Made by a program: the position numbers and the translations under genes
Assembly: GCA_017849555.1 (NCBI GenBank)
Contig: JAFIGU010000004.1
Coordinates: 19,203-83,202, forward strand
Source: Sphingomonas sp.
Lineage (GTDB): Bacteria > Pseudomonadota > Alphaproteobacteria > Sphingomonadales > Sphingomonadaceae
Direction of reading: 5' to 3'
Length of the DNA stretch: 64,000 nucleotides
The notes under the pieces: generated by a model
Databases searched by the model: none
Told to the model about the DNA's origin: nothing
The model's input: the letters and a program-made list of their open reading frames with translations, nothing else
Part shown: in pieces, positions 1-64,000 of the stretch
Numbering within the stretch: position 1 is the stretch's first letter
Layout: the number at the start of each line of letters is the position of its first letter

Positions 1-1
1 C

Positions 2-286
2 GGCTATATCGCGCGCGAGCAGCAGCTCGGGAAGCGCGAGGTCTCGCCCTTGTGGATGAGCGCGGACGAAGTGGGGGAGCGCGTGCTCGCCGGCATCCGC
101 CGCAACGATCTTTATATCCTCACCCATCCCGAATTCGCCCCCGGTATGCGCACCCGTTTCGACGCGATCCTCGCCTCGATGCCCGACGAACCGGTCAATG
201 CAGCGCGCGCGGAAGCGATCGGCTTCCTGCTCGGCAATCCGGTGTTCGATGAGCAGCTGGCGCAGCATGGAGCGGAGCGGGGATAG
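2..286 (+). CDS. SDR oxidoreductase, LigD-like, C-terminal part only
   Basis: The gene enters from the left edge, so only the last 94 codons are visible. The reading frame is open from base 2 to the TAG at 284-286. The visible part lacks the Rossmann and YxxxK regions. It carries the tail motif LAGIRRNDLYILTHPEF followed by DAILASMPDEP, which closely matches the C-terminus of the SDR at 12987-13913 and the SDR at 27606-28508. I infer a third paralogue of the LigD/LigL/LigN type of C-alpha dehydrogenase, which oxidises the benzylic alcohol of beta-aryl ethers. The substrate is not known. It converges on the minus-strand hydrolase gene, with a hairpin between them. Confidence 0.75.
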   Translation, partial: GYIAREQQLGKREVSPLWMSADEVGERVLAGIRRNDLYILTHPEFAPGMRTRFDAILASMPDEPVNAARAEAIGFLLGNPVFDEQLAQHGAERG

Positions 287-304
287 CGCGTCGCGCGCAA
301 ACAT

Positions 305-343
305 GACCGGTTCGCCTTGAGCTTATCGAAGGACGAACCGGTC
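305..343. terminator. Inverted repeat between convergent genes
   Basis: GACCGGTTCG (305-314) pairs perfectly with CGAACCGGTC (334-343). Inside it CCTT (315-318) can pair with AAGG (329-332), with a single bulged A. It sits between the ends of two converging genes, so a bidirectional terminator is plausible. There is no clear T-run. The core resembles short extragenic repeats often seen in sphingomonads. Confidence 0.55.
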
Positions 344-353
344 ACCCGTCGGT

Positions 354-1034
354 TTACGACGGCTCGCCCGCGCCCAGCATGATCCGCAGCAATTGCGCCG
401 GCTGATCGGCCATGACGTCGTGCCCCGCATCGGCGCGATGGACTTCCCAGCCAGGATCGGCGGCCACCATATCGTGGAAGCGCACGAAGGGCGTCGGGGA
501 CCAGCTTTCGGCGAACACATAGAGGCGCCGCTTCACCGCCGCCTCCGCGCCCGTGAAGCGCACCGGCTCGAGCAAGGTGAGCAGCGGGTGCCGCCCGAGC
601 CGCGCGTCGCGCTCCAGCCCCGGCAGCGGCGCGACGCATCCTGGCCGATCGCGCTGGCCGTCGATATACTGTTTATGCTCCCAGTCGCCGGTGATGTCCC
701 ACAGCGACTGGCCGTCTCCCGGCAGGAAGGCGTCGATATAGACCAAGGCATCGATCCGCGCGCCGAGCCGGGTGGCGACGCCGGTCGCCACCATCCCGCC
801 ATAGCTGTGCGCGGCGAGCACGAACCGGTCGAACCCCGCCGCCTCGACTTGCTCCACTACATCGCCGATGTGGCGGGACAAGTCGATCGCCGGCGTCAGC
901 TCATCGGCACGCGTACCGAGCCCGGTCAGCGCGGCGACGAGAACGCGATGGCCCGCGCCGCGCAGGTCGGCGGCCAGCCGGTCGTAACTCCAGCCGCCGC
1001 CCCACGCGCCGTGGACCAGAACGTAATCGGTCAC
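354..1034 (-). CDS. Alpha/beta-fold hydrolase, esterase type
   Basis: A 226-aa cytoplasmic alpha/beta hydrolase. It opens with the oxyanion-side motif VLVHGAWGGGWSY, has a nucleophile elbow AHSYGG (Ser about residue 96) and a C-terminal GHDVM that supplies the catalytic His. This layout resembles the small methylesterase and salicylate-binding-protein group. The start is GTG at 1034, one base after the stop of the O-demethylase gene, so the two are probably co-translated. It is the last gene of the minus-strand lignin block. An ester or thioester hydrolysis step on an aromatic intermediate is likely, but the substrate cannot be read from the sequence. Confidence 0.75.
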   Translation of the reverse strand: MTDYVLVHGAWGGGWSYDRLAADLRGAGHRVLVAALTGLGTRADELTPAIDLSRHIGDVVEQVEAAGFDRFVLAAHSYGGMVATGVATRLGARIDALVYIDAFLPGDGQSLWDITGDWEHKQYIDGQRDRPGCVAPLPGLERDARLGRHPLLTLLEPVRFTGAEAAVKRRLYVFAESWSPTPFVRFHDMVAADPGWEVHRADAGHDVMADQPAQLLRIMLGAGEPS

Positions 1035-1035
1035 C

Positions 1036-2508
<1,473 letters not shown>

Positions 2509-2509
2509 T

Positions 2510-2528
2510 TAGTATGTAACGCAAACGA
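2510..2528 (-). promoter_or_regulatory. Shared 19-bp operator, site A
   Basis: Read on the minus strand: TCGTTT GCGTTAC ATACTA. It matches the window-wide motif TTGTAT-N7-ATACAA and ends 71 bases before the O-demethylase start. It lies inside the 167-bp gap between the SDR and the O-demethylase, so the demethylase probably has its own regulated promoter. It is one of the weaker copies (right half ATACTA). Confidence 0.6.
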
Positions 2529-2609
2529 TTCGCGCGCGGCTGATCGTGGCGGGCGCGGCCCGGCGCCCCGGTGCGAGACCGGGTGGCGCTGAAGTAAAGC
2601 AGCCGATCC

Positions 2610-3359
2610 CTAAAGCGTCAGCGTATCGAGAATGCCGCCGTCGACCGCCCAGCTCTGCCCGGTGACGTGGCTCGCCGCGTCGGAGAGGAGGAAGGCGGCG
2701 ACCTCGGCCAATTCCGCCGCAGTGCCGGTGCGGCCTTGCGGGGTGCGCGCGCGCATCGCGTCGTGCGCGTCAGGGCCGAGGTTCGCGAGCATCTCGGTTT
2801 CGATGAAGCCGGGGATGATGCAATTGACGCGCACCCCGTGCGGCGCGGCTTCCAGCGCGGCGGCGCGGGCGAGCCCGAGCAGCCCGTGCTTGGCCGCGAC
2901 ATAGCCGGGATTATGCGCCATGCCGCGCACGCTCGCCAGGCTGCCGGTGACGAGGATCGCGCCGCACCGCCGTGCGATCATCCCCGGCAGCACGCGCTTC
3001 ATCGCGCGGAACGGGGCGAGCAGGTTGATGCGCAGCACCTCCTCGAAGGCCGCATCGTCATAATCGGCGAAGGGAGCGAAGGCGCCCCCGGTGCCGGCAT
3101 TCGCGAACAACCCGTCGACCGGGCCGAGCGCGCGTTCCGCCGCATCGATCGCGGCAAGCAACGCCGCGGGGTCGCCGACATCGGCGGGCGCGGCGAAGCT
3201 CTCGCCTTCGATCGCCGCGCGCACCGCCGCCAGCGCGGCGGCGCGGCGCGCGATCAGCGATACGCGCGCACCGCGTTCCGCCAGCAGCAGCGCGGTCGCG
3301 CGCCCGATCCCCGAGGAGGCGCCGGTGACGAGGATGTGACGGCCGGCGAGATCGTTCAT
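2610..3359 (-). CDS. Short-chain dehydrogenase/reductase, FabG-like
   Basis: A 249-aa classical SDR. Visible motifs are TGASSGIG (NAD(P) binding), NAG, a Ser in VTGSLAS and YVAAK (catalytic Tyr and Lys), with the FabG-like end GQSWAVDGG. ATG at 3359 is chosen; a TTG four codons upstream is also open, and the ribosome site is weak for either. It follows the amidohydrolase in a compact minus-strand block. A role in oxidising a lignin side-chain alcohol is inferred from context only. It is a different SDR subfamily from the LigD-like proteins elsewhere in the window. Confidence 0.82.
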   Translation of the reverse strand: MNDLAGRHILVTGASSGIGRATALLLAERGARVSLIARRAAALAAVRAAIEGESFAAPADVGDPAALLAAIDAAERALGPVDGLFANAGTGGAFAPFADYDDAAFEEVLRINLLAPFRAMKRVLPGMIARRCGAILVTGSLASVRGMAHNPGYVAAKHGLLGLARAAALEAAPHGVRVNCIIPGFIETEMLANLGPDAHDAMRARTPQGRTGTAAELAEVAAFLLSDAASHVTGQSWAVDGGILDTLTL

Positions 3360-3386
3360 CGCCGCTGCCAATCGAACGGCGCCATC

Positions 3387-4259
3387 TCAGCCGAGCCCCA
3401 GTACCCGCGCGGCATTATCCTTCATGATCAGCGGCAGCACCTCGTCGCGGAAGCCGGCCTCACGCGCGGCGTCGATCCATTTTTCCGGGCGGATCAGCGG
3501 CCAGTCCGATCCGAACATCATCTTATGTTTGAGCTGGGTGTTGGCATATTGGATCACCTGCTTGGGGAAATATTTCGGCGACCAGCCGGACAAGTCGATA
3601 AATACATTGTCCTTGTGCAGCGCCATCGACAGGCTTTCGTCGGTCCACGGCCAGCTCGGGTGCGCGAGAATGAATTTGATCGTCGGGAAATCGACCGCAA
3701 CGTCGTCGATCAGCATCGGCTGGCCATATTTGAGCCGCAGCCCGCCGCCCGCCGGCATCCCGGTGCCCATCCCCGAATGCCCGGTGTGGAAGATCGCGGG
3801 CAGGCCATATTCGGCGATCACCTCATAGATCGGATAGGCGATGCGATCGGCGGGGTGCGCATTCTGCGCGATGCCGTGGAACTTGAAGCCCTTGACCCCA
3901 TAATTCTCGATCAGGTCGCGCGCCTCGCGCGCGCCATATTTGCCTTTGTGCGGATCGATCGAGGCAAAGGGGATGACGATATCGTCGTGCTGCGCGGCGA
4001 TTTCCGCGACTTCGTAATTGCTGATCCGCTTGGCCCCCATGCCGCATTCGGCATCGACCGTGAACAGGCAGAAGGCGATGTTCTTCTCGCGGTAATAAGC
4101 GATCGTCTCGGGGATCGTCGGGCGCTTGCGGTCGGCCTTGAAATAGGTCGAGGCCGCGTCGAAGAATTCGGCCATCACCGGGTCTTCCGGATCGTGGCAT
4201 GAGACTTCGGCGTGGACGTGGACGTCGATCGCGGCGACCTTGGCGGGATCGATGGGCAT
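3387..4259 (-). CDS. Amidohydrolase family protein, possible aryl beta-ketoacyl-CoA hydrolase
   Basis: A 290-aa metal-dependent TIM-barrel hydrolase of the amidohydrolase-2 family. It begins with the metal motif IDVHVHAE, has FKFHGI, FHTGHSG and ILAHPSWPW in the middle, and ends with MFGSDWPLI, which carries the last Asp. Members of this group act as 4-hydroxyphenyl-beta-ketoacyl-CoA hydrolases in coenzyme-A routes for hydroxycinnamates; others are decarboxylases. Position beside an aryl-CoA ligase and a PQQ alcohol dehydrogenase favours hydrolysis of a vanilloylacetyl-CoA-like compound to vanillate and acetyl-CoA. That is inference. ATG 4259 is preceded by AAGGAATA. Confidence 0.78.
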   Translation of the reverse strand: MPIDPAKVAAIDVHVHAEVSCHDPEDPVMAEFFDAASTYFKADRKRPTIPETIAYYREKNIAFCLFTVDAECGMGAKRISNYEVAEIAAQHDDIVIPFASIDPHKGKYGAREARDLIENYGVKGFKFHGIAQNAHPADRIAYPIYEVIAEYGLPAIFHTGHSGMGTGMPAGGGLRLKYGQPMLIDDVAVDFPTIKFILAHPSWPWTDESLSMALHKDNVFIDLSGWSPKYFPKQVIQYANTQLKHKMMFGSDWPLIRPEKWIDAAREAGFRDEVLPLIMKDNAARVLGLG

Positions 4260-4278
4260 TGGATATTCCTTCGTGGTT

Positions 4279-6411
4279 TCAGCGCGTCTTGGGCGCGGAC
4301 GCGCGCTCCAGCGCCTTGTCCTCATTGGCACGCTTGATGACATATTGGCGGATCGTCTCGATCTCCGGGGCGGACATTACGCCGGCAAAGCTGACCATGC
4401 CATTGTCCTTCAGCAGCCCGTCGTGGACGATCTGCTGCCAGGTCGTCGCGTCGTTGAGCACCCCGCTGCGCCTGAGATCGGGCACCAGCGCGCCGCCGAC
4501 CGCGGCATCGCCGTGGCATACGCCGCAGAAGCGGCCGAAGTGTTCGCCGCCCGCCGCGATCACATCGGGCGCGGCGGTCGAGGCGGGAGGATCGAGCGGC
4601 GCTTTCTCCAGCGCGGGCGGAGCGGGAAGCTGCGCCTTGCCGCCGACCTTGAACACCAACAGGCGGCTGATGTTGCGCACCGGCCCGCTCTTGTCGATCA
4701 GCACGCCCGGCGCGAGCGCCCAGACGCCGCCCCAGCCGGCGAGCACCGCGACATATTGCTGGCCATTGAGCTCATAGCTCATCGGCGGCGCAACGATCCC
4801 GGTCTGCGCCGGGAACGACCATAATTTCTTCCCGTCCGCCGCGGCATAGGCAGCGAATTCGCCGGCGGCATTGCCCTGGAAGACGAGGCCGCCGGCGGTG
4901 GCGAGCACCCCGCCGTTCCACGGCCCCTTGAACGAGACGCGCCAGCGCTCCTTCTGCGCCACGGGATCCCAGGCGATGAGCGCGCCGGTCGTCGCGGCGA
5001 GCGCGGCCTTGCGCGCGGCGGCATCGGCCGGCATCGCCGCCTTGCCCATATCGACCCCGACGTTGAACCCCAGCTTCGCCGGTTTCCACGCCGGATCGGG
5101 GATATAGGGGAAAGCGGCGAGATTGGCGGGGATGAAGACCAGCCCGGTCTTGGGATCGAACGCCATCGGCTGCCAGCTATGCGCGCCGGTCGCGCCGGGG
5201 GAGCCAATGAACGGCTTGCCCGTCTTGTAATAGCGCGCCGCGGGATTCTCGATCGGGCGCCCCGTCCGCATGTCGATGCCGCTGGCCCAGTTCACCGGGA
5301 CGAAATTGCGCGCCGAGATCAGTTTCCCGTCGGTGCGGTCGAGCACGTAGAAGAAGCCGTTCTTGGGTGCCTGCATCAGCACCTTCCTGGGCTTTCCGTC
5401 GATCGTCACATCGGCCAGGATGATGTGCTGGGTGGCGGTGAAATCCCAGCTTTCGCCCGGCGTGGTCTGATAATGCCAGGCATATTCGCCGGTCTTGGCG
5501 TGGATCGCGACGATCGAGGACAGATAGAGATTGTCGCCTTTCCCCTCGGAGCGGTAGAGCTGGTTCCACGGGCTGCCGTTACCGACGCCGATGTAGAGCA
5601 GATCGAGCGCGGGATCATAGGCCATCGCGTCCCACACGGTGCCGCCGCCGCCCTGTTTCCACCATTGGCCGTGCCAGGTCGCGGCGGCCTTTTTCAGATA
5701 TTCCGGCTCGCGCTCGGTGCCCGGCTGGGCGGGGACGGTGTAGAAACGCCACACCTGCTTGCCGGTCTGCGCATCATAAGCGGTGACATAACCGCGCGCG
5801 CCGAATTCCGCCCCGCCATTGCCGATCAGCACCATGCCGTTCACCACGCGCGGCGCGCCGGTGATCGTCTGGTTGCTCTTCGGATCGATCGTCATGACGG
5901 TCCATGCGGGTTTCCCGGTCTTGCGATCGAGCGCGATCAGGCGGCCGTCGAGCGTGCCGACGAAGAGGCGGTCGCCCCAGGCCGCGACGCCGCGGTTCAC
6001 CGCGTCGCAGCACGCCTTGACCAGGGTTTCGCGCGGTACCTCCGGATCATAGGACCAGAGCGGCTTGCCGGTCGCCGCGTCATAGGCCTTCACCATGCTC
6101 CACGCGGTCGAGACATAGAGCGCGCCGTCGATCATCAGCGGGGTCGCTTCCTGCCCGCGCGCAGTATCCAGATCGGCGGACCAGGCGAGGCCGAGCTGGC
6201 CGATGTTGCCCGGGTTGATCGCGCCGAGCGGGCTGAACCGCTGCTCGTCATAGGTACGGCCGGTCGACAGCCATTCCCCCGGCGTCGCCGCGGCGATCCG
6301 CGCGCCGTCGACGCCGCCGGTTCCGGTCGCGCCGCCGCCGCCGTTCGCGCCGCAGCCGGCAAGCGCCAGCAGCGCAGCGCCCGCCAGAAATAATCCAGAC
6401 GACCGGATCAT
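4279..6411 (-). CDS. PQQ-dependent alcohol dehydrogenase with C-terminal haem c domain (quinohaemoprotein)
   Basis: A 710-aa exported enzyme. The N-terminus is a lipoprotein-type signal with lipobox LALAGC, so it is probably tethered in the periplasm. The body is an eight-bladed PQQ propeller with repeated AxDxxTGKxxW signatures. The vicinal disulfide pair in KACCDAVNRG and the metal/base region PGESWDF are present. The last 100 residues form a cytochrome c domain with CGVCH. Such enzymes oxidise primary alcohols and pass electrons to the respiratory chain without NAD. In this block the likely substrate is a lignin-derived propanol side chain such as beta-hydroxypropiovanillone; this is inferred. 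It starts 17 bases after the CoA-ligase stop, so it should be in the same transcript. Confidence 0.88.
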   Translation of the reverse strand: MIRSSGLFLAGAALLALAGCGANGGGGATGTGGVDGARIAAATPGEWLSTGRTYDEQRFSPLGAINPGNIGQLGLAWSADLDTARGQEATPLMIDGALYVSTAWSMVKAYDAATGKPLWSYDPEVPRETLVKACCDAVNRGVAAWGDRLFVGTLDGRLIALDRKTGKPAWTVMTIDPKSNQTITGAPRVVNGMVLIGNGGAEFGARGYVTAYDAQTGKQVWRFYTVPAQPGTEREPEYLKKAAATWHGQWWKQGGGGTVWDAMAYDPALDLLYIGVGNGSPWNQLYRSEGKGDNLYLSSIVAIHAKTGEYAWHYQTTPGESWDFTATQHIILADVTIDGKPRKVLMQAPKNGFFYVLDRTDGKLISARNFVPVNWASGIDMRTGRPIENPAARYYKTGKPFIGSPGATGAHSWQPMAFDPKTGLVFIPANLAAFPYIPDPAWKPAKLGFNVGVDMGKAAMPADAAARKAALAATTGALIAWDPVAQKERWRVSFKGPWNGGVLATAGGLVFQGNAAGEFAAYAAADGKKLWSFPAQTGIVAPPMSYELNGQQYVAVLAGWGGVWALAPGVLIDKSGPVRNISRLLVFKVGGKAQLPAPPALEKAPLDPPASTAAPDVIAAGGEHFGRFCGVCHGDAAVGGALVPDLRRSGVLNDATTWQQIVHDGLLKDNGMVSFAGVMSAPEIETIRQYVIKRANEDKALERASAPKTR

Positions 6412-6428
6412 GCCTCTTTCGCCTCCAC

Positions 6429-7994
6429 TCAGTTCACCATTCGCGCGCCATCACGCCAATAGCCGGCGCGCAGCGCGTTCTTGTCCATCTTGCCGGCGGC
6501 GGTGCGCGGTATCGCATCGACGAAGGAGAGGCTCTTGGGGGCTTTCACCCCGCCGAGCCGGGCCTTGGCGTGGGCGATCACCGCCTGTTCGTCGGTCCCC
6601 TCGGCGACGACGATAGCGTGGACCTGCTCGCCCCATTTGTCGTGCGGGATGCCGATCACGGCGCATTCGCGGACCGCGGCGAGCTCGGTGATCGCCGCCT
6701 CCACCTCGGCGGTGAAGACGTTGAAGCCGCCGGTGACGACCATGTCCTTCTTGCGGTCGACGATATAATAATAGCCGTCCGCATCGCGATAGGCGACGTC
6801 GCCGGTATGGTGCCAGCCGAACTGGCGCGCCTCGGCAGTTGCGGCGGGCAGCTCGAAATATTCCTTCGAGACGAGCACCCCGCGCACGACGATCTCGCCG
6901 CGCTGCCCGTCGGGGAGCAGCCGGCCGTCGTCGTCCATGATCGCGACCTGCACCGAACGGGTCGGCCGGCCGCAGCTCGCCAGCCGCTCGGGATGATCGC
7001 CTGCCGCCGCGGCCGCGACCGTTTCGGGCGGTAGCCAGGTGGTGATCATCGGCGATTCGACCTGGCCATAGGCCTGGCACATGCACGGGCCGAACACCTC
7101 GACCGCACGGCGCAATTTCTCCGGCGAGACGGGGGAGCCGACGAGGATGAAGACGCGCAGCGAGGAGACGTCGGGCAAGGCCTGTTCCGCCGCATCGAGC
7201 AGCCCGTAGAGCGCGGTCGGCGGGAGGTACATATGCGTCACGCGATGCTCGGCGATCGCGCGCAGCACCGCCGGCGCGTCGAACCCGGGCAGGATCACCT
7301 GCGTCGCGCCGAGCGCCAGCGTGCCCAACGCCACCGGTCCGGCGGCGTGGGTGATCGGCGCGACCACCAGCGAGACGGGGGCGTCGGTGCGTCCGTCGAC
7401 CGCCGCGCCGAGCGTCTCCAGCATCGTCCCCCAGCCGAGGTTGGTGACGACGACGCCCTTCGACGGCCCGGTCGTCCCGCCGGTGGGGAACAGCCCGACG
7501 ACGTCGTGCGGCGCGCCGAACGGATCGGAGAAATCGGGCAGGTCGGCGTCGGGCGCACCCGCGACCAGATCGTCGAGCGAGGCGTCGCCGTCCATCGCGC
7601 GATCGAGGCAGATGCACTGCGTGAGGCTCGGCACGCGCGCGCGCAGCAGCGCGACGTCCGCCGCCATGCTTGAGTGGTAGAACAGCCAGCCGCAGCGGAC
7701 ATAGTTGAGATAGGCGGCATTGGCATCGATCGCGTTGCGCGTGTTGACCGGCACCCATTGGCCGTTGGCGCGCCAGATCGCGAGCAGCGCGATCATGATC
7801 GCCGCGCTGTTCGGACCATAGAGCGCGGCGGGCTGCTGGCTGGAGAAACCCGCGGCATGCATCGCCACCGCGATCCGCTCGGTCCGCGCCTTGACCTCGG
7901 CGAAGGTGAAGCGTTCGCCGGTCGCTGCGTCGATCAGCGCCGCGCGGCCGGGCGCGCGGTCATGCCCGCGGTCGAAATAGTCGATCGAGCGCAT
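6429..7994 (-). CDS. AMP-forming acyl/aryl-CoA ligase
   Basis: A 521-aa ANL-superfamily enzyme. Visible are the phosphate-binding loop PTGGTTGPSKG, the A5 motif QAYGQVESP, the A7-A8 stretch GWHHTGDVA then YIVDRKKDMVVTGGFNV, and the catalytic lysine region RTAAGKMDK near the C-terminus. It makes an acyl-adenylate and then the CoA thioester. Specificity is not readable. With an upstream beta-etherase and downstream alcohol dehydrogenase and amidohydrolase, an aryl-propanoid or vanilloylacetate substrate is plausible. ATG 7994 lies one base after the stop of the second GST, indicating tight coupling. Confidence 0.87.
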   Translation of the reverse strand: MRSIDYFDRGHDRAPGRAALIDAATGERFTFAEVKARTERIAVAMHAAGFSSQQPAALYGPNSAAIMIALLAIWRANGQWVPVNTRNAIDANAAYLNYVRCGWLFYHSSMAADVALLRARVPSLTQCICLDRAMDGDASLDDLVAGAPDADLPDFSDPFGAPHDVVGLFPTGGTTGPSKGVVVTNLGWGTMLETLGAAVDGRTDAPVSLVVAPITHAAGPVALGTLALGATQVILPGFDAPAVLRAIAEHRVTHMYLPPTALYGLLDAAEQALPDVSSLRVFILVGSPVSPEKLRRAVEVFGPCMCQAYGQVESPMITTWLPPETVAAAAAGDHPERLASCGRPTRSVQVAIMDDDGRLLPDGQRGEIVVRGVLVSKEYFELPAATAEARQFGWHHTGDVAYRDADGYYYIVDRKKDMVVTGGFNVFTAEVEAAITELAAVRECAVIGIPHDKWGEQVHAIVVAEGTDEQAVIAHAKARLGGVKAPKSLSFVDAIPRTAAGKMDKNALRAGYWRDGARMVN

Positions 7995-7995
7995 G

Positions 7996-8745
7996 TCAGC
8001 CCCAGCGGTTGATTTCAGGGCCCGGCGCCCACATTGTTTCCGGCGCGGCGACCGTGGCGAGCGCGAGCGCCCGCGCGACCGCGGGCCGTGCTCTTACCCG
8101 GGCAAGCCACGCCTCGGTCAGCGGCTTGCCGGCAAAGGCATCCGGCACCAGCGCGGGCATCCCGGCGAGCCAGGCGTAGCTTTCGAGATCGGCGATGCTG
8201 AAATCGCCCATCAGCCAGTCCCGCCCATCGGCGAGCTGCGCTTCGATCTTCTCCACCGCGAGCGTGATCTTGGTGCGGCTGTCGGCAAGCTTCGCCGGAT
8301 CGAACCGCCCCGCCGTCGCGTCGCGCCAGCGTTCGGCGAGATCGGCGCTGGCGATCCCCGCGGGTACCGTTTGCGGCGGGCCGGCGGCAAGGCCGAGATA
8401 GGCAGCGGCGGGCGCCACGCGCTCGATCACATAGCGGCACCACGCCATCATCTGCCACCGCGCATAGGGATCGGCCGGGCGCAATGCCGGGCCGGTGCCG
8501 GTATCGTCGAGATAGCAGGCGAGGAACACGCTGTCGGCCATCGCCACGCCGTCCGCCACCAGCACGGGGCCTTCGCCCTCGATCGATTGCGCGACCTCGA
8601 AGGCGTGCGGCACGCGATCGCCGTGGCGCTCCCCGGCGGCGAGATCGATGCGCGCCAGCGCCACATCCGCCTCCTTCTCGAAGGCGGCGGCGAGAACGGT
8701 GAGCGACGGGCCGTTGGGCTCGCCATGATAGAGAATCGCGCTCAT
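7996..8745 (-). CDS. Glutathione S-transferase-like protein, unknown class
   Basis: A 249-aa protein with an N-terminal thioredoxin-like GST domain (YHGEPNGPSL in place of the usual SPxS active site, then the thioredoxin-fold turn and MADSVFLACYLDD) and a C-terminal helical domain with WLMGDFSIADLESYAWL, the usual GST N-capping region. It overlaps the upstream beta-etherase-like GST by ATGA (8742-8745). I do not recognise it as LigE, LigG or LigP. It could remove glutathione from the thioether product or form a heterodimer with its neighbour, but that is a guess. No signal peptide is seen. Confidence 0.75.
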   Translation of the reverse strand: MSAILYHGEPNGPSLTVLAAAFEKEADVALARIDLAAGERHGDRVPHAFEVAQSIEGEGPVLVADGVAMADSVFLACYLDDTGTGPALRPADPYARWQMMAWCRYVIERVAPAAAYLGLAAGPPQTVPAGIASADLAERWRDATAGRFDPAKLADSRTKITLAVEKIEAQLADGRDWLMGDFSIADLESYAWLAGMPALVPDAFAGKPLTEAWLARVRARPAVARALALATVAAPETMWAPGPEINRWG

Positions 8746-9518
8746 GCCGGTTCGCTCTCCAGGATGGTGACGCGCCGCGCCATGTCGGTGCGGCCCAATG
8801 CCCAGCACGCCTTGGTCGCCGGGCGGGCGTAGATCGCGCGCAGCCAGCGCATGATGTTGGGGGTCAGCGTGTCGTTCGACAGCGCGGGCTGCGACAGCGG
8901 CAGCGCATAAGCGAGGTTGAAGCCGTTGATGTCGGCGAGGCTGTAGTGATCGGAGGCGAGCCATTCGCGCTGCCCTAGCGCCTCCTCCAGATAGCCGATG
9001 CCCAGCGCGACGCGGCGCTGCGATTCGGCCATTTCCTCGGGCGGAAACGCACCCGAGATCGCCTTGCGCCACGCGACGCGCCGCTCGGGCATCGGGATGC
9101 GCTCGATCGCTTGCTCGAGCTCCGCCGGATCGCGGCTCCTGACCGACGGGCCGACGAACACGCTCCACCCGATCATCGAGAAGCTGGGCGCGAGCCACTG
9201 GTCCATGAACTTCATCCACCAGCGCACGCGCCACGCATCTTTCGCATCGGCCGGCATCAGCCGCGGACCGGGAAACGCCTCGTCGACATATTCCATGATC
9301 GCGGTGGATTCGGTCAGTACGAGATCGCCGTGGGTCATCGCCGGGATCGTGCCCGCGGGGTTGATCGCCAGATAGTCGGGGCGGTGCTGGTCGAAATTGA
9401 GCAGATCGAGATAATGACTGTCGAAAGCGACGCCCTTCTCGAACAGGGCGAGCATCGGCTTGCCCGAATTCGCATTGGGTTCCCAATGGTATAATGTGAC
9501 GCCGCTGGTTGCGCTCAT
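8742..9518 (-). CDS. LigF-type glutathione-dependent beta-etherase
   Basis: A 258-aa GST; LigF of SYK-6 is 257 aa. It has YHWEPNANSGKPMLALFEKG at the N-terminus, NPAGTIPAMTHGD and LTESTAIMEYVDEAFP in the GST fold, then IPMPERRVAWRKA and SLADINGFNLAYAL, all of which line up with LigF. LigF-type enzymes attack C-beta of a ketone-activated beta-aryl ether with glutathione and release the aryl alcohol (guaiacol-type). ATG 9518 is chosen because upstream codons have no family similarity. The receptor gene ends 68 bp upstream, with a hairpin between. Orthology to LigF rather than to LigP or LigE is inferred. Confidence 0.82.
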   Translation of the reverse strand: MSATSGVTLYHWEPNANSGKPMLALFEKGVAFDSHYLDLLNFDQHRPDYLAINPAGTIPAMTHGDLVLTESTAIMEYVDEAFPGPRLMPADAKDAWRVRWWMKFMDQWLAPSFSMIGWSVFVGPSVRSRDPAELEQAIERIPMPERRVAWRKAISGAFPPEEMAESQRRVALGIGYLEEALGQREWLASDHYSLADINGFNLAYALPLSQPALSNDTLTPNIMRWLRAIYARPATKACWALGRTDMARRVTILESEPA

Positions 9519-9553
9519 TGCATGATCCCGAAAAGCTGCGGTGGCCGGTTCCG

Positions 9554-9576
9554 GCGGGGCGCGTGGTGCGCCCCGC
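9554..9576. repeat. Intercistronic hairpin downstream of the TonB receptor
   Basis: GCGGGGCGC (9554-9562) and GCGCCCCGC (9568-9576) form a perfect 9-bp stem with loop GTGGT. It sits between the receptor stop (9587) and the start of the first GST (9518). It may end part of the transcripts or protect an mRNA end, giving receptor and enzymes different expression. No T-run follows. Confidence 0.5.
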
Positions 9577-9586
9577 GCGGGCCGGA

Positions 9587-11959
9587 TCAGAACGTCTTCT
9601 TCACCGTCAGCATCCATTCGCGCGGCCGGCCGATCTGCTGATAGGCGGTGCCGGAGAAGGAGTAGACCGAGGCGAACATCGAATTATAGTAATATTTGTC
9701 GAACAGATTGGTGACCGAGGCCGAGAACTCCAGGTCTTCCTTGCTATTGCGCCACGTCAGCCGCGCATTGACCAGCGAATAGGCCGGCAGATAATAAGCA
9801 AAGCCGAGCGCGCGGCCGGTGAACTGCCGGTCGTTATACGTATAATCGACGCGCGGAGTGATGCTGCCGGCATTGCCGCCGAGTTGCGCCTTATACTGGA
9901 TCCCGGCGCTCGCCTGCCACGCGGGGGAGAAGGTCGCCGGATCGCCGATGCGATAGTCGCTGCCCAGCGCCGCGGATACCGTGGTCAATCGCGAGTGGAT
10001 GTAGCTCATCGACCCGTCGATGTTCAGCCCCGGGGTGGGGGTGGCGCTGATCTCGAGCTCGACGCCCTTGTTGCGCGCATTGCCGGCATTGGCGACCACG
10101 CCGCAAGGGCCGCCGCCATAGGCGGTGCAGTCGCGCAGCGGGAGCTGGATGTCCTTATATTCGTCGATATAGGCGGAAAGATTGAGGCGCAGCCGGCGAT
10201 CGAACAGGTCGGTCTTGATGCCGATCTCGTAATTGGTCAGCGTCTCGGGCTTGAACGTGCCCTGCAGCGCCTGTTGCGCGGTGAACGGCCGCGCGCTGGT
10301 GCCGCCGCCCTTGAAGCCGGTTGAGATCGTTCCGTAGAGCAGCACCGCCGGGGAGAAGCGATAGTCGACCGAGGCGCGATAATCCACGCGGTCGCCGTCG
10401 AACTTCGCGGTCAGGCCGTTGAGCGCGCCGAGCCCGAACGCGGCGGCAAGACCGCTCAGCGGCGAGCCATCCGGGTTGACGCGGACGAACGTATAATCCT
10501 TGTGTTCCTTCGTGTAGCGGATGCCGCCGGTCAGCGTCAGCCCCTCGATCCCCGGGTGGATGATCGCGGTGGCGAAGGCGGCCTTGCTGTTCGCGTTGAC
10601 CGGATCGTTGCCCATGAAGGTAAGATACGCGCCCGGCACGATATAGCCGATGTTCTGCAGCGTGTAATAGGTCGTCTTCTGCGACGAATAATAGCCGCCG
10701 ATCGTCCATTCCACCGCGCGATCGAGGAAGGCGCCGTTGAGCCGGACTTCCTGGCTGAAGAAATGGTGGCGCAGCCGGTTGAAGCCGCCGGCTTCCTTGC
10801 GCGTATTGGGGTCGCCCGGGGTCGATTCGACGCCCGGCGAGAAATCGTCATCGGTGCCGAAGGTCGCGGTATAGGCGCGATAGGCGGTGATCGAGTTGAG
10901 CGACAGATCGTCGGCGAGCTTGAACACCGCGTTCAGCGATCCGCCACCGCCCTTGAACTGATTGGTGTGCTGGAAATTATAGCCCTTGGTGCTGAAGTCC
11001 GCGAAAGTGCAGTAACGCCCGCAGAGATAATTGGGATTGGTCGAATAAGTGGTGACTTCGGGCGCGTTGGTCTGGTTCTGGTAGGTATAGTCGCCCGACA
11101 AGGTGATATCCACCGCGTCGCTGGGGTTCCAGCGCAACTGGCCGCGCAGGCCTTTATAATCGGTCTCGCCCAGCTTATCGACGGTGCAGGTCCCGGCGGC
11201 GCGGGTGGCCGCGATATTCTCCGGATTGCCCGGCCGGGCACAGCCGTAGTCGACCAGATCGACGAAGCCGTCCTGCCGCTTGAAGACGCCCGCGACGCGG
11301 CCGAACAAGGTGTCGGTGATCTTGAAATCGGCGCTGCCGCGCAGGTTGATCGCGTTGCGCGCGCCATAGCCGGCCTCGACATAGCCGCCCTCATTGGCGT
11401 CGGGCCGCTTGGAATAGAGCTTGATCGCGCCGCCTTCGGAATTGCGCCCGGCGAGCGTGCCCTGCGGCCCGCGCAGGATTTCGACGCGGTCGAGATCGAG
11501 CAGGTCGAACACCCCGCCGGTCAGCGTCGCATAATAAACGTCGTCGATGTAAAGCCCGACGCCGGGCTCGTACGCCGGGTTGAAGTCGAACTGCCCGACG
11601 CCGCGGATCGAGGCGCCGATCGACGGGCCGAATGCGCCGCCGGCGGGGACGACGACCACGCTGGGGGCCTGTTTCGCGACCTGGGTGATGTTGTTCTGGC
11701 TGCGCGCGTCCAGCATCATGCTGTCCACGGCGGTGATCGCCAGCGGCACGTCCTGCAGGCGCTGGTTGCGGAATTGCGCGGTGACGACGATGTCCTGCTG
11801 GCCGGTCGCCGGGGCTTCCGCTGCGGCGGGAGCCGCCGGCGCGGTGCCGGCGTCCTGCGCGAAGGCGGGCGCCGCGATCGCCAGCGTGGACAGAAGGGCG
11901 GCGGTCGAGGCCGAGGCGCGCAGCCCCGCCGTCAGACGCTTGTGGGTGAGATGGTGCAT
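9587..11959 (-). CDS. TonB-dependent outer-membrane receptor (lignin-aromatic locus)
   Basis: A 790-aa receptor. Signal peptide MHHLTHKRL...AAPAFAQ, then a Pro/Ala linker and a TonB-box region DIVVTAQFRNQRLQDVPLAI. The plug contains VEILRGPQGTLAGRN, typical of the plug domain, and the protein ends as a beta-barrel with a terminal aromatic (VKKTF). It is of the ordinary receptor class rather than the very large oligo-peptide/sugar class. In sphingomonads such receptors carry lignin dimers across the outer membrane, and the genes that follow encode dimer-cleaving enzymes. ATG 11959 with AGGAGAGG is used rather than the longer frame. The divergent region carries a shared operator (12043-12061). 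Confidence 0.88.
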   Translation of the reverse strand: MHHLTHKRLTAGLRASASTAALLSTLAIAAPAFAQDAGTAPAAPAAAEAPATGQQDIVVTAQFRNQRLQDVPLAITAVDSMMLDARSQNNITQVAKQAPSVVVVPAGGAFGPSIGASIRGVGQFDFNPAYEPGVGLYIDDVYYATLTGGVFDLLDLDRVEILRGPQGTLAGRNSEGGAIKLYSKRPDANEGGYVEAGYGARNAINLRGSADFKITDTLFGRVAGVFKRQDGFVDLVDYGCARPGNPENIAATRAAGTCTVDKLGETDYKGLRGQLRWNPSDAVDITLSGDYTYQNQTNAPEVTTYSTNPNYLCGRYCTFADFSTKGYNFQHTNQFKGGGGSLNAVFKLADDLSLNSITAYRAYTATFGTDDDFSPGVESTPGDPNTRKEAGGFNRLRHHFFSQEVRLNGAFLDRAVEWTIGGYYSSQKTTYYTLQNIGYIVPGAYLTFMGNDPVNANSKAAFATAIIHPGIEGLTLTGGIRYTKEHKDYTFVRVNPDGSPLSGLAAAFGLGALNGLTAKFDGDRVDYRASVDYRFSPAVLLYGTISTGFKGGGTSARPFTAQQALQGTFKPETLTNYEIGIKTDLFDRRLRLNLSAYIDEYKDIQLPLRDCTAYGGGPCGVVANAGNARNKGVELEISATPTPGLNIDGSMSYIHSRLTTVSAALGSDYRIGDPATFSPAWQASAGIQYKAQLGGNAGSITPRVDYTYNDRQFTGRALGFAYYLPAYSLVNARLTWRNSKEDLEFSASVTNLFDKYYYNSMFASVYSFSGTAYQQIGRPREWMLTVKKTF

Positions 11960-12042
11960 CGCAGTTCCTCTCCTGATGCGGGGCGGACCCAAGCTCCACG
12001 GCCGGCCCTTCCCCCGAAGACGCGTGACGTTGCGTGCTTCGT

Positions 12043-12061
12043 TTGTGAGTTAGGCATACAG
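12043..12061 (+). promoter_or_regulatory. Shared 19-bp operator, site B
   Basis: TTGTGA GTTAGGC ATACAG. It lies between the divergent receptor gene (start 11959) and CmcJ-like gene (start 12193) and could serve both. Both half-sites deviate from TTGTAT/ATACAA by one or two bases. Confidence 0.55.
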
Positions 12062-12192
12062 TTTCGTGGGTGACAAGGAGTAGGCGAACTACCACCATAA
12101 CCGCTGACAGCCTGTGCGGACGCGCTTGCGTGCTGCGCCTTCACCCCGCACAATAGTAAGCAAAACAAACAATTGATTTGGGAGACGCGGCG

Positions 12193-12984
12193 ATGCGGGC
12201 GGCGATCAATTATGTGGCGCGCGGGCAGGGGCGGATGCGCTATTTCGCCAACGATTCCCGGCGCGACACCGTTGTGCTGGCGCCGGAGGTGATGGCGATT
12301 ACCGATTCGCGCGGGTTGGCGACAGGGCTGGACCGCGAGGGCTTCGCGCTCGTGAAGCATTGCAGCGCGGTAGCGGATTTCGCCGATAGTGAGGCGGTGG
12401 CGCGCGTCTATCCCGCGGAGATCGAGCGGTTGATCGCCGAGCTCGCCGGCGCCGACGCAGTGGTGGTGACGGGCGCGGGGGTGCTGCGTTTCGCGGAGCG
12501 TTCGGCGCAGTCCGGCGCGCTGGACAATTCGCGACCCGCACGGTTCGCGCATGTCGACGTGTCGGATGTCGCCGCCGCGCAATTCGCCGATCGCGCGCGC
12601 CCGGCGGATCGCGCCGCGCCGCGCCGGACCGCGCATTACAATGTCTGGCGTGCGATCTCCCCCGCGCCGCAGGACGTGCCGCTCGCTTTATGCGACGCGC
12701 GGACGGTGGCGGCGGGCGATCTGTTGCCGGCGGACGCGATATTCGATCGCGACGGCGCCGACCTCTGGTCGTTCGAGGGGCTGCTCGCGGCGCATTCGCC
12801 GGCGCATCGCTGGCATTGGTTCTCCGATCTCACCCGCGACGAGGCGATCGTGTTCAAGACCAACGACAGCGACGCCGGCCATGCGCATTGCGTGCCGCAT
12901 GTCGCGTTCGACAACCCCGACTGCCCCGCCGAAGCGCCGCCGCGCGCGTCGATCGAGATGCGCGCGATCGCCTATTGGTTTTAG
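12193..12984 (+). CDS. CmcJ/NvfI-family putative oxidoreductase
   Basis: A 263-aa protein of the CmcJ/NvfI/AsaB-like family. Evidence is the ordered set of family motifs: HYNVWRA, DVPLALCD, HRWHWFSDL, then FKTNDSD and PHVAFDNP. Family members are known mainly from secondary metabolism (cephamycin CmcJ, fungal hydroxylase/desaturase homologues); many are uncharacterised and their cofactor is disputed. No signal peptide. ATG 12193 follows GGAGA with a 7-base gap, so it is preferred over the upstream TTG. It is divergent from the TonB receptor and shares operator site B. It ends 2 bases from the converging SDR. Its job in lignin catabolism is unknown. Confidence 0.75.
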   Translation: MRAAINYVARGQGRMRYFANDSRRDTVVLAPEVMAITDSRGLATGLDREGFALVKHCSAVADFADSEAVARVYPAEIERLIAELAGADAVVVTGAGVLRFAERSAQSGALDNSRPARFAHVDVSDVAAAQFADRARPADRAAPRRTAHYNVWRAISPAPQDVPLALCDARTVAAGDLLPADAIFDRDGADLWSFEGLLAAHSPAHRWHWFSDLTRDEAIVFKTNDSDAGHAHCVPHVAFDNPDCPAEAPPRASIEMRAIAYWF

Positions 12985-12986
12985 GG

Positions 12987-13913
12987 TCAGGTGAGATTCT
13001 CCAGCCCGATCGTCTTGCCGGCGAGCGCGGCGCGCGCGGCCTCGCGGCGGAGACGCTCGATCGCCAGCCGCGCCTCGGGTGCCGGCTCGTCGGGCAGCGC
13101 GGCGATGCTGGTTTCGTAGATCTCGCGAAAATCCTCCGCGAATTCCGGATGGGTCAGGATCAGCGCGTCGCGGCGTGACATTCCTGCCAAGACCTTCTCA
13201 CCGACCTCGAGCGGATCCATCCCCGCCTCGAACGCGGTGCCGAATTGTTCGAGCGTCGCGCGATCGGCCGGGGCAAAGCCGCTTTCGCCGAAAACATCGG
13301 GCCGCTTGAGCGCGCTGCCCCAGGCGTCGGTACGGGTCAACGCCGGGCAGACCAGCGCGCAATTGATGCCGTAAGGCGCGAGACTGTAGCGCAGGCTCTC
13401 GGTCAGCCCGCGCACCGCGAATTTGCTCGCGGTGTAGATTCCCGCCTGCGGGCCGGAGAGATAGGCGGCCATCGACGCGACGTTGACGACATGCCCGCCG
13501 GCGCCGGTGCGCTTCACCAGCGGCAGCAGCGCGACCAGCCCGTTGGCCACCCCGCCGAAATTGACCCCCATGATCCAGTCGTAATCGGCGTGGCTCGCTT
13601 CGTCGGTCGGCCCGAACACGCTGACCCCGGCGTTGTTGACCAGCACGTCGAGCCGCCCGAACGCGGCGTCGATCTCCTGCGCCACCGCGGCGAAGCGCGC
13701 GCGGTCGGTCACGTCGAGCGGCACGAATAATGGAGCTTCGCGCCCGCGCTCGGCGAACCAGCGCGCCGCCGCCGCGCGCCGTTCCTCGTCGCGATAGCTC
13801 AGCACCAGCCGCATCCCGGCGTCCGAAAAGGCGCGCGCGATGCCGAAGCCGATTCCCGATACCCCGCCCGTCACGAACGCCACCTTGCCGCGCCAGTCCT
13901 GCGTTTCGCCCAT
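12987..13913 (-). CDS. SDR oxidoreductase, LigD/LigL/LigN-like C-alpha dehydrogenase
   Basis: A 308-aa SDR with VTGGVSGIGFGIA, NNAGVSVFGP, YDWIMGVNFGGVANG, VNVASMAAYLSG and YTASK (catalytic Tyr/Lys), plus the long C-terminal extension ILTHPEF typical of the LigD group. LigD-type enzymes oxidise the benzylic alcohol of beta-aryl ether dimers to the ketone that LigF/LigE attack, using NAD. The exact substrate is inferred. ATG 13913 follows AGAGGAAA. The divergent 69-bp region to the SnoaL gene holds operator site C, so both genes are probably switched together. Confidence 0.82.
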   Translation of the reverse strand: MGETQDWRGKVAFVTGGVSGIGFGIARAFSDAGMRLVLSYRDEERRAAAARWFAERGREAPLFVPLDVTDRARFAAVAQEIDAAFGRLDVLVNNAGVSVFGPTDEASHADYDWIMGVNFGGVANGLVALLPLVKRTGAGGHVVNVASMAAYLSGPQAGIYTASKFAVRGLTESLRYSLAPYGINCALVCPALTRTDAWGSALKRPDVFGESGFAPADRATLEQFGTAFEAGMDPLEVGEKVLAGMSRRDALILTHPEFAEDFREIYETSIAALPDEPAPEARLAIERLRREAARAALAGKTIGLENLT

Positions 13914-13943
13914 GCCGATTTCCTCTCGCCAATCCACGATTAT

Positions 13944-13962
13944 TCGTTAGTCTTGCATACAA
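13944..13962 (+). promoter_or_regulatory. Shared 19-bp operator, site C
   Basis: TCGTTA GTCTTGC ATACAA, between the divergent SDR (13913) and SnoaL (13983) starts. Its right 13 bases GTCTTGCATACAA are identical to those of the site in front of the lignostilbene dioxygenase at 19483-19495. Confidence 0.7.
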
Positions 13963-13982
13963 ATACCGCGAGGGAGAGGATC

Positions 13983-14696
13983 ATGCCAGAGACGGATATC
14001 GCCGCGCTCGCGCAGCGGCTCGATGCGCTGGAGCATCGCATCGGCGAACTGGAGGACATCAACGCGATTCGCCGGCTGCACTGGGCCTATGGCTATTATA
14101 TCGATTTCAACCTGCCCGATCAGGTGGCGGAGCTGTTCGCCGATGATGGCGTGGTGGTGTTCCTGTCGGGCGAATATGTCGGCCATGCCGGTATCCGGCG
14201 GCTGTACGGCGACTGGATTCAGCAGCGTTTCACCGGCGGCCGGCCGGGGCCGGTCGACGGGCTGCTGCTCGATCATTTTCAGATGCAGGACGTGATCACC
14301 GTCGCGCCCGATCGGCGCACCGCCAAGGGCCGGTTCCGCGGGATGCTGTTCGGCGGCTGGCATGATGATTTCCAGGACACACGCGAGGAAGGCATGCCGC
14401 AGCAGTTCATGGAAGCGGGCATTTACGAGAATGACTATGTGCGCGAGGATGGCGTGTGGAAGATCAGCCGCCTCGATTATATGATGCAATGGCAGGCGGA
14501 TTATGAGGCGGGCTGGGCGCACACCACCGCGCATCTCCAACCCGCCGCGCGCACCTTTCCGGAAGACCCGATCGGCCCGGACCGGCTGCTCCCGGCGAGC
14601 CACCACCGGCGGACCTGGCCGTATCGTCAGGACGTGCCGATGCATTTCGCGCATCCGCGCTTCGGCAAGATTCTCGCATCGGACGTGCGACGCTAG
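13983..14696 (+). CDS. SnoaL/NTF2-like protein, LdpA-like
   Basis: A 237-aa single-domain SnoaL/NTF2 fold. It starts with a predicted helical heptad segment (residues 5-22, LAQRLDALEHRIGEL), then IRRLHWAYGYYIDF, VDGLLLDHFQMQDVITV and WKISRLDYMMQWQADYEAGW. The same frame of motifs appears in the paralogue at 25292-26044. LdpA, a known sphingomonad member of this fold, removes formaldehyde without a cofactor from 1,2-diarylpropane-1,3-diols to give lignostilbenes. The lignostilbene dioxygenase encoded nearby makes an LdpA-like lyase role attractive, but other members are dehydratases or decarboxylases. AGGGAGAGGA precedes ATG 13983. It is followed by an aromatic-acid transporter in the same direction. 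Confidence 0.72.
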   Translation: MPETDIAALAQRLDALEHRIGELEDINAIRRLHWAYGYYIDFNLPDQVAELFADDGVVVFLSGEYVGHAGIRRLYGDWIQQRFTGGRPGPVDGLLLDHFQMQDVITVAPDRRTAKGRFRGMLFGGWHDDFQDTREEGMPQQFMEAGIYENDYVREDGVWKISRLDYMMQWQADYEAGWAHTTAHLQPAARTFPEDPIGPDRLLPASHHRRTWPYRQDVPMHFAHPRFGKILASDVRR

Positions 14697-14729
14697 CCGG
14701 CGCCTGTATCCAAGGGGAGGAAATCAGAG

Positions 14730-16046
14730 ATGAACCGTGATCCGCGCGCGATCGTCGACGAGGCGCCGATGAGCTGGCTGCAGATCGCGGCGGTGGCGAT
14801 CACCGTCGGGCTCAACGCGCTCGACGGCTTCGACGTGCTGTCGATCAGCTTCGCCGCGCCGGGCATCGCCGCCGAATGGGGCATCGACCGCAAGGTGCTG
14901 GGGATCGTGCTGTCGATGGAATTGATCGGCATGGCGGTCGGCTCGGTGCTGCTCGGCGGGGTCGCCGATCGCATCGGTCGGCGGCGCACGATCCTGGGCT
15001 GTCTCGTCGCCATGGCGATCGGCATGGCGATGGTGACGACCGCGCATGACGTCACCACGCTCTCCGTCTGGCGGCTGCTCACCGGGCTGGGGATCGGCGG
15101 GATGCTCGCGGCGATCAATGCCGCGGCGGCGGAGTTTGCCAGCGTGCGCCGGCGCAATCTTGCGCTGGCGATCATGGTGATCGGCTATCCGATCGGCGCG
15201 GTACTCGGCGGGTTGATCGCCGCGCTGCTGCTCAAGGGCGGGGATTGGCGCGCGGTGTTCGAATTCGGCGCGATCGTCACCGCCTGTTTCATCCCGCTGG
15301 TGTGGTTCTTCGTCCCGGAGCCGGTGCAATTCCTGCTCGCCAGGCGACCGGAAAACGCGCTGGAAAGAGTGAACCGCACGCTGGCGCGTTTCGGCCATGC
15401 GCCGGTCGATGCGCTGCCGCCGGTGGAGACGGGCGCGGCGCGCGCCTCGGTCGCCGATATCCTGCGCCCCGGGCTGCTCGGCACCACATTGCTCGTCACG
15501 CTCGCCTATTTCGCGCATATCGTCAGTTTCTACTTCATCCTCAAATGGTCGCCGAAGATCGTCGTCGATCTGGGCTATCCGCCGGCGCAGGCCGCGGGGG
15601 TGCTGGTGTGGGCCAATGTCGGCGGCGCGGTGGGCGGGGCGATTTTCGGGTTGCTCGCACAGCGCTTCGCGTTGAAGCCGATGACGATCGTTGCGCTGAT
15701 ATTGTCTACCGTGATGGTCGCCTTGTTCGGCGCGGCGGGGGTGCGCTCGCTCGGCGGGCTCGCGGCGCTGGCGTGCATCTCCGGGCTGTTCACCAACAGC
15801 GCGGTCGTCGGGCTCTATACGATCTTCGCGCGCGCCTTCCCCGCACATGTGCGCGCGACCGGCACCGGCTTTGCGATCGGCATCGGGCGGGGCGGAGCGG
15901 CGCTGTCGCCGATCCTCGCCGGCGTGCTGTTCAGCGCCGGCCTGCCGCTCGCCGGCGTGGCGATCGCGCTCGCCGCCGGATCACTGATCGCGGCGATCGC
16001 GCTCGGCGCGCTCAAGCTGCGCTTCGCGGACGAGAAAGCGGCGTAG
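14730..16046 (+). CDS. MFS transporter, aromatic acid:H+ symporter (AAHS) family
   Basis: A 438-aa inner-membrane transporter with about 12 membrane segments. The AAHS signature is clear: DGFDVLSISFAAPGIA in the first helix and GGVADRIGRRR in the loop between helices 2 and 3. Proteins such as PcaK and VanK import 4-hydroxybenzoate, protocatechuate or vanillate with a proton. The start ATG 14730 has AAGGGGAGG upstream. It lies 33 bp after the SnoaL gene and is likely co-transcribed from the site C promoter. It ends 3 bp from the converging cupredoxin gene. The cargo is not known. Confidence 0.85.
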   Translation: MNRDPRAIVDEAPMSWLQIAAVAITVGLNALDGFDVLSISFAAPGIAAEWGIDRKVLGIVLSMELIGMAVGSVLLGGVADRIGRRRTILGCLVAMAIGMAMVTTAHDVTTLSVWRLLTGLGIGGMLAAINAAAAEFASVRRRNLALAIMVIGYPIGAVLGGLIAALLLKGGDWRAVFEFGAIVTACFIPLVWFFVPEPVQFLLARRPENALERVNRTLARFGHAPVDALPPVETGAARASVADILRPGLLGTTLLVTLAYFAHIVSFYFILKWSPKIVVDLGYPPAQAAGVLVWANVGGAVGGAIFGLLAQRFALKPMTIVALILSTVMVALFGAAGVRSLGGLAALACISGLFTNSAVVGLYTIFARAFPAHVRATGTGFAIGIGRGGAALSPILAGVLFSAGLPLAGVAIALAAGSLIAAIALGALKLRFADEKAA

Positions 16047-16049
16047 CGC

Positions 16050-16478
16050 CTATCGGATCGCCGCCAGCGCGGGCTTCAACCGCTTCGCGGCGAGCGGCGG
16101 CAGCGTGGCGGCTTGTGCCGCCGCGCGATTGGCGTTCCCGGCGATGACGAGCGCGACCATCCCCATCGCATAATGCGGCTGGCATTTGATGCCGTAGATG
16201 CCGGCCTTGGTGACCGAAAGCGTCACCTCCTTGTTGATCGCGCCCTTGATCGGCGGCGCGCCGGCGGGCCAGATCGCGGGGATCGTCTCGGCATTGTGCG
16301 AGGCGTCGGTCGGGACGAAGCGCACGGTGTCGCCGGGTTTCGCATTCACCACCATCGGCTCGAACGCCATCATCCCCGCCGCGCCGCTGTTCTTCATGTG
16401 GACGACATATTCCTTCGCCGCCGCCGGCGCGGCAGCGAGCGCGGCAAGGGCAAAAATGAGCGGGGACAGGCGGATCAT
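16050..16478 (-). CDS. Cupredoxin, pseudoazurin-type blue copper protein
   Basis: A 142-aa exported protein: signal peptide MIRLSPLIFALAALAAAPAAA, then the cupredoxin fold. Copper ligands expected for pseudoazurin are visible as His in DASHNAET, Cys and His in IKCQPHYAMGM, and the Met. It probably carries electrons in the periplasm. As last gene of the operon that begins with a VAO/PCMH flavoprotein and its cytochrome c, it is a natural onward carrier to the oxidase; this is inference. ATG 16478 with GGAG upstream is preferred over a TTG five codons earlier. Confidence 0.83.
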   Translation of the reverse strand: MIRLSPLIFALAALAAAPAAAKEYVVHMKNSGAAGMMAFEPMVVNAKPGDTVRFVPTDASHNAETIPAIWPAGAPPIKGAINKEVTLSVTKAGIYGIKCQPHYAMGMVALVIAGNANRAAAQAATLPPLAAKRLKPALAAIR

Positions 16479-16494
16479 GCGGCGATACTCCAAC

Positions 16495-16857
16495 TCAGGA
16501 CATTTCCCAGAAAAACGCGCGCACCACGGCGAGCGGGCGTTCGGCGCGGACCCTGAGCCCGCGTTCGATCAACAGGCCACGCACCGCGATCCAGTCGCTC
16601 CACCGCGTCACCCCGATGACGCGCGCGCCGCCGGGGACGAAGCCGCGCATCTCGCGCCAGAGATCGGCATGCGCGGCGGACAGGTCGATCAGGCGGGCGG
16701 GGCGATATCCGGCGGTCAGCCGCCGTACTGCAGGCAAGCGCAGATCTGCCACGATCACCGTCTGTGCATCGCGCACAGCCGCCCGCGCCGCGGGCGCACC
16801 GCTCAGCGCCGCCCCCGCGATCAACCCGGTGAGCGCCTGCCGACGGTCGACGATCAC
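16495..16857 (-). CDS. Hypothetical exported protein, Tat-like signal
   Basis: A 120-aa protein that I do not recognise. The N-terminus IVDRRQALTGLIAGAALSGAP looks like a twin-arginine signal, which would fit a folded or cofactor-bearing periplasmic protein. The mature part is rich in Arg and has three Trp residues (LWREM, TRWSDW, FFWEM) but no Cys. GTG start 16857 overlaps the cytochrome stop by GTGA (16854-16857), so it belongs to the flavoprotein operon. It might help assemble the flavocytochrome, or be a small subunit of it. Function unknown. Confidence 0.65.
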   Translation of the reverse strand: MIVDRRQALTGLIAGAALSGAPAARAAVRDAQTVIVADLRLPAVRRLTAGYRPARLIDLSAAHADLWREMRGFVPGGARVIGVTRWSDWIAVRGLLIERGLRVRAERPLAVVRAFFWEMS

Positions 16858-17264
16858 CGTGCTTTCCCTTTGGCGAGATAGGCGGCGACCGCCTTGAGTT
16901 CGGCATCGGTGATGTCGACGCGCGTCTGCGGCGGCATCGCGCCTTTGCCGTTGCGCGCCACCGCGATCACATAATCCACCGCCAGATCGTTGCGATTGGT
17001 GAGCAACCCCATCGCCGGCGGATTGCCTGCCAGAACCTGCTGCTTGGTCAGCAAATTGGTGCCCATTCCCGCCGGTAGATGGCAATAGCCGCAACGGTGC
17101 GAGAAAATTGCCGCCGCATCCTGCGACGCGGCGAACCTGTCCCCGCCGCTTTCCGGCGCGCGCATCTGATAGGTCGGCGGGCCCGCGTCATGCGGGCCGC
17201 CCTGCGCCAGTGCGGCGCCGAAGCCGGCCACCGCGATGACCAGCGCGATCGCGCCGTTCCTCAT
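16854..17264 (-). CDS. Cytochrome c subunit partner of the VAO/PCMH-type flavoprotein
   Basis: A 136-aa exported monohaem cytochrome c. The signal peptide is MRNGAIALVIAVAGFGAALA. One haem motif CGYCH is present and a Met-containing stretch (GAMPPQ) can supply the sixth ligand. Its ATG overlaps the flavoprotein stop by ATGA (17261-17264), and GGGGAGGAAAGG precedes it. In p-cresol methylhydroxylase and eugenol hydroxylase a small cytochrome c binds the flavoprotein and takes its electrons; the gene order here matches that arrangement. Confidence 0.85.
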   Translation of the reverse strand: MRNGAIALVIAVAGFGAALAQGGPHDAGPPTYQMRAPESGGDRFAASQDAAAIFSHRCGYCHLPAGMGTNLLTKQQVLAGNPPAMGLLTNRNDLAVDYVIAVARNGKGAMPPQTRVDITDAELKAVAAYLAKGKAR

Positions 17265-18838
17265 GCCTTTCCTCCCCCCGAAAGATCGCGATAGGCGGCG
17301 GGCCACACGCCCTGCTTGCCCGGCGCGAGGATGCCGTTGGGATCCAGCGCGGTCTTCACCCGCTCGTTGAGCCGGCGCATCGCGTGGTCGTTGAAGTCGA
17401 AGGTGGCGTTGACCTTGTCCATCCAGCCGAGATGCGTGCGATATTCGGCATAGCCTGCCTTCGCCGTCTCGCTGATCAGCACGTCGAACAGCCGACGCAT
17501 CTTCGCGATCCCCGCCGCATCGTCGCGATCGTACATCAGCATGTTGACGTTGTTGGCGAAACGCCCGCCGATCGTGAAGCTTGCGTAGAAATCCACATCG
17601 GCGTCGCCGATGATCTTCCGGCTGCGCTTCAACTGATCGGTCACCGCCGCCCCGGTCGCCGGGACGACCGGGGAGAAGCCGAGATGCGCGCCGCGCCCGC
17701 CGATCCAGTCGCTCATCTGCAGCGGCACCGCGGAGGGCACCCCCATCGTGATGTCCATCGCGTTGACCGGATCGCCCTGGCGCCACCAATTTTCGACCGG
17801 CGGCGTCTTGAGGTGGCGCGCCATCGCCGCTTTCACCACATCGGCGCGCGCCTTGACGATGCCCTCGTCGCCGTAGAGCCGCAACGCGACCTGCCAGTAA
17901 CCGAGCTTATATTGCGTCAGCAGTTCCTTGACGCGCCATTCGGGGATCGCACCGGGCTTGTCCCAGAAATCGCGGCGCTGCCCCTTGAGCACGATCTTGC
18001 CCAGCCATGAGGGGATGAAGATCGACTGATCGACCACGCCGGCGATCTTGAGCGGCGCGAGCGTATCGATCACCCAGCCGATATCGCCTTCCTCGGGAAT
18101 GTCCCAGATCAGTTCCAGCGAGGTTTCCGGCGCGGGCATCAGCCACACGCCGGCCTTGGTGACGATCCCCATATTGGATTGCGAGAACATCAGATCCCAG
18201 GTCGGGCCATAGCCGAAGGGGAAGACGTGCCACGCCTTGTTGTTGGCCATTGCGCCGAGCCCGGTGCGGACGAGATCGCCGTCGGGCAACACTGCCTCTA
18301 TCCCGCACAGATTGCGGGCGTTGAGGCCATAAGGGGTGTAGCCGATCCCGTGATCCAGCGCATTGCCGATCACCGAGCCCCAGGCGTTGCCGGGCACCGA
18401 CATCCAGAGCGGGGTTTTGGTGCGCTGGAGATGCTCGTACAGGTCGAAGAAGCCGACCCCCGGCTCGAGCACGGCATAGCCGAGCGCGGCATCCACCTCG
18501 AGGATGCGGTTCATCCGGCCCAGATCGAGCACGATCGATCCGGGCAGGCGCGGCGCGGCGGTGCCATAGCCGAGGTTCTTGCCGCGGCTGACCGGCCATA
18601 GCGGCGTCTTGTAGCGGTTGGCGAGGCGAACGATCGCGCGCACTTCCTCCACGCTCGCCGGGGATATTGCGGCGGAGGGCGGCCATTGCGCGGCGTCGCC
18701 GGGCGCATAGACGTCCGAATAAGCGTCGCGATCCTCGTCGCTGGACAGCACCCAGCCGGGGCCGACCACCGAGGCGAAATCCTTCAGCGCGGTCTGGAAC
18801 TGCGCGGGCGTCAGATGGGGAGGGAGCTTGAGCTCCAC
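17261..18838 (-). CDS. FAD-linked oxidase/hydroxylase of the vanillyl-alcohol oxidase/p-cresol methylhydroxylase family
   Basis: A 525-aa flavoprotein; PchF is about 520 aa. The PCMH-type FAD domain is marked by PVSRGKNLGYG, and PFGYGPTWDLMFSQSNMG is diagnostic of the VAO/PCMH family. The C-terminus NDHAMRRLNE then DPNGILAPGKQGVWP matches the same family. Members oxidise para-alkyl phenols (p-cresol, 4-ethylphenol, eugenol, vanillyl alcohol) through quinone methides. Because a cytochrome c gene follows, it is more likely a dehydrogenase/hydroxylase than an O2-using oxidase. No signal peptide is evident although partners are exported. The substrate is not known. Operon: flavoprotein, cytochrome, Tat protein, cupredoxin. 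Confidence 0.87.
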   Translation of the reverse strand: MELKLPPHLTPAQFQTALKDFASVVGPGWVLSSDEDRDAYSDVYAPGDAAQWPPSAAISPASVEEVRAIVRLANRYKTPLWPVSRGKNLGYGTAAPRLPGSIVLDLGRMNRILEVDAALGYAVLEPGVGFFDLYEHLQRTKTPLWMSVPGNAWGSVIGNALDHGIGYTPYGLNARNLCGIEAVLPDGDLVRTGLGAMANNKAWHVFPFGYGPTWDLMFSQSNMGIVTKAGVWLMPAPETSLELIWDIPEEGDIGWVIDTLAPLKIAGVVDQSIFIPSWLGKIVLKGQRRDFWDKPGAIPEWRVKELLTQYKLGYWQVALRLYGDEGIVKARADVVKAAMARHLKTPPVENWWRQGDPVNAMDITMGVPSAVPLQMSDWIGGRGAHLGFSPVVPATGAAVTDQLKRSRKIIGDADVDFYASFTIGGRFANNVNMLMYDRDDAAGIAKMRRLFDVLISETAKAGYAEYRTHLGWMDKVNATFDFNDHAMRRLNERVKTALDPNGILAPGKQGVWPAAYRDLSGGGKA

Positions 18839-18860
18839 GGTCGATCCTCTCGCTAACAGT

Positions 18861-18888
18861 AACGGTCGTTATAATTGACGTGACCGTT
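18861..18888. promoter_or_regulatory. Inverted repeat upstream of the flavoprotein operon
   Basis: AACGGTC (18861-18867) and GACCGTT (18882-18888) are perfect inverted copies around a 14-base AT-rich centre containing TATAAT. It lies just upstream of the flavoprotein start (18838). It does not fit the TTGTAT-N7-ATACAA motif, so this operon may obey a different regulator. Confidence 0.4.
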
Positions 18889-18977
18889 GCGGCGGCGCTT
18901 GTCAAGCGGGCGTGCGTCGACCGCGACAGGAATCCCTACCGTGCGATAACGATATCTGAGGAGCGCCGGCGGCGTCG

Positions 18978-19424
18978 CTATTCGTGGATCAGGCGCAGCA
19001 ACCGCACGAGCGTTGCGGTTTCTTCCTTCGTGAAGCGCGCTTTCAACCACGCTTCATGCTCGAGGATGCAGTTGCGCGCGGCGAGCAGCGCATCGCGGCC
19101 CGCATCGGTGAGATGCAGCTGCAGCCGCCGCCGGTCGCCCTGCGCCCCGCCGCGCTCGACGAAGCCGCGTTTTTGCAGCCGATTGATGATCGCCATCACC
19201 GTCGCGCGGTCCATCTGCAGCCGGCGGCCGATATCCGCCTGCGCGATATCGGGATTGTCGTCGATCAGCCACAGCGCCGAAACCTGCTTCTGCGTCAGCC
19301 CCAGATCGCCGAAGGTTTCGGTGAAGTGCCGATAGACTGCGCCATGAGCCAGCCGGATATGGAATCCGACGATCTCGTCGATTTCCCCCAGCGCGCCACT
19401 CTCCGTCCCAACCAGGTGATTCAT
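18978..19424 (-). CDS. MarR-family transcriptional regulator, FerC-like candidate
   Basis: A 148-aa winged-helix regulator. The recognition region IGRRLQMDRATVMAIINRLQKRGFVER and wing GAQGDRRRLQLHLTDAG are typical MarR. FerC, a MarR protein of SYK-6, represses ferBA and responds to hydroxycinnamoyl-CoA; this one is divergent from a lignostilbene dioxygenase and the shared operator lies between them (19477-19495), so autoregulation is likely. I infer that it binds the nine copies of TTGTAT-N7-ATACAA in the island. ATG 19424 is used; a GTG at 19445 is also in frame and the ribosome site does not decide. Confidence 0.85.
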   Translation of the reverse strand: MNHLVGTESGALGEIDEIVGFHIRLAHGAVYRHFTETFGDLGLTQKQVSALWLIDDNPDIAQADIGRRLQMDRATVMAIINRLQKRGFVERGGAQGDRRRLQLHLTDAGRDALLAARNCILEHEAWLKARFTKEETATLVRLLRLIHE

Positions 19425-19468
19425 CCTAACAGGATGGGCTTGCACCGGGGCACGGTCAATCGGCGCGG

Positions 19469-19496
19469 TTGAAAAAATGTTTGTCTTGCATACAAT
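19469..19496 (+). promoter_or_regulatory. Promoter of the lignostilbene dioxygenase gene
   Basis: TTGAAA (19469-19474), 16 bases, TACAAT (19491-19496) is a good sigma-70-like promoter about 33 bases before the GTG start. The operator 19477-19495 covers the spacer and the -10 box, as expected for repression by a MarR protein. Confidence 0.6.
19477..19495 (+). promoter_or_regulatory. Shared 19-bp operator in the MarR/dioxygenase divergent promoter
   Basis: ATGTTT GTCTTGC ATACAA. It lies 53 bp from the MarR start and 34 bp from the dioxygenase start. It shares 13 identical bases with site C. Confidence 0.7.
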
Positions 19497-19528
19497 GCCG
19501 TGGACAACAGTAATGGAGAGGATCGGCC

Positions 19529-20998
19529 GTGGCGCATTTCCCGGACACGCCGTCGTTCACCGGATTCAACACGCCGTCGCGGATCGAGGCGGATATCGCC
19601 GATCTCGACGTGACGGGCGCGATCCCGCCCGAGCTCGACGGGGCCTTTTATCGCGTCCAGCCCGATCCGCAGTTCCCGCCGCGGCTGGGGGACGATATCG
19701 CTTTCAACGGCGACGGCATGATCACGATGTTTCGCTTCAGGCACGGCCGCGTCGATTTCCGCCAGCGCTGGGCGCGGACCGACAAGTGGAAGCTGGAGCA
19801 TGACGCCGGCGAGGGGCTGTTCGGCGCCTATCGCAATCCGCTGACCGACGACGCGCGGGTGAAAGGCCGTATCCGCGGCACCGCCAACACCAATGCCTTC
19901 ATCTACGGCGGCAAATTATATGCGTTGAAGGAGGATTCGCCCGCGCTGGTGATGGACCCGGCAACGCTGGAGACCGAGGGATATACCTGGTTCAACGGCG
20001 CGATGACCGGCCAGACCTTCACCGCGCATCCCAAGATCGATCCTGAGACGGGCGACATGATCGCCTTCGGCTACGCGGCGAAGGGCGTGCTGACGCGCGA
20101 GATGACCTATTATGTCGTCTCGCCCGAGGGCGAATTGAAGCAGGAGCTATGGTTCGAGCCGCCTTATTACGCGATGATGCACGATTTTGCGATCACCCCC
20201 GATTACGCGCTGTTCCATGTCGTGCCGTCGACCTCGAACTGGGAGCGGCTGGAAAAGGGGCTGCCGCATTTCGGCTTCGACACGACGCTGCCGGTCTATC
20301 TCGGCGTCCTGCCGCGCCGGCCGGGTACGACCGCCGCCGACATACGCTGGTTCAAGCGCGATAATTGCTTCGCCAGCCATGTGATGAACGCGTTTCAGGA
20401 GGGGACAAAGATCCACTTCGACACCCCCGAGGCGAAGAACAACATGTTCCCGTTCTTCCCGGACATCCACGGCGCGCCGTTCAAGCCGATGGAGGCGGCG
20501 AGCTATCTTACGCGCTGGACGGTGGACATGGCGTCGAACGGCGACGCGTTCGAAAAGGTCGAGCGGCTGACCGATATGATCGGCGAATTCCCGCGGATCG
20601 ACGATCGCCGCACCGGGCTTTCCTACCGCTACGGCTGGATGCTGGTGATCGACCCCGCCAAGCCGGTCGAGCTCAAGGGCGGCAGCGCGGCCGGGATGGT
20701 GATGAACACGCTGGGGCTGATCGATCACGAAACGGGGCGCGAGCAGAAATGGTGGTGCGGCGCGTCGTCGTCGTTGCAGGAGCCATGCTTCATCCCGCGC
20801 CACAAGGATGCGGCGGAGGGCGACGGCTGGATCGTCCAGGTGTGCAACCGGCTGGAGGAGCACCGATCCGATCTGCTGCTGTTCGACGCGCTTGATATCG
20901 AAAAGGGGCCGATCGCCGAAATCCATATCCCGATCCGGCTGCGCTTCGGGCTGCACGGCAATTGGGCCGATGCCGCAGAGATCGGGGTGACCGGCTAG
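19529..20998 (+). CDS. Lignostilbene-alpha,beta-dioxygenase (carotenoid cleavage oxygenase family)
   Basis: A 489-aa seven-bladed propeller enzyme of the CCO family, length as for LsdA/LsdD. The four iron-binding His are visible in order: TAHPKID, MMHDFAI, ASHVMNA and the C-terminal GLHGNW. Bacterial members of this length in lignin degraders split the central double bond of 4-hydroxystilbenes with O2, giving two aromatic aldehydes such as vanillin. Stilbenes come from diarylpropane (beta-1) or phenylcoumaran (beta-5) units. GTG 19529 is preceded by GGAGAGGA. It is divergent from the MarR gene. It converges on an MFS gene, with a hairpin between. Confidence 0.88.
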   Translation: MAHFPDTPSFTGFNTPSRIEADIADLDVTGAIPPELDGAFYRVQPDPQFPPRLGDDIAFNGDGMITMFRFRHGRVDFRQRWARTDKWKLEHDAGEGLFGAYRNPLTDDARVKGRIRGTANTNAFIYGGKLYALKEDSPALVMDPATLETEGYTWFNGAMTGQTFTAHPKIDPETGDMIAFGYAAKGVLTREMTYYVVSPEGELKQELWFEPPYYAMMHDFAITPDYALFHVVPSTSNWERLEKGLPHFGFDTTLPVYLGVLPRRPGTTAADIRWFKRDNCFASHVMNAFQEGTKIHFDTPEAKNNMFPFFPDIHGAPFKPMEAASYLTRWTVDMASNGDAFEKVERLTDMIGEFPRIDDRRTGLSYRYGWMLVIDPAKPVELKGGSAAGMVMNTLGLIDHETGREQKWWCGASSSLQEPCFIPRHKDAAEGDGWIVQVCNRLEEHRSDLLLFDALDIEKGPIAEIHIPIRLRFGLHGNWADAAEIGVTG

Positions 20999-21034
20999 GG
21001 CGGACAACATTCAGCCGTTCGGGCCTCGCAATCC

Positions 21035-21062
21035 GTCACCCCCGGCCCAGGGCGGGGGTGAC
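21035..21062. terminator. Hairpin between convergent dioxygenase and MFS genes
   Basis: GTCACCCCCG (21035-21044), loop of 8, CGGGGGTGAC (21053-21062): a perfect 10-bp GC-rich stem in the 120-bp gap between two converging genes. Likely a bidirectional transcription barrier, though no T-run is seen. Confidence 0.6.
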
Positions 21063-21118
21063 GGGGGAGGTTGGCGGTGTTCTACCCGAAATAACTGACG
21101 TCGATCGACCCTAGGGGT

Positions 21119-22726
21119 CTAAACCGGCTCGCCCGCGGCGCGGGTCCGTTCCAGCAGCCGCGCCTGATCGCGCGCGACGCGCCACCCGAGCGCGATCAGC
21201 ATCGCGACGATCGCCGGCGCGACCCAGTTGATCGAGAGGATCGCGGCGCCGAGATCGCCGTGGTTCGCGTCGCTGATCAGCCCCACCGCATAAGGCCCGA
21301 TTCCGAGCCCGGTGATCGTCGACACGACGATATAGGTGCTGGAGGTGATCCCGCGCATCCGCGGCAGCACCTGTTCGAACATCACCGCATAGAGCGGCGG
21401 CAGCCACATCGTCAGCACGACGCTGTACAGCGTGAAGCGCAGGTAGAAGGTGGCGGCATCGGGCGCGCGATAGACCCAGAGCGCAATGAGCGGCGACAGG
21501 CCGAGCGAGAACAAGGTCACCCACACCCGCCGCGCGGGCCGCCCGCCGCTCAGCCGATCCGACAAAGGACCCGATATCAGCGGCCCGGCGACCCCGATCG
21601 CGGCGCTGAGCAGCCCGAACTGGAGCCCGGTCATCGCGGGCGACAGGCCATAGGATTTCATCAGGAACGAGGGCGTGAAGCCCATCACCCCGTAATTGAT
21701 CACCCCCTGGAGCGAGCCGATCGCGATGCACAGAAGCAGCGACGGGGACGAGAAAGCGGCGAAGGTCGGCGGATCGTCGCGGCGCAGCGCCTGCGCCAGG
21801 TTGACGAGGACGAACAAGCCGAAGCCGATCACGCTCCATTGCAGCATATGCGCGCTGACGGTCACGCCGCCGAGCACCAGCGGCGGGCGCGGCGACAATG
21901 TTTCGGTCCAGCGGATCGCGGTGATCGCCCCGGCGACGATCAGCGCCAACGCGACGAGGTTGATCAGCCAGTCGCGCGGCGCCGCGCGACGCCGGCCGAG
22001 CGCGATCCAGTTGGTCCCCGGCAGGATCGCGCCGAACACGTTGAGGCTGGCGCGGAACGGCGCGGGATCGGGCGGCGTGTCGACGCCATCGATTGCGCCG
22101 CGCACCGGCTCGTGCAGCCGCCACATCAGCGCGGCGATGACGAAGCCCGGCGCGGCGGCGACGAGAAAGGCGAACTGCCAGCCGGCGAGGCCGAGCGGCG
22201 GACGGCCGCCGGCATGATGCGCGTTCCACCAGTCCGCCGCGCCGCCGCCGATCATCAGCGACCCGCCGAGCCCGAGCGCGATCGCCGCCGCCAGCACCGC
22301 CATCACCATTCCGCGCCGGTGGCGCGGGAAATAATCGTAGACGAGGCTGGTGCCCGCGGGCTGCGACGCAGCCTCGCCGATGCCGACACCGAGCCGGCTC
22401 AATGCAAGCAACGCAAAGCCGTTGGCGAACGCCGCAAAGCCGGTCGCGACCGACCAGAAGAAGATCGTGATCGCCAAGAGGCGCGTGCGCAGCCAGCCGT
22501 CCGCCAGCCGCCCCAGGGGGAGCGAGAACAAGGCGTAGAACAATGCGAAGACCGTGCCGTAGAGCAACCCCATCTCGGCGTCGCCGATATGGAGATCGCG
22601 TTTGATCGCGGGAGCGAGGATTGCGAGGATGTTGCGATCGAGCAGGCTGACCAATTGCGTCGCGGCGACCAGCGCCAACGCATAGCCCGCGCCGGGCAGC
22701 GCCTTTGCCCTCGCCGCGTCGGTCAC
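21119..22726 (-). CDS. MFS transporter, spinster-like
   Basis: A 535-aa inner-membrane protein with about 12 membrane segments. It has LLDRNILAILAPAIKRDL in helix 1 and GRLADGWLRTR after helix 2, as in spinster-like MFS proteins that are frequent in sphingomonad aromatic loci. GTG start 22726 overlaps the ligW stop by GTGA (22723-22726), and it is the last gene of the operon that starts with the MFS gene at 27507 or the SnoaL gene at 26044. It probably moves an aromatic acid related to the ligW pathway; direction and cargo are unknown. Confidence 0.82.
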   Translation of the reverse strand: MTDAARAKALPGAGYALALVAATQLVSLLDRNILAILAPAIKRDLHIGDAEMGLLYGTVFALFYALFSLPLGRLADGWLRTRLLAITIFFWSVATGFAAFANGFALLALSRLGVGIGEAASQPAGTSLVYDYFPRHRRGMVMAVLAAAIALGLGGSLMIGGGAADWWNAHHAGGRPPLGLAGWQFAFLVAAAPGFVIAALMWRLHEPVRGAIDGVDTPPDPAPFRASLNVFGAILPGTNWIALGRRRAAPRDWLINLVALALIVAGAITAIRWTETLSPRPPLVLGGVTVSAHMLQWSVIGFGLFVLVNLAQALRRDDPPTFAAFSSPSLLLCIAIGSLQGVINYGVMGFTPSFLMKSYGLSPAMTGLQFGLLSAAIGVAGPLISGPLSDRLSGGRPARRVWVTLFSLGLSPLIALWVYRAPDAATFYLRFTLYSVVLTMWLPPLYAVMFEQVLPRMRGITSSTYIVVSTITGLGIGPYAVGLISDANHGDLGAAILSINWVAPAIVAMLIALGWRVARDQARLLERTRAAGEPV

Positions 22727-23778
22727 AGCCGAAACACGCGCTCGGCGTTGGTCTGCATCAGCTTGCGCTTGGCGCCGTCGGGGATGTCGAGCAGATCGTG
22801 CGCGCGCACCTCGTCGGGGACATATTGATAGGGATAGTCCATCGCATACATCACGCGATCTTCCCCCATCACCTCGAGCATCAGCCGGATCGCGGGCGGG
22901 AAGGGCAGCCCGCTCGTCGTGGCGAGCACATTCTCGCGCAGGCAGGTGACGACATCCTTCTTGAGCGGCTTCAGCCGTTCGTAGCGGTTCGATCGCACCC
23001 CGGCCTTGTGCATGAAATCGATGCGGTAGAGCCAATAAGGGATCGCCTCGCCGCCGTGGCCGACCGCGATCTGGAGATCGGGGTAGCGATCGAAGATACC
23101 GGTGGTGATGAGCCGCAGCAGATGCATCCCGGTTTCGACCCCGAAGCCGAAGATCGCGCCGTCGAGCCCGGCCTCCACCAGCCCGCCGATCATCGCGTCG
23201 GGCAAGGTCTGGGGGTGGATATAGAGCGGCTGGCCGGTGTCGGCGAGCGCGCGGAAGATCGGATCGAATTGCGGTTCGTCGAGATAATGGCCGTGGGTGT
23301 GGCTGTTGACCATCACCCCGCGGAAGCCGAGGTCGCGCGCGCCGCGGCGGATCTCGGCTGCCGACCATTCGGGATCCTGCGGCGCGATCGAGGTCATGCC
23401 GACGAAGCGGGTGGGGTGGGCCGCGCAACGCTCGGCGAGATAGTCGTTGGCGCGCGTGACCATCGCCTTCGCCTCGTCCGCGTCGAAGAGCGGCTGGACA
23501 CCCGGCGAGGTGAGCGAGAGGATCGCGACGTCGATCCCGGTGGCGTCCATATCGGCGATCCGCCGCTCGTCCAGATCGAGCAGCCGCTCGATGATCTGCA
23601 TCGCGCGCTCCGACGGCGATTGCGCGTAGAAGCCCCAGAGCGAGGTCATGCCCTTGTCGGCGGTGCCGTCGCGTACCATGCGCAGAAAGGCGTCGATCTG
23701 CTCGCGGGTGGCGAAGGCTTCTTCGGTCGCGATGCGGCGATAACCACGATCGCCGCCGGTGTTGAGCTGGTGGGTCAT
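22723..23778 (-). CDS. ligW: 5-carboxyvanillate decarboxylase
   Basis: A 351-aa amidohydrolase-2 family decarboxylase. The sequence follows LigW of SYK-6 closely from end to end as I remember it: RIATEEAFATRE near the N-terminus, SLWGFYAQSPSERA, GVQPLFDADEA, DPEWSAAEIRRGAR, FGVETGMHLLRL and VMYAMDYPYQYV. Metal ligands would be Glu in TEEAF, His in NSHTHG, His in VGHGGEA and Asp in AMDYP. LigW removes CO2 from 5-carboxyvanillate, an intermediate of 5,5'-biphenyl and of phenylcoumaran-derived aldehydes, giving vanillate. The start is ATG 23778. It is flanked by an aldehyde dehydrogenase and a transporter in one operon. Confidence 0.9.
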   Translation of the reverse strand: MTHQLNTGGDRGYRRIATEEAFATREQIDAFLRMVRDGTADKGMTSLWGFYAQSPSERAMQIIERLLDLDERRIADMDATGIDVAILSLTSPGVQPLFDADEAKAMVTRANDYLAERCAAHPTRFVGMTSIAPQDPEWSAAEIRRGARDLGFRGVMVNSHTHGHYLDEPQFDPIFRALADTGQPLYIHPQTLPDAMIGGLVEAGLDGAIFGFGVETGMHLLRLITTGIFDRYPDLQIAVGHGGEAIPYWLYRIDFMHKAGVRSNRYERLKPLKKDVVTCLRENVLATTSGLPFPPAIRLMLEVMGEDRVMYAMDYPYQYVPDEVRAHDLLDIPDGAKRKLMQTNAERVFRL

Positions 23779-23867
23779 AATGCGAGGTTCCTCGAACTTC
23801 TTGGTCGCTCCCGCTCAGGGGAGGGGTCGGGATGGGGCAATGCGACAGGCGCCGGTCTCCGCGAGGC

Positions 23868-25295
23868 TCAGCCCTCGTGCACCGCCTTGGTGACGAGGCA
23901 GGCGGTAACGCCTTCGGGACCGTCTTCCGCGCCGTGGCCGGACCATTTGACGCCGCCGAACGGCGAATCCGCGCCGCCGATCATCGTCGTGTTGATGCCG
24001 ACCATCCCGCTCTCGATCGCACGCGAGACGCGGCGCTGGCGCTGCGCGTCCTGCGTCCAGGCATAAGCGGCGAGGCCATAAGGCAGGCGGTTCGCCTCGG
24101 CGATCATCGCTTCCTCGTCGCGATAGGGGTTGATCAGCGCGATCGGGCCGAACGGCTCCTCGTTCATCACCGCGGCGTCGAGCGGAACGTCGGCGAGGAC
24201 GGTAGGCCGGTAGAAGTAGCCGCGGTTGCCGATCCGCTTGCCTCCGGTGCACAGCCGCGCGCCGCGCGCGGTGGCATCGGCGATCAATCGCTCCATCGCT
24301 TCGGGGCGGCGCGGGTTGGCCATCGGCCCCATCCCGGTCGCCGGATCGAGCCCGTCACCGACGACGATCCGCCCGGCGCGCTCGGCAAAGCCGTCGCGGA
24401 AGCGCGCGAACACCGCCTCGTGGACGATGAACCGCGTCGGCGAGACGCAGACCTGCCCCGCGTTGCGATATTTGGAGGCCGCCATCGTATCGAGCGCGCG
24501 GTCGATATCGGCATCGTCGAACACCAGCACCGGGCCGTGGCCGCCGAGCTCCATCGTGGTGCGCTTCATATCCTCCGCCGCGAGCCGGGCGAGATGCCGG
24601 CCGACGGTAGTGGAGCCGGTGAAGCTCAATTTGCGGATTACCGGCGAGGCGAGCAGATGGCGCGATACCTCGTCGGGCACGCCGAACACCGCTTGCGCGA
24701 CATCGGGCGGAAGGCCCGCGTCGAGCAGGCATTGCAGCACGCCGAGCGCGGAGGCCGGGGTTTCTTCCGCCGCCTTCAATATCACCGAACAGCCCGCCGC
24801 GATCGGCGCGCCGAGCTTGCGCCCCGGATTGCCGAGCGGGAAATTCCACGGTGCGAAGGCGGCGACCGGGCCGACCGGCTCGTGGCTGACGGTCGAACGC
24901 TGTCCGGCGGGGCGGACCAACGTCCGCCCGTAGAGGCGAAAGGCTTCGCCGGCATAGAATTCGAACAAGGCGGCATTCATCGCCACCTCGACCTTCGCTT
25001 CGGCGAGCGTCTTGCCTTGTTCGAGCGTCGCGACGCGGGCGAGATCGTCGGCCCGCTCGCGCAACAGCCGCGCCGCGCCGTTGAGGACGGCGGCGCGCTG
25101 CTGCGGGGTCGACTCGCGCCACGACCGGAAGCCGCGCGCGGCGGTATCGAGCGCGCGGTCCAGATCGGCCGGGTCCGCGAGCGGCAGCTCGGCGATCGGC
25201 TCGCCCGTCGCGGGATTGACCACCGCGCTCGTGCGCCGTCCGGCGCCAGCGATCCGCTCCCCGCCGATGACGAGGTGAAGGTCGGGGTAGCTCAC
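23868..25295 (-). CDS. NAD(P)-dependent aldehyde dehydrogenase
   Basis: A 475-aa ALDH of the succinate-semialdehyde-dehydrogenase-like group. Motifs: FAPWNFPLGNPGRK (cofactor site), FTGSTTVG, the catalytic Glu in TMELGGHGP, the catalytic Cys in NAGQVCVSPTRF and the end region PFGGVKWSGHG. It probably oxidises an aromatic aldehyde, for example 5-carboxyvanillin or a formyl intermediate, to the acid that ligW decarboxylates; this rests on gene order. GTG start 25295 overlaps the SnoaL stop by GTGA (25292-25295). It is not in the same subgroup as the ALDH at 29696-31117. Confidence 0.85.
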   Translation of the reverse strand: MSYPDLHLVIGGERIAGAGRRTSAVVNPATGEPIAELPLADPADLDRALDTAARGFRSWRESTPQQRAAVLNGAARLLRERADDLARVATLEQGKTLAEAKVEVAMNAALFEFYAGEAFRLYGRTLVRPAGQRSTVSHEPVGPVAAFAPWNFPLGNPGRKLGAPIAAGCSVILKAAEETPASALGVLQCLLDAGLPPDVAQAVFGVPDEVSRHLLASPVIRKLSFTGSTTVGRHLARLAAEDMKRTTMELGGHGPVLVFDDADIDRALDTMAASKYRNAGQVCVSPTRFIVHEAVFARFRDGFAERAGRIVVGDGLDPATGMGPMANPRRPEAMERLIADATARGARLCTGGKRIGNRGYFYRPTVLADVPLDAAVMNEEPFGPIALINPYRDEEAMIAEANRLPYGLAAYAWTQDAQRQRRVSRAIESGMVGINTTMIGGADSPFGGVKWSGHGAEDGPEGVTACLVTKAVHEG

Positions 25296-26044
25296 TGCGC
25301 GGCCTTCGCCTTTTCGCGGGCGACATCGCCCTCCCAGCGTTCGGCGACAATCTCCTCGCCGGTGACCGGATGCTTCAGGTGGAAGGGCACCAATTTATGC
25401 GTCGGCCACAGCCAGTGATCGGCGATCAGCTCGTCCGGCCCGGTCGGGTCCTCGGGGAAGGTCTGGCGCGGGAAGGGGACATATTCGGGCGGCGTATTGG
25501 CCCAGCCCGCGTCGAAATCGGCATGCCATTGCGGCATATAATTGAGCACGGCGATGCGCCACACGCCGTCGACCTTGCGATAGGTGTTCTCGTAGATGCC
25601 GCCTTCCCACCATTGGCGCGCGCCGAGCATCGGATTGGCGGGATCGGCATAATCCTTGTGCCGCCCGGCTTGCATCATCGAGCGCGCGCGGCCATGCGCG
25701 ATCTCGCCGCCCGGGGCGACGGTGATGATGTCCTGCAGCTGCGGGTGATCGAGCAGGAAGCCGTCGATCGGACCGTTGGTGCCGTGGGTGAAGCGCTTCT
25801 GGAAGCGCTCGACATAGAGCCGGCGAATGCCTTCCTTGCCCTTCCACACCCCGCCGAAGAAGCGCACCTCGCCATCGTCGGTGAACAGGTCGACCGTCTC
25901 GCGATAAAGGCATTTGTCGATGAGATAGCCGTAAAGGTGCTGGAGCTTGCGGATATCGAGCTCGTCTTCACGCCGGGCGAGGCGGCGGGACAGATCCGCA
26001 ACGGCCTGTTCCAGCGCGGCGACACGGGGGGCGACATCGGCCAT
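25292..26044 (-). CDS. SnoaL/NTF2-like protein, second LdpA-like paralogue
   Basis: A 250-aa single-domain protein related along its length to the one at 13983-14696. It has an N-terminal helix rich in charged heptads (VAALEQAVADLSRRLARRE), then LDIRKLQHLYGYLIDK, IDGFLLDHPQLQDIITV and WRIAVLNYMPQWHADFDAGW. Candidate acid/base residues are the conserved His and Asp in LDHPQLQD. LdpA-type deformylases and other non-oxidative lyases share this fold; which reaction this one does cannot be read. AGGAGAG precedes ATG 26044, and an almost perfect shared operator (26059-26077) lies 15 bases upstream, so it has its own regulated promoter. Confidence 0.72.
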   Translation of the reverse strand: MADVAPRVAALEQAVADLSRRLARREDELDIRKLQHLYGYLIDKCLYRETVDLFTDDGEVRFFGGVWKGKEGIRRLYVERFQKRFTHGTNGPIDGFLLDHPQLQDIITVAPGGEIAHGRARSMMQAGRHKDYADPANPMLGARQWWEGGIYENTYRKVDGVWRIAVLNYMPQWHADFDAGWANTPPEYVPFPRQTFPEDPTGPDELIADHWLWPTHKLVPFHLKHPVTGEEIVAERWEGDVAREKAKAAQ

Positions 26045-26058
26045 CTTCACTCTCCTGA

Positions 26059-26077
26059 TCGTATGCTTTACGTACAA
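26059..26077 (+). promoter_or_regulatory. Shared 19-bp operator, site E
   Basis: TCGTAT GCTTTAC GTACAA, in the 56-bp gap between the MFS stop (26101) and the SnoaL start (26044). A bound repressor would also overlap the start of the leader. It is nearly palindromic. Confidence 0.65.
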
Positions 26078-26100
26078 TTTGCGCTGACCTCGCGGCGGAG

Positions 26101-27507
26101 TCAACGGCCGAGCGCTTCGAGCCGCTCGACTTCCTCGCGGTAGGGGCGAATCGCGCGCACCATGCACAAGGTGGCGAGCGGCAGCAGCACGGCGGCGGTG
26201 AAGACCAAAGCCTTCCACAGATCCTTTTCCACCCCGATCACGAAATCCTGCACCAGCCCGACGACGAAGCTGCCCATCGCGCCGAAGAAGGTGAACATGA
26301 ACAGATAGATCGCCGTCACCTGCCCGCGCATCGCATTGGGCGCGACGCGCTGGATCGCGGCATTTTGCGGCACCGCGCCGGCGATGCCGAACATCGCGCC
26401 AAGGCTCATCACCGCAAGCGAGGCATGGCCGTTGGGCATCAGCGGCGCCGCGATCGCGCAGCAGGTGACGCAGCCGAACAGGATCGCCGCGGCGCGGACA
26501 TTGGCGTCCTTATGGCGCTTTGCCAGCCACTCGACGAACGCGCCGCCCAGCGCCAGCCCGGCGAGCGAGGCGACAAGGATCATCCCCCCCATCACCGCGC
26601 CGATCTGTGCTTCGTCCCACCCGTAGCTGCGGATCATGAACGGCACGCGCCAGAATTGCAGCCCGAACGTCTCGATCGCGCTCAGCGCCAGCCCGGCGAA
26701 CAACGGATAATAGACTCGGCGCTGCGCGTGGATCGCGCGCGCCGCATCGAGCCCGGTGGCGGTGAGGATGCGGCGGCCGAGCGATGCGTCGCGCGGCGGC
26801 TGCGGCGCATCGGGCGCGGGCGCGAGCCGGGGCGGCTCCTTCACGGTCAGGAACAGCAGCGCGATCAGCAGCCCGGGCAGCCCGGTCCAGATCATGATCC
26901 ATTGCCAGCCGAAGATGCGCAGCGGGCCGATTTCGCTCGGCGCCCAATGCGCGGTCATCCCGATCAGCATCCCGCCGACGATCGGGCCGAGTGTCGTCCC
27001 GCCGATGAAGCCGAATTGCAGCAGCGCGAAGGCGCGGGTCAGCGTGCGCGGTGGAAAGGCATCGGCCAGCAGCGAATAGGATGACGGCGCATGTGCCGAT
27101 CCGCCCGCGGCGAGGAACACGCGCGTCCCGACGAATTGCGCGAAGCTTTGCGCCAGCCCGCCGAGCGCGGTGATCACCCCGATCACCGAGACGCCCGCCG
27201 CGAGCACATATTTACGCGGATAGATGTCCGCCAGCCGCGCCAGCGGGATACCGACGAACAGATAGCAGATGATGCTCGCCGGCCCGGCAAGGAAGCCCAG
27301 TTGCGCGTCGGTCAGCCCGAAATCGGCCTTGATGCGCTGCGCCAGCATCCCGAACACGACCTGGTCGAAGAAGGTGAGGAAGGTCGCCAGCACGATCACC
27401 GCGAGCGCCCAATAAGCCGCGCCGGGGGAGGGCCAGTCGCGCGTGTCGGCGCGCGGCGGGGCATCTGCCACGATCTCCACGGTCGCAGTCGCAGGGGCGA
27501 TCGCCAT
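26101..27507 (-). CDS. MFS transporter, spinster-like
   Basis: A 468-aa, about 12-segment inner-membrane transporter. Helix 1 is FLTFFDQVVFGMLAQRIK, the helix 2-3 loop is IPLARLADIYPRKY, and helix 4-5 holds RVFLAAGGSAHAPSSYSLL. A cytoplasmic loop near residues 225-245 is Pro-rich. It is likely an importer of a lignin-derived acid. ATG 27507 with GAGAGGA. It is divergent from the LigD-like SDR at 27606; the perfect operator site F (27551-27569) lies between them. Confidence 0.84.
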   Translation of the reverse strand: MAIAPATATVEIVADAPPRADTRDWPSPGAAYWALAVIVLATFLTFFDQVVFGMLAQRIKADFGLTDAQLGFLAGPASIICYLFVGIPLARLADIYPRKYVLAAGVSVIGVITALGGLAQSFAQFVGTRVFLAAGGSAHAPSSYSLLADAFPPRTLTRAFALLQFGFIGGTTLGPIVGGMLIGMTAHWAPSEIGPLRIFGWQWIMIWTGLPGLLIALLFLTVKEPPRLAPAPDAPQPPRDASLGRRILTATGLDAARAIHAQRRVYYPLFAGLALSAIETFGLQFWRVPFMIRSYGWDEAQIGAVMGGMILVASLAGLALGGAFVEWLAKRHKDANVRAAAILFGCVTCCAIAAPLMPNGHASLAVMSLGAMFGIAGAVPQNAAIQRVAPNAMRGQVTAIYLFMFTFFGAMGSFVVGLVQDFVIGVEKDLWKALVFTAAVLLPLATLCMVRAIRPYREEVERLEALGR

Positions 27508-27542
27508 CCGTCATCCTCTCGCTAATGCGCCATGTTTTGCGC

Positions 27543-27570
27543 TTGGCAAATTGTATGCGTTGAATACAAT
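27543..27570 (+). promoter_or_regulatory. Promoter of the LigD-like SDR gene
   Basis: TTGGCA (27543-27548), 16 bases, TACAAT (27565-27570). Operator site F covers the spacer and the -10 hexamer, the same geometry as at the dioxygenase promoter. Confidence 0.55.
27551..27569 (+). promoter_or_regulatory. Shared 19-bp operator, site F (perfect half-sites)
   Basis: TTGTAT GCGTTGA ATACAA. Both half-sites are exact inverted copies; this is the reference copy of the motif. It is between the divergent MFS (27507) and SDR (27606) starts. Confidence 0.75.
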
Positions 27571-27605
27571 TATGCGCAACCGAAAAAACAGAATCGGAGA
27601 GCGAT

Positions 27606-28508
27606 ATGAAAGATCTGGCGGGGCGCACCGCGTTCGTCACCGGTGGGGCGAACGGCATCGGGCTGGGGCTGGCGCGGGCATTGCTCGCCGAGGGATGCAA
27701 GGTCGCGATCGCCGATATCCGCGAGGATTCGATCGCTGCCGCGCTTAAGACGCTCGACAATCAGGACGTGATCGGCGTGCCGCTGGATGTCGCGTCGCGC
27801 GCGGGGTTTGCGGCGGCGGCGGACGAGGTGGAGGCGCGGCTCGGCCCGGTCAGCCTGCTGTTCAACAATGCCGGGATCAACCTGTTCCAGACGATCGACG
27901 AATCGTCCTACGACGATTGGGACTGGGTAATGGGGGTCAACCTCAACGGGGTGATCAACGGGGTGATGACGTTCGTGCCGCGGATGAAGGCGCGCGGCGC
28001 GGGCGGGCATGTCGTCAATACCGCGTCGATGGCGAGCTTTCTGTGCGGGCCGGCGCCGGGGATCTACAATACCGCGAAATTCGCGGTGCGGGGCTTGAGC
28101 GAATCGCTGCGCTACAGCCTGGCGCCGCACGGCATCGGGGTGTCGGTCTTGTGCCCGGGGCTGGTCAAAAGCCATATCTACGCCAGCGACGAGATACGCC
28201 CCGACGAATTGAAGGCGGGCGCCCGGCCGGTCGACAGCGCGGGCGTCGAGCGGCTGCGCGAAGTCCACGAATTCGGCATGGAACCCGATGTGATCGCGGC
28301 GCGGGTGGTCGAGGCGATCCGCGCCAATCGTTATTATATCTTCTCGCACCCCGAGTTCCGCGACGAATTGCGCGAAGTTTTCGACGATATATTGGCCGCC
28401 TTCCGCGACTATCCCGAAGACCCCGGCTTCCAGCAGCGCACCGGGTTCGAGAAGTTCAGGCGCGAGCGCTATGCCGAGGCGCGCGCGGCGGCGCGGGGGG
28501 AGAGCTAG
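27606..28508 (+). CDS. SDR oxidoreductase, LigD-like C-alpha dehydrogenase
   Basis: A 300-aa SDR; LigD is about 305 aa. The match to LigD is clear in YDDWDWVMGVNLNGVINGVM followed by TFVPRMKA, in HGIGVSVLCPGLVKSHIY and in the tail region HEFGMEPD. It has FVTGGANGIGLGLA, NNAGINLF and YNTAK as Rossmann and catalytic motifs. Members oxidise the benzylic alcohol of arylglycerol-beta-aryl ethers with NAD. Of the three paralogues in this window it looks closest to LigD. Start ATG 27606 has GGAGAG. It ends one base from the converging MetE-like gene. Confidence 0.85.
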   Translation: MKDLAGRTAFVTGGANGIGLGLARALLAEGCKVAIADIREDSIAAALKTLDNQDVIGVPLDVASRAGFAAAADEVEARLGPVSLLFNNAGINLFQTIDESSYDDWDWVMGVNLNGVINGVMTFVPRMKARGAGGHVVNTASMASFLCGPAPGIYNTAKFAVRGLSESLRYSLAPHGIGVSVLCPGLVKSHIYASDEIRPDELKAGARPVDSAGVERLREVHEFGMEPDVIAARVVEAIRANRYYIFSHPEFRDELREVFDDILAAFRDYPEDPGFQQRTGFEKFRRERYAEARAAARGES

Positions 28509-28509
28509 G

Positions 28510-29637
28510 CTATAGCCGCGCGTCGGCGAGATCCGCGCCGGCGCGCAGATTGGCGAGCTTGGCCCAGGTGACCGCAGGGTCGATCTTGCCATAGCCGGCG
28601 AAGGTGCCGAATCCGCAATCGGTGCTCGCGATCACGCGGTCCTTGCCGACGATCGCGGCGAACCGCTCGATCCGCTGCGCGATCAGCTCGGGATGTTCGA
28701 GATAGTTGGAGCAGGTGTCGATCAGCCCCGGCGCGAGCAATTTATCCTGCGGCACGCGCGCGTCGCGCCACACGATCCATTCATGCTCGTGGCGCGGATT
28801 GGCGGCCTCGAACAGGATTGTCGCCGGGCGCGCGCCGAGCACGATATGGATGATCCGATTGAGTTCGATATCATGATCGTGCGGCCCTTCGTAATTGCCC
28901 CAGCAGACGTGCATCCGCATCCGTTCCGGCGGGATATTGGCGGTGGCGGCGTTGAGCGCTTCGACATTGGCGGCGATCGTCCGCAGAAACGTCGCCTCGT
29001 CCATTTCCTGATAGCCGGTGTGGCGCGACATCGCGAGATCGGGGCAATCGAGCTGCAGGTCGAAGCCGGCGGCGACGATCGCCTCATATTCCGGGCGCAT
29101 CGCCGCGACGAGATCGGCGAGATAGGCTTCGTGACTGGGGTAGAAAGCGTTTTTCTGGAAGGCGGTGATCAGCCCGGGCGATGCCGCGTTCATGAACGCG
29201 CGGGTGCCCTCGCCGTGGCGATCGAGTGCGCTGCGGAAACGGCGGATATCGTCGTGGAGCGGCGCCAGCGTGACGAGCCGCACGGTATCGATGCACGAGG
29301 CGCGGGTGAATTCCTGCGACCCCATGATATGCGCGAGCTTGACACGCAGATCGGGCAGCGGCGCGAGATCGAGCGCGGGGGTGCGATCGGTATGCCCGCC
29401 GAACCCCGACAAGCGCTCGATCATATAGGTCGAATAGCCGACCTTGCCGAGTTCGCCGTCGCTGACGATCGACACGCCCGCCGCCACCTGCCGCGCCACC
29501 GCATCGTCGACCGCCGCCTGAACCTCGGTGTCGAACGCGGCCGCGTCATAGGGCTCGCCGTGATCGCGCGCGAGCAGCAGCGGGGTCAGCCGGTCGCCGC
29601 GCGGCAAGCTGCCGACGTGGGTGGTCGCGATCGTCAT
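28510..29637 (-). CDS. Short (core) MetE-like cobalamin-independent methionine synthase family protein
   Basis: A 375-aa protein equal to the C-terminal catalytic barrel of MetE only; full MetE is about 750 aa. It opens with TTHVGSLPR. All zinc ligands are present: His and Cys in MHVCWGNYEG, Glu in LFEAANPRHEHE and Cys in STDCGFGTF. So it should bind Zn and activate a thiol for methyl transfer. Core-MetE proteins are reported as methionine synthases that do not use polyglutamyl folate, or as methyltransferases with other acceptors. Here it sits among O-demethylation genes, so a methyl-handling role is inferred. AAAGG precedes ATG 29637. Confidence 0.82.
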   Translation of the reverse strand: MTIATTHVGSLPRGDRLTPLLLARDHGEPYDAAAFDTEVQAAVDDAVARQVAAGVSIVSDGELGKVGYSTYMIERLSGFGGHTDRTPALDLAPLPDLRVKLAHIMGSQEFTRASCIDTVRLVTLAPLHDDIRRFRSALDRHGEGTRAFMNAASPGLITAFQKNAFYPSHEAYLADLVAAMRPEYEAIVAAGFDLQLDCPDLAMSRHTGYQEMDEATFLRTIAANVEALNAATANIPPERMRMHVCWGNYEGPHDHDIELNRIIHIVLGARPATILFEAANPRHEHEWIVWRDARVPQDKLLAPGLIDTCSNYLEHPELIAQRIERFAAIVGKDRVIASTDCGFGTFAGYGKIDPAVTWAKLANLRAGADLADARL

Positions 29638-29662
29638 CGGAAGCCTTTCGTTTCTACTTAGC

Positions 29663-29682
29663 CCCTCCCCTGAAGGGGAGGG
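29663..29682. repeat. Intercistronic hairpin between ALDH and MetE-like genes
   Basis: CCCTCCCC (29663-29670), loop TGAA, GGGGAGGG (29675-29682). A perfect 8-bp stem in the 58-bp gap between the ALDH stop and the MetE-like start, both minus strand. It could reduce read-through or process the mRNA. Confidence 0.5.
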
Positions 29683-29695
29683 CTATTGGACGCGC

Positions 29696-31117
29696 TTACG
29701 CCTCTTCGAGCGCAACCGCGTTGATGATGTGCGGCTGGGTATATTCGTGCAGCCCGGACTCGCCCAATTCGCCGCCCAGCCCCGATTGCTTGGCGCCGCG
29801 GAACGGGATGTTGGCGTCGATCGCGAGATATTGGTTCACCCAGACGGTGCCGGTATCGATCTTCTTCGCGACCTCGGTCGCGCGGGTCAGATCCTTGCCC
29901 CACACCGTGCCGCCGAGCCCCATGTCGGTGTCGTTGGCGCGGCGGATGACATCGTCGATATCGGCATATTTGAGCACCGGCAGCACCGGGCCGAACTGCT
30001 CCTCGCGCACCAGCGGGGCGTCGTCGTCGAGATCGCGCACGATCGTCGGCGGGATGAAATAGCCGGGCCGGTCCAGCGGCTCGCCGCCGGCGAGCACCGT
30101 CCCGCGCGCCTTGGCATCCTCCAGCAGCGCCTTGACCTTCTCGAACTGCATCCGGTTCTGCAGCGGGCCGACGGTGGTGCCCTGCTTCGATCCGTCGTCG
30201 ACCACCGCCTCCTTGGCGAGCCGCGCGAGCTCGTCGCAGAATTCGTCGTACATCGCCTCGGGCACATAGGCGCGCTTGATCGCGACGCAGATCTGGCCGG
30301 CATTGGCCATCGCGCCGCCATAGACCTTCTGCGCCACCTGGCGCGGGTTCACATCGTCGAGCACGATCGCGGCGTCGTTGCCGCCAAGCTCGAGCGTCAC
30401 GCGCTTCACGCCCTCGGCGGCGGCGGCCATCACCTTCTTGCCGGTCGCGGTCGATCCGGTGAAGGCGACCTTGGCGACATCGGGGTGGCCGGTCAGCCGC
30501 GCGCCGAGATCGTTCTGGTCGCAGATCACATTGACCACGCCCGGCGGCAGCAGTTCGCGGCAGATCTCGCCGAGCAGCAAGGTGGTGAGCGGGGTGGTCG
30601 GCGCCGGCTTGATCACGATCGTATTGCCGGTGACGAGCGCCGGGCCGAGCTTGTTCATCACCAGGATGACCGGGAAGTTCCACGGCGTGATCGCGGCGAC
30701 GACCCCCAGCGGGGTGCGGTGCTCGATCACCACATTGCCGCCGGTGTCGCGCAGCGTCTTCGGCTCGATCCGCATCTCGGCGAAGGCGCGTAGCGTGAAG
30801 ACGCTGCCCATCACCTCATACATCGCCTGGTCGAGCGGCTTGCCCTGCTCGGCGGTGAGCAGGCTGGCGAATTCGCCCGCGCGCGCCTCCAGCGCGTCGG
30901 CGATCTTGGCGACCAGCGCGGCTCGCTCCTCGATCGGGGTGGCGGCCCAGCCGGGGAAGGCGCGCTTCGCCGCCGCCACCGCGCGATCAACCAGCGCCGC
31001 ATCGGCCTTGGGGCATTGTGCAAAGGCCGCCCCGGTCGCAGGATTGACCACATCGAAGGTCGAAGCGCCGGCAATGGCTTCGCCATCGATCAGCAGGCGG
31101 AAATCGCGGTTCATCAT
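29696..31117 (-). CDS. Aldehyde dehydrogenase, vanillin-dehydrogenase-like
   Basis: A 473-aa ALDH. Motifs: ITPWNFPVILVMNKLGPAL, FTGSTATG, catalytic Glu in LELGGND, catalytic Cys in NAGQICVAIKR and the closing PFRGAKQSGLGGE. It is divergent from ferA and close to ferB, which makes vanillin (from feruloyl-CoA) the expected substrate, producing vanillate with NAD. It could equally act on other benzaldehydes freed by the lignostilbene dioxygenase. Two adjacent ATG codons (31117 and 31114) both fit GAGGAGAG. Operator site G is 53 bp upstream. Confidence 0.83.
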   Translation of the reverse strand: MMNRDFRLLIDGEAIAGASTFDVVNPATGAAFAQCPKADAALVDRAVAAAKRAFPGWAATPIEERAALVAKIADALEARAGEFASLLTAEQGKPLDQAMYEVMGSVFTLRAFAEMRIEPKTLRDTGGNVVIEHRTPLGVVAAITPWNFPVILVMNKLGPALVTGNTIVIKPAPTTPLTTLLLGEICRELLPPGVVNVICDQNDLGARLTGHPDVAKVAFTGSTATGKKVMAAAAEGVKRVTLELGGNDAAIVLDDVNPRQVAQKVYGGAMANAGQICVAIKRAYVPEAMYDEFCDELARLAKEAVVDDGSKQGTTVGPLQNRMQFEKVKALLEDAKARGTVLAGGEPLDRPGYFIPPTIVRDLDDDAPLVREEQFGPVLPVLKYADIDDVIRRANDTDMGLGGTVWGKDLTRATEVAKKIDTGTVWVNQYLAIDANIPFRGAKQSGLGGELGESGLHEYTQPHIINAVALEEA

Positions 31118-31169
31118 CGCTCTCCTCGAAAATCCCGCCGCGCGGAAGACACGCGGCATTTGCCGGATA

Positions 31170-31188
31170 TTGTGTGCTACGGATACAA
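31170..31188 (+). promoter_or_regulatory. Shared 19-bp operator, site G
   Basis: TTGTGT GCTACGG ATACAA. It is the ALDH-proximal of two copies in the 201-bp region between divergent ALDH and ferA. Confidence 0.7.
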
Positions 31189-31228
31189 TCTTGGCAAGCG
31201 GATTCCGTGGGCGACATTGCCTTGCAAA

Positions 31229-31247
31229 ACGTTTGCCAGGGATACAA
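31229..31247 (+). promoter_or_regulatory. Shared 19-bp operator, site H
   Basis: ACGTTT GCCAGGG ATACAA. The ferA-proximal copy. TACAAT (31243-31248) may be the ferA -10 box, with TTGCAA (31222-31227) as a weak -35 at a short 15-base spacing. Two sites 59 bases apart (start to start) may allow cooperative binding. Confidence 0.65.
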
Positions 31248-31301
31248 TATACGCATCCCGAGCCGTTGAATGCGGCCGATTCGGATGGAGAGGAACGCAA
31301 G

Positions 31302-31322
31302 ATGCAGGCAGGCCGGCGATGA
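31302..31322 (+). CDS. Six-codon leader ORF coupled to ferA
   Basis: ATG 31302 encodes M-Q-A-G-R-R and stops with TGA at 31320-31322, overlapping the ferA ATG (31319-31321) as ATGA. The strong ribosome site GGAGAGGAA (about 31286-31294) is spaced for the leader ATG, while ferA itself has only a weak AGG-rich stretch. ferA has no nearby in-frame start upstream. So ribosomes probably load on the leader and restart at ferA. Expression has not been shown. Confidence 0.5.
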   Translation: MQAGRR

Positions 31323-33460
31323 GCACCGCCCTGATCGACGAACGCAAATCCGATGCTTCCCCATCTCGCGATCGGCTCGACCGGCTGCTTCGTGCGCGCT
31401 CGGTGGCGATCGTCGGTGCATCGGATCGGCCGGGGGCGCTCGGCGCGTCGGTGCTCGCCAATCTTGACCGCGCCGGGTTCGATGGCGCGATCCATCTCGT
31501 CAATCCCAACCGCGCCGAGATCGGCGGCCGTCCGTGCGTCGCCTCGGTCGCCGATCTGCCGCGCGGGATCGACGCCGCGGTGCTGGCGATTCCGCGCGCC
31601 GGGGTGCTCGATGCGATGCGCGGGCTGGCCGAGCGCGGCGTCGGCGCGGCGGTGATCTTTTCCGCCGGCTTCGCGGAGGATGGCGCGCAGGGGCTTGCTG
31701 ATCAGCGCGAGATCGCGCGGATCGCCGCGGCGGCCGATATGGTGGTCGAAGGCCCCAATTGTCTCGGCCTCGTCAATTTCCGCGACAAATTGCCGCTGAC
31801 CTTCATCGATATGCCCGAGGCGCGCGCGGAAGGCGCGCGGCGGGTCGGCATCGTCTCGCAATCCGGCGCGATGGCGGCGGTGCTCGCGACGACGATGATC
31901 GCGCGCGAGGTGCCGCTGGGCTGTTATGTCTCGACCGGGAACGAGGCGGCGACCGGGGTCGAGGATTTCGTCGCGCGGCTGGTCGACGATCCCGATATCG
32001 CGGTGATCGTGATGATCGTCGAGCATTTCCGGCGGCCGGGTGCATTCCTCGCGGCGGCGCGCGCCGCGCGGTCGGCGGGCAAGCCGGTCGTCCTGCTCCA
32101 CCCCGGCCGCAGCGCGGCGGGCGCGGCGAGCGCGGCGACGCATACCGGGGCGATGGCCGGCGATCATGCCGTGATGCGCACCCATGTCGAACATGCCGGG
32201 GTGATCCTGGTCGAATCGCTGGAGGAGCTGGGCGACGTGGTGGAGATCGCCACGCGCTGCCCGGCGTTGCCCGGCGGCGCGACGGGCGTCGTCGCCGAAT
32301 CGGGCGCGTTCAAGGCGATGATGCTCGATCTCGCCGAGGAGGTGGGGCTGAACCTGCCGCCGCTCGGCGACGCCGACAGCCCGGCGTTGCGCGCGGCCTT
32401 GCCGCCATTCGTGCCCGTCTCCAACCCGCTCGACGTCACCGCGCAGGGGCTCGTCGATCCGGGGATGTACGGTCGGGTGATCGCCGCGCTCGCCGAGGAT
32501 GCGCGGATCGACACGATCGTCGTCACGCTGATCCAGACCGATATCCGCACCTCGTCGGTAAAGTTCGCCGCGGTGGCCGAGGCGCTTGCCGCGCGCGGCG
32601 GGGTCAAGCCGGTGGTGGTCGCCGGGGTGGACGAGGGCGGCGGGGTGCAGCCGAGCGATATCGCCGCATTGCACGCGCTGGGCGTCACCTATCTCCCCAC
32701 CGCCGAGCGTGCATTGCGCGCATTGGCGCGGCTCACCAATGCGGCGGGCGCGGCGCGGGCGGGACAGGCGCAAACGACTGCGCCGTTCGACGATCTGCCC
32801 GCCGCCGGCGCGACGATTCCCGAATATCGCGCCAAGCAATTGCTCGGCGCGCGCGGCATCGCCTTCCCGACCTTCACGCTGGCGCATGACAAGGACAGCG
32901 CGGTCGCCGCGGCCGAGCGGCTGGGTTATCCGGTGGTGCTCAAGGCGCAGGCCGCCGCGTTGCCGCACAAGAGCGACGCCGGCGGGGTGATCGTCGGGCT
33001 GGCCGATGCCGCGGCGGTCGCGGCCGGCTGGGATCGGCTGCTTGCGCAGGTCGGCGCGGCGCGGCCCGCTGTGGTGCTGGAAGGCGTGGTGGTCGAACCG
33101 ATGGCGCCGCGCGGGGTGGAATTGATCGTCGGCGGGCGGAACGATCCCGCCTGGGGGCCGGTGATCCTGATCGGTTCGGGCGGGGTGGCGGCGGAATTGC
33201 TGCACGACGCGCGGCTGGTGCCGACCGGGCTGTCCGAGGAAGCGATCGCGGCGGAAATCCGCGGGCTGAAGCTTGCCCCGCTGCTCGACGGGTTTCGCGG
33301 CGCACCGGTGGCGGACATTGCGGCGGTGGCGCGGATCGTTGCGGCGCTCGGCGCGGTCCTCGACGCCAATCCGGCGATCCGCGAAGTCGATCTGAACCCG
33401 GTGGTGGTCTATCCTAAGGGCGAGGGCGCGATCGCGCTCGACGCGCTGATCTCGCTATGA
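31319..33460 (+). CDS. ferA: Feruloyl-CoA synthetase, ADP-forming acyl-CoA synthetase type
   Basis: A 713-aa enzyme with the layout of SYK-6 FerA rather than of AMP-forming ligases. Order: CoA-binding domain (about residues 20-120, SVAIVGASDRPG), succinyl-CoA-ligase-like flavodoxin domains with the phospho-His region THTGAMAGDHAV, a second such domain, and a C-terminal ATP-grasp domain (about 485-700, VVLKAQAAALPHKSDAGGV). It makes feruloyl-CoA from ferulate, CoA and ATP, and may take p-coumarate or sinapate. The product feeds ferB. ATG 31319 follows the leader ORF. It is divergent from the ALDH gene and overlaps the next small gene by ATGA. Confidence 0.88.
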   Translation: MSTALIDERKSDASPSRDRLDRLLRARSVAIVGASDRPGALGASVLANLDRAGFDGAIHLVNPNRAEIGGRPCVASVADLPRGIDAAVLAIPRAGVLDAMRGLAERGVGAAVIFSAGFAEDGAQGLADQREIARIAAAADMVVEGPNCLGLVNFRDKLPLTFIDMPEARAEGARRVGIVSQSGAMAAVLATTMIAREVPLGCYVSTGNEAATGVEDFVARLVDDPDIAVIVMIVEHFRRPGAFLAAARAARSAGKPVVLLHPGRSAAGAASAATHTGAMAGDHAVMRTHVEHAGVILVESLEELGDVVEIATRCPALPGGATGVVAESGAFKAMMLDLAEEVGLNLPPLGDADSPALRAALPPFVPVSNPLDVTAQGLVDPGMYGRVIAALAEDARIDTIVVTLIQTDIRTSSVKFAAVAEALAARGGVKPVVVAGVDEGGGVQPSDIAALHALGVTYLPTAERALRALARLTNAAGAARAGQAQTTAPFDDLPAAGATIPEYRAKQLLGARGIAFPTFTLAHDKDSAVAAAERLGYPVVLKAQAAALPHKSDAGGVIVGLADAAAVAAGWDRLLAQVGAARPAVVLEGVVVEPMAPRGVELIVGGRNDPAWGPVILIGSGGVAAELLHDARLVPTGLSEEAIAAEIRGLKLAPLLDGFRGAPVADIAAVARIVAALGAVLDANPAIREVDLNPVVVYPKGEGAIALDALISL

Positions 33461-33663
33461 CGCGGCAGCCGGAAAGCGGCGCGCCCGCGGCCCCGGCTTG
33501 CCGTTGCGATCGCGCGCGCAGTTGCTGGTACGACAATGTTTCGGGGGGCGGCTCGCTGCCGTGCCACTGCGCGTCGTGCCGGCGCGCCTTTCATATGGAG
33601 ATGCTCGCCGGGATCGCGATCGCCGCCGCATCCGCGGTGGTGATCGTGGCGATCGCTGGGTAA
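33457..33663 (+). CDS. Small Cys-rich membrane protein coupled to ferA
   Basis: A 68-aa ORF whose ATG overlaps the ferA stop (ATGA, 33457-33460). The first 45 residues hold Cys in a CRCDRARSC cluster and a CHCASCRRAFH cluster that could bind zinc. The last 22 residues (MLAGIAIAAASAVVIVAIAG) form one membrane helix with no positive tail, so the N-terminus is probably cytoplasmic. I do not recognise the family. The coupling to ferA argues it is made; its short length and lack of any known relative argue for caution. Confidence 0.45.
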   Translation: MTRQPESGAPAAPACRCDRARSCWYDNVSGGGSLPCHCASCRRAFHMEMLAGIAIAAASAVVIVAIAG

Positions 33664-33693
33664 AAAATGATCCGTTCGCCCTGGTTAGCATAG

Positions 33694-33725
33694 GCCGTCA
33701 TGCCGGATCTGATCGGCATGACGGC
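33694..33725. terminator. Hairpin between convergent ferA-side and ferB genes
   Basis: GCCGTCATGCCG (33694-33705), loop of 8, CGGCATGACGGC (33714-33725): a perfect 12-bp stem between the small gene stop (33663) and the ferB stop (33741). Likely bidirectional terminator. Confidence 0.65.
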
Positions 33726-33740
33726 ACGCGGGCGCTGCAA

Positions 33741-34571
33741 TCAGGCGCTGACCTTCGACTGGTCGTAGGCGCCGAGACCGGGCTTGTAGCTCTTTTCGTC
33801 GATGAACTGGCGGATGCCTTCCTTGCGGCCCTCCGACGGGTCGTGGAAATTGGCCGCTTCCTGCATCCGCACGAGATAATCCTCGGCTTCGTCATAGGTC
33901 ATCGCGCCGACGCGGCGCACCGCATCCTTGGCGAATTTGAGCGCGACCGGATTCTTCTGGAGCAGGATCGCCGCGACCTCGCGCACGCGCGCTTCGAGCC
34001 GTTCGAGCGGCACGCTCTCGTTGACGAGACGCATCGCCGCCGCCTGCTGGCCGTCGATCAGCTCGCCGGTCAATGTCAGCCACATCGCGTCGCGCATCGG
34101 CAGCAGGTCGACCACCACCTTGGTCACCCCGCCGCCGGGGAGGATGCCCCAGTTGATTTCCGACAGGCCGAATTTCGCTTCGTCGGCGCAGATCGCCAGA
34201 TCGCAGGAGAACAAGGGACCGAAGCCGCCGCCGAAGCACCAGCCGTTGACCATGGCGATCGTCGGCTTCTGATACCAGCGCAGCCGGCGGAACCAGCCAT
34301 AGCTCTCGCGCTGCGACTTGCGCACGCCGCGCAGCCCCTGCGCCTCGGTCTCGCGGAAATATTCCTTGAGATCCATGCCGGCCGACCAGGCCGCGCCTTC
34401 GCCGCCCAGCACCAGCACGCCCACGTCGTCACGATATTCGAGCTCGTCGAGCACCTCCATCATGCGGCGGTTGAGCGTGGGGCTCATCGCGTTGCGTTTT
34501 TCCGGGCGCGCGAAATTCACCCAGGCGATGCGGTCCTCGACCCGAAACGTAACGACCTGCTTCTCGCTCAT
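33741..34571 (-). CDS. ferB: Feruloyl-CoA hydratase/lyase (hydroxycinnamoyl-CoA hydratase-lyase)
   Basis: A 276-aa crotonase-fold enzyme matching HCHL of Pseudomonas fluorescens closely. Diagnostic stretches are RPEKRNAMSPTLNRRM, AWSAGMDLKEYFRE, PTIAMVNGWCFGGGFGPLF and FGLSEINWGI, which holds the catalytic Glu. EDYLVRM carries the substrate Tyr, and KSYKPGLGAYD closes the protein. It hydrates feruloyl-CoA and splits it to vanillin and acetyl-CoA. GGAGGAGAGG precedes ATG 34571. It converges on ferA instead of sharing its operon, unlike ferBA in SYK-6. Operator site I lies 27 bp upstream. Confidence 0.93.
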   Translation of the reverse strand: MSEKQVVTFRVEDRIAWVNFARPEKRNAMSPTLNRRMMEVLDELEYRDDVGVLVLGGEGAAWSAGMDLKEYFRETEAQGLRGVRKSQRESYGWFRRLRWYQKPTIAMVNGWCFGGGFGPLFSCDLAICADEAKFGLSEINWGILPGGGVTKVVVDLLPMRDAMWLTLTGELIDGQQAAAMRLVNESVPLERLEARVREVAAILLQKNPVALKFAKDAVRRVGAMTYDEAEDYLVRMQEAANFHDPSEGRKEGIRQFIDEKSYKPGLGAYDQSKVSA

Positions 34572-34597
34572 GACCTCTCCTCCGTGCGATCTGATAT

Positions 34598-34616
34598 ATG
34601 TATCATTGGCATACAA
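34598..34616 (+). promoter_or_regulatory. Shared 19-bp operator, site I
   Basis: ATGTAT CATTGGC ATACAA, 27 bp before the ferB start. This is the expected target in a FerC-type circuit. Confidence 0.7.
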
Positions 34617-34681
34617 TCGAGGCACTGTCCAGCGGCGCGGATGCGCGTATTCGGTCGGGCTTGGGCGGGTGACGGTTTGCG

Positions 34682-34987
34682 TCAGACGCGGTGGCGCAGC
34701 CGCCGCATCGTCGCCTCGCTCGTTTCGGCCGAGACGTTCTCGCCGGGCGGCGCGTGGCCGGCGATCCACACGCTATGATCGACCCATTCCCCGGTCGCGG
34801 GGTCGAACCCCGCGGCGCAGCGCACCAGGCCGCGTAACTGGCGCTGGAGATCGAGATGCAGCCGGACGAGTGCCTGTTGCGCGCCGAGCGGGAGCGGCTC
34901 GCGGAAGGCGAAGCGGCGCAGGCGATGCGCGTGCGCGGGACTTTCGACGGCCGCGACGAGCGAGAGGTGGGGGCGCGGCGCGGTCAT
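34682..34987 (-). CDS. Conserved-looking hypothetical protein at the end of the folate operon
   Basis: A 101-aa cytoplasmic protein that I do not recognise. ATG 34987 overlaps the folB stop (34984-34987, ATGA), so it is the fifth gene of metF-purU-folD-folB. Visible features are a basic, Leu-rich middle (LVRLHLDLQRQLRGLVRCAAGF), the motif DPATGEWVDHSVWIAGHAPPGE and an Arg-rich tail. There is no signal peptide or membrane helix. A role in folate or formaldehyde/formate handling is suggested only by position. Confidence 0.65.
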   Translation of the reverse strand: MTAPRPHLSLVAAVESPAHAHRLRRFAFREPLPLGAQQALVRLHLDLQRQLRGLVRCAAGFDPATGEWVDHSVWIAGHAPPGENVSAETSEATMRRLRHRV

Positions 34988-35334
34988 TGCGCGACGACGC
35001 GGACGCTGGCCAGCCCGGCGGCGAGCGCGCGCGGCTTCGCGACTGTCACCTCGGCCCTGGTGACCGCACCGAGCGCGAGGCAGCGTTCGGCGAGCATCTG
35101 CGCGAAGCTTTCGATCAGCGGCACATGCCGCGCGGCGAGGTCGGTCGCCTCGGCGACGATATGGCGATAATCGACCGTTTCCCCGAGCGTCGCGACGCGC
35201 GGCGCCCCCAGCGTGAGCGCGACACTCACCACCAGCGGCTGCCGCGCGCCGATTTCATGCGCATGCACCCCGATGTCGGCGTCGAGCGTGAGCGCGTCGA
35301 CGCGCACCTCGGTGACGGTGCGCGCGTCAGCCAC
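34984..35334 (-). CDS. folB: Dihydroneopterin aldolase family protein
   Basis: A 116-aa protein of the FolB/FolX fold. It has [23 protein letters not shown] at the N-terminus, ETVDYRHIV and [14 protein letters not shown], as in dihydroneopterin aldolases. The enzyme makes 6-hydroxymethyl-dihydropterin for folate synthesis. GTG start 35334 overlaps the folD stop by 8 bases. Placement in a C1 operon suggests extra tetrahydrofolate supply to support O-demethylation, although a pterin role in this context has not been shown. Confidence 0.83.
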
Positions 35335-36184
35335 GGCCCGCCGCCTCCGCCGCGCGCACGGTATTGGCGAGCAGACAGGCGATCGTCATCGGCCCCACCC
35401 CGCCGGGCACCGGGGTCGCGGCGCGCGCGTGGCCGAGCTCGTCGAACGCGGTGTCGCCGACCAGCCGCGCCTTGCCCGCGGTATCGGTCACGCGGGTGAT
35501 GCCGACGTCGATCACCACCGCGCCGGGCTTGACCCAATCGCCGCGCACCAGCCGCGGCGCGCCCGCCGCCGCCACGACGATATCCGCCGCGCGGACGATC
35601 TCGGGCAGCCCGCGCGTCGCGATATGCGTGACGGTCACCGTGCATTCGCGTTCGAGCAACAGCATCGCGACCGGCTTGCCGACGATATTCGACTTGCCGA
35701 TCACCACCGCGTTCAAGCCGCGATAATCGTCGATCACGCTGTCGAGCAGCATCATGCAGCCGAGCGGGGTGCAGGGGACGAGCCCGCCGGTGCCGGTGGA
35801 GAGGCGCCCGACATTGACCGGGTGGAAGCCGTCGACGTCCTTCGCCGGCGCGATCGCATCGAGCACGCGCGCGGCGTCGATCTGCGGCGGCAGCGGCAAT
35901 TGCACGAGGATGCCATGGACCGCGCGATCGGCATTGAGCCGCGCGATCAGCGCGAGCAGCGCGGCCTCGTCGGTATCGGCGGGCAGGCGATGTTCGAACG
36001 AGGCGATGCCGGCGCGCGCCGCCTCGGCGATCTTGCGCGCGACATAGACCTCGCTCGGCGCGTGATTGCCGATCAGCACCACCGCCAGCCCGGGGCGGAT
36101 TCCGTCGCCGACCAGCGCGGCGACGTCGGCGGCGATACGGTCGGTCAGCGCGCGCGCCATCGCGCGTCCGTCGATCGGTGTCAT
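35327..36184 (-). CDS. folD: Methylene-THF dehydrogenase/methenyl-THF cyclohydrolase
   Basis: A 285-aa bifunctional enzyme, usual length. Seen: SEVYVARK with the catalytic Lys, [42 protein letters not shown] and [12 protein letters not shown]. It oxidises 5,10-methylene-THF to 10-formyl-THF with NADP. In the scheme for methoxy-aromatics it follows metF and precedes purU. ATG 36184 lies 5 bases after the purU stop. Confidence 0.95.
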
Positions 36185-36189
36185 GCCGG

Positions 36190-37044
36190 TCAGCGGAAGA
36201 CGATCGTGCGGTGGCCGTTGAGCAGCACGCGATCCTGCAGATGCCACCGCACCGCTGCCGCGAGCACGCGGCGCTCGATGTCGCGGCCCTTGCGCACCAG
36301 ATCGTCGGGCGTGTCGGCGTGGCTGATCGGCTCGACATCCTGCGCGATGATCGGGCCTTCGTCGAGATCGGCGGTGACGTAATGCGCGGTCGCGCCGATC
36401 ATCTTCACCCCGCGGTCATAGGCCTGATGATAGGGCTTGGCGCCCTTGAAGCCGGGCAGGAAGCTGTGGTGGATGTTGATGCAGCGGCCCGACAGGAACG
36501 CCGCCATCTCGTCCGACAAGATCTGCATGTAGCGCGCCAGCACGACCAGATCGGCGCCGGTCTCTTCGACCAAAGCGCGGATCTGCGCTTCCTGCTGCGG
36601 CTTGGTGTCGCGCGTGATCGGCAGATGGTAGAAGGGCAGGTCGCCGATCAGCGAGATGTTGAGCGCGCTGCGCGGGTGGTTGGAGACGATCCCCACCACG
36701 TCCATCGGCATTTCGCCGATACGCTGGCGGTAGAGCAGGTCGCCGAGGCAATGATCGAATTTGGAGACCAGCATCAGCACCTTGAGCCGCTCGCCCGGCG
36801 CGCGCAGCGTCCATTCGGCGCCCATCTCGCCCGCGATTGGGGCGAATGCGGCGCGCAGCGCGTCGGCGGCGTCGGCGCGTTCCAGCTCGAACACGACGCG
36901 CATGAAGAAGCGGCCGGTGAGCCGGTCGTCGAATTGCTGCGCATCGGTGATATTGCCGCCCTGTTCGGCCAGGAAGCCGGCGACCCGCGCCACCAGGCCG
37001 GGCCGGTCGTCGCAGGACAGGCGAAGGATATAGCTGTCGGTCAT
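36190..37044 (-). CDS. purU: Formyltetrahydrofolate deformylase
   Basis: A 284-aa protein with an N-terminal ACT domain (residues 5-75, [21 protein letters not shown]) and a formyl-transferase domain with [43 protein letters not shown] and ADLDEGPII. It hydrolyses 10-formyl-THF to formate and THF, freeing the carrier for the next demethylation. ATG overlaps the metF stop (37041-37044). In SYK-6 the demethylation folate cycle also uses ligH; no formyl-THF synthetase is seen in this window. Confidence 0.95.
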
Positions 37045-37910
37045 AGACGCGCCTCGTAAGCGTTGATCCATTCGACGGTGCGGGCGAGGCCGCCGAAGGG
37101 GTAGAAATGAAGCCGCACCGGCCCGTGCGCCGGGGTCAGCCGCGCCGCGAGCCGATCGACCAATTTGTCGGGGCCGGCGGTGCCGAGCAATTTGGTCAGC
37201 GATACGCCGTATTTGGTCATCACCGCCGCCGACGCACCGACCCCGCAATGCGCGGCGAAGCGCAACAAGGTCTTGATCCCGGCCGGCCCGGGGACGCCGA
37301 TCCGCACCGGGCAATCGATCCCGCGCGCGCGCAGTTGCTCCAGCCAGCGAATGAACGGATCGGCGTCGAAGCCGAATTGGGTGACGATCAGCGTCGCCAT
37401 GCCGCGCTGCGTGATCTCGGCGCGTTTCTCCTCCAGCACCGCCCAGCATTGCGCCTCGTCCATCGCGGGATGGCCTTCGGGGTGGCCGGCGATGCCGATC
37501 GCGGTGATGCCGTTCGCCTCGAACAGCCCGGTCGCGAGCAGCGCCATCGTATCGGCGAAAGGGCCGGCGGGAATTGGCGGGTCGCCCGCGACGAGGAACA
37601 TGCGTTTCGCGCCTGCCTCCGCGACGGTGCGGCGGACGATCTGTTCCAGCTCGTCGTGGCTCGCGATCCGTCGCGCCGAAAGGTGCGGCATCGGCTCGAA
37701 CCCGAGCGCGCGGACGTCGCGCGCGGCGTCGATCCGCGCGTCGATCGCCTCTCCGGGGAGGAAGGTGATCGCCACCGGGGTCTCGGGCGCGATCAGCGGC
37801 GCCGCTTCGGCGAGCGCAGCGCGATCCTTCGCCGTCATTTCGAGCGAGTAACCGTCGGTCATCGACAGCGGCGCGCGAGACCAGGCCGGGTGGATGACGG
37901 GAACGGTCAT
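37041..37910 (-). CDS. metF: Methylenetetrahydrofolate reductase
   Basis: A 289-aa TIM-barrel flavoenzyme, shaped like the SYK-6 MetF. Seen: SLEMTAKD with the conserved Glu, [46 protein letters not shown] and [17 protein letters not shown]. In ordinary metabolism it makes 5-methyl-THF; in methoxy-aromatic catabolism it runs in the oxidative direction, turning 5-methyl-THF from the O-demethylase into 5,10-methylene-THF. GAGAGGA precedes ATG 37910. It starts the C1 operon. The upstream gap contains a palindrome (37990-38009) but no clear copy of the shared operator. Confidence 0.88.
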
Positions 37911-37989
37911 AAGCGGTCCTCTCACGAAACGCGCGTCGGCGCTGTTTGGCGAGGGGATTAGAAGCCGCGGCTTGATTCGTATAGATGAA

Positions 37990-38009
37990 AAATTCGCAAA
38001 TGAGAATTT
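37990..38009. promoter_or_regulatory. Palindrome upstream of the folate operon
   Basis: AAATTC (37990-37995), 8 bases, GAATTT (38004-38009) in the 122-bp AT-richer gap between metF and pobA. It could be a regulator site or part of the promoter. It is distinct from the MarR-type motif. Confidence 0.35.
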
Positions 38010-38032
38010 ATGCCATCCGCGACCCCGTGCGC

Positions 38033-39208
38033 TCAGAGCGGCAGGCCGACGTAATTCTCCGCGATCGCGGTCTGCATCGCCTCGGATTGCGCCACATAAT
38101 CAAGCTCGCTGCTTTGCATGTGGTGGGCGAACGCGCCGTCCTCGGGGAAATGGTGCATCAGCTTGGTCAGATACCAGCTGAACCGCTCCGCCTTCCACAC
38201 CCGCGCCACCGCTTTGGCGGCGTAGTTCTGCAAACCGGTTTCGTCGCTGCGCCGATAATAGCCGATCAGCGCATCGGAGAGATAGGCGACGTCGGACGCC
38301 GCCAGGTTGAGGCCCTTGGCGCCGGTCGGCGGGACGATATGCGCGGCGTCCCCGGCGAGGAACAACCGGCCGTGGCCCATCGGCTCCGACACGAAGGAGC
38401 GCAGCGGGGCGATCGACATTTCCAGCGCCGGCCCGCGCGTCACGCCGTGGGCGGACAGCGGGTCGAAGCGGCGGGCGAGTTCATCCCATAGCCGCGCCTC
38501 GGGCCAGTTCTCGACGCGCTCGTCCCGCGGGACCTGGACATAATAACGGCTGCGCGTCGGCGATCGCATCGAGGCCAGCGCAAAACCGGCAGGGGTGCGG
38601 GCGTAGATCAGCTCGGGGTGGCACGGCGGCACGTCGGCGAGGATGCCGAGCCAGCCGAACGGATATTCATGCACATAGTCGCGCTGCACCCCGGCCGGGA
38701 TGGCCCGGCGCGCGACGCCGTGGAAGCCGTCGCAGCCAGCGATGAAATCGGCCTCGACGCAATGATCGCGTCCGTCTTTGCCGAAGGTGACGCGGGCGCG
38801 TGACGCGCCGATATCGTGCAGCGCGACATCCTTGGCCTCGAACACGATATCGAGCCCGCGCGCCGGCGCCGCCTCGATCAGGTCGCGGGTCACCTCGGTC
38901 TGGCCGTAGACCGTGACGTGGCACCCGATCAGCCGCGCGAGGTCGATGCGGATGATGCGATCGCCGTCGGCGAGGTTGAAGCCTTCCTCCTTCAGCCCGT
39001 GGGCGTTGAGGCCCGCATCGATCCCGAGCCGGTGGAGCAGATCGGTGGTCACCGTCTCGAGCACCCCGGCACGGATACGGCTTTCGACATGCGCGCGGGT
39101 CTGGCGTTCGAGGATCAGGCAATCGATCCCTTCGGCGCGCAGCAGATGACCGAGCAATAGCCCGGCCGGGCCGGCGCCGATGATCGCGACCTTGGTGGTG
39201 GCACGCAT
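38033..39208 (-). CDS. pobA: 4-hydroxybenzoate 3-monooxygenase
   Basis: A 391-aa class A flavoprotein hydroxylase (P. fluorescens enzyme 394 aa). Seen: the FAD motif VAIIGAGPAGLLLG, ESRIRAGVLE, GCDGFHG, and the second FAD motif LFLAGDAAHIVPPTGAKGLN. It converts 4-hydroxybenzoate, O2 and NAD(P)H to protocatechuate, the point where p-hydroxyphenyl and guaiacyl branches of lignin meet. GGAGAGG precedes ATG 39208. It is divergent from an AraC-type regulator, the usual pobR arrangement. Confidence 0.94.
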   Translation of the reverse strand: MRATTKVAIIGAGPAGLLLGHLLRAEGIDCLILERQTRAHVESRIRAGVLETVTTDLLHRLGIDAGLNAHGLKEEGFNLADGDRIIRIDLARLIGCHVTVYGQTEVTRDLIEAAPARGLDIVFEAKDVALHDIGASRARVTFGKDGRDHCVEADFIAGCDGFHGVARRAIPAGVQRDYVHEYPFGWLGILADVPPCHPELIYARTPAGFALASMRSPTRSRYYVQVPRDERVENWPEARLWDELARRFDPLSAHGVTRGPALEMSIAPLRSFVSEPMGHGRLFLAGDAAHIVPPTGAKGLNLAASDVAYLSDALIGYYRRSDETGLQNYAAKAVARVWKAERFSWYLTKLMHHFPEDGAFAHHMQSSELDYVAQSEAMQTAIAENYVGLPL

Positions 39209-39225
39209 CCAGCCTCTCCTTTTAG

Positions 39226-39300
39226 AGCATCGCGCCTGGAATCATGATCCACCCCGGCCTTCGCCGGGGTTGAGGGCAGATCGATTTGGCGCACGATGCT
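39226..39300. repeat. REP/MITE-like palindromic element in the pobA-pobR gap
   Basis: AGCATCG (39226-39232) and CGATGCT (39294-39300) bound a 75-bp imperfect palindrome. In its centre ACCCCGGC, loop CTTC, GCCGGGGT (39251-39270) forms an 8-bp hairpin. Sequences of this type occur as dispersed repeats in sphingomonads. It lies between the divergent promoters and could change their spacing. Confidence 0.4.
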
Positions 39301-39376
39301 ATCGCAAGGAACTTATCCGACGCGCCGGGCGGCGGTTCCAGTAACGGAGCGGTCAAATATCTGGTACTATCCAGAC

Positions 39377-40225
39377 ATGACGATCGCCGACGTGCCGCAT
39401 TTCCAGCTTTACGGTGAGGGCGGGAGCTTCGCCGACCCCGGCTTCGTCCATATCGAAACGATCGAGAGCCGCAGCCGCCTGACCGGGTGGGAGATCGGTG
39501 CGCACCGCCACGATACGCTCGATCAGCTGCTGGTGATCGCGGCCGGCGCGGTGGCGGTCACCTTCGAAGGGGTGAAAAGGTCGTTCGACGCCCCGGTGGT
39601 GATCCATGTCCCCGCCGGGATGATCCACGGCTTCTTATTCGACGAGGACGTCGACGGCGCGGTCATCACCTTTTCGACCGATCTGCGCGCATTGCTCGCG
39701 GCGGGGCAATCGGGGTTGGCGATCGTCGCGGATCGCCCGGTTGCGCAATGCCTGACGCGCGCGCAGGCCGAACGCTTCGGTCCTTTGGTCGGCGAACTCT
39801 ATCGGGAATGCTCGGGGCACGACCTGGGGCGGATCACCGCCGCGGGGTGGCTCGTCGGCCTGCTATTGGTGCAACTGACCCGTGCGGTCCGCGATTCGGC
39901 GCTGCCGTTGAGCGGGAACGATGATCGCGCGCGGCGCTTCCGGACGCTCGTCGACGATCATTTCCGCGATCATCGCACGATCGCTTTCTATGCCGCCAGC
40001 CTGGGCATGACCGAGCGGAGCCTGACGCGCTTCGTCCGCGCGCATTTCGGCTGCGCGCCGATGCATTATATCCACCGCCGGCTGGTGCTCGAGGCGCGGC
40101 GCCTGCTGATCTACGGCAACCACACGGTCGCCGGGGTCGCGGAGCAACTCGGCTTCGCTGACCCCTCCTATTTCAGCCGCTTCTATTACAGGATGACGCA
40201 GGAGCGGCCGTCCGCGACCCGATAG
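39377..40225 (+). CDS. AraC-family regulator, PobR-type
   Basis: A 282-aa protein: N-terminal cupin-like ligand domain (residues 30-110, IGAHRHDTLDQLLVIAAGAVAV and HVPAGMIHGFLFDED) and a C-terminal double HTH (about 185-280) with FYAASLGMTERSLTRFVRAHF and VAEQLGFADPSYFSRFYYRM. It is divergent from pobA, so activation of pobA by 4-hydroxybenzoate is the likely job, as for AraC-type PobR. ATG 39377 is the chosen start; there is no good ribosome site, so the true start could be upstream in the open frame or the message leaderless. Confidence 0.85.
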   Translation: MTIADVPHFQLYGEGGSFADPGFVHIETIESRSRLTGWEIGAHRHDTLDQLLVIAAGAVAVTFEGVKRSFDAPVVIHVPAGMIHGFLFDEDVDGAVITFSTDLRALLAAGQSGLAIVADRPVAQCLTRAQAERFGPLVGELYRECSGHDLGRITAAGWLVGLLLVQLTRAVRDSALPLSGNDDRARRFRTLVDDHFRDHRTIAFYAASLGMTERSLTRFVRAHFGCAPMHYIHRRLVLEARRLLIYGNHTVAGVAEQLGFADPSYFSRFYYRMTQERPSATR

Positions 40226-40249
40226 GGCCGTGGCGCTGGCGGCGTCCGC

Positions 40250-41326
40250 TCATTCCGCCGCTTCGTCGGTGATATGCGCCGGCATCCCCTTGGTCGGATA
40301 AAAGCCGTTGGCGCGTTGCTGATACACCGCGGCCTCGGCGCGCGGATTGTAGAATTGCCGATACCAGGCGCGTGCGCGGTGGAACGGCCCGTCGGTCGGC
40401 AGCCGCAGGATGTCAATCGCGGGCGCCTTGGTGCGCCAGATCGCGAAATCCTGCGAGAAGGCGGCCAGCCCGGTCGCGTGATAGGCCGCGTGCATCGCGC
40501 GGTCCGCCTCGGACGGCGGGGTGGCCTGGCCGCGGGTGATGATCCCGTGCCAGATGTGCGTGCGCCCGTCCTCGATCGGGGTGTGGAGGATGATCTGCAC
40601 CGCATCGGTCTCGCCGCCGAAGCGCGCGACGAGGATGCCGGGGCCGGTATAGACCGCATCGCTTTCGAGCAGCTCGTCGGCGCTGGTCATCGTCTCATGC
40701 CCGCCGCCCGAGCGCTGGCGCGCGACGACGCCGTCGAACGTATCGTCGAAATAAGCGAGCTTCATCCCGTGGATCGGGCCGAAATGGCGGGTGTCGGCGA
40801 TATTGTCGACCACCTCCTGCGGATGGACGTCGATCGTGCCGAGATCGTCATAATCGCATTGCACCCAATGCGGATCGTCCCATTCGGGAAGATCGGGCAG
40901 CGCATAATCGGGCGCGCCTTCCTCCGGGTCGTGCCAGATGAAGACGCAGCCATAGCGTTCCTCGACCGGAAAGGCGCGCAATTTGGCCGCGGCGGGGATC
41001 GGGCCGTCGAAATAAGGCACGTGATTGCAGCGGCCGTCTGGGCCGAAGCGCCACGCATGATAGGGGCAGCGGATCGAATCGCCCTCGACGCGCCGCGCGC
41101 CCTCGCCCGAGCTCTGCTCGGCGGCGAGATGCGCGCCCATGTGCGGGCAATAAGCGTCGAGCACGATCGCGCGCCCGGATTCGCCGCGATAGGCGACCAG
41201 ATCCCGCCCGAGCAGGCGCAACGCGCGCGGCGCGCGCGATATTTCCGCGGTGGTGGCGGCCATGAACCAGCCGCGCGGGAAGGTGAATTCGCCGAGCCGA
41301 TAGTCTTTGGTCGTTGCCACGGTCAT
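40250..41326 (-). CDS. Rieske non-haem iron oxygenase, catalytic subunit
   Basis: A 358-aa single-component alpha subunit. The Rieske cluster motif is CPHMGAHL followed by CPYHAWRFG, and the mononuclear iron triad begins with DNIADTRHFGPIH. The KshA/vanillate-demethylase-like group hydroxylates or O-demethylates aromatic or steroid rings and needs a separate reductase, which is not encoded nearby. ATG 41326 with GGAGAGG is used. It is divergent from an HTH regulator (41430). Substrate unknown; phenylpropanoid or steroid substrates are both possible. Confidence 0.85.
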   Translation of the reverse strand: MTVATTKDYRLGEFTFPRGWFMAATTAEISRAPRALRLLGRDLVAYRGESGRAIVLDAYCPHMGAHLAAEQSSGEGARRVEGDSIRCPYHAWRFGPDGRCNHVPYFDGPIPAAAKLRAFPVEERYGCVFIWHDPEEGAPDYALPDLPEWDDPHWVQCDYDDLGTIDVHPQEVVDNIADTRHFGPIHGMKLAYFDDTFDGVVARQRSGGGHETMTSADELLESDAVYTGPGILVARFGGETDAVQIILHTPIEDGRTHIWHGIITRGQATPPSEADRAMHAAYHATGLAAFSQDFAIWRTKAPAIDILRLPTDGPFHRARAWYRQFYNPRAEAAVYQQRANGFYPTKGMPAHITDEAAE

Positions 41327-41429
41327 CCTCTCCGTCGTTCTGGCTGAGGCGTAACTGGGCCGCTTCATCGGCAACGGCAATGATGATATTCGGAGACCGA
41401 TCGTCAAATGATAGGAAAGCGCTCACCAG

Positions 41430-42203
41430 GTGATCGATAACCAATCTGCATCTGCTCGGCGCCGCCCCGGCGCGGTCGCGCTGCTCGAACAATTGCGGAT
41501 CGCGTTGCGTCGCCAGCGGATCGGCGCCGCGGCGTTGGCCAAAAGCGCCGGCGTCGGGGAGGCGACGGCGCGGCGCTGGCTCAACGGGCAGGGGCTGACG
41601 CTCGATCGGCTCGATCAGCTATGCGGCATTGCCGGGATCGACATTCGCGATCTGATCGGGGCGGCCGAGGCGGAACTCGCCGCGCAGTTCACGCTGCGGC
41701 AGGAACGGATCCTCGCCGCCGATCGCGCGCTCGCCTTTCTGTTCTTCTCGATCCTCAACGGGTGGCAGAAGGAGGATTTCATGCGCGAATTCGGCCTGCC
41801 CGCGGCGCGCGTCGAGGCGCATCTGGCGCGGCTCGTCCGGCTCGGGCTGGTCGACGTCAGCGCGAGCGGCCGGGCGCGCGCCTTGACCGCGCGCGCGGTG
41901 CGCTGGCGCCGCGGCGGGCCGCTCGCGGCGGCGTTCGAGAACAATATCAAGCAGCTTTACCTGTCGATGGACTTCAGCGCTCCCGACGCGCGTTATGTTT
42001 CCGATGTCGTCAAGCTGACCGAGGCGGCGCGCGCGCGGGTCCACGCCCTGTTCGAAGATCTCCGCCGCGACATTCACCGCATCGCCGAGCAAGATCGCAA
42101 GGCGCGGTTCGAGCATCATCAATGGAGCGCGTTCATCATGCTGGTCCGCCCGATGGATACGGGCGAAGTCGCGCTCGGCTTCAAGCAAGCGCGCGTGGCG
42201 TGA
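41430..42203 (+). CDS. XRE-type HTH transcriptional regulator
   Basis: A 257-aa protein with a Cro/CI-like HTH at residues 20-72 (AALAKSAGVGEATARRWLNG), then a second winged-helix-like segment (about 110-150, FMREFGLPAARVEAHLARLVRLGL) and a helical C-terminus. The effector domain is not one I recognise. GTG start 41430 follows AGGAAAG. It is divergent from the Rieske oxygenase with 103 bp between, so it probably controls that gene. Confidence 0.72.
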   Translation: MIDNQSASARRRPGAVALLEQLRIALRRQRIGAAALAKSAGVGEATARRWLNGQGLTLDRLDQLCGIAGIDIRDLIGAAEAELAAQFTLRQERILAADRALAFLFFSILNGWQKEDFMREFGLPAARVEAHLARLVRLGLVDVSASGRARALTARAVRWRRGGPLAAAFENNIKQLYLSMDFSAPDARYVSDVVKLTEAARARVHALFEDLRRDIHRIAEQDRKARFEHHQWSAFIMLVRPMDTGEVALGFKQARVA

Positions 42204-42371
42204 ACTGTGGATGAGGGCGGTGTAGCGGCGGCCTACGCCGCTATTCTCCTGAATTAGTTGCGAAAACACCACAGTCGCGCGACGAAATCATCCGTCCCCT
42301 GCGGCACTTGATTGACCATGCGCTTCTTCGACTCTCATAGCATCGCGCAGCAGAAAAAAGGGGACCGTGTT

Positions 42372-45300
42372 ATGGGGTTCGTATCTTTCGAGCGCAGCGT
42401 CGCCGCGCGCCACCTCCTGCTGGCGGGAATTGCGGCGGGAAGCATGGTTGCGGCAAGCACCGCCGTTGCGCAGACCACGCAAAATGCTCAGTCGGACGCA
42501 TCGCAGCTCGCCGACAACGCGCCGTCGCCGGACGACGTTATCGTCACCGCATCGCGTATTTCGCGCTCGCCGATCGCCGCGCAGCCGACCGAGGCGATCA
42601 CCGCATCGGAAATTTCCAAGCGCGGCTACACCAATCTCGGCACCGCGCTGCAGGAACTCCCCGTTTTCAGCACGCCCAGCAACAGCCCGGTCGGCAGTCA
42701 GGGATCGTTCGGCGCGGGGCAGACCTTCGTCAATATGTACAATCTCGGGTCCCAGCGGACCCTCACGCTGGTCAACGGCAACCGCTTCGTCACCTCGGCG
42801 ACGTCGTCGATTTTCGGCGTCGTCGCGGGCAGCCCGGTCGACTTCGCCGCGCTGCCGGTCAATCTCGTCGACCGCATCGAAACGGTTTCCGTCGGCGGTG
42901 CGCCGATCTACGGCTCGGACGCGATCGCCGGCACCGTCAACGTCATCCTCAAGAAGAATTTCGAGGGGCTGGCGTTCAACGCGCAGAATGGCATCTCGCA
43001 GAAGGGCGACGGCGGAAACTATAACCTTTCGCTGCTGGCGGGTAAGAATTTCTCGGAAGGGCGCGGCAACATCACGCTGAGCGTCCAATACGACAAGCAG
43101 AACGGCATTCCGACCTCCAATCGCCTCTACACCAGCGCCGACGGCCCCTTCTTCACCACCGCGCCAAAGGGCTCGGCCTATCGCCAGCAGCTCTATTACG
43201 GCGGGCAGCGCTATGAGGTGTTCACCAACACCGGCATGCCGATGTTCGCCGATGACGTGCCGATCTACGGCGGTGCCGCCGCTGCGGCGATTACCGACGC
43301 GCAGGGCCGCCCGCTGATCTTCAGCCCGAGCGGCCGCCTGACGCCGTTCAACCCGGGCCAGCAGACCGCGAACGCGCTTCTCCAGGCAGGCGGAGACGGT
43401 TTCCGCATCCGCGATTACGATAATTTCCTGACCGACAGCAGCCGCTTCTCGGCGACGGCGCTGTTCCACTACGATTTCAGCGATCGCATCCGCTTCTCGG
43501 GCGAGGCCTGGTATGGCCGCGTGATCGCGACCAACCTTCGCGCCCAGCCGTTCTACAACACCGCCTTGTTCGGCGCGGCGGGCGAAACCAACGGCAATCT
43601 CATCATGAGCACGGCCAACCCGTTCCTCAGCGCGGCGGATCGTCAGACGATCATCAACAACCTCGCCGCAAACGGGATGGATACGAGCAGCTTCCTGCTC
43701 GCGCGCGCCAATACCGATCTGTCGACGGGCAGCTTCCGGACCAAGACCGATCTTTATCGGGTCGTGGGCGGGTTCGACGGCGATTTCAACGTCGGCGATC
43801 GCAAGTTCACCTGGGAAGCCAAAGCGATTTACGGCCGCTCGGACACGTCGACCACCACGCGTGAGGTCGTTACCCAGAACTTCTTCAACGCGCTCAATGC
43901 GGTGACCGACGGCAGCGGGAATATCGTCTGCGCGCCCGGCTATACCAACGCCACGATCCAGACCGTCAGCTCGACCTGCGCGCCGCTCAACGTCTTCGGC
44001 AACGGGCAGGCGAGCCGCGCGGCGCTCGACTATATCACCGCGATCGCCAATCCGAAGCAGCGCAACATCCAGTTCGATGCAGTGGCAGATATCAAGGGCT
44101 CGATCGCCAAGTTGCCGGCGGGCGAGGTGAAGTTCGTGCTCGGTTATGAGCATCGCTACGAATCGACCAATTTCCGGCCGGGCGCTTTCTATCGTGGCGA
44201 GGCGAATGGCGACGGCACCTACACGCAATACGGCAATTCGATCCCGATCACCCCGGTTGCCGGCTCGTATCACACCAACGAAGTCTTCGGGGAGTTGAAC
44301 ATCCCGGTCGTGTCGGCCGACATGGATGTGCCGTTCGTCCACAGCCTCGAATTCCAGGGGGCCGGGCGCTACGTCAAGAACAGCATGACCGGCGGTTTCT
44401 GGGCTTATACCGGGGGCGGCAAATATGCGCCGGTCCGTGGCCTGACTTTGCGCGGCAATTATACCCGTTCGTTCCGGGCGCCGGCGATCACCGAATTGTT
44501 CGCGCCGGTCGGCCAGGTTTACAATACCGCCAACGATCCGTGCGATTCCCGCTACATCACCGGCGGCCCGGACCCGTCGCGTCGTGCGGCCAATTGCTCG
44601 GCCGCTGGCCTGCCCGCCAATTTCGTTTCCAACGTCGTCGACTATACGGCGCCCGGCGCGAGCGGCGGCAACAAGAACCTGCAGAACGAAATCGCCAATA
44701 GCTGGACGGCGGGCGGTATCTTCCAGCCGACGTTCATCCCCGGCCTGCAATTGTCGGCCGACTATGTGCATATCGACGTCAAGAACGAGATCGCCCAGCT
44801 CTCGCTCACCGACGTGATGAACGCTTGCTACGATTCGTCGAACTATCCCAACAATCCCTATTGCGCGAGCTTTACCCGCAATTCGGCCGGACAGGTCACC
44901 AACTTCTTCACTGGATACTATAATATCGGTATCGAGCGGTTCGAGGGCGTCCAGGTGGCGTTCAACTACAACCTGCCGCTTTCACGTCTGGGGGCGTCGG
45001 AGTCTGCAGGCACCGTCTCGCTCGCCGTCAATTATCTTCATACGCTTCAGCATTATTATCGGATCGGCAGCGGCGATATCCAATATACCGTCGGGAGCAT
45101 CCAGGAGCCTCGAGATAACTTCACCGCCAATTTGAATTACGACAATGGCGGCTTCAATTTCATGTGGCAGACCATTTATTATGGCCCCGCCCATATCAAC
45201 GTGAACCTGCCGGATACGAATTACCAATATCCCGTGCTGAAGAGCTATTTCCTGTTCAACACCTCGATCGGCTATGACATCAATAAGCAGTTCAATATCC

Positions 45301-45431
45301 GGTTCATGGTCAATAACGTCATGAATCGATCGGTGCCGTTCCCCTATTCTCTGGGGGACTACGGGCAGTCCCGCTATTATGACGCGATCATGGGGCGGTA
45401 CTTCCGGGTCAGCGCCGGGTTCAAATTCTAA
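42372..45431 (+). CDS. Large TonB-dependent receptor
   Basis: A 1019-aa outer-membrane receptor. The signal peptide runs MGFVSFERSV to STAVAQ; the TonB-box region is DDVIVTASRI and the plug has RTLTLVNGNRFV and the ending GSDAIAGTVNVILKKNFEG. It belongs to the large class that in sphingomonads handles peptides, oligosaccharides or similar bulky ligands. The protein ends RYFRVSAGFKF. ATG 42372 is chosen because the signal peptide starts there; an in-frame ATG 20 codons upstream is open. It converges on the second receptor with two hairpins between. No enzyme gene is co-directional right after it, so its ligand is uncertain. Confidence 0.85.
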   Translation: MGFVSFERSVAARHLLLAGIAAGSMVAASTAVAQTTQNAQSDASQLADNAPSPDDVIVTASRISRSPIAAQPTEAITASEISKRGYTNLGTALQELPVFSTPSNSPVGSQGSFGAGQTFVNMYNLGSQRTLTLVNGNRFVTSATSSIFGVVAGSPVDFAALPVNLVDRIETVSVGGAPIYGSDAIAGTVNVILKKNFEGLAFNAQNGISQKGDGGNYNLSLLAGKNFSEGRGNITLSVQYDKQNGIPTSNRLYTSADGPFFTTAPKGSAYRQQLYYGGQRYEVFTNTGMPMFADDVPIYGGAAAAAITDAQGRPLIFSPSGRLTPFNPGQQTANALLQAGGDGFRIRDYDNFLTDSSRFSATALFHYDFSDRIRFSGEAWYGRVIATNLRAQPFYNTALFGAAGETNGNLIMSTANPFLSAADRQTIINNLAANGMDTSSFLLARANTDLSTGSFRTKTDLYRVVGGFDGDFNVGDRKFTWEAKAIYGRSDTSTTTREVVTQNFFNALNAVTDGSGNIVCAPGYTNATIQTVSSTCAPLNVFGNGQASRAALDYITAIANPKQRNIQFDAVADIKGSIAKLPAGEVKFVLGYEHRYESTNFRPGAFYRGEANGDGTYTQYGNSIPITPVAGSYHTNEVFGELNIPVVSADMDVPFVHSLEFQGAGRYVKNSMTGGFWAYTGGGKYAPVRGLTLRGNYTRSFRAPAITELFAPVGQVYNTANDPCDSRYITGGPDPSRRAANCSAAGLPANFVSNVVDYTAPGASGGNKNLQNEIANSWTAGGIFQPTFIPGLQLSADYVHIDVKNEIAQLSLTDVMNACYDSSNYPNNPYCASFTRNSAGQVTNFFTGYYNIGIERFEGVQVAFNYNLPLSRLGASESAGTVSLAVNYLHTLQHYYRIGSGDIQYTVGSIQEPRDNFTANLNYDNGGFNFMWQTIYYGPAHINVNLPDTNYQYPVLKSYFLFNTSIGYDINKQFNIRFMVNNVMNRSVPFPYSLGDYGQSRYYDAIMGRYFRVSAGFKF

Positions 45432-45451
45432 GCGGAAACCCCGCTTCTTCG

Positions 45452-45488
45452 TCGCCCTGCGCGCCACATGGTCCGGCGCGCAGGGCGA
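45452..45488. terminator. Hairpin 1 between convergent TonB receptors
   Basis: A 14-bp perfect stem (45452-45465 with 45475-45488), loop of 9, 21 bases after the first receptor stop. Strong candidate terminator for that gene; no T-run. Confidence 0.6.
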
Positions 45489-45503
45489 ACTTTCGGTCAC
45501 CGC

Positions 45504-45525
45504 CGACCGGGAAGGATCCCGGTCG
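45504..45525. terminator. Hairpin 2 between convergent TonB receptors
   Basis: CGACCGGGA (45504-45512), loop AGGA, TCCCGGTCG (45517-45525): a 9-bp stem 10 bases past the stop of the minus-strand receptor. Likely terminator for the second receptor. Confidence 0.55.
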
Positions 45526-45534
45526 AACCGCGCT

Positions 45535-48471
45535 TCACCGGGTCCGCACGCGGAAGCCGACGCGGAAGGTGCGCCCGAGCAGGTCGCTATAGGTCGAATT
45601 GGCGGCCAGCCCGGTTTCGGGAAGGAGCATCGGCCCGGCATCGAACAGATTGGTGATGTTGAAGAACACTTCGCCGTCGCCCGGTTCCCGGATCGCGATC
45701 TTCGCGGTCAGGTTGAGATCGACGTAGAACGTCCCCTTGACGCGATTGTTGTCATAGGTGGGGAATTGCGTGGTCGAGAGCGGGCAATTGGCCTGGCACT
45801 CGATCCCGCCGATATCGTAGCGTCCCGCGCTTACCCCACGCCCGACCGCGGTGATCGAGAACAGCGAGGCGTCATAGGTCGCGTTGACGCGGTAGATCCA
45901 TTTCGGCGTGCCAGTCTGGGTGCCGTTCACCCCGACGCTGTTGAGCGGCACGGTGCCGGGGATCCCCTGATCGATGATATTGTCGATATAGCGCGTCGCG
46001 ATCCCGCGCAGCGTGAAGCTTTCGCCCTTGCCGATCGGCACGCGATAAGAAGCGTCTATATCGATCCCGCGCACCAGCTGGCTGGTGAAATTGAACGGCT
46101 GCGCGCGGAACAGCAGATAGGGCGTGCCCGGCTGCGACAGCGGCGGTGGCGCGACCGAATAAGCGGCGCAATATTCCTGCCGCCCGTCGAAGCAGCGATT
46201 GATGATCTCCTGCGCGCTGAGCGTCCCGATCGCATCCTTCATCTTGATGCGGAAATAATCGACCGAGATGCTGAAGCCCGGCACGAAGCGCGGCGAGAAG
46301 ACCGCGCCGATATTCAACGTATCGGCCTTTTCGGGCTTGAGGTTGAGGTTGCCGACGACGGTCGCCGAATAGGAATAGCGCGCCGGCCCCTTCGATGAAT
46401 CGTTCTTGTCGTAGAAGGGATTGTTGACCGCATCGGTGTTCGCGGTGCCGGCCGAATAGAGCTCGGAGAGGTTGGGCGCGCGGATATCGCGCGATCGCGT
46501 CACGCGCAGCCGGATGTCGGGGATCGGTTGCCAGGTCGCGCCCGCCTTCCAGGTGGTGACGTAGCCCGAAGTCGAATAATCGGTCGCGCGCACCGCGCCG
46601 TTGAATTCGAGCCCCAGCCCGAGCGGCACGACCGTCTCGAGATAGGCTTCCTTGACGTTGTATTTGCCGGTGGTGGGCAGATAATTGCCCACCGACCACA
46701 GATTGGTCGTCCCGGTGGTGCTGACGATCGGCTGATATTGTGTCGGGACGGAGCCGCGGATGCTTTCCTCGCGATATTCGCCGCCGATCGACACGCTGAC
46801 GTCGCCGGCCCAGGTCGCGAACGGCGCCAGCGCGAGGTTGGCGCCCGCCACCTTCTCCTCGATCACCTCGTCGCGATAGGGATTGCCGAGGACGTAGGAG
46901 ATCGCCGCCGGATTGGCGACCCCGATGCCGAGCCGGTTGAGCGGCACGCAGGCGCGATCGTCATTGGCCGGATTGGTGTCGACGTTGACCGAGCAGACGA
47001 TCGTGCCGGGGGCATAGCCGCCGGGGTTGCCCGCCTGCGCGAAGACCGCGTTGGTGGCATTGTTCATCCGGCCGATGTTCATGATGTTGCGCAATTGCTC
47101 GCGCAGATCGGCGCGGCCGTACTGGCCGTAGACGTCCCAATGCGCCTTGCGCCCGAACGCCTCGAACTCGCCCTCCGCCCCGATCACGTAGCGCTGCACC
47201 TCGCGCTTGTTGTCGACCGCGCGGAACGGCAGGTCGGCGGCGGTGGTCGCCAGCGTCACGGTGTTGATGCCGGCCAATTGGCTGGCGCCGAGCGCGTTGA
47301 TCAGAAAGGCGTTGTTCGCCTGCAGCGTGATCCCGGTCGACAGGTTGGGGCCGGCGTTGAAATAGACTTCCTGCCGGTTGTACGATCCTTCGAAGAACAA
47401 TTCGACGCGTGGCGCGATCTCATAGCTCAGCCGCCCGAACACGCCCCAGCGATTGTCACGCGGGGCAAGGCCGATGCGGCGGCCCGAATCGTTGACCTGC
47501 CAGTCGCCGCCCTGCGTCAGCGTCGGCGGTGACGATCCGCCCGGCGAGGGGAAGGTCAGCGCGCCATATTGATAATGGTTCACCGACCCGCCTTGGCCGA
47601 AATAGATCCCGCGCAGCCGGTTGGCGACGCCGCCGCTCGAACCGGTGATCAGCCCCCCGGGGGTCGAATTGGCCGCGCCGACCTGGGTGCGGATCAGATA
47701 GCGCGGGGTGGTGCTGTTCGTGGTCCAATTGGGGTCCTGGATGCGGACATAGCCGGTCGCGTTCCAGTCGCGATCGACGTTGAAGATGCCGTCGGCATGC
47801 GCGACCTCTCCGTTGAGGATGATATGCCCGCGCCCGCCGGCGAAGGAGGTGCCGCCGGTGACGTTGATCGAATAATTGCCGCCGTCGCCGTGCCCGGTGA
47901 TGCCCGAATCCGCCGCGACCTTGAGCCCCTGGAACTTCTTGTTGAGGACGAAATTGACCACGCCCGCGACCGCGTCCGAGCCATAGGCCGCGGAGGCGCC
48001 GCCGGTGACGACATCGACCCGCTCGATCAGGGATTGCGGGATCGTGTTGACGTCGACCAGCCCGTTGATCGTCGAGGCGACCGAACGGCGCCCGTCGAGC
48101 AGCACCAGCGTGCGCATCTCGCCCAGATTGCGCAGGTTGAGCGCGTTGATCCCGGCCTGGCCGCTGCTCAGGTTGAGCCGCGAATTGGCCGGGCGGGTCG
48201 ATCCGGCGAGCGACGGCAATTGGTTGACGAAATCGGCGACATTGTTCGACGGCGAGGAATTCTGGATATCCTCCAGCGTCATCACCGTCAGCGGGGTCGG
48301 CGCCTGGAAACCGTCGCGGATGATGCGCGAGCCGGTGACGACGACATCCGAGGCGGCTTCATCGGGGGGTGCGGTCTGCGCCGCCGCCGTGCCGGCGATG
48401 GCCAGCGCGGTGAGGCTCGAAAAGGCGGCGAATCCGGCCCTGAATTGGCCCAGCGTCCGTCCGAATGTCAT
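45535..48471 (-). CDS. Large TonB-dependent receptor of the amino-acid scavenging locus
   Basis: A 978-aa receptor. The signal peptide ends TAAAQT; the plug has DVVVTGSRIIRDGF, TPLTVMTLEDI, MRTLVLLDGRRSV and GSDAVAGVVNFVLNKKFQG. The barrel ends FRVGFRVRTR, an unusual charged terminus where most receptors end in an aromatic residue. AAAGGGGGGAT precedes ATG 48471. It is divergent from the exported acylase gene (48783), so it probably imports the acylated or peptide-like compounds that the acylase and deacylase process. Confidence 0.86.
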   Translation of the reverse strand: MTFGRTLGQFRAGFAAFSSLTALAIAGTAAAQTAPPDEAASDVVVTGSRIIRDGFQAPTPLTVMTLEDIQNSSPSNNVADFVNQLPSLAGSTRPANSRLNLSSGQAGINALNLRNLGEMRTLVLLDGRRSVASTINGLVDVNTIPQSLIERVDVVTGGASAAYGSDAVAGVVNFVLNKKFQGLKVAADSGITGHGDGGNYSINVTGGTSFAGGRGHIILNGEVAHADGIFNVDRDWNATGYVRIQDPNWTTNSTTPRYLIRTQVGAANSTPGGLITGSSGGVANRLRGIYFGQGGSVNHYQYGALTFPSPGGSSPPTLTQGGDWQVNDSGRRIGLAPRDNRWGVFGRLSYEIAPRVELFFEGSYNRQEVYFNAGPNLSTGITLQANNAFLINALGASQLAGINTVTLATTAADLPFRAVDNKREVQRYVIGAEGEFEAFGRKAHWDVYGQYGRADLREQLRNIMNIGRMNNATNAVFAQAGNPGGYAPGTIVCSVNVDTNPANDDRACVPLNRLGIGVANPAAISYVLGNPYRDEVIEEKVAGANLALAPFATWAGDVSVSIGGEYREESIRGSVPTQYQPIVSTTGTTNLWSVGNYLPTTGKYNVKEAYLETVVPLGLGLEFNGAVRATDYSTSGYVTTWKAGATWQPIPDIRLRVTRSRDIRAPNLSELYSAGTANTDAVNNPFYDKNDSSKGPARYSYSATVVGNLNLKPEKADTLNIGAVFSPRFVPGFSISVDYFRIKMKDAIGTLSAQEIINRCFDGRQEYCAAYSVAPPPLSQPGTPYLLFRAQPFNFTSQLVRGIDIDASYRVPIGKGESFTLRGIATRYIDNIIDQGIPGTVPLNSVGVNGTQTGTPKWIYRVNATYDASLFSITAVGRGVSAGRYDIGGIECQANCPLSTTQFPTYDNNRVKGTFYVDLNLTAKIAIREPGDGEVFFNITNLFDAGPMLLPETGLAANSTYSDLLGRTFRVGFRVRTR

Positions 48472-48782
48472 ATATCCCCCCTTTATGTCCCTGCCGGTTT
48501 CCCGGATCGAAGGCCGCTTCCCTGCCGGCCTTCCGCGAAATGTTCGTCATTATCGGGGGGCGCCATCTTCGGTGGCGGATTACCCCTATAATCAAGCGTG
48601 AGGGTGCCGGGCACCGCCGAGCAGCGTCAAGAGCGCGCGCGGTTCCTTTTGTTCGCGCGCCCATAATCTGCGTCTATGGCCTGGCTATAGATTGCGCCTA
48701 TGGCTCGCCAAGCGCTTGCCATATGTCCTTCGAACAACACGGCATTAGCCTGTGCCGACAGGTACGCCCGGGGGATATGCCG
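48472..48782. promoter_or_regulatory. 311-bp divergent promoter region between receptor and acylase operon
   Basis: No convincing gene here. Near the acylase side is TCTAT (48673-48677), 9 bases, ATAGA (48687-48691), nested in a wider AATCT...AGATT symmetry (48665-48693); this fits a LysR-type site and a LysR gene lies at the end of the operon. A near-repeat of CTATGG occurs at 48674 and 48698. GGGGGA before 48783 serves the acylase. Confidence 0.4.
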
Positions 48783-51149
48783 ATGTTGAATCGCCGTTCG
48801 TTTCTGCTCGGCTCGACCGCGATGCTGGCGCTGGTGCCTGTCGCGGCCGCGCGGACGGGGAGGGTGGATGTGTCCGGGCTGACTGCACCGATCGAGATCA
48901 TCGACGATCCTTATGGCGTGCCGCATATTCGCGCCGCCTCGATCCCCGATGCCTATTTCGGGCAGGGCTATGTCGTCGCGCGCGACCGGCTGTTCCAGAT
49001 CGATTTCTCGCACCGCCGCGAAATGGGGCTGATGGCCGAGGCGTTCGGGCGCGACTTCGCCGCGCATGACGCACGCGCGCGGCTGTTCCACTATCGCGGC
49101 GATCTCGATGCCGAGCTCGCCGCGGTGCCGGAGAAGGTGCTCGCCTGCGCGCGCGCCTATGTCGCCGGGATCAACGCGCGGATCGACGAAGTGCTGGCCG
49201 ATCGCTCGCTGCTGCCGCTGGAATATGCCATTCTCGGGGTCCGCCCACTCAAATGGGATATCCGCGATCTCGTGCTGGCGCGCGGCGAGCGGATCAACAG
49301 CGCCGATGAGGAGGTGCGCCGCGCGCGGCTCGCGGCACTGGGGTTGCTCGATCTCGACGCGGTGATCGCGCCGCTGCGCCCGGCGTGGAAGATGACCGTT
49401 CCCGAGGGGCTCGACGTCGCGGCGGTGTCCGACGCCGATCTCGGGGTGTTCCGGCTCGGCGCGCTGCCGTTCGGGGCAATGGTGCTTCCGCAGGAGCCGA
49501 ACGATCCCGATCCGGTCGGCGAGCGCGCCAACGGCGGCAGCAACGCCTGGACGGTCGCGCCGTCGCGGACGACGACCGGCCGCGCGATCCTCGCCAACGA
49601 TCCGCATCTCGGGATCGGCGGGTTCGATCCGCGGCATGTCGCGCATCTTTCGGCGCCGGGGCTCGATGTGATTGGCGGCGGGTCGCCGGGGCAGCCGGGG
49701 ATCATGCAGGGGCACACCGATCGCTTCGCCTTCGGCCGCACCAATTTCCACATCGACCAGCAGGATCTGTTCGTGCTGGAGCTCAACCCCGACGACCCCG
49801 AGCTCTATCGCCACGAGGGGAAATGGAAGAAGTTCGACCGCGTCGATATCCATATCCCGGTGAAGGGCGGGGCGCCGGCGCCGTTCACCTTGCGCTTCGC
49901 CGCGCAGGGGCCGGTGATCGCGCATGATCCGGCGCGGCGCCGCGCCACCGCGCTCGCGGTGATCGACCTGCAGCCGGGGGGAAGTGACGCGTTCGCGATG
50001 ATCGCGATCAACCTCGCGCGCGACTGGGCGGATCTGCGCAACGCTTTCCCGCTCCACCCCTCGCCGACCAATTTCCATTATGCCGATATCGAGGGCAACC
50101 ACGGCTGGCAGGTGATCGGCTTCGTCCCCGTGCGGCGCAAGGGCGACGGGTTGCTGCCGGTGCCGGGCGATGGGCGTTACGACTGGACCGGCCGGCGCGA
50201 TTTCCGCGCGCTGCCGAGCGAATATAACCCGGCCAAGGGCTGGTTCGCCTCGGCCAACCAGAATAATCTGCCCCGCGATTGGCCGCGCGATCGCATCCCG
50301 GCCTTTTCGTTCAAGGATCCCTATCGCTACGAGCGGATCGCCGACGTTCTGTCGGGGCAGCGCAAGCACAGCCTCGCCGACAGCATCGCGCTCCAGCACG
50401 ACACCCTGTCGACCCCGGCGCGGCAATTGCTCGCGCTGCTCCCGGCGCGCGGCTCGGCCGGGGCGGCGCCCGCGCTGGTGATGTTGCGCGGCTGGGATGC
50501 GCGCGTCGATGCCGAAAGCGGCGCGGCGGCGCTGTTCGAGCTGTTGTGGCGCGAGCTCGGCAACCGGATGCTCGCGCTGATCGTCCCGGAAAGGGCGCGC
50601 GCGCTGGTCACCGAGATCGCGCCCTCGGTGCTGCTCGGGCTGCTCGCCGACCCCGACGCGCGGCTCGGCCCCGATCCAAAGGCGGCGCGCGACGCATTGT
50701 TCGACGCCGCGCTCGCCGCCGCCTGGAATGGGGCGCGCGAGAAGCTCGGCCCTGATCCGGCGGCGTGGCGGTGGGCAACCTTGCACCAGGTTCGGCTCGC
50801 GCATCCGCTGTCGCGCATCCCCGCGATCGCCAAGGCCTTCCCGCCGATCGAGGGCGAAGGGTCGGGTGGCGATTCCTATACCGTGATGGCGCGCTGGCTC
50901 CACGGCAACGCGGGCTGGCAGGTCAGCGGCGGGGCGAGCTATCTGCAGGTGATCGACGTCGGCGCGCGGGACAATTCGGTGATGCTCAACCTTCCCGGCC
51001 AGTCGAACGACCCGCGCTCGCCGCATTATCGAGACTTCTACCGGCCGTGGATCGCCGGCGCGATGCAGCCGATGCTGTTCAGCCGCGCCGCGGTCGACAA
51101 ACATGCCGTCAGCCGTACGATGCTCAATCCGAAGGGGAAATCCGCATGA
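48783..51149 (+). CDS. Penicillin-acylase-type N-terminal nucleophile hydrolase (S45 family)
   Basis: A 788-aa precursor. The start MLNRRSFLLGSTAMLAL is a Tat-type signal, so export in a folded state is likely. Domain order is A chain, spacer, then the autoprocessing site RANGGSNAWTVAPS, where Ser becomes the N-terminal nucleophile; LANDPHLGI and the Asn-containing ANQNNLP segment complete the family pattern. S45 enzymes hydrolyse acyl amides: penicillin G, N-acyl-homoserine lactones or other N-acyl compounds. ATG 48783 is favoured over 48777 because GGGGGA is then 7 bases away. Coupled by ATGA to the deacylase gene. Confidence 0.87.
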   Translation: MLNRRSFLLGSTAMLALVPVAAARTGRVDVSGLTAPIEIIDDPYGVPHIRAASIPDAYFGQGYVVARDRLFQIDFSHRREMGLMAEAFGRDFAAHDARARLFHYRGDLDAELAAVPEKVLACARAYVAGINARIDEVLADRSLLPLEYAILGVRPLKWDIRDLVLARGERINSADEEVRRARLAALGLLDLDAVIAPLRPAWKMTVPEGLDVAAVSDADLGVFRLGALPFGAMVLPQEPNDPDPVGERANGGSNAWTVAPSRTTTGRAILANDPHLGIGGFDPRHVAHLSAPGLDVIGGGSPGQPGIMQGHTDRFAFGRTNFHIDQQDLFVLELNPDDPELYRHEGKWKKFDRVDIHIPVKGGAPAPFTLRFAAQGPVIAHDPARRRATALAVIDLQPGGSDAFAMIAINLARDWADLRNAFPLHPSPTNFHYADIEGNHGWQVIGFVPVRRKGDGLLPVPGDGRYDWTGRRDFRALPSEYNPAKGWFASANQNNLPRDWPRDRIPAFSFKDPYRYERIADVLSGQRKHSLADSIALQHDTLSTPARQLLALLPARGSAGAAPALVMLRGWDARVDAESGAAALFELLWRELGNRMLALIVPERARALVTEIAPSVLLGLLADPDARLGPDPKAARDALFDAALAAAWNGAREKLGPDPAAWRWATLHQVRLAHPLSRIPAIAKAFPPIEGEGSGGDSYTVMARWLHGNAGWQVSGGASYLQVIDVGARDNSVMLNLPGQSNDPRSPHYRDFYRPWIAGAMQPMLFSRAAVDKHAVSRTMLNPKGKSA

Positions 51150-52735
51150 AGGTCCGGTCGATCGCCTTGTTCACCGCGCTGGTCGCGCTCGCCGCGCCGG
51201 CGGGGGCGCAGCGCGCGGACGTGGTGATCCGCGGCGGGACGATCTATTCGGGTGCGGATGCGCCGCCGATCACCGGCGATGTCGAGATCGCGGGCGATCG
51301 CATCGTCTATGTCGGGCCGGCGAGAGGCACCACCGCCGCCCGGGTGATCGACGCCACGGGCAAGATCGTCGCCCCCGGCTTCATCGACGCGCATACCCAC
51401 CCCGACACCTACATCCGTTCGCCCGATGCGACCGCGCGTCTCAACCTGCCGTGGCTCGCGCAGGGCGTGTCGACGATCGTCACCGGGGTCGACGGCGGGG
51501 GCACCCCCGATGTCGCGGCGGACGCGCACAAGCTGGAGGCGAGCCGGATCGGCACCAATGTCGTGCCGTTCGTCGGCTTCGGCGCGATCCGCGCGCGCGT
51601 GCTCGGCGCGGACGATCGCGCGCCGACCGCGGCCGAGCTGGAGCAGGAGAAAGCGCTCGCCGCAAAGGCGATGTGCGAAGGGGCTTATGGCCTTTCGACC
51701 GGCTTGTTCTACGCGCCGCAAAGCTATGCCAAGACCGAAGAGGTGATCGCGGTCGCGCGCGAGGCTGGGCGTCGCGGCGGGATGTACGACACCCACCAGC
51801 GCGATGAATCGAGCTATACGATCGGCCTCCTCGCCTCGACCCGCGAGGCGATCGAGATCGGCCGTGCCGCCGGGATGCCGGTGCATTTCGCGCACCTCAA
51901 GGCGCTGGGCGTGGACCTCCAGGGCCAGGCGCCGCAGCTGATCGCGACGATCGAGGCCGCGCGCGCCGCGGGCCAGCAGGTGACCGCGGATCAATATCCC
52001 TGGCTCGCCTCGGGGACGAGCCTCGACGCCTCGCTCGTCCCGCGCTGGGCGGTCGACGGCGGCTATGCCAAGATGATCGCGCGGTTCGACGATGCCGCGA
52101 CCTTGGCGCGGATCAAGGCCGAGATGCGTGACAATCTGCGCCGGCGCGGGGGCAAGGACTCGATCCTGTTGACCAGCGCGGATCAGCCGTGGACCGGCAA
52201 GACGCTCGGCGCGGTCGCGGCCGAATGGCAGGTCGATCCGATCGATGCCGCGATCCGCATCCTGCGCGTCGCCGATGCCAAGGGCACCGAGCCGGCCGGC
52301 GCCGGGGTGGCGAGCTTCAACATGGCCGATCGCGACGTCGATCTGATCATGCAGCAGAAATGGGTGGTGACGAGCTCCGACGGGTCCGACGGGCATCCGC
52401 GGCAATATGCCACCTTCCCGCAGAAATATCAGGTCTATGTCCGCGAGCGTAAGGTGATCTCGCTCGGCGATTTCATCCGCCGTTCGACCGGGCTGACCGC
52501 CGATCTCTACCGGCTCGACCGGCGCGGCTATCTGCGCCCGTCCTATTTCGCCGATGTCGTGGTGTTCGATCCGGTCGGTTACGCGCCGCGCGCGACCTAT
52601 GTGAACCCGCGGGTGCCGAGCGTCGGGGTCGTCGCGCTGCTGGTCAACGGCCAGGTCGTGCTGGAAAATGGCGCGACGACCGGCGCCGCGCCCGGCCGCG
52701 CCCTGCTGCGCCCGCGCCCGGCGCCGTGCGCATAG
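51146..52735 (+). CDS. N-acyl-D-amino-acid deacylase (D-aminoacylase family)
   Basis: A 529-aa amidohydrolase with a signal peptide (MKVRSIALFTALVALAAPAGAQ). Metal motif VAPGFIDAHTHPDTYI, the D-aminoacylase stretch GAYGLSTGLFYAP, HQRDESS, PVHFAHLKALG and TSSDGSDGHPRQYATFP. The family frees D-amino acids from N-acyl-D-amino acids or handles related cyclic amides. Export points to action in the periplasm. It overlaps the acylase stop (51146-51149) and precedes dgcN, a gene for D-glutamate use, which supports a D-amino-acid substrate. Confidence 0.85.
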   Translation: MKVRSIALFTALVALAAPAGAQRADVVIRGGTIYSGADAPPITGDVEIAGDRIVYVGPARGTTAARVIDATGKIVAPGFIDAHTHPDTYIRSPDATARLNLPWLAQGVSTIVTGVDGGGTPDVAADAHKLEASRIGTNVVPFVGFGAIRARVLGADDRAPTAAELEQEKALAAKAMCEGAYGLSTGLFYAPQSYAKTEEVIAVAREAGRRGGMYDTHQRDESSYTIGLLASTREAIEIGRAAGMPVHFAHLKALGVDLQGQAPQLIATIEAARAAGQQVTADQYPWLASGTSLDASLVPRWAVDGGYAKMIARFDDAATLARIKAEMRDNLRRRGGKDSILLTSADQPWTGKTLGAVAAEWQVDPIDAAIRILRVADAKGTEPAGAGVASFNMADRDVDLIMQQKWVVTSSDGSDGHPRQYATFPQKYQVYVRERKVISLGDFIRRSTGLTADLYRLDRRGYLRPSYFADVVVFDPVGYAPRATYVNPRVPSVGVVALLVNGQVVLENGATTGAAPGRALLRPRPAPCA

Positions 52736-52825
52736 CCGGGCGTTATAGGTCGCGGCGCAAGCGCGATTGGCGCAGCCGCGCGCCGCGGCCCAAGGAAAGC
52801 ATCAGTCTTTTCCGCTAGGTGAGCG

Positions 52826-53863
52826 ATGATTCCGGCACCCTTTCTTCTCTATCTCGGCCATTCGGATGACGAGGTCGGCATCAAGACCTCGCGCGGTCTT
52901 GCGATCTTCCGCCCGCAGGATTGCGTCGGCGAATGGCGCCACGACGGCAGCCCGTTGACGCTCGGCCTGCCGCGGATGAATGCGGCCGAGGCGCGTGCCG
53001 CCGGAGCGCAGACGTTGGTGCTCGGCATCGCCAATGCCGGCGGCCGGCTTGGCGAGGCGCTGATCGAGGACGCGCTGGCGGCGATCGCGACGGGGATGAA
53101 CGTCGTCTCGGGGCTCCACCAGCGGCTGCGCGACGAGCCGCGGCTGGTGCGCGCCGCGGCCGAGACGGGGGTGACCCTGTTCGACGTGCGCGATCCGCCG
53201 GCGCATCTGCCGGTCGGCACCGGCAAGCGGCGCGCGGGCAATCGCCTGCTCACCGTCGGCACTGATTGTTCGGTCGGCAAGATGTACGCCACCCTGCTGC
53301 TGCAACAGGCGCTCCGCGCGCGCGGCGTCACCGCCGATTTCCGCGCAACCGGGCAGACCGGTATCCTGATCGCCGGCGAGGGCGTCCCGCTCGATGCGGT
53401 GGTGGCGGATTTCATCTCCGGTGCGATCGAAACGCTGAGCCCCGCGCGCGACGACGACGGCTGGGATCTGATCGAAGGGCAGGGATCGCTGTTCCACCCC
53501 TCGTTCGCCGGGGTCTCGACCGGGCTGCTCCACGGCGCGCAGCCGCGCGCGCTGCTGTTGTGCCACGATCCGTCGCGGGCGCATATGCGCGGGCTGCCGC
53601 ACTACCAATTGCCCGATCTCGCCACCTGTCTGGAGGAAAACCTCCGCGTCGCGCGGCTGACCAGCCCCGATGTGCGCGCGGTGGGCGTCGCACTCAACAC
53701 TGCCAAGCTCGACGATGCCGAGGCGCGGCGGCTGTGCGCGGCGACCGCGGACGCGCTGGGCCTGCCGTGCACCGACCCTTATCGCTTCGGCGCCGATCCG
53801 ATCGCTGACTGGATGCTGCAATGCTTCGAACCCTCCAAGCCACCCATGACCGTTTCGCACTGA
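52826..53863 (+). CDS. dgcN: DUF1611 protein, D-glutamate N-acetyltransferase family
   Basis: A 345-aa cytoplasmic protein of the DUF1611/DgcN family. It has an N-terminal alpha/beta domain, then a P-loop-like domain beginning TVGTDCSVGKMYATLLL, and DFRATGQTGILIAGEGV, DLIEGQGSLFHPSFAGVS. DgcN was described in marine bacteria as the acetyltransferase of D-glutamate in a pair with dgcA. ATG 52826 follows AGGTGAG. The next gene starts 43 bases before this one ends. Confidence 0.82.
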   Translation: MIPAPFLLYLGHSDDEVGIKTSRGLAIFRPQDCVGEWRHDGSPLTLGLPRMNAAEARAAGAQTLVLGIANAGGRLGEALIEDALAAIATGMNVVSGLHQRLRDEPRLVRAAAETGVTLFDVRDPPAHLPVGTGKRRAGNRLLTVGTDCSVGKMYATLLLQQALRARGVTADFRATGQTGILIAGEGVPLDAVVADFISGAIETLSPARDDDGWDLIEGQGSLFHPSFAGVSTGLLHGAQPRALLLCHDPSRAHMRGLPHYQLPDLATCLEENLRVARLTSPDVRAVGVALNTAKLDDAEARRLCAATADALGLPCTDPYRFGADPIADWMLQCFEPSKPPMTVSH

Positions 53864-54813
53864 AGACGCCGTTCCGCATCTCGCGCGGGGTGCGGACCGT
53901 TGCGGAGGTCATCACCGTCACCGTCGCGCAGGACGGATTCGTCGGACGCGGCGAGGGCGTGCCCTATCCGCGCTATGGCGAAACGGTCGAAGGAGCGCTG
54001 GCGGCGATCGCCGGGATCGCGCCGGCGATCGAGGCGGGGGCGACACGCGCCGATCTCGCGACGCTGATGCCCGCGGGCGCGGCGCGCAATGCGGTCGACG
54101 ACGCCTTGTGGGATCTCGAAGCGCGGCTTGCCGGCACCAGCGTCGCGGCGCTCGCCGGCCGCCCCGAACCGGCGCCGCTCGCCTCGGCGATCACGATCGG
54201 TATCGACACGCCCGAGGCGATGGCGCTCGTCGCGGCGCGCATCGCCGACGTGCCGTTGCTCAAGGTGAAGGTCGCGCGCGCGGAAGCGCAGGCGCAGATC
54301 GCCGCAGTGCGCCGCGTCGCCCCGAAGCCCCGGCTGATTGTCGATCCCAATGAAAGCTGGACGGTCGCCGATGTCGTTGCATGGCAGGGTTTCCTGGTCG
54401 AGCAACGCGTCGATCTGCTCGAGCAGCCGGTGCCGGCGGCGGCAGATGCGGGGCTGGCCGGGATCGCATCGCGCATCCCGATCTGCGCCGATGAATCGCT
54501 GCATACCCGTGCCGACCTCGATGCGCTCGTCGGTCTTTACACGCATGTTAATATCAAGCTCGACAAGGCCGGCGGCTTGACCGAGGCCCTTGCGCTCGCC
54601 GATGCAGCGCGGGGAAGGGGCTTTGGCCTGATGATTGGATGCATGCTCTGTTCGTCGCTCGGCATTGCGCCGGCGATGCTGCTCGCGGGGGAGGCGGATT
54701 TTGCCGACCTCGACGGGCCGTTGTGGCTCGCCGAAGATCGTCCCGGCGGGGTGCGTGACGAAGGCGGGGTGCTGTTGCCGCTGCATCCGGGCTTCTGGGG
54801 CGCCCGCGCGTGA
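53821..54813 (+). CDS. dgcA: N-acetyl-D-glutamate racemase / enolase-superfamily epimerase
   Basis: A 330-aa enolase-superfamily enzyme of the dipeptide-epimerase subgroup. The N-terminus HDRFALKTPFRISRGVRT fits the family start, so the 43-bp overlap with dgcN is real. Catalytic Lys in LLKVKVA, metal ligands in IVDPNESW, LLEQPVP and ICADES, second Lys in NIKLDKAGGL. DgcA turns N-acetyl-D-glutamate into N-acetyl-L-glutamate. L-Ala-D/L-Glu epimerase of muropeptides is the nearest alternative function. Confidence 0.83.
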   Translation: MLRTLQATHDRFALKTPFRISRGVRTVAEVITVTVAQDGFVGRGEGVPYPRYGETVEGALAAIAGIAPAIEAGATRADLATLMPAGAARNAVDDALWDLEARLAGTSVAALAGRPEPAPLASAITIGIDTPEAMALVAARIADVPLLKVKVARAEAQAQIAAVRRVAPKPRLIVDPNESWTVADVVAWQGFLVEQRVDLLEQPVPAAADAGLAGIASRIPICADESLHTRADLDALVGLYTHVNIKLDKAGGLTEALALADAARGRGFGLMIGCMLCSSLGIAPAMLLAGEADFADLDGPLWLAEDRPGGVRDEGGVLLPLHPGFWGARA

Positions 54814-56060
54814 GGCTGCTCCGCGGCTGGTTCGCGGTGCCGTTATGGAAACGGGTCGTGGCCGGGCTGGTGCTCGGAGCGTTGCTCGGCGCCTTGTCGC
54901 CGGACGGCGCGGCGGCGATCAAATTGGTCGGTGATCTGTTCGTCCGGCTGATCAAGATGCTCGTCGTGCCGGTCGTACTGGTGACGATCGCGGCGGGGAT
55001 CGCCGCGCTCGGCGATCCACGCCGGCTCGGGCCGATCGGCGGACGTACCCTCGGGCTGTTCGCGCTGACCACGCTGGTCTCGGTCGTCATCGGCATGGCG
55101 GTGGGGCTGGTGATCCGCCCCGGCGCGGGGATCACGCTGGCGGGAGTCGCGCCACATGCATTGGGCACCCCCGTCTCGCCCGCCGATCAGCTGCTCAACA
55201 TCGTCCCGGCGAATATCGTCGATGCGCTGGCACGCGGCGACATGCTCGCGATCATCTTCACCGCGATCCTGCTCGGCGTCGGCAGCGTCATCGCGGGCGA
55301 GGCGGGCAAGCCGGTGGTCGCATTGCTCCAGGGGCTCACCGCGGTGCTGCTCCAGATCGTGCGGATCGTGATGGAGGTGACGCCGTTCGGGGTTTGCGCG
55401 CTTATCGCCAATGCGGTGGCGACGAGCGGCGCGGTGGTGTTCGTCAATATCGGCTGGCTCGCCTTGTGCGTGCTGTTCGCCGCGCTGGTGCAGATGCTGA
55501 TCGTCCACGCCGGGCTGATCGCATTGGTCGCGCGGCTCCCGGTCGGACGGTTCTTCCGCGGGATCATCGATGCGCTGGCGATCGCCTTTTCGACCGCTTC
55601 CTCGTCGGCGACGCTGCCGGTGGCGCTGCGCGTCGCGCAGGACAATCTCGGCATCGCGCGCCCGATCGCCTCGACGGTGCTGCCGCTGGGGGCGAGCATC
55701 GGCAAGGACGGCACCGCAATGTATGTCGGCTTGCTTGGGCAATTCGCGTTGCAGGCGCTGGGGATAGCACCCGATCCGTGGATGCTCGCGGTGATGCTGT
55801 TGACCGGCGCGCTCGCCGCATTCGGCACCGCGCCGATCCCGTCGGCGTCCTTGTTCATGCTCGCGGCGATGCTCGCGGCGGTGGGGGTGCATCCCGAGCA
55901 GACTGCGCTGGTGGTCGGGCTGGTATTGCCGTTCGACCGGCTGCTCGACATGACCCGCACCGTGCCCTCGGCCTCGGCCAACCTCGCCGTCACCACGCTC
56001 GTCGCGCGTGCCGAAAATGCGCTCGACGAGGGGCGCTTTCGTCAAGCCGTTGTCGAATAA
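54810..56060 (+). CDS. Dicarboxylate/amino acid:cation symporter (DAACS/GltP family)
   Basis: A 416-aa inner-membrane carrier with eight helices and two re-entrant loops. Family marks: the serine-rich loop FSTASSSATLPVAL, LPLGASIGKDGTAMYVG in helix 7 and VLPFDRLLDMTRT in helix 8, where the Asp and Arg bind the amino-acid group of the substrate. It imports glutamate, aspartate or C4-dicarboxylates with H+ or Na+. GTG 54810 overlaps the dgcA stop (GTGA). In this operon D-glutamate uptake is the natural guess. Confidence 0.88.
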   Translation: MRLLRGWFAVPLWKRVVAGLVLGALLGALSPDGAAAIKLVGDLFVRLIKMLVVPVVLVTIAAGIAALGDPRRLGPIGGRTLGLFALTTLVSVVIGMAVGLVIRPGAGITLAGVAPHALGTPVSPADQLLNIVPANIVDALARGDMLAIIFTAILLGVGSVIAGEAGKPVVALLQGLTAVLLQIVRIVMEVTPFGVCALIANAVATSGAVVFVNIGWLALCVLFAALVQMLIVHAGLIALVARLPVGRFFRGIIDALAIAFSTASSSATLPVALRVAQDNLGIARPIASTVLPLGASIGKDGTAMYVGLLGQFALQALGIAPDPWMLAVMLLTGALAAFGTAPIPSASLFMLAAMLAAVGVHPEQTALVVGLVLPFDRLLDMTRTVPSASANLAVTTLVARAENALDEGRFRQAVVE

Positions 56061-56086
56061 GCGATACCGTCGTTAGGATCGGCCTC

Positions 56087-56971
56087 ATGAACCTGCGGCA
56101 TATCGAGATCTTCCACGCGGTCTACGTCAACGGCACGGTCAGCGGGGCGGCGCGCGCGCTCAATATCTCGCAGCCGTCAGTCTCGAAGACGCTGCGCCAC
56201 GCGGAAAGCCTGCTCGGCTTCGAATTGTTCCAGCGCACCAACGGCCGGCTCGTCCCGACCGAGGATGCGCATGCGTTATTCTCCGATGTCGCCGAGATCC
56301 AGGATCGCGTGCGGATCCTGCGCGAGGCGGGGCGCAATCTGCGCGCCAGCGCGGGGATGACCTTGCGGATCTCCGCACTGCCCAGCCTCGCGCTCGCCGC
56401 GCTGCCGACCGCGGTGTCGCGCTTCATGAAGGAGCGCCCCGACGTCCGCTTCGATCTGCAGACCGTGCATCACGATGATCTGCTGGGGAAACTCTACGAG
56501 CGCGAGACCGATATCGCGATCGCCAACAAGGTGCCGCGCGGCGTCCCGCTCGGGCAGAGCTGGCTCGGCGAGGGCGAGCTGGTGGTGCTCTATCGCGAAG
56601 AAGATCTGCCCGATGCGCCGCCGCGGCTGGAGCTGGCGCAACTCGCCGGGCATCCGTTCATTACCGTCGCGACGAGCGGCCCGCTCGGCCGGATCTTCAC
56701 CGACGAGCTCGAGCGGCTGGGGGTCGAACTCAACGTCGTGGTCTCGGCGCGCACCTTCTACATCGCCGCGGCGCTGGTGCGCAGCGGAGTGGGGGTGACG
56801 GTGGTCGATTCGTTCACCGCAGAGGCGTGTATGGCGCCGGGGCTGCAGATGCGGCCGCTCAAGCCGTCGCTCGCCTTCGACGTCCACGCGATCCATCTGC
56901 TCGATCGCCCGCCGAGCGTGCTGGCGACGCAATTCCTCGCCTTGCTCGCCGATGTGATCGAGGGGCGGTGA
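56087..56971 (+). CDS. LysR-family regulator, DgcR-like candidate
   Basis: A 294-aa LTTR. The N-terminal winged HTH is MNLRHIEIFHAVYVNGTVSGAARALNISQPSVSKTL in outline, with GFELFQR after it; the rest is the periplasmic-binding-protein-like effector domain. The dgcN-dgcA systems are described with a LysR activator that responds to D-glutamate, and this gene follows them directly. Its last base is the first base of the next start codon. A possible binding site is the palindrome at 48673-48691. Confidence 0.86.
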   Translation: MNLRHIEIFHAVYVNGTVSGAARALNISQPSVSKTLRHAESLLGFELFQRTNGRLVPTEDAHALFSDVAEIQDRVRILREAGRNLRASAGMTLRISALPSLALAALPTAVSRFMKERPDVRFDLQTVHHDDLLGKLYERETDIAIANKVPRGVPLGQSWLGEGELVVLYREEDLPDAPPRLELAQLAGHPFITVATSGPLGRIFTDELERLGVELNVVVSARTFYIAAALVRSGVGVTVVDSFTAEACMAPGLQMRPLKPSLAFDVHAIHLLDRPPSVLATQFLALLADVIEGR

Positions 56972-58386
56972 TGCGCGGAATGCTCGCGCTGGTGCCGTTG
57001 CTGCTCGCCGCGGCGCCGCCAGCCGCGCCGGCGGTGGAGGAGGCGCTCGCCAGCGTGGGGGCGGGCACCCGTATCGGGCTGGTGGTGGTCGACGATCAGG
57101 GACGCGAGATCGTGGCGGTCCGCCCCGACGATCGCTTCGTGCCGGCCTCCAATACCAAGATGTTCACCACCGCCGCGGCGTTCGCGCTGCTCGATACCGC
57201 GTCGCCCGATACCGTGGGCGGCGCGAGCGTGCGGCTGGAGGGGCGCGACGTGATCCTCGCCGGGCACGGCGACGCGCGGCTGTCGAGCGCGGCGGATTGC
57301 CAGAGCGATTGCCTCGTCGATCTCGCGCAGGCGGTGGCGGCGCGCACCCGCGTCGTCCGCGATGTGATCGGCGACGACAGCGCCTTTCCCGACGAGCGCT
57401 GGCCGGCGGGGATGAGCTGGAACAACATGGCCGGCCAATATGGCACCGCGATCTCCGCGCTGACACTCGACGACAATGTCGTCGTGCTGACGGTGACGCC
57501 GGGCAGGCCGGGCGCGACGCCGGCGATCGCCGGAGACGGCTATTACCGCATCGACAATCGCGCGATCACCATCGCCGGCGGCAAGACCGCGCTGGAGGTA
57601 ACCCGCACGCCGGGGAGCGATATGCTGCGGATCGCGGGCACGATCCCCGCCGGGGGCGCGGCGGCCAATCTGCGCGTCGGGGTCGATGATCCGGCGCATC
57701 GTGCGGCGCGGCGCTTCGCGGGATTGCTGCGCGCGGCGGGCGTGCGGGTGACGGGCGACATCGCCACCCGCCACCGGCTGCTTTCGCCGGGCGACGATCC
57801 TGCGGCGCGCGGCGACGCCCCCGTCTCGCGCCCGCCCGCGCCGCCCGAGCTTGCCCGGCTCACCCCGTCGCCGCTGGCGGACGATCTGCGTCACACCAAC
57901 AAGGTCAGCCAGAACCTGCATGCCGAGCTGTTGCTGCGGCGCGTCGGCAGCGTCTCGGGCAGCGGGTCGGTGGCGGACGGGCGTGCGGCGGTGAGCGCGA
58001 TGCTGGCGCGGGCGGGGGTGTCGCGCGCCGCTTATGACTTCGCCGACGGGTCGGGCATGTCGAGCTACAATCGCCTCTCGCCGCGCGCCGCGGTCACCTT
58101 CCTGCGCTGGACCCAGGCGCAGCCGTGGGGCGGGGCGTGGCGCACGACGCTTCCCGTGGCGGGCGAGGACGGCACGCTCAAGCATCGTTTTGTCGGGACG
58201 GCGCTGGCCGGCAAATTGTTCGCCAAGACGGGGACGCTCAACGCCGCCACTGCGCTGTCGGGCTTCTTCGTCGCGGCGAGCGGGCGGACCTTCACCTTCT
58301 CGGCCTTCGCCAACGATATGCCGCAGGACACTGCCGCAACCGGGGCGATCGATCGTGCACTGGTGGCGATCGCGGCCGCAAACTGA
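56971..58386 (+). CDS. dacB: D-alanyl-D-alanine carboxypeptidase/endopeptidase, PBP4 (DacB) type
   Basis: A 471-aa periplasmic enzyme with a short signal peptide ending PAAPA. The three penicillin-binding motifs are present: SNTK (SxxK, about residue 59), SQN in KVSQNLHAE and KTG in FAKTGTLN, with the long insertion between the first two that defines class C PBP4. It trims D-Ala from peptidoglycan or cuts cross-links. Stop-start overlap with the LysR gene (A 56971) places it in the D-amino-acid operon, where it could supply D-Ala and muropeptides. It may also be a housekeeping gene that happens to sit there. Confidence 0.87.
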   Translation: MRGMLALVPLLLAAAPPAAPAVEEALASVGAGTRIGLVVVDDQGREIVAVRPDDRFVPASNTKMFTTAAAFALLDTASPDTVGGASVRLEGRDVILAGHGDARLSSAADCQSDCLVDLAQAVAARTRVVRDVIGDDSAFPDERWPAGMSWNNMAGQYGTAISALTLDDNVVVLTVTPGRPGATPAIAGDGYYRIDNRAITIAGGKTALEVTRTPGSDMLRIAGTIPAGGAAANLRVGVDDPAHRAARRFAGLLRAAGVRVTGDIATRHRLLSPGDDPAARGDAPVSRPPAPPELARLTPSPLADDLRHTNKVSQNLHAELLLRRVGSVSGSGSVADGRAAVSAMLARAGVSRAAYDFADGSGMSSYNRLSPRAAVTFLRWTQAQPWGGAWRTTLPVAGEDGTLKHRFVGTALAGKLFAKTGTLNAATALSGFFVAASGRTFTFSAFANDMPQDTAATGAIDRALVAIAAAN

Positions 58387-58498
58387 CCGGTAAATCATCG
58401 ATTCACCTGAGCAAATGCACAGTCGGACAGAATCGGTTTGTTGCGCGTTTAACGCTCGGTTTGGATTGATCCGGGTTCAAAAAGGAATGGAAAAAGCC

Positions 58499-58807
58499 AT
58501 GTCGCCGTCTGTAACAAAACTCGCCCCTGCGGTCGTGATCATGGTTGGTGCGCTCGGCCTCGGCGGCTGCGCCACCAAAGGATATGTGCGCGATCAGATC
58601 GCGCCGTTGAACCAGCGTATGGATGCGCTCGAGGCGAAACTGCACGATACCGATGCCACCGCGAAGCAGGCATTGTCCGAAGCGCAGGCCGCAGGGCAGG
58701 CCGCGCAGAACAATGGCCAGCGGCTCGATCAGCTCAACGCGCGCGTCGACGGGATCGAGCAGCGCATGCGCGAGAATGAAAATCGCCGGAAGCGCCCGCG
58801 GAACTGA
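58499..58807 (+). CDS. Small alanine-zipper lipoprotein
   Basis: A 102-aa outer-membrane lipoprotein. Signal with lipobox LGLGGC, then TKGYVRDQIAPLNQRMDALE and a coiled-coil heptad stretch rich in Ala and Gln to a basic tail RKRPRN. It resembles the Lpp-like/alanine-zipper proteins encoded next to OmpA-type genes in sphingomonads. ATG 58499 is chosen; ATG 58487 (four codons earlier) is also possible because AAAGGA sits immediately in front of it. Probably envelope structure. Confidence 0.75.
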   Translation: MSPSVTKLAPAVVIMVGALGLGGCATKGYVRDQIAPLNQRMDALEAKLHDTDATAKQALSEAQAAGQAAQNNGQRLDQLNARVDGIEQRMRENENRRKRPRN

Positions 58808-58837
58808 TGCCGCAATTGCGCAATTGCTGATATTATC

Positions 58838-59587
58838 GTGATTTCTCCGCTGCCGTCCTTCGGGGCGGCAGCGGTCGTATGTCGAGTGCCTCAAGCGATG
58901 ATCATGATGCTTCTGGCGCTTGCCGGACCTGCGCTGGCGGCTTCCGCGCCCAAGCGCGCGCCGGCCAGCGTCGCGCCGGCGAAGAAGGCCGAAGCCAAGG
59001 TTGAGGCCAAGGTTGAGACGCCGCCGTCCGCGGCGGCGGTGCGCGTCGCCGATTGGATCACGGCGTCGCGTGATAATGGCGCGCTGCCCTATGCGATCAT
59101 CGACAAGAAGGATGCCTCGCTCTTCCTGTTTGACGCCAAGGGCAAGCCGCTCGCGCGGGTGCCGGTGCTGATCGGCATCGCCGAGGGGGATGAGGCCACC
59201 CCGGGGGTCGGCACCAAGAATCTCGCCGAGATCGGCCCGGCGGAAAAGACCACTCCAGCCGGACGCTTCCTCGCCAGATACGGCTTCGCCGCGGGCAAGC
59301 AGAAGGTGCTGTGGGTCGATTACGCCAATTCGGTGGCGCTCCACCCGATCCCGCCGACCGCGAGCAAGAAGGAGCGGCGACGCCAGCGGATGCTGTCGCC
59401 GACCCCCGACGACAATCGCATCACCTTCGGCTGCATCAACGTGCCCTCGGTTTTCTACAGCAAAAGCCTGCGGCCGCTTTTCCAAAGGAAGGGCGGCTAT
59501 GTCTACGTGCTGCCCGATACCAAGCCGCTCGAGGCGGTTTTCCCGCGCGTCAGGGTTCAGGGGCCGACCAGCGCCGCCCAGCTTTAA
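58838..59587 (+). CDS. L,D-transpeptidase (YkuD-like) family protein
   Basis: A 249-aa exported protein. After a signal (MIMMLLALAGPALAA) and a Lys/Ala-rich linker with the repeat KAEAKVEAKVE comes a YkuD-like domain: ALPYAIIDKKDASLFLFD, NSVALHPIP and ITFGCINVP, where His and Cys form the catalytic pair. Such enzymes make or exchange L,D cross-links in peptidoglycan. The motif is compact (FGCIN instead of SHGCIR), so it may belong to a divergent group. The start is uncertain between GTG 58838 and ATG 58898. Confidence 0.78.
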   Translation: MISPLPSFGAAAVVCRVPQAMIMMLLALAGPALAASAPKRAPASVAPAKKAEAKVEAKVETPPSAAAVRVADWITASRDNGALPYAIIDKKDASLFLFDAKGKPLARVPVLIGIAEGDEATPGVGTKNLAEIGPAEKTTPAGRFLARYGFAAGKQKVLWVDYANSVALHPIPPTASKKERRRQRMLSPTPDDNRITFGCINVPSVFYSKSLRPLFQRKGGYVYVLPDTKPLEAVFPRVRVQGPTSAAQL

Positions 59588-60201
59588 ACGGGCTCGCGGC
59601 GCCGGCGCAGCAGGCGGATGCCGCCCGCAATGATCGCTTCGGCGGCGAGAAGCGCGACGACGATCGTCGTGACGATGTCGCCGTGGCCGCCGGCCACCGG
59701 ATTGTTGCGCAGGATAACGCCGGTCGCGAGGAACACGGTGTTCCACACCACCGCTCCGGCGAAGGTCGCCACGACGAAGCCGGTGAGCGGCACGGCGAGC
59801 GCGCCGGCCGGCACCGCGATATAGACCCGGACGACCGGCATCGTCTGGCTGAGAAAGGTGATCCAGAAACGCCGCCGCAGATAGGCGCGATGCAGCCGCT
59901 CGCGGCGCTCATGGCCGAGCGAGCGCAGCGATCCGAACGTCAGTAGCCGCGCGCCGCGCTCGGCGCCGACCCACCGGCCCAGGCCGTACCAGGCGAGCGA
60001 TCCGAGCGTCGATCCCACCGTCGTGGCGACGACCGCGCCGGGCAAGGCGGCGGCATCGGCAACCGCGAAACGGCCCAGCATGATGAGCAGCCCGCTCGAC
60101 GGGACGATCGGGATCAGCTTCTCGATCAGCGCGCAAGACGCCAGCCCGAGCGGCCCCATCGTCGCGAACAGCGCGATGACCGTCGAGAGCAGGCCGCTCA
60201 C
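59584..60201 (-). CDS. DedA/SNARE-associated membrane protein
   Basis: A 205-aa inner-membrane protein with about five hydrophobic segments. DedA marks: ALIEKLIPIVPSSGLLIMLG (E-x-PSE/PSS loop), GSTLGSLAWYGLGRWVG and FLSQTMPVVRVYIAVPAG (F-x-R-x-x-P-x-x-R-like loop). Members flip undecaprenyl phosphate or phosphatidyl lipids and need the acidic and basic loop residues seen here. GTG 60201 overlaps the methyltransferase stop (60198-60201). Confidence 0.82.
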   Translation of the reverse strand: MSGLLSTVIALFATMGPLGLASCALIEKLIPIVPSSGLLIMLGRFAVADAAALPGAVVATTVGSTLGSLAWYGLGRWVGAERGARLLTFGSLRSLGHERRERLHRAYLRRRFWITFLSQTMPVVRVYIAVPAGALAVPLTGFVVATFAGAVVWNTVFLATGVILRNNPVAGGHGDIVTTIVVALLAAEAIIAGGIRLLRRRREPV

Positions 60202-60785
60202 CGCGCGAGGTCGCGCAACGGGCGATGATTGCTGCGCGTGATCTTGTACACGCGCGCCGGCGGGATGTTGCGCAGCACGCGCCCGTGGAGGCTGGCCTTC
60301 AGATCGAGGCGCTTGAGGATGTGGCGCGGGATCGGGCAGGTGATGCCGTAGGTGAATTGGTAGAGCGCGCCGCCCTCGCGCAGATGCGAGAAGATGCTGC
60401 GCAACATGGTCTCGATCTTCGATCCGCGCATGTTGAGCAACGGCAACCCGCTGACCGCGGCGCCGAGGCGCTTTTCGGGCGGCAATGCGGTGCCGAGCTG
60501 CTCGGCATCCATGCACAGGACGCGTGCCTGGGGATAGCGCATCTGCAGGATGCGAGCGAAATCCACGACATATTCGATCAGGATCAGGTCCTTTTCCGGC
60601 ACGCCGCGCTTCAACGCCGCCTCCGTGAAAATCCCGGTGCCGGGGCCGAGTTCGAGCACCGTGCCGGTCGCCGGGCCAAGGTCGCTCGTGATCAATTCCG
60701 CCAGCGATGACCCCGATGGCGTCACCGCGCCAATGACGCCGGGATTTTTGAGGAACGATCGAAGGAATAGAAACCGTTTCGTCAT
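60198..60785 (-). CDS. SAM-dependent methyltransferase, PmtA-like (phospholipid N-methyltransferase)
   Basis: A 195-aa Rossmann methyltransferase. It starts FLFLRSFLKNPGVIGAVTPSG, a region typical of the PmtA/rRNA-dimethylase-like phospholipid methyltransferases, followed by VLELGPGTGIFTEAAL (SAM motif I), VLCMDAEQL and VSGLPLLNM. PmtA makes mono- to trimethyl-phosphatidylethanolamine. Its pairing with a DedA lipid flippase fits membrane-lipid work. ATG 60785 is chosen; an in-frame ATG at 60815 is also open. Confidence 0.75.
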   Translation of the reverse strand: MTKRFLFLRSFLKNPGVIGAVTPSGSSLAELITSDLGPATGTVLELGPGTGIFTEAALKRGVPEKDLILIEYVVDFARILQMRYPQARVLCMDAEQLGTALPPEKRLGAAVSGLPLLNMRGSKIETMLRSIFSHLREGGALYQFTYGITCPIPRHILKRLDLKASLHGRVLRNIPPARVYKITRSNHRPLRDLAR

Positions 60786-60913
60786 CACGCATTTGTCCGT
60801 CGACCGATACCTCATCGGTCTTTATCGATCGAAATATTCGACCGCGATTACAAGAACATTGCGCGGTTGACAGGTTATTTTTGGATCGGCCCGATCCTGC
60901 CGGAAGAACGCTG

Positions 60914-62269
60914 TCAGCCCGCCGGCAGGAGCGGAAGGATCAACCGGAATGACGCGCCGCCCGATGGCGCCTCCGTGACCCAGATCCGGCCGCCGTGCCG
61001 CCCGACGATCTCCCGCACGAGATTGAGCCCCAGCCCGAAGCCGTGGCCGTTGACGCGGAAGAAGGGGTCGAAGATGCGCTCGCGATCGTCGGCGGGGACG
61101 CCTTCGCCCTCGTCGCTGATCGTGATCCCGCTCGATCGGCTGATCTGCGTCGTGATCTGGCCGCGCCCGCCGCCGTGCTGGATCGCATTCTGCAGCAGGT
61201 TGGTGATGGCCCGCTCGATCGCCGCGGCATCGCCGAGCACGTCGATCATTTCCTCGTCAGCCTCGAAGACGGGTTCGTAGCCGGCAGCGATCGCGAGCGG
61301 TGCGAGATCGAAGACGACCTGCCGCGTCACCGCGACGAGGTTGATCCGCGCCGGCTCGAAACGATGGCCGAAACGCTGGAGATCGAGGAATTGCTCGGTG
61401 AGATTGGCCAGCCGGGCGAGATCCTGCAGCAGCAGCACCTTCTCCGGCCCCGCCGGCAGCGCGTCGAGCCGGGTCTGGAGGATCGCGATCGGGGTGCGCC
61501 ATTCGTGCGCGAGATAGGCGAAGAATTTGCGCTGATGCTCATAGCCGTCGTCGAGCCGCGCGAGCGCGCCGTTGACGGCTTCGACCAGCGGCACGATTTC
61601 CTGCGGGACATTGTGCGACGGCAGCCGCGTCCCGCGCCGGTCGACGTCGATCTGCTTCGCGCGCGCTGCGATCGCATCGGCCGAGGCGAGCGCGCGGCGA
61701 ACCACCAGCGGCGCGGCGATGATCGTCGCGATTGCGGTGATCGCGATCAGCGGCAGGACGACCGAGGCGAACAGCAGGCCGACCGCCGCCAGCAGTCGTC
61801 CGGGCGACACCGTGCCATTGGCGCCGGTGAGGATCTGGAGATCGCCGGCAGCGGCATGCACCGTCTTGAGCCGCGCGGCGGGGACGAAATCGCCGTTGAG
61901 CATGCTGCCGAACCGCGCCTGCCCGATGCGATCGAGCGCCGCGCCCATCTCGGCATAAGCAGCGGGCACCTTGCCGTAGGCGAGCGTGGCGCCGTCATGC
62001 CGGCGCACCACGAACCACAGGCCGGGCGTCTCGGCGCTGCGTGCCGCGAACGCCGGCGTCTCGCGCAGCTTCAACGAGCCGCTGTCGCCGCGCACGACCG
62101 CGCTCGCGATCGCGTCGATCGTTTCGTCCTCGGGCTCGAGCGTCATGAAATTGCCGGTCGCCGCCAGCGCCGCGACGATGAGCACCGCCAGCACGGTGAG
62201 CAATACCGCCTGCAGCGCCGACAGCCGCCACGTCAGGCTCCAGCGCAACGACGCGGGGGTGTCGCTCAC
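60914..62269 (-). CDS. Sensor histidine kinase, two-component
   Basis: A 451-aa membrane kinase. Two membrane helices (about residues 15-37 and 155-185) flank a periplasmic sensor; a HAMP-like linker follows. The H-box is FFAYLAHEWRTPIAIL, the N-box ITNLLQNAIQHG, and the G boxes are ISDEGEGVP and GFGLGLNLVREIV. It should phosphorylate the response regulator encoded just upstream. GTG 62269 overlaps that gene's stop (GTGA). The signal is unknown. Confidence 0.88.
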   Translation of the reverse strand: MSDTPASLRWSLTWRLSALQAVLLTVLAVLIVAALAATGNFMTLEPEDETIDAIASAVVRGDSGSLKLRETPAFAARSAETPGLWFVVRRHDGATLAYGKVPAAYAEMGAALDRIGQARFGSMLNGDFVPAARLKTVHAAAGDLQILTGANGTVSPGRLLAAVGLLFASVVLPLIAITAIATIIAAPLVVRRALASADAIAARAKQIDVDRRGTRLPSHNVPQEIVPLVEAVNGALARLDDGYEHQRKFFAYLAHEWRTPIAILQTRLDALPAGPEKVLLLQDLARLANLTEQFLDLQRFGHRFEPARINLVAVTRQVVFDLAPLAIAAGYEPVFEADEEMIDVLGDAAAIERAITNLLQNAIQHGGGRGQITTQISRSSGITISDEGEGVPADDRERIFDPFFRVNGHGFGLGLNLVREIVGRHGGRIWVTEAPSGGASFRLILPLLPAG

Positions 62270-62940
62270 GATGCCTGCTTCAGCAGATAGCCGATTCCCC
62301 TGACCGGATGCACCTCCAGCCCGGCGCCGGCGGCGGCGAGCTTCCGGCGCAGCCGCGAGATATGCGCATCGAGTGTGTTGGACTGGATCTCGTCGTCGAA
62401 GCCATAGACCGCATCTTCGAGCGCCTGGCGCGACACCGTCCGTCCGATCCGTCGCAGCAGCACCTGCAGCACGAGCAATTCGCGGCGGGTCAGTTCCAGC
62501 CTTTCGCCGCCGACGCGCGCCTCCGGGCCGTTGAAATCGAACGAAAGCTCGCCGAAGGTCTCGACGTCGGCGCGCATGTCCGACGGCCGGCGCATCACCG
62601 CCCTGAGCCGCGCGAGCAGTTCCTCGATCGCAAATGGCTTGGAGAGATAATCGTCCGCGCCGGCATCCAGCCCGTCGACGCGATCGTCGATTTCGCGCCG
62701 CGCGGTCAGCACGATGACCGGCGCGGCCAGCCCGCGGGTGCGGAGCCAGGGAATGAGCGAAAGCCCGTCGCCGTCGGGCAATTGGCGATCGAGCAAGATC
62801 GCATCATAGGAAGCACCCGCCGCCGCTTCTTCGGCCTCGGCGAGGCACGCCACGATATCGACCACCGCGTCATATCGCCGCAGCACCGTGCGCAGCGCCG
62901 ACGCCAGCTCAGCCTCGTCTTCCAGCAGCAGGATACGCAA
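62266..62940 (-). CDS. OmpR/PhoB-family response regulator
   Basis: A 224-aa regulator: receiver domain (residues 1-115) with EDEAEL, phospho-Asp in AILLDRQLPDGDG and switch Lys in LSKPFA; then the winged-helix DNA-binding domain (about 125-222) with LTRRELLVLQVLL and SNTLDAHISRLRRKL. The start is TTG at 62940: AGGAAG is 8 bases upstream and no ATG is near. It pairs with the kinase at 60914-62269. Confidence 0.87.
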   Translation of the reverse strand: MRILLLEDEAELASALRTVLRRYDAVVDIVACLAEAEEAAAGASYDAILLDRQLPDGDGLSLIPWLRTRGLAAPVIVLTARREIDDRVDGLDAGADDYLSKPFAIEELLARLRAVMRRPSDMRADVETFGELSFDFNGPEARVGGERLELTRRELLVLQVLLRRIGRTVSRQALEDAVYGFDDEIQSNTLDAHISRLRRKLAAAGAGLEVHPVRGIGYLLKQAS

Positions 62941-63034
62941 TAGCCGATCTTCCTTTCGTGCGATTGTCCCCGACGGAGATTGCGGGGACATTGCGCGACT
63001 GCCCGGCGCGCGCAACCTTCGTGCATTGCGGTGG

Positions 63035-63860
63035 TTACGCGCTGGTCGCGACGTCGCGCTCGACCGCCTTGGCGATGGCGATCGCGAGTTGCGACTGGTT
63101 GAACGGCTTGCCGAGGCGGATCGCGCTGCTGCGTGCCGCGACATCCTCGCCATAGCCGCTGGCAAGGATGATCGGCGTGCCGGGCCGGATTTCGTCGACC
63201 GCCGCGATCAATTCGCTGCCGGTCATATTGGGCATCGCCTGATCGGTCACGATAAGGTCGATATCGTCGCGCGCGCGGAACGTCTCCAGCGCCTCGGCGG
63301 CGGAATCGGCCTCGATCACGTCATGCCCGAGATCCTCGAGCAGGGCGGCGGTGTTGATCAGGACGAGCGCGTCGTCGTCGACCGCAAGGATCTTCAGCCG
63401 CGGGATTTGCGGTTCGGGCTCCGCGACCGGCTCGGCGGCGGCCGACACCGTGTCATCCTGCGCGACCGGCAGCCAGATGACCGCGCTCGTCCCCTCGCCA
63501 GGGCGGCTCAACAGCTCGAACATCCCGCCGATCTGTTGCGCCATGCCGTGGACCATCGCCAGCCCGAGCCCGGTGCCCTGGCCCGCGCCCTTGGTCGTGA
63601 AAAAGGGTTCGGCCGCGCGGCGCACGGTTTCCTCGTCCATCCCGGTCCCCCGATCGGTGATGACCAGCCGGACATAATGTCCCGCTGGCAGCTTGGTCGC
63701 GGGATCGTCGGCCAGCACCTCCTTCGACGCCGAAATCAGGATCGGCCCGCCGCCCGGGGTCGCGTCGCGCGCGTTGACGATCAGGTTGAGCAGCGCCATT
63801 TCGAGCTGGTTGGCGTCGGCGCGAATGAACGGCAGGCGAAGCGGGAAATTGGTCGAAATC
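63035..63860 (-). pseudogene. Hybrid sensor kinase, 3' part, cut by an IS110 element
   Basis: About 275 codons that hold the C-terminal half of a kinase: N-box NQLEMALLNLIVNARDATP, G boxes VITDRGTGMD and FFTTKGAGQGTGLGLAMVHGMA, then a receiver domain with AVDDDALV, LIVTDQAMPNMTG and LGKPFN. The H-box domain that should come first is missing; in its place, upstream of about 63,860, is the left end of an insertion sequence. The frame stays open to the window edge but is IS sequence there. Either the kinase is broken or a new 5' end lies beyond the IS; the window ends too soon to say. Confidence 0.72.
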
Positions 63861-63867
63861 GGATGAG

Positions 63868-63946
63868 GTGGATGGCTCCCGCTCACGGCATCTGAGTGCC
63901 AAGATGGGTTGCTGTCAGGCAAACCCGAGCAAAGGAGCCATCCGCC
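63868..63946. repeat. IS110 left-end inverted repeat covering the transposase ribosome site
   Basis: GGATGGCTCC (63870-63879) pairs with GGAGCCATCC (63934-63943), and the pairing extends to 13 bp with one G.T wobble (right arm to 63946). The right arm contains GGAG of the AAAGGAG ribosome site and stops at the base before the transposase ATG. It could hide the ribosome site in transcripts that read in from outside. Confidence 0.55.
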
Positions 63947-64000
63947 ATGGAGATTAGCACGATCGGCCTCGATTTGGCCAAGAACGTTTTTCAGGTTCAC
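63947..64000 (+). mobile_element. IS110-family transposase, N-terminal start only
   Basis: The first 18 codons of a transposase are visible before the window ends. The peptide MEISTIGLDLAKNVFQVH is the classic N-terminus of IS110/IS1111 transposases; Asp in GLDLAKN is the first residue of the DEDD catalytic set. AAAGGAG sits at a normal distance. The element has been inserted into, or directly beside, the hybrid kinase gene, which is on the opposite strand. Confidence 0.88.

Follow-up and report, generated by a model that had tools for sequence, protein, structure and literature searches.

A DesR-type regulator and a candidate second repressor at shared operator boxes of a Sphingomonas lignin locus

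The window MarR protein and its described relatives

The operator sequences of the SYK-6 regulator DesR are given in the available text of PMC6888825, and its published regulon consists of ligM-metF-ligH, desB, and desR. Its counterpart in N. aromaticivorans, Saro_0803, lies divergent to an lsdD orthologue (nov1) and has been described as sensing resveratrol and acting on a single promoter, whose inverted repeat is written GCAATA------TATTGC. DesR is reported to respond to vanillate/syringate and Saro_0803 to resveratrol, neither of them to feruloyl-CoA. In SYK-6, another MarR protein, FerC, adjoins the ferulate genes ferBA and is encoded far from desR on the chromosome.

We analyzed 64,000 nt of Sphingomonas sp. 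(GCA_017849555.1, contig JAFIGU010000004.1, positions 19,203 to 83,202, forward strand), here called the window. An earlier, sequence-only reading had described its lignin genes as a single regulon of one FerC-like MarR protein. Its count of one MarR gene held: of 29 PF12802 matches in the genome (among 150 of 174 candidates scored), one falls inside C95:19203-83202. This gene (18978 to 19424, minus strand; MarR_2, 3.2e-16) starts at ATG 19424, with an alternative GTG at 19445. It lies divergent to lsdD, which encodes a lignostilbene dioxygenase (19529 to 20998, plus strand; RPE65, 6.9e-133; best PDB match, 6xm6, E = 6.7e-256), and is not divergent to ferB, from which it is separated by ~14 kb. 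Its product is 64 to 68% identical to SYK-6 DesR (SLG_12870, its best SYK-6 match, at 68%) but only 22% (full alignment) or 31% (local) identical to SYK-6 FerC, and is therefore not FerC. A tree agrees, placing it inside the DesR clade (support, 100/99), with a second MarR group, which we named MarR2, forming a separate group (99/97) and FerC in neither; the FerC identity was thus rejected. The published site IR-R stands 5′ of the SYK-6 orthologue of the window gene. We conclude that the window protein is, by sequence, the orthologue of SYK-6 DesR, and we call its gene desR.

The two systems also share the box described below, its presence at the desR and ligM promoters, and a divergent lsdD neighbor (the window lsdD is 70% identical to its divergent counterpart at SYK-6 desR). 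They differ in that the available account of SYK-6 DesR does not list lsdD among the targets, whereas it is a predicted target here. Residue mapping indicates orthology of the window protein to Saro_0803 as well: F30, F43, F47, W61, K55, R82, A87, R91, D106, and R108, all named in the available text, are identical at an offset of 2, and only K109, Q110, and C39 (3 of 13 named residues) are replaced, by R107, L108, and V37. DesR (vanillate) and Saro_0803 (resveratrol), which have been described for different purposes, appear from their sequences to be one orthologous family. The nov1 inverted repeat was not complete in any of the 13 promoters inspected (11 from Novosphingobium, 1 from another member of the Sphingomonadales, and 1 from Sphingopyxis). 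Among solved structures, DesR and MarR2 are both closest in sequence to CouR of Rhodopseudomonas palustris (PDB 6c28).

Operator boxes in the window

The motif TTGTAT-N7-ATACAA has 10 matches in the window (2.29 expected), a number reached in 0 of 100 shuffles. The nine operators of the sequence-only reading are present where it placed them, with 0 to 3 mismatches, but nine is not the total, since a tenth (12154 to 12172) had been overlooked. A matrix derived solely from the three DesR sites published for SYK-6 placed the ten boxes at ranks 1 to 10 of ~64,000 positions, and with leave-one-out matrices every box stayed in the top ten. As had been proposed, all ten lie in promoter gaps: in the stretch from 1036 to 34620, ~9% of which is noncoding in our gene list, they are outside genes under the chosen start codons, a placement that depends on these starts, some longer alternatives overlapping boxes. 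With the chosen starts, distances range from 8 nt (at the second SnoaL-like gene) to ~130 nt, such that the upper bound of the proposed range (15 to ~130) stood and the lower one was slightly too high.

The boxes are given here with a DesR-versus-MarR2 log-odds score, in which positive values denote the DesR side and negative values the MarR2 side. The divergent promoter of desR and lsdD holds a DesR-type box (19477 to 19495; near zero, +0.6 to +0.7), the copy that the MarR gene had been said to carry in its own promoter. The DesR-type box before ligM (2510 to 2528; +11.3 to +14.3) lies 70 nt from ATG 2439; ligM (1036 to 2439, minus strand; GCV_T, 1.6e-35) is of the vanillate O-demethylase type, and its product is 78% identical to the SYK-6 protein encoded beside IR-M. 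One box (12043 to 12061; near zero, -0.1 to +2.4) precedes a TonB-dependent receptor gene (9587 to 11959, minus strand; Pfam, 1.7e-40). The tenth box (rank 5 with the SYK-6 matrix; +11.0 to +12.8) is 20 nt before ATG 12193 of an uncharacterized gene (12193 to 12984, plus strand), previously labeled CmcJ, for which a Pfam search of the product gave no match at 0.001. Another DesR-type box (13944 to 13962; +8.4 to +10.0) lies between an SDR dehydrogenase gene (12987 to 13913, minus strand; adh_short, 1.3e-47) and the first SnoaL-like gene, SnoaL1 (13983 to 14696, plus strand; SnoaL_4, 2.7e-28; PDB 8abt, E = 3.9e-114). Although the PDB 8abt entry carries only the name SnoaL-like, SnoaL1 is probably an LdpA-type (NTF2-superfamily) lyase, an enzyme class taken from the available part of PMC12997858. 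The second, SnoaL2 (25292 to 26050, minus strand; SnoaL_4, 1.3e-26 for a longer open reading frame), may be of the PcfL type, judging by its position beside a FerD-like aldehyde dehydrogenase (ALDH) gene; its DesR-type box (26059 to 26077; +2.3 to +2.4) has rank 1 with the SYK-6 matrix. A perfect motif copy (27551 to 27569; ambiguous, -3.8 to +1.0) separates an MFS transporter gene (26101 to 27507, minus strand; MFS_1, 1e-39) from an SDR dehydrogenase gene (27606 to 28508, plus strand; adh_short, 4.9e-48).

As a genome-wide marker, the loose motif had to be rejected, with 132 matches in the window's own genome against 198 for the reversed control (≤3 mismatches). The refined form TTGTATGNNWNNCATACAA gave 14 matches there against 3 (≤3 mismatches), and 9 of the 14 fall inside the window, a stretch that makes up 1.3% of the genome. 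This refined form was not enriched in SYK-6 (7 matches versus 5 in the control, the three published sites being among the 7). Outside the window, a further perfect motif copy (C3:78568) stands before a TonB receptor gene, and stray matches lie at C6:6847, C82:6071, C94:85296, and C117:74326.

Boxes at DesR loci of relatives

We searched 80 DesR loci, those of the best 80 of 191 relatives, one of which (L048) is near-identical to the window, and found 143 boxes, compared with 3 in the reversed control. Twenty column-permuted matrices gave 0 to 9 boxes, and the SYK-6-only matrix at ≥16 bits gave 136, versus 6 in its control. We therefore rejected chance or composition as the source of the boxes. 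A total of 125 of the 143 precede homologues of window genes; 18 had no assigned gene. Within these 80 loci, desR is preceded by a box in 52 of 80 and lsdD in 49 of 52, one common box mostly serving both. Boxes likewise precede homologues of ligM (23 of 25 loci), SDR12987 (6 of 9), SnoaL1 (4 of 5), SnoaL2 (8 of 16), the MFS gene (14 of 19), and its SDR partner at 27606 (11 of 17), with paralogues counted among the homologues (cutoffs, E = 1e-10 and 35% of the query). Best-box rows of ALDH29696 in L125, L097, and L085 were excluded as an artifact of a negative start, which leaves the locus counts given here unchanged.

This placement predicts a DesR regulon that extends beyond the published set of ligM, desB, and desR. 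DesR would bind TTGTATGY-N3-RCATACAA boxes in its target promoters and would repress its own gene, lsdD, ligM, and genes of the β-1/β-5 dimer pathway, namely, the two SnoaL-type genes, the SDRs, the MFS transporter, and perhaps the TonB receptor. Release may be brought about by an aromatic product or intermediate, such as vanillate/syringate or a stilbene. Because 49 of the 52 lsdD-bearing loci (among the 80 examined) have the box between lsdD and desR, sphingomonads are predicted to share a conserved switch for the β-1/β-5 lignin-dimer pathway; the prediction singles out promoters for testing and repressors that could be deleted in strains engineered for dimer use. The proposed link of dimer cleavage to O-demethylation is supported by its recurrence in other genomes; that the same MarR protein alone also reads the ferulate boxes is doubtful, given that in three close relatives the fer boxes flank a second MarR gene and that their base preference differs.

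The ferulate boxes and a second MarR protein

Two boxes lie between the facing ALDH and ferA genes of the window. The first (31170 to 31188; weakly MarR2 flavored, -3.4 to -5.7) is on the side of the ALDH gene paired with the fer genes (29696 to 31114, minus strand; Aldedh, 8.9e-156; 83 to 87% identity in relatives) and corresponds in the alignment to the box that relatives have between MarR2 and ALDH. The second (31229 to 31247; -6.7 to -10.5) is on the side of ferA (31319 to 33460, plus strand), of the feruloyl-CoA synthetase type, with ATP-grasp_5 and CoA-binding domains and 57 to 58% identity to the SYK-6 protein encoded beside ferB. A third (34598 to 34616; -8.9 to -14.6) stands 26 nt from ATG 34571 of ferB (33741 to 34571, minus strand; ECH_1, 4.6e-46), of the hydroxycinnamoyl-CoA hydratase/lyase type, whose product is 64% identical to SYK-6 FerB and 87 to 89% identical to those of MarR2-linked fer clusters.

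In three close relatives (L225 to L227), MarR2 lies between ferA and the ALDH gene with similar boxes on both sides; desR and its box occupy the lsd half of the island, and MarR2 and its boxes the fer half. The window keeps the two boxes, and its MarR2 orthologue is elsewhere in the genome (G000:C48:4228-4668, an open frame of 154 codons), adjoining a ligM paralogue rather than fer genes. This protein is 56 to 59% identical to MarR2 of G001, G288, and G253 and 69 to 71% identical to that of G325, G201, G202, and G204. No box was found in a scan of its promoter and the adjoining ligM paralogue.

The MarR2 search covered 20 genomes (those of 19 of the 80 DesR loci, plus SYK-6; threshold, E = 1e-12), and the matrix used to find MarR2 boxes contained the fer sites. 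L218 (TTGTATCCCAGGCGGACTA, 15.2 bits), L203:3039, and duplicates are not part of the set of 17, and L048 to L051 and L054 are not part of the DesR set. With 8 MarR2-associated boxes as the training set, the log-odds score assigned every held-out box of the fer/ALDH side (9 of 9) to MarR2; its leave-one-out AUC was 0.93, and 0.97 with all 17, of which 3 scored above zero on leave-one-out. In this second flavor, C rather than C/T stands at position 8, C is favored at 9, and G at 7 is relaxed. All three window fer boxes score as MarR2 type, although 31170 does so only weakly. Of the remaining seven, six score as DesR type, and 12043, 19477, and 27551 are near zero. The 14 DesR-half boxes of MarR2-bearing relatives comprised 9 positive, 1 zero, and 4 negative (one at -11.9; those at desR in S. 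asaccharolytica and S. mali at -0.8 and -2.9), and box 31170 (-3.4) is consequently not clearly set apart. Since orthologous promoters are alike by descent, flavor shows ancestry and not necessarily the present reader. These sequence features are best explained by one general element, of which the fer boxes represent a second flavor that by ancestry is MarR2's.

We favor, with a probability of about 0.55, a reading in which two repressors share the box type and split the island between them. The idea of a single MarR regulon would then survive for the operator type but not for the repressor, of which there are likely two. DesR would control both ends (dimer and vanillate), and MarR2 would control the ferulate genes between them, possibly with some cross-binding; MarR2 would probably sense a hydroxycinnamoyl-CoA, as its neighbor genes suggest, and would have moved away from ferA/ALDH in this lineage. 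The full version, in which a vanillate/stilbene sensor and a hydroxycinnamoyl-CoA sensor of separate clades use a near-identical 19-bp box, are partly insulated by positions 7 to 9, and divide the island, with MarR2 acting in trans after leaving its site, is tentative, and we put it somewhat short of even odds. If true, DesR and MarR2 could serve as a test case for the division of one operator type between two repressors.

Alternatively, DesR alone might read all ten boxes, in one regulon that spans the uptake and cleavage of dimers, the ferulate steps, and vanillate O-demethylation, with MarR2 having another role. The ranking by the SYK-6 matrix and the lack of a box at the window strain's own MarR2 fit this idea, as do ferB boxes in L097 (28.6 bits) and L081 (18.6 bits), where DesR is present and MarR2 was not found at 1e-12, and a box (18.6 bits) before an ALDH-ferB-ferA run in L066, which lies outside the MarR2 search. 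In addition, SYK-6 DesR kept binding probes mutated in one half-site, according to the available text of PMC6888825. However, within the 80 DesR loci searched, 15 of 17 ferB and 7 of 7 ferA homologues have no box from -320 to +30 around the start, counts that are not independent because ferA often stands behind ferB. Moreover, our first DesR model ranks 31229 (10.5 bits) and 34598 (12.9 bits) last of the ten and puts 31170 (17.6 bits) level with 12043 (17.3 bits), the other six scoring 21.4 to 26.5. We consider control by DesR alone unlikely, though well worth weighing. A further reading, in which the fer boxes were left behind by a lost neighbor, MarR2, and are now read by neither repressor, would fit the absence of MarR2 between ferA and the ALDH gene here and its presence there in the three relatives; this is quite improbable, as the three boxes score 21.3 to 24.0 bits (with a matrix that includes them) and the MarR2 frame is still open. 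Least credible is control of everything by a FerC-type MarR protein through feruloyl-CoA, which the boxes at fer genes and the shared CouR match would suit, but which conflicts with the identity values given above and with SYK-6 itself, where a scan of the 15-kb fer region gave no DesR-type box at ferBA (best, 7.7) and the ferC-ferB gap contains, as read from the sequence, a different palindrome, ATGCTAT-N5-ATAGCAT.

The window MarR and its operator

One PF12802 match (18978-19424/19445) bears out the claim of the sequence-only reading that the window holds a single MarR gene. Its product was 68% identical to its best match in Sphingobium sp. SYK-6, 5′ of which lies IR-R, one of the three DesR site sequences (IR-R, IR-B, and IR-M) given in the accessible text of PMC6888825. 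Over a multiple alignment it was 64% identical to SYK-6 DesR but 22% to SYK-6 FerC (31% locally), values that rule out a FerC-type identity. We conclude that the proposed analogy with FerC is wrong for this protein. Saro_0803 of Novosphingobium aromaticivorans appears, by our own residue mapping, to be a second published orthologue. Of the 13 residues named in the accessible text of PMC10046596, 10 are identical in the window MarR at an offset of 2 (F30, F43, F47, W61, K55, R82, A87, R91, D106, and R108), whereas K109, Q110, and C39 are not matched. The Saro_0803 gene is divergent to nov1 (Saro_0802, lsdD) (accessible parts of PMC12997858 and PMC8191317), and binding by Saro_0803 is weakened by resveratrol (PMC10046596). 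For DesR in vitro, the accessible text of PMC6888825 notes complete loss of binding with 50 mM vanillate; hence, the family may respond better to a stilbene or to a product of dimer breakdown.

Searching the window for TTGTAT-N7-ATACAA with up to 3 mismatches gave 10 boxes (mean of 2.29 in 100 shuffles, none reaching 10), recovering all nine operator copies claimed from sequence alone and adding a tenth at 12154-12172. All ten are intergenic, given the start codons chosen for flanking genes, and the box-bearing stretch is ~9% noncoding by our gene list. Their placement in promoter gaps therefore stands, with distances to starts of 8 to ~130 nt, the shortest being 8 nt instead of the 15 proposed. 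A matrix built from the three published DesR sites alone ranked the ten boxes 1 to 10 (12.2 to 20.9 bits; next, 9.6). With a matrix built from the boxes themselves, scores were 20.4 to 27.2 bits (next position, 12.4), and each box stayed within the top ten of leave-one-out matrices. The loose pattern is uninformative across the genome (132 matches versus 198 in the reversed control), but a search with the refined TTGTATGNNWNNCATACAA, allowing as many as 3 mismatches, gave 14 matches, 9 of them in the window, versus 3 in the control. In SYK-6 the refined pattern gave 7 matches versus 5 in the control and is thus no genome-wide detector there.

DesR boxes across related loci

We scanned the best 80 of 191 DesR loci (1.41 Mb, one of them, L048, near-identical to the window) and found 143 boxes scoring 17 bits or more, compared with 3 in reversed sequences and 0 to 9 with 20 column-permuted matrices. 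Of the 143, 125 fell between -320 and +30 relative to a homologue of a window gene. With paralogues included in the homologue counts, boxes preceded desR in 52/80 loci, lsdD in 49/52 (mostly the same divergent box), ligM in 23/25, MFS26101 in 14/19, SDR27606 in 11/17, SnoaL2 in 8/16, SDR12987 in 6/9, SnoaL1 in 4/5, MTHFR in 5/16, ACS in 4/10, MetE in 3/5, ALDH29696 in 3/9, ALDH23868 in 3/28, TonB in 2/12, ferB in 2/17, and ferA in 0/7. MFS21119 (0/35) and amidohydrolase 22723 (0/32) look internal to operons. The DesR regulon described in the accessible text of PMC6888825 comprises ligM-metF-ligH, desB, and desR. Apart from Saro_0803 at nov1, we met no report in the open-access literature searched, which does not cover the 2020 DesX/DesR paper, of this regulon reaching lsdD or dimer genes. 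We predict a conserved DesR-box regulon larger than the published set. In SYK-6, a strong DesR-type box outside the three published sites (L163:7459-7477, NC_015976.1 ~4067458; 20.1 and 18.9 bits) lies between open frames and is a possible further target.

The window enzymes have putative roles, assigned by homology, in a dimer pathway taken partly from the accessible text of PMC12997858: NTF2-type lyases LdpA and PcfL convert beta-1/beta-5 dimers to stilbenes, LsdD cleaves these, ferulate is reached through FerD and a decarboxylase, vanillate through FerA/FerB with an aldehyde dehydrogenase, and LigM demethylates the vanillate.

MarR2 and the ferulate boxes

The proposal of a single MarR regulon is partly right: beside the predicted DesR-box regulon, the ferulate part of the island probably belongs to a second repressor, judging by the flavour of its boxes and by MarR2, a second MarR that neighbors these genes in relatives. 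DesR and MarR2 formed separate groups in a tree (support, 100/99 and 99/97); one unassigned MarR grouped among MarR2, and long branches leave the deeper order unsure. Both keep R80, M84, and N88 (R, T, and G in SYK-6 FerC), which fits a shared box.

The palindrome in the SYK-6 ferC-ferB gap differs from the window ferulate boxes, and no DesR-type box was found in the 15-kb SYK-6 fer region (best score, 7.7). Boxes scoring 17 bits or more were present at 4 of 30 ferB loci, namely, our own genome and relatives G288, G253, and G001. These relatives and G119, where the box sits at the ALDH adjoining ferB, have the closest ferB among 396 genomes (87 to 89%), and all four have MarR2. No DesR orthologue was found in G001 or G119 (G253 and G288 fell outside that search). 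In G288 and G001 (L202 and L204), two ferulate modules lie a few kilobases apart. Both contain a separate ferB; one has a FerC-like MarR (49% to SYK-6 FerC) and the other has MarR2.

MarR2 was found in 14 of 393 genomes (E ≤1e-20), and 9 of the 14 loci have a box that reaches 11 bits; our own genome's is among the 5 without. That copy (G000:C48:4228-4668) adjoins a ligM paralogue; between the two (~3400-4200; L198), the minus strand resembles, by eye, an IclR-type regulator. Two adjoining stretches combine into one island in Sphingomonas asaccharolytica, S. mali, and Sphingomonas AR_OL41, with MarR2 in its fer half and desR in its lsd half: box-ferB / ferA-box-MarR2-box-ALDH-MetE-ligM2 ... SDR-box-MFS-box-SnoaL2-ALDH-amidohydrolase-MFS / lsdD-box-desR. 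The MarR2-box-ALDH order recurs in S. baiyangensis (L232) and G325 (L212). S. lycopersici has MarR2 and desR on one contig, MarR2 an estimated ~21.7 kb beyond window base 1 by arithmetic, and no fer genes in the part examined. The window's ferA and ALDH genes, by contrast, are facing neighbors with two boxes and no MarR2 between them; alignment with the promoters of relatives is clear for ferB and for the ALDH side, and for the ferA side it is mainly confined to the box. On the simplest reading of these arrangements, MarR2 would have been lost or relocated from between ferA and ALDH in the window lineage.

Two box flavours

We compared 105 distinct DesR-locus boxes (L048-L051 and L054 left out) with 17 MarR2-associated boxes. 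At position 8, DesR boxes have C/T at 0.44/0.53 and MarR2 boxes C at 0.82; C at position 9 is 0.06 versus 0.47, and G at position 7 is 0.92 versus 0.71. Log-odds, positive on the DesR side and negative on the MarR2 side, were trained on 8 MarR2 boxes or all 17 (leave-one-out AUC, 0.93 and 0.97). With 8-box training, all 9 held-out MarR2 boxes were negative (-1.4 to -16.0). Window boxes scored +11.3 (2510), +1.4 (12043; -0.1 with all 17), +11.0 (12154), +8.4 (13944), +0.6 (19477), +2.4 (26059), and -0.3 (27551; +1.0 with all 17), and the ferulate boxes scored -3.4 (31170, ALDH side), -7.9 (31229, ferA side), and -14.0 (34598, ferB). Earlier models of the two box types gave a similar picture. 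Several points count against a split between two repressors. Box likeness could come by descent, MarR2 boxes are few, and the matrix used to find them had fer sites in it. Log-odds overlap around zero, box 31170 included, with 3/17 MarR2 boxes and ~5% of DesR boxes on the wrong side. L081 and L097 have DesR and a ferB box with no MarR2 found by our search, and L066 has a box ahead of an ALDH-ferB-ferA run. Among 14 DesR-half boxes from MarR2-bearing relatives, 9 were positive, 1 was zero, and 4 were negative (-0.8, -2.7, -2.9, and -11.9).

Elsewhere in the genome, outside the window, one perfect copy of TTGTAT-N7-ATACAA (C3:78568-78586; L016:8569-8587) has the MarR2 flavour (-9.4 with 8-box training). 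It lies ~20 nt upstream of a TonB receptor gene, after which come a gene for a beta-lactamase fold and, at a greater distance, one of the alginate-export type. A weaker box of that flavour (L017:4351-4369; 14.7 bits), 5′ of the window on the same contig, is flanked by a second TonB receptor on one side and a second dioxygenase on the other.
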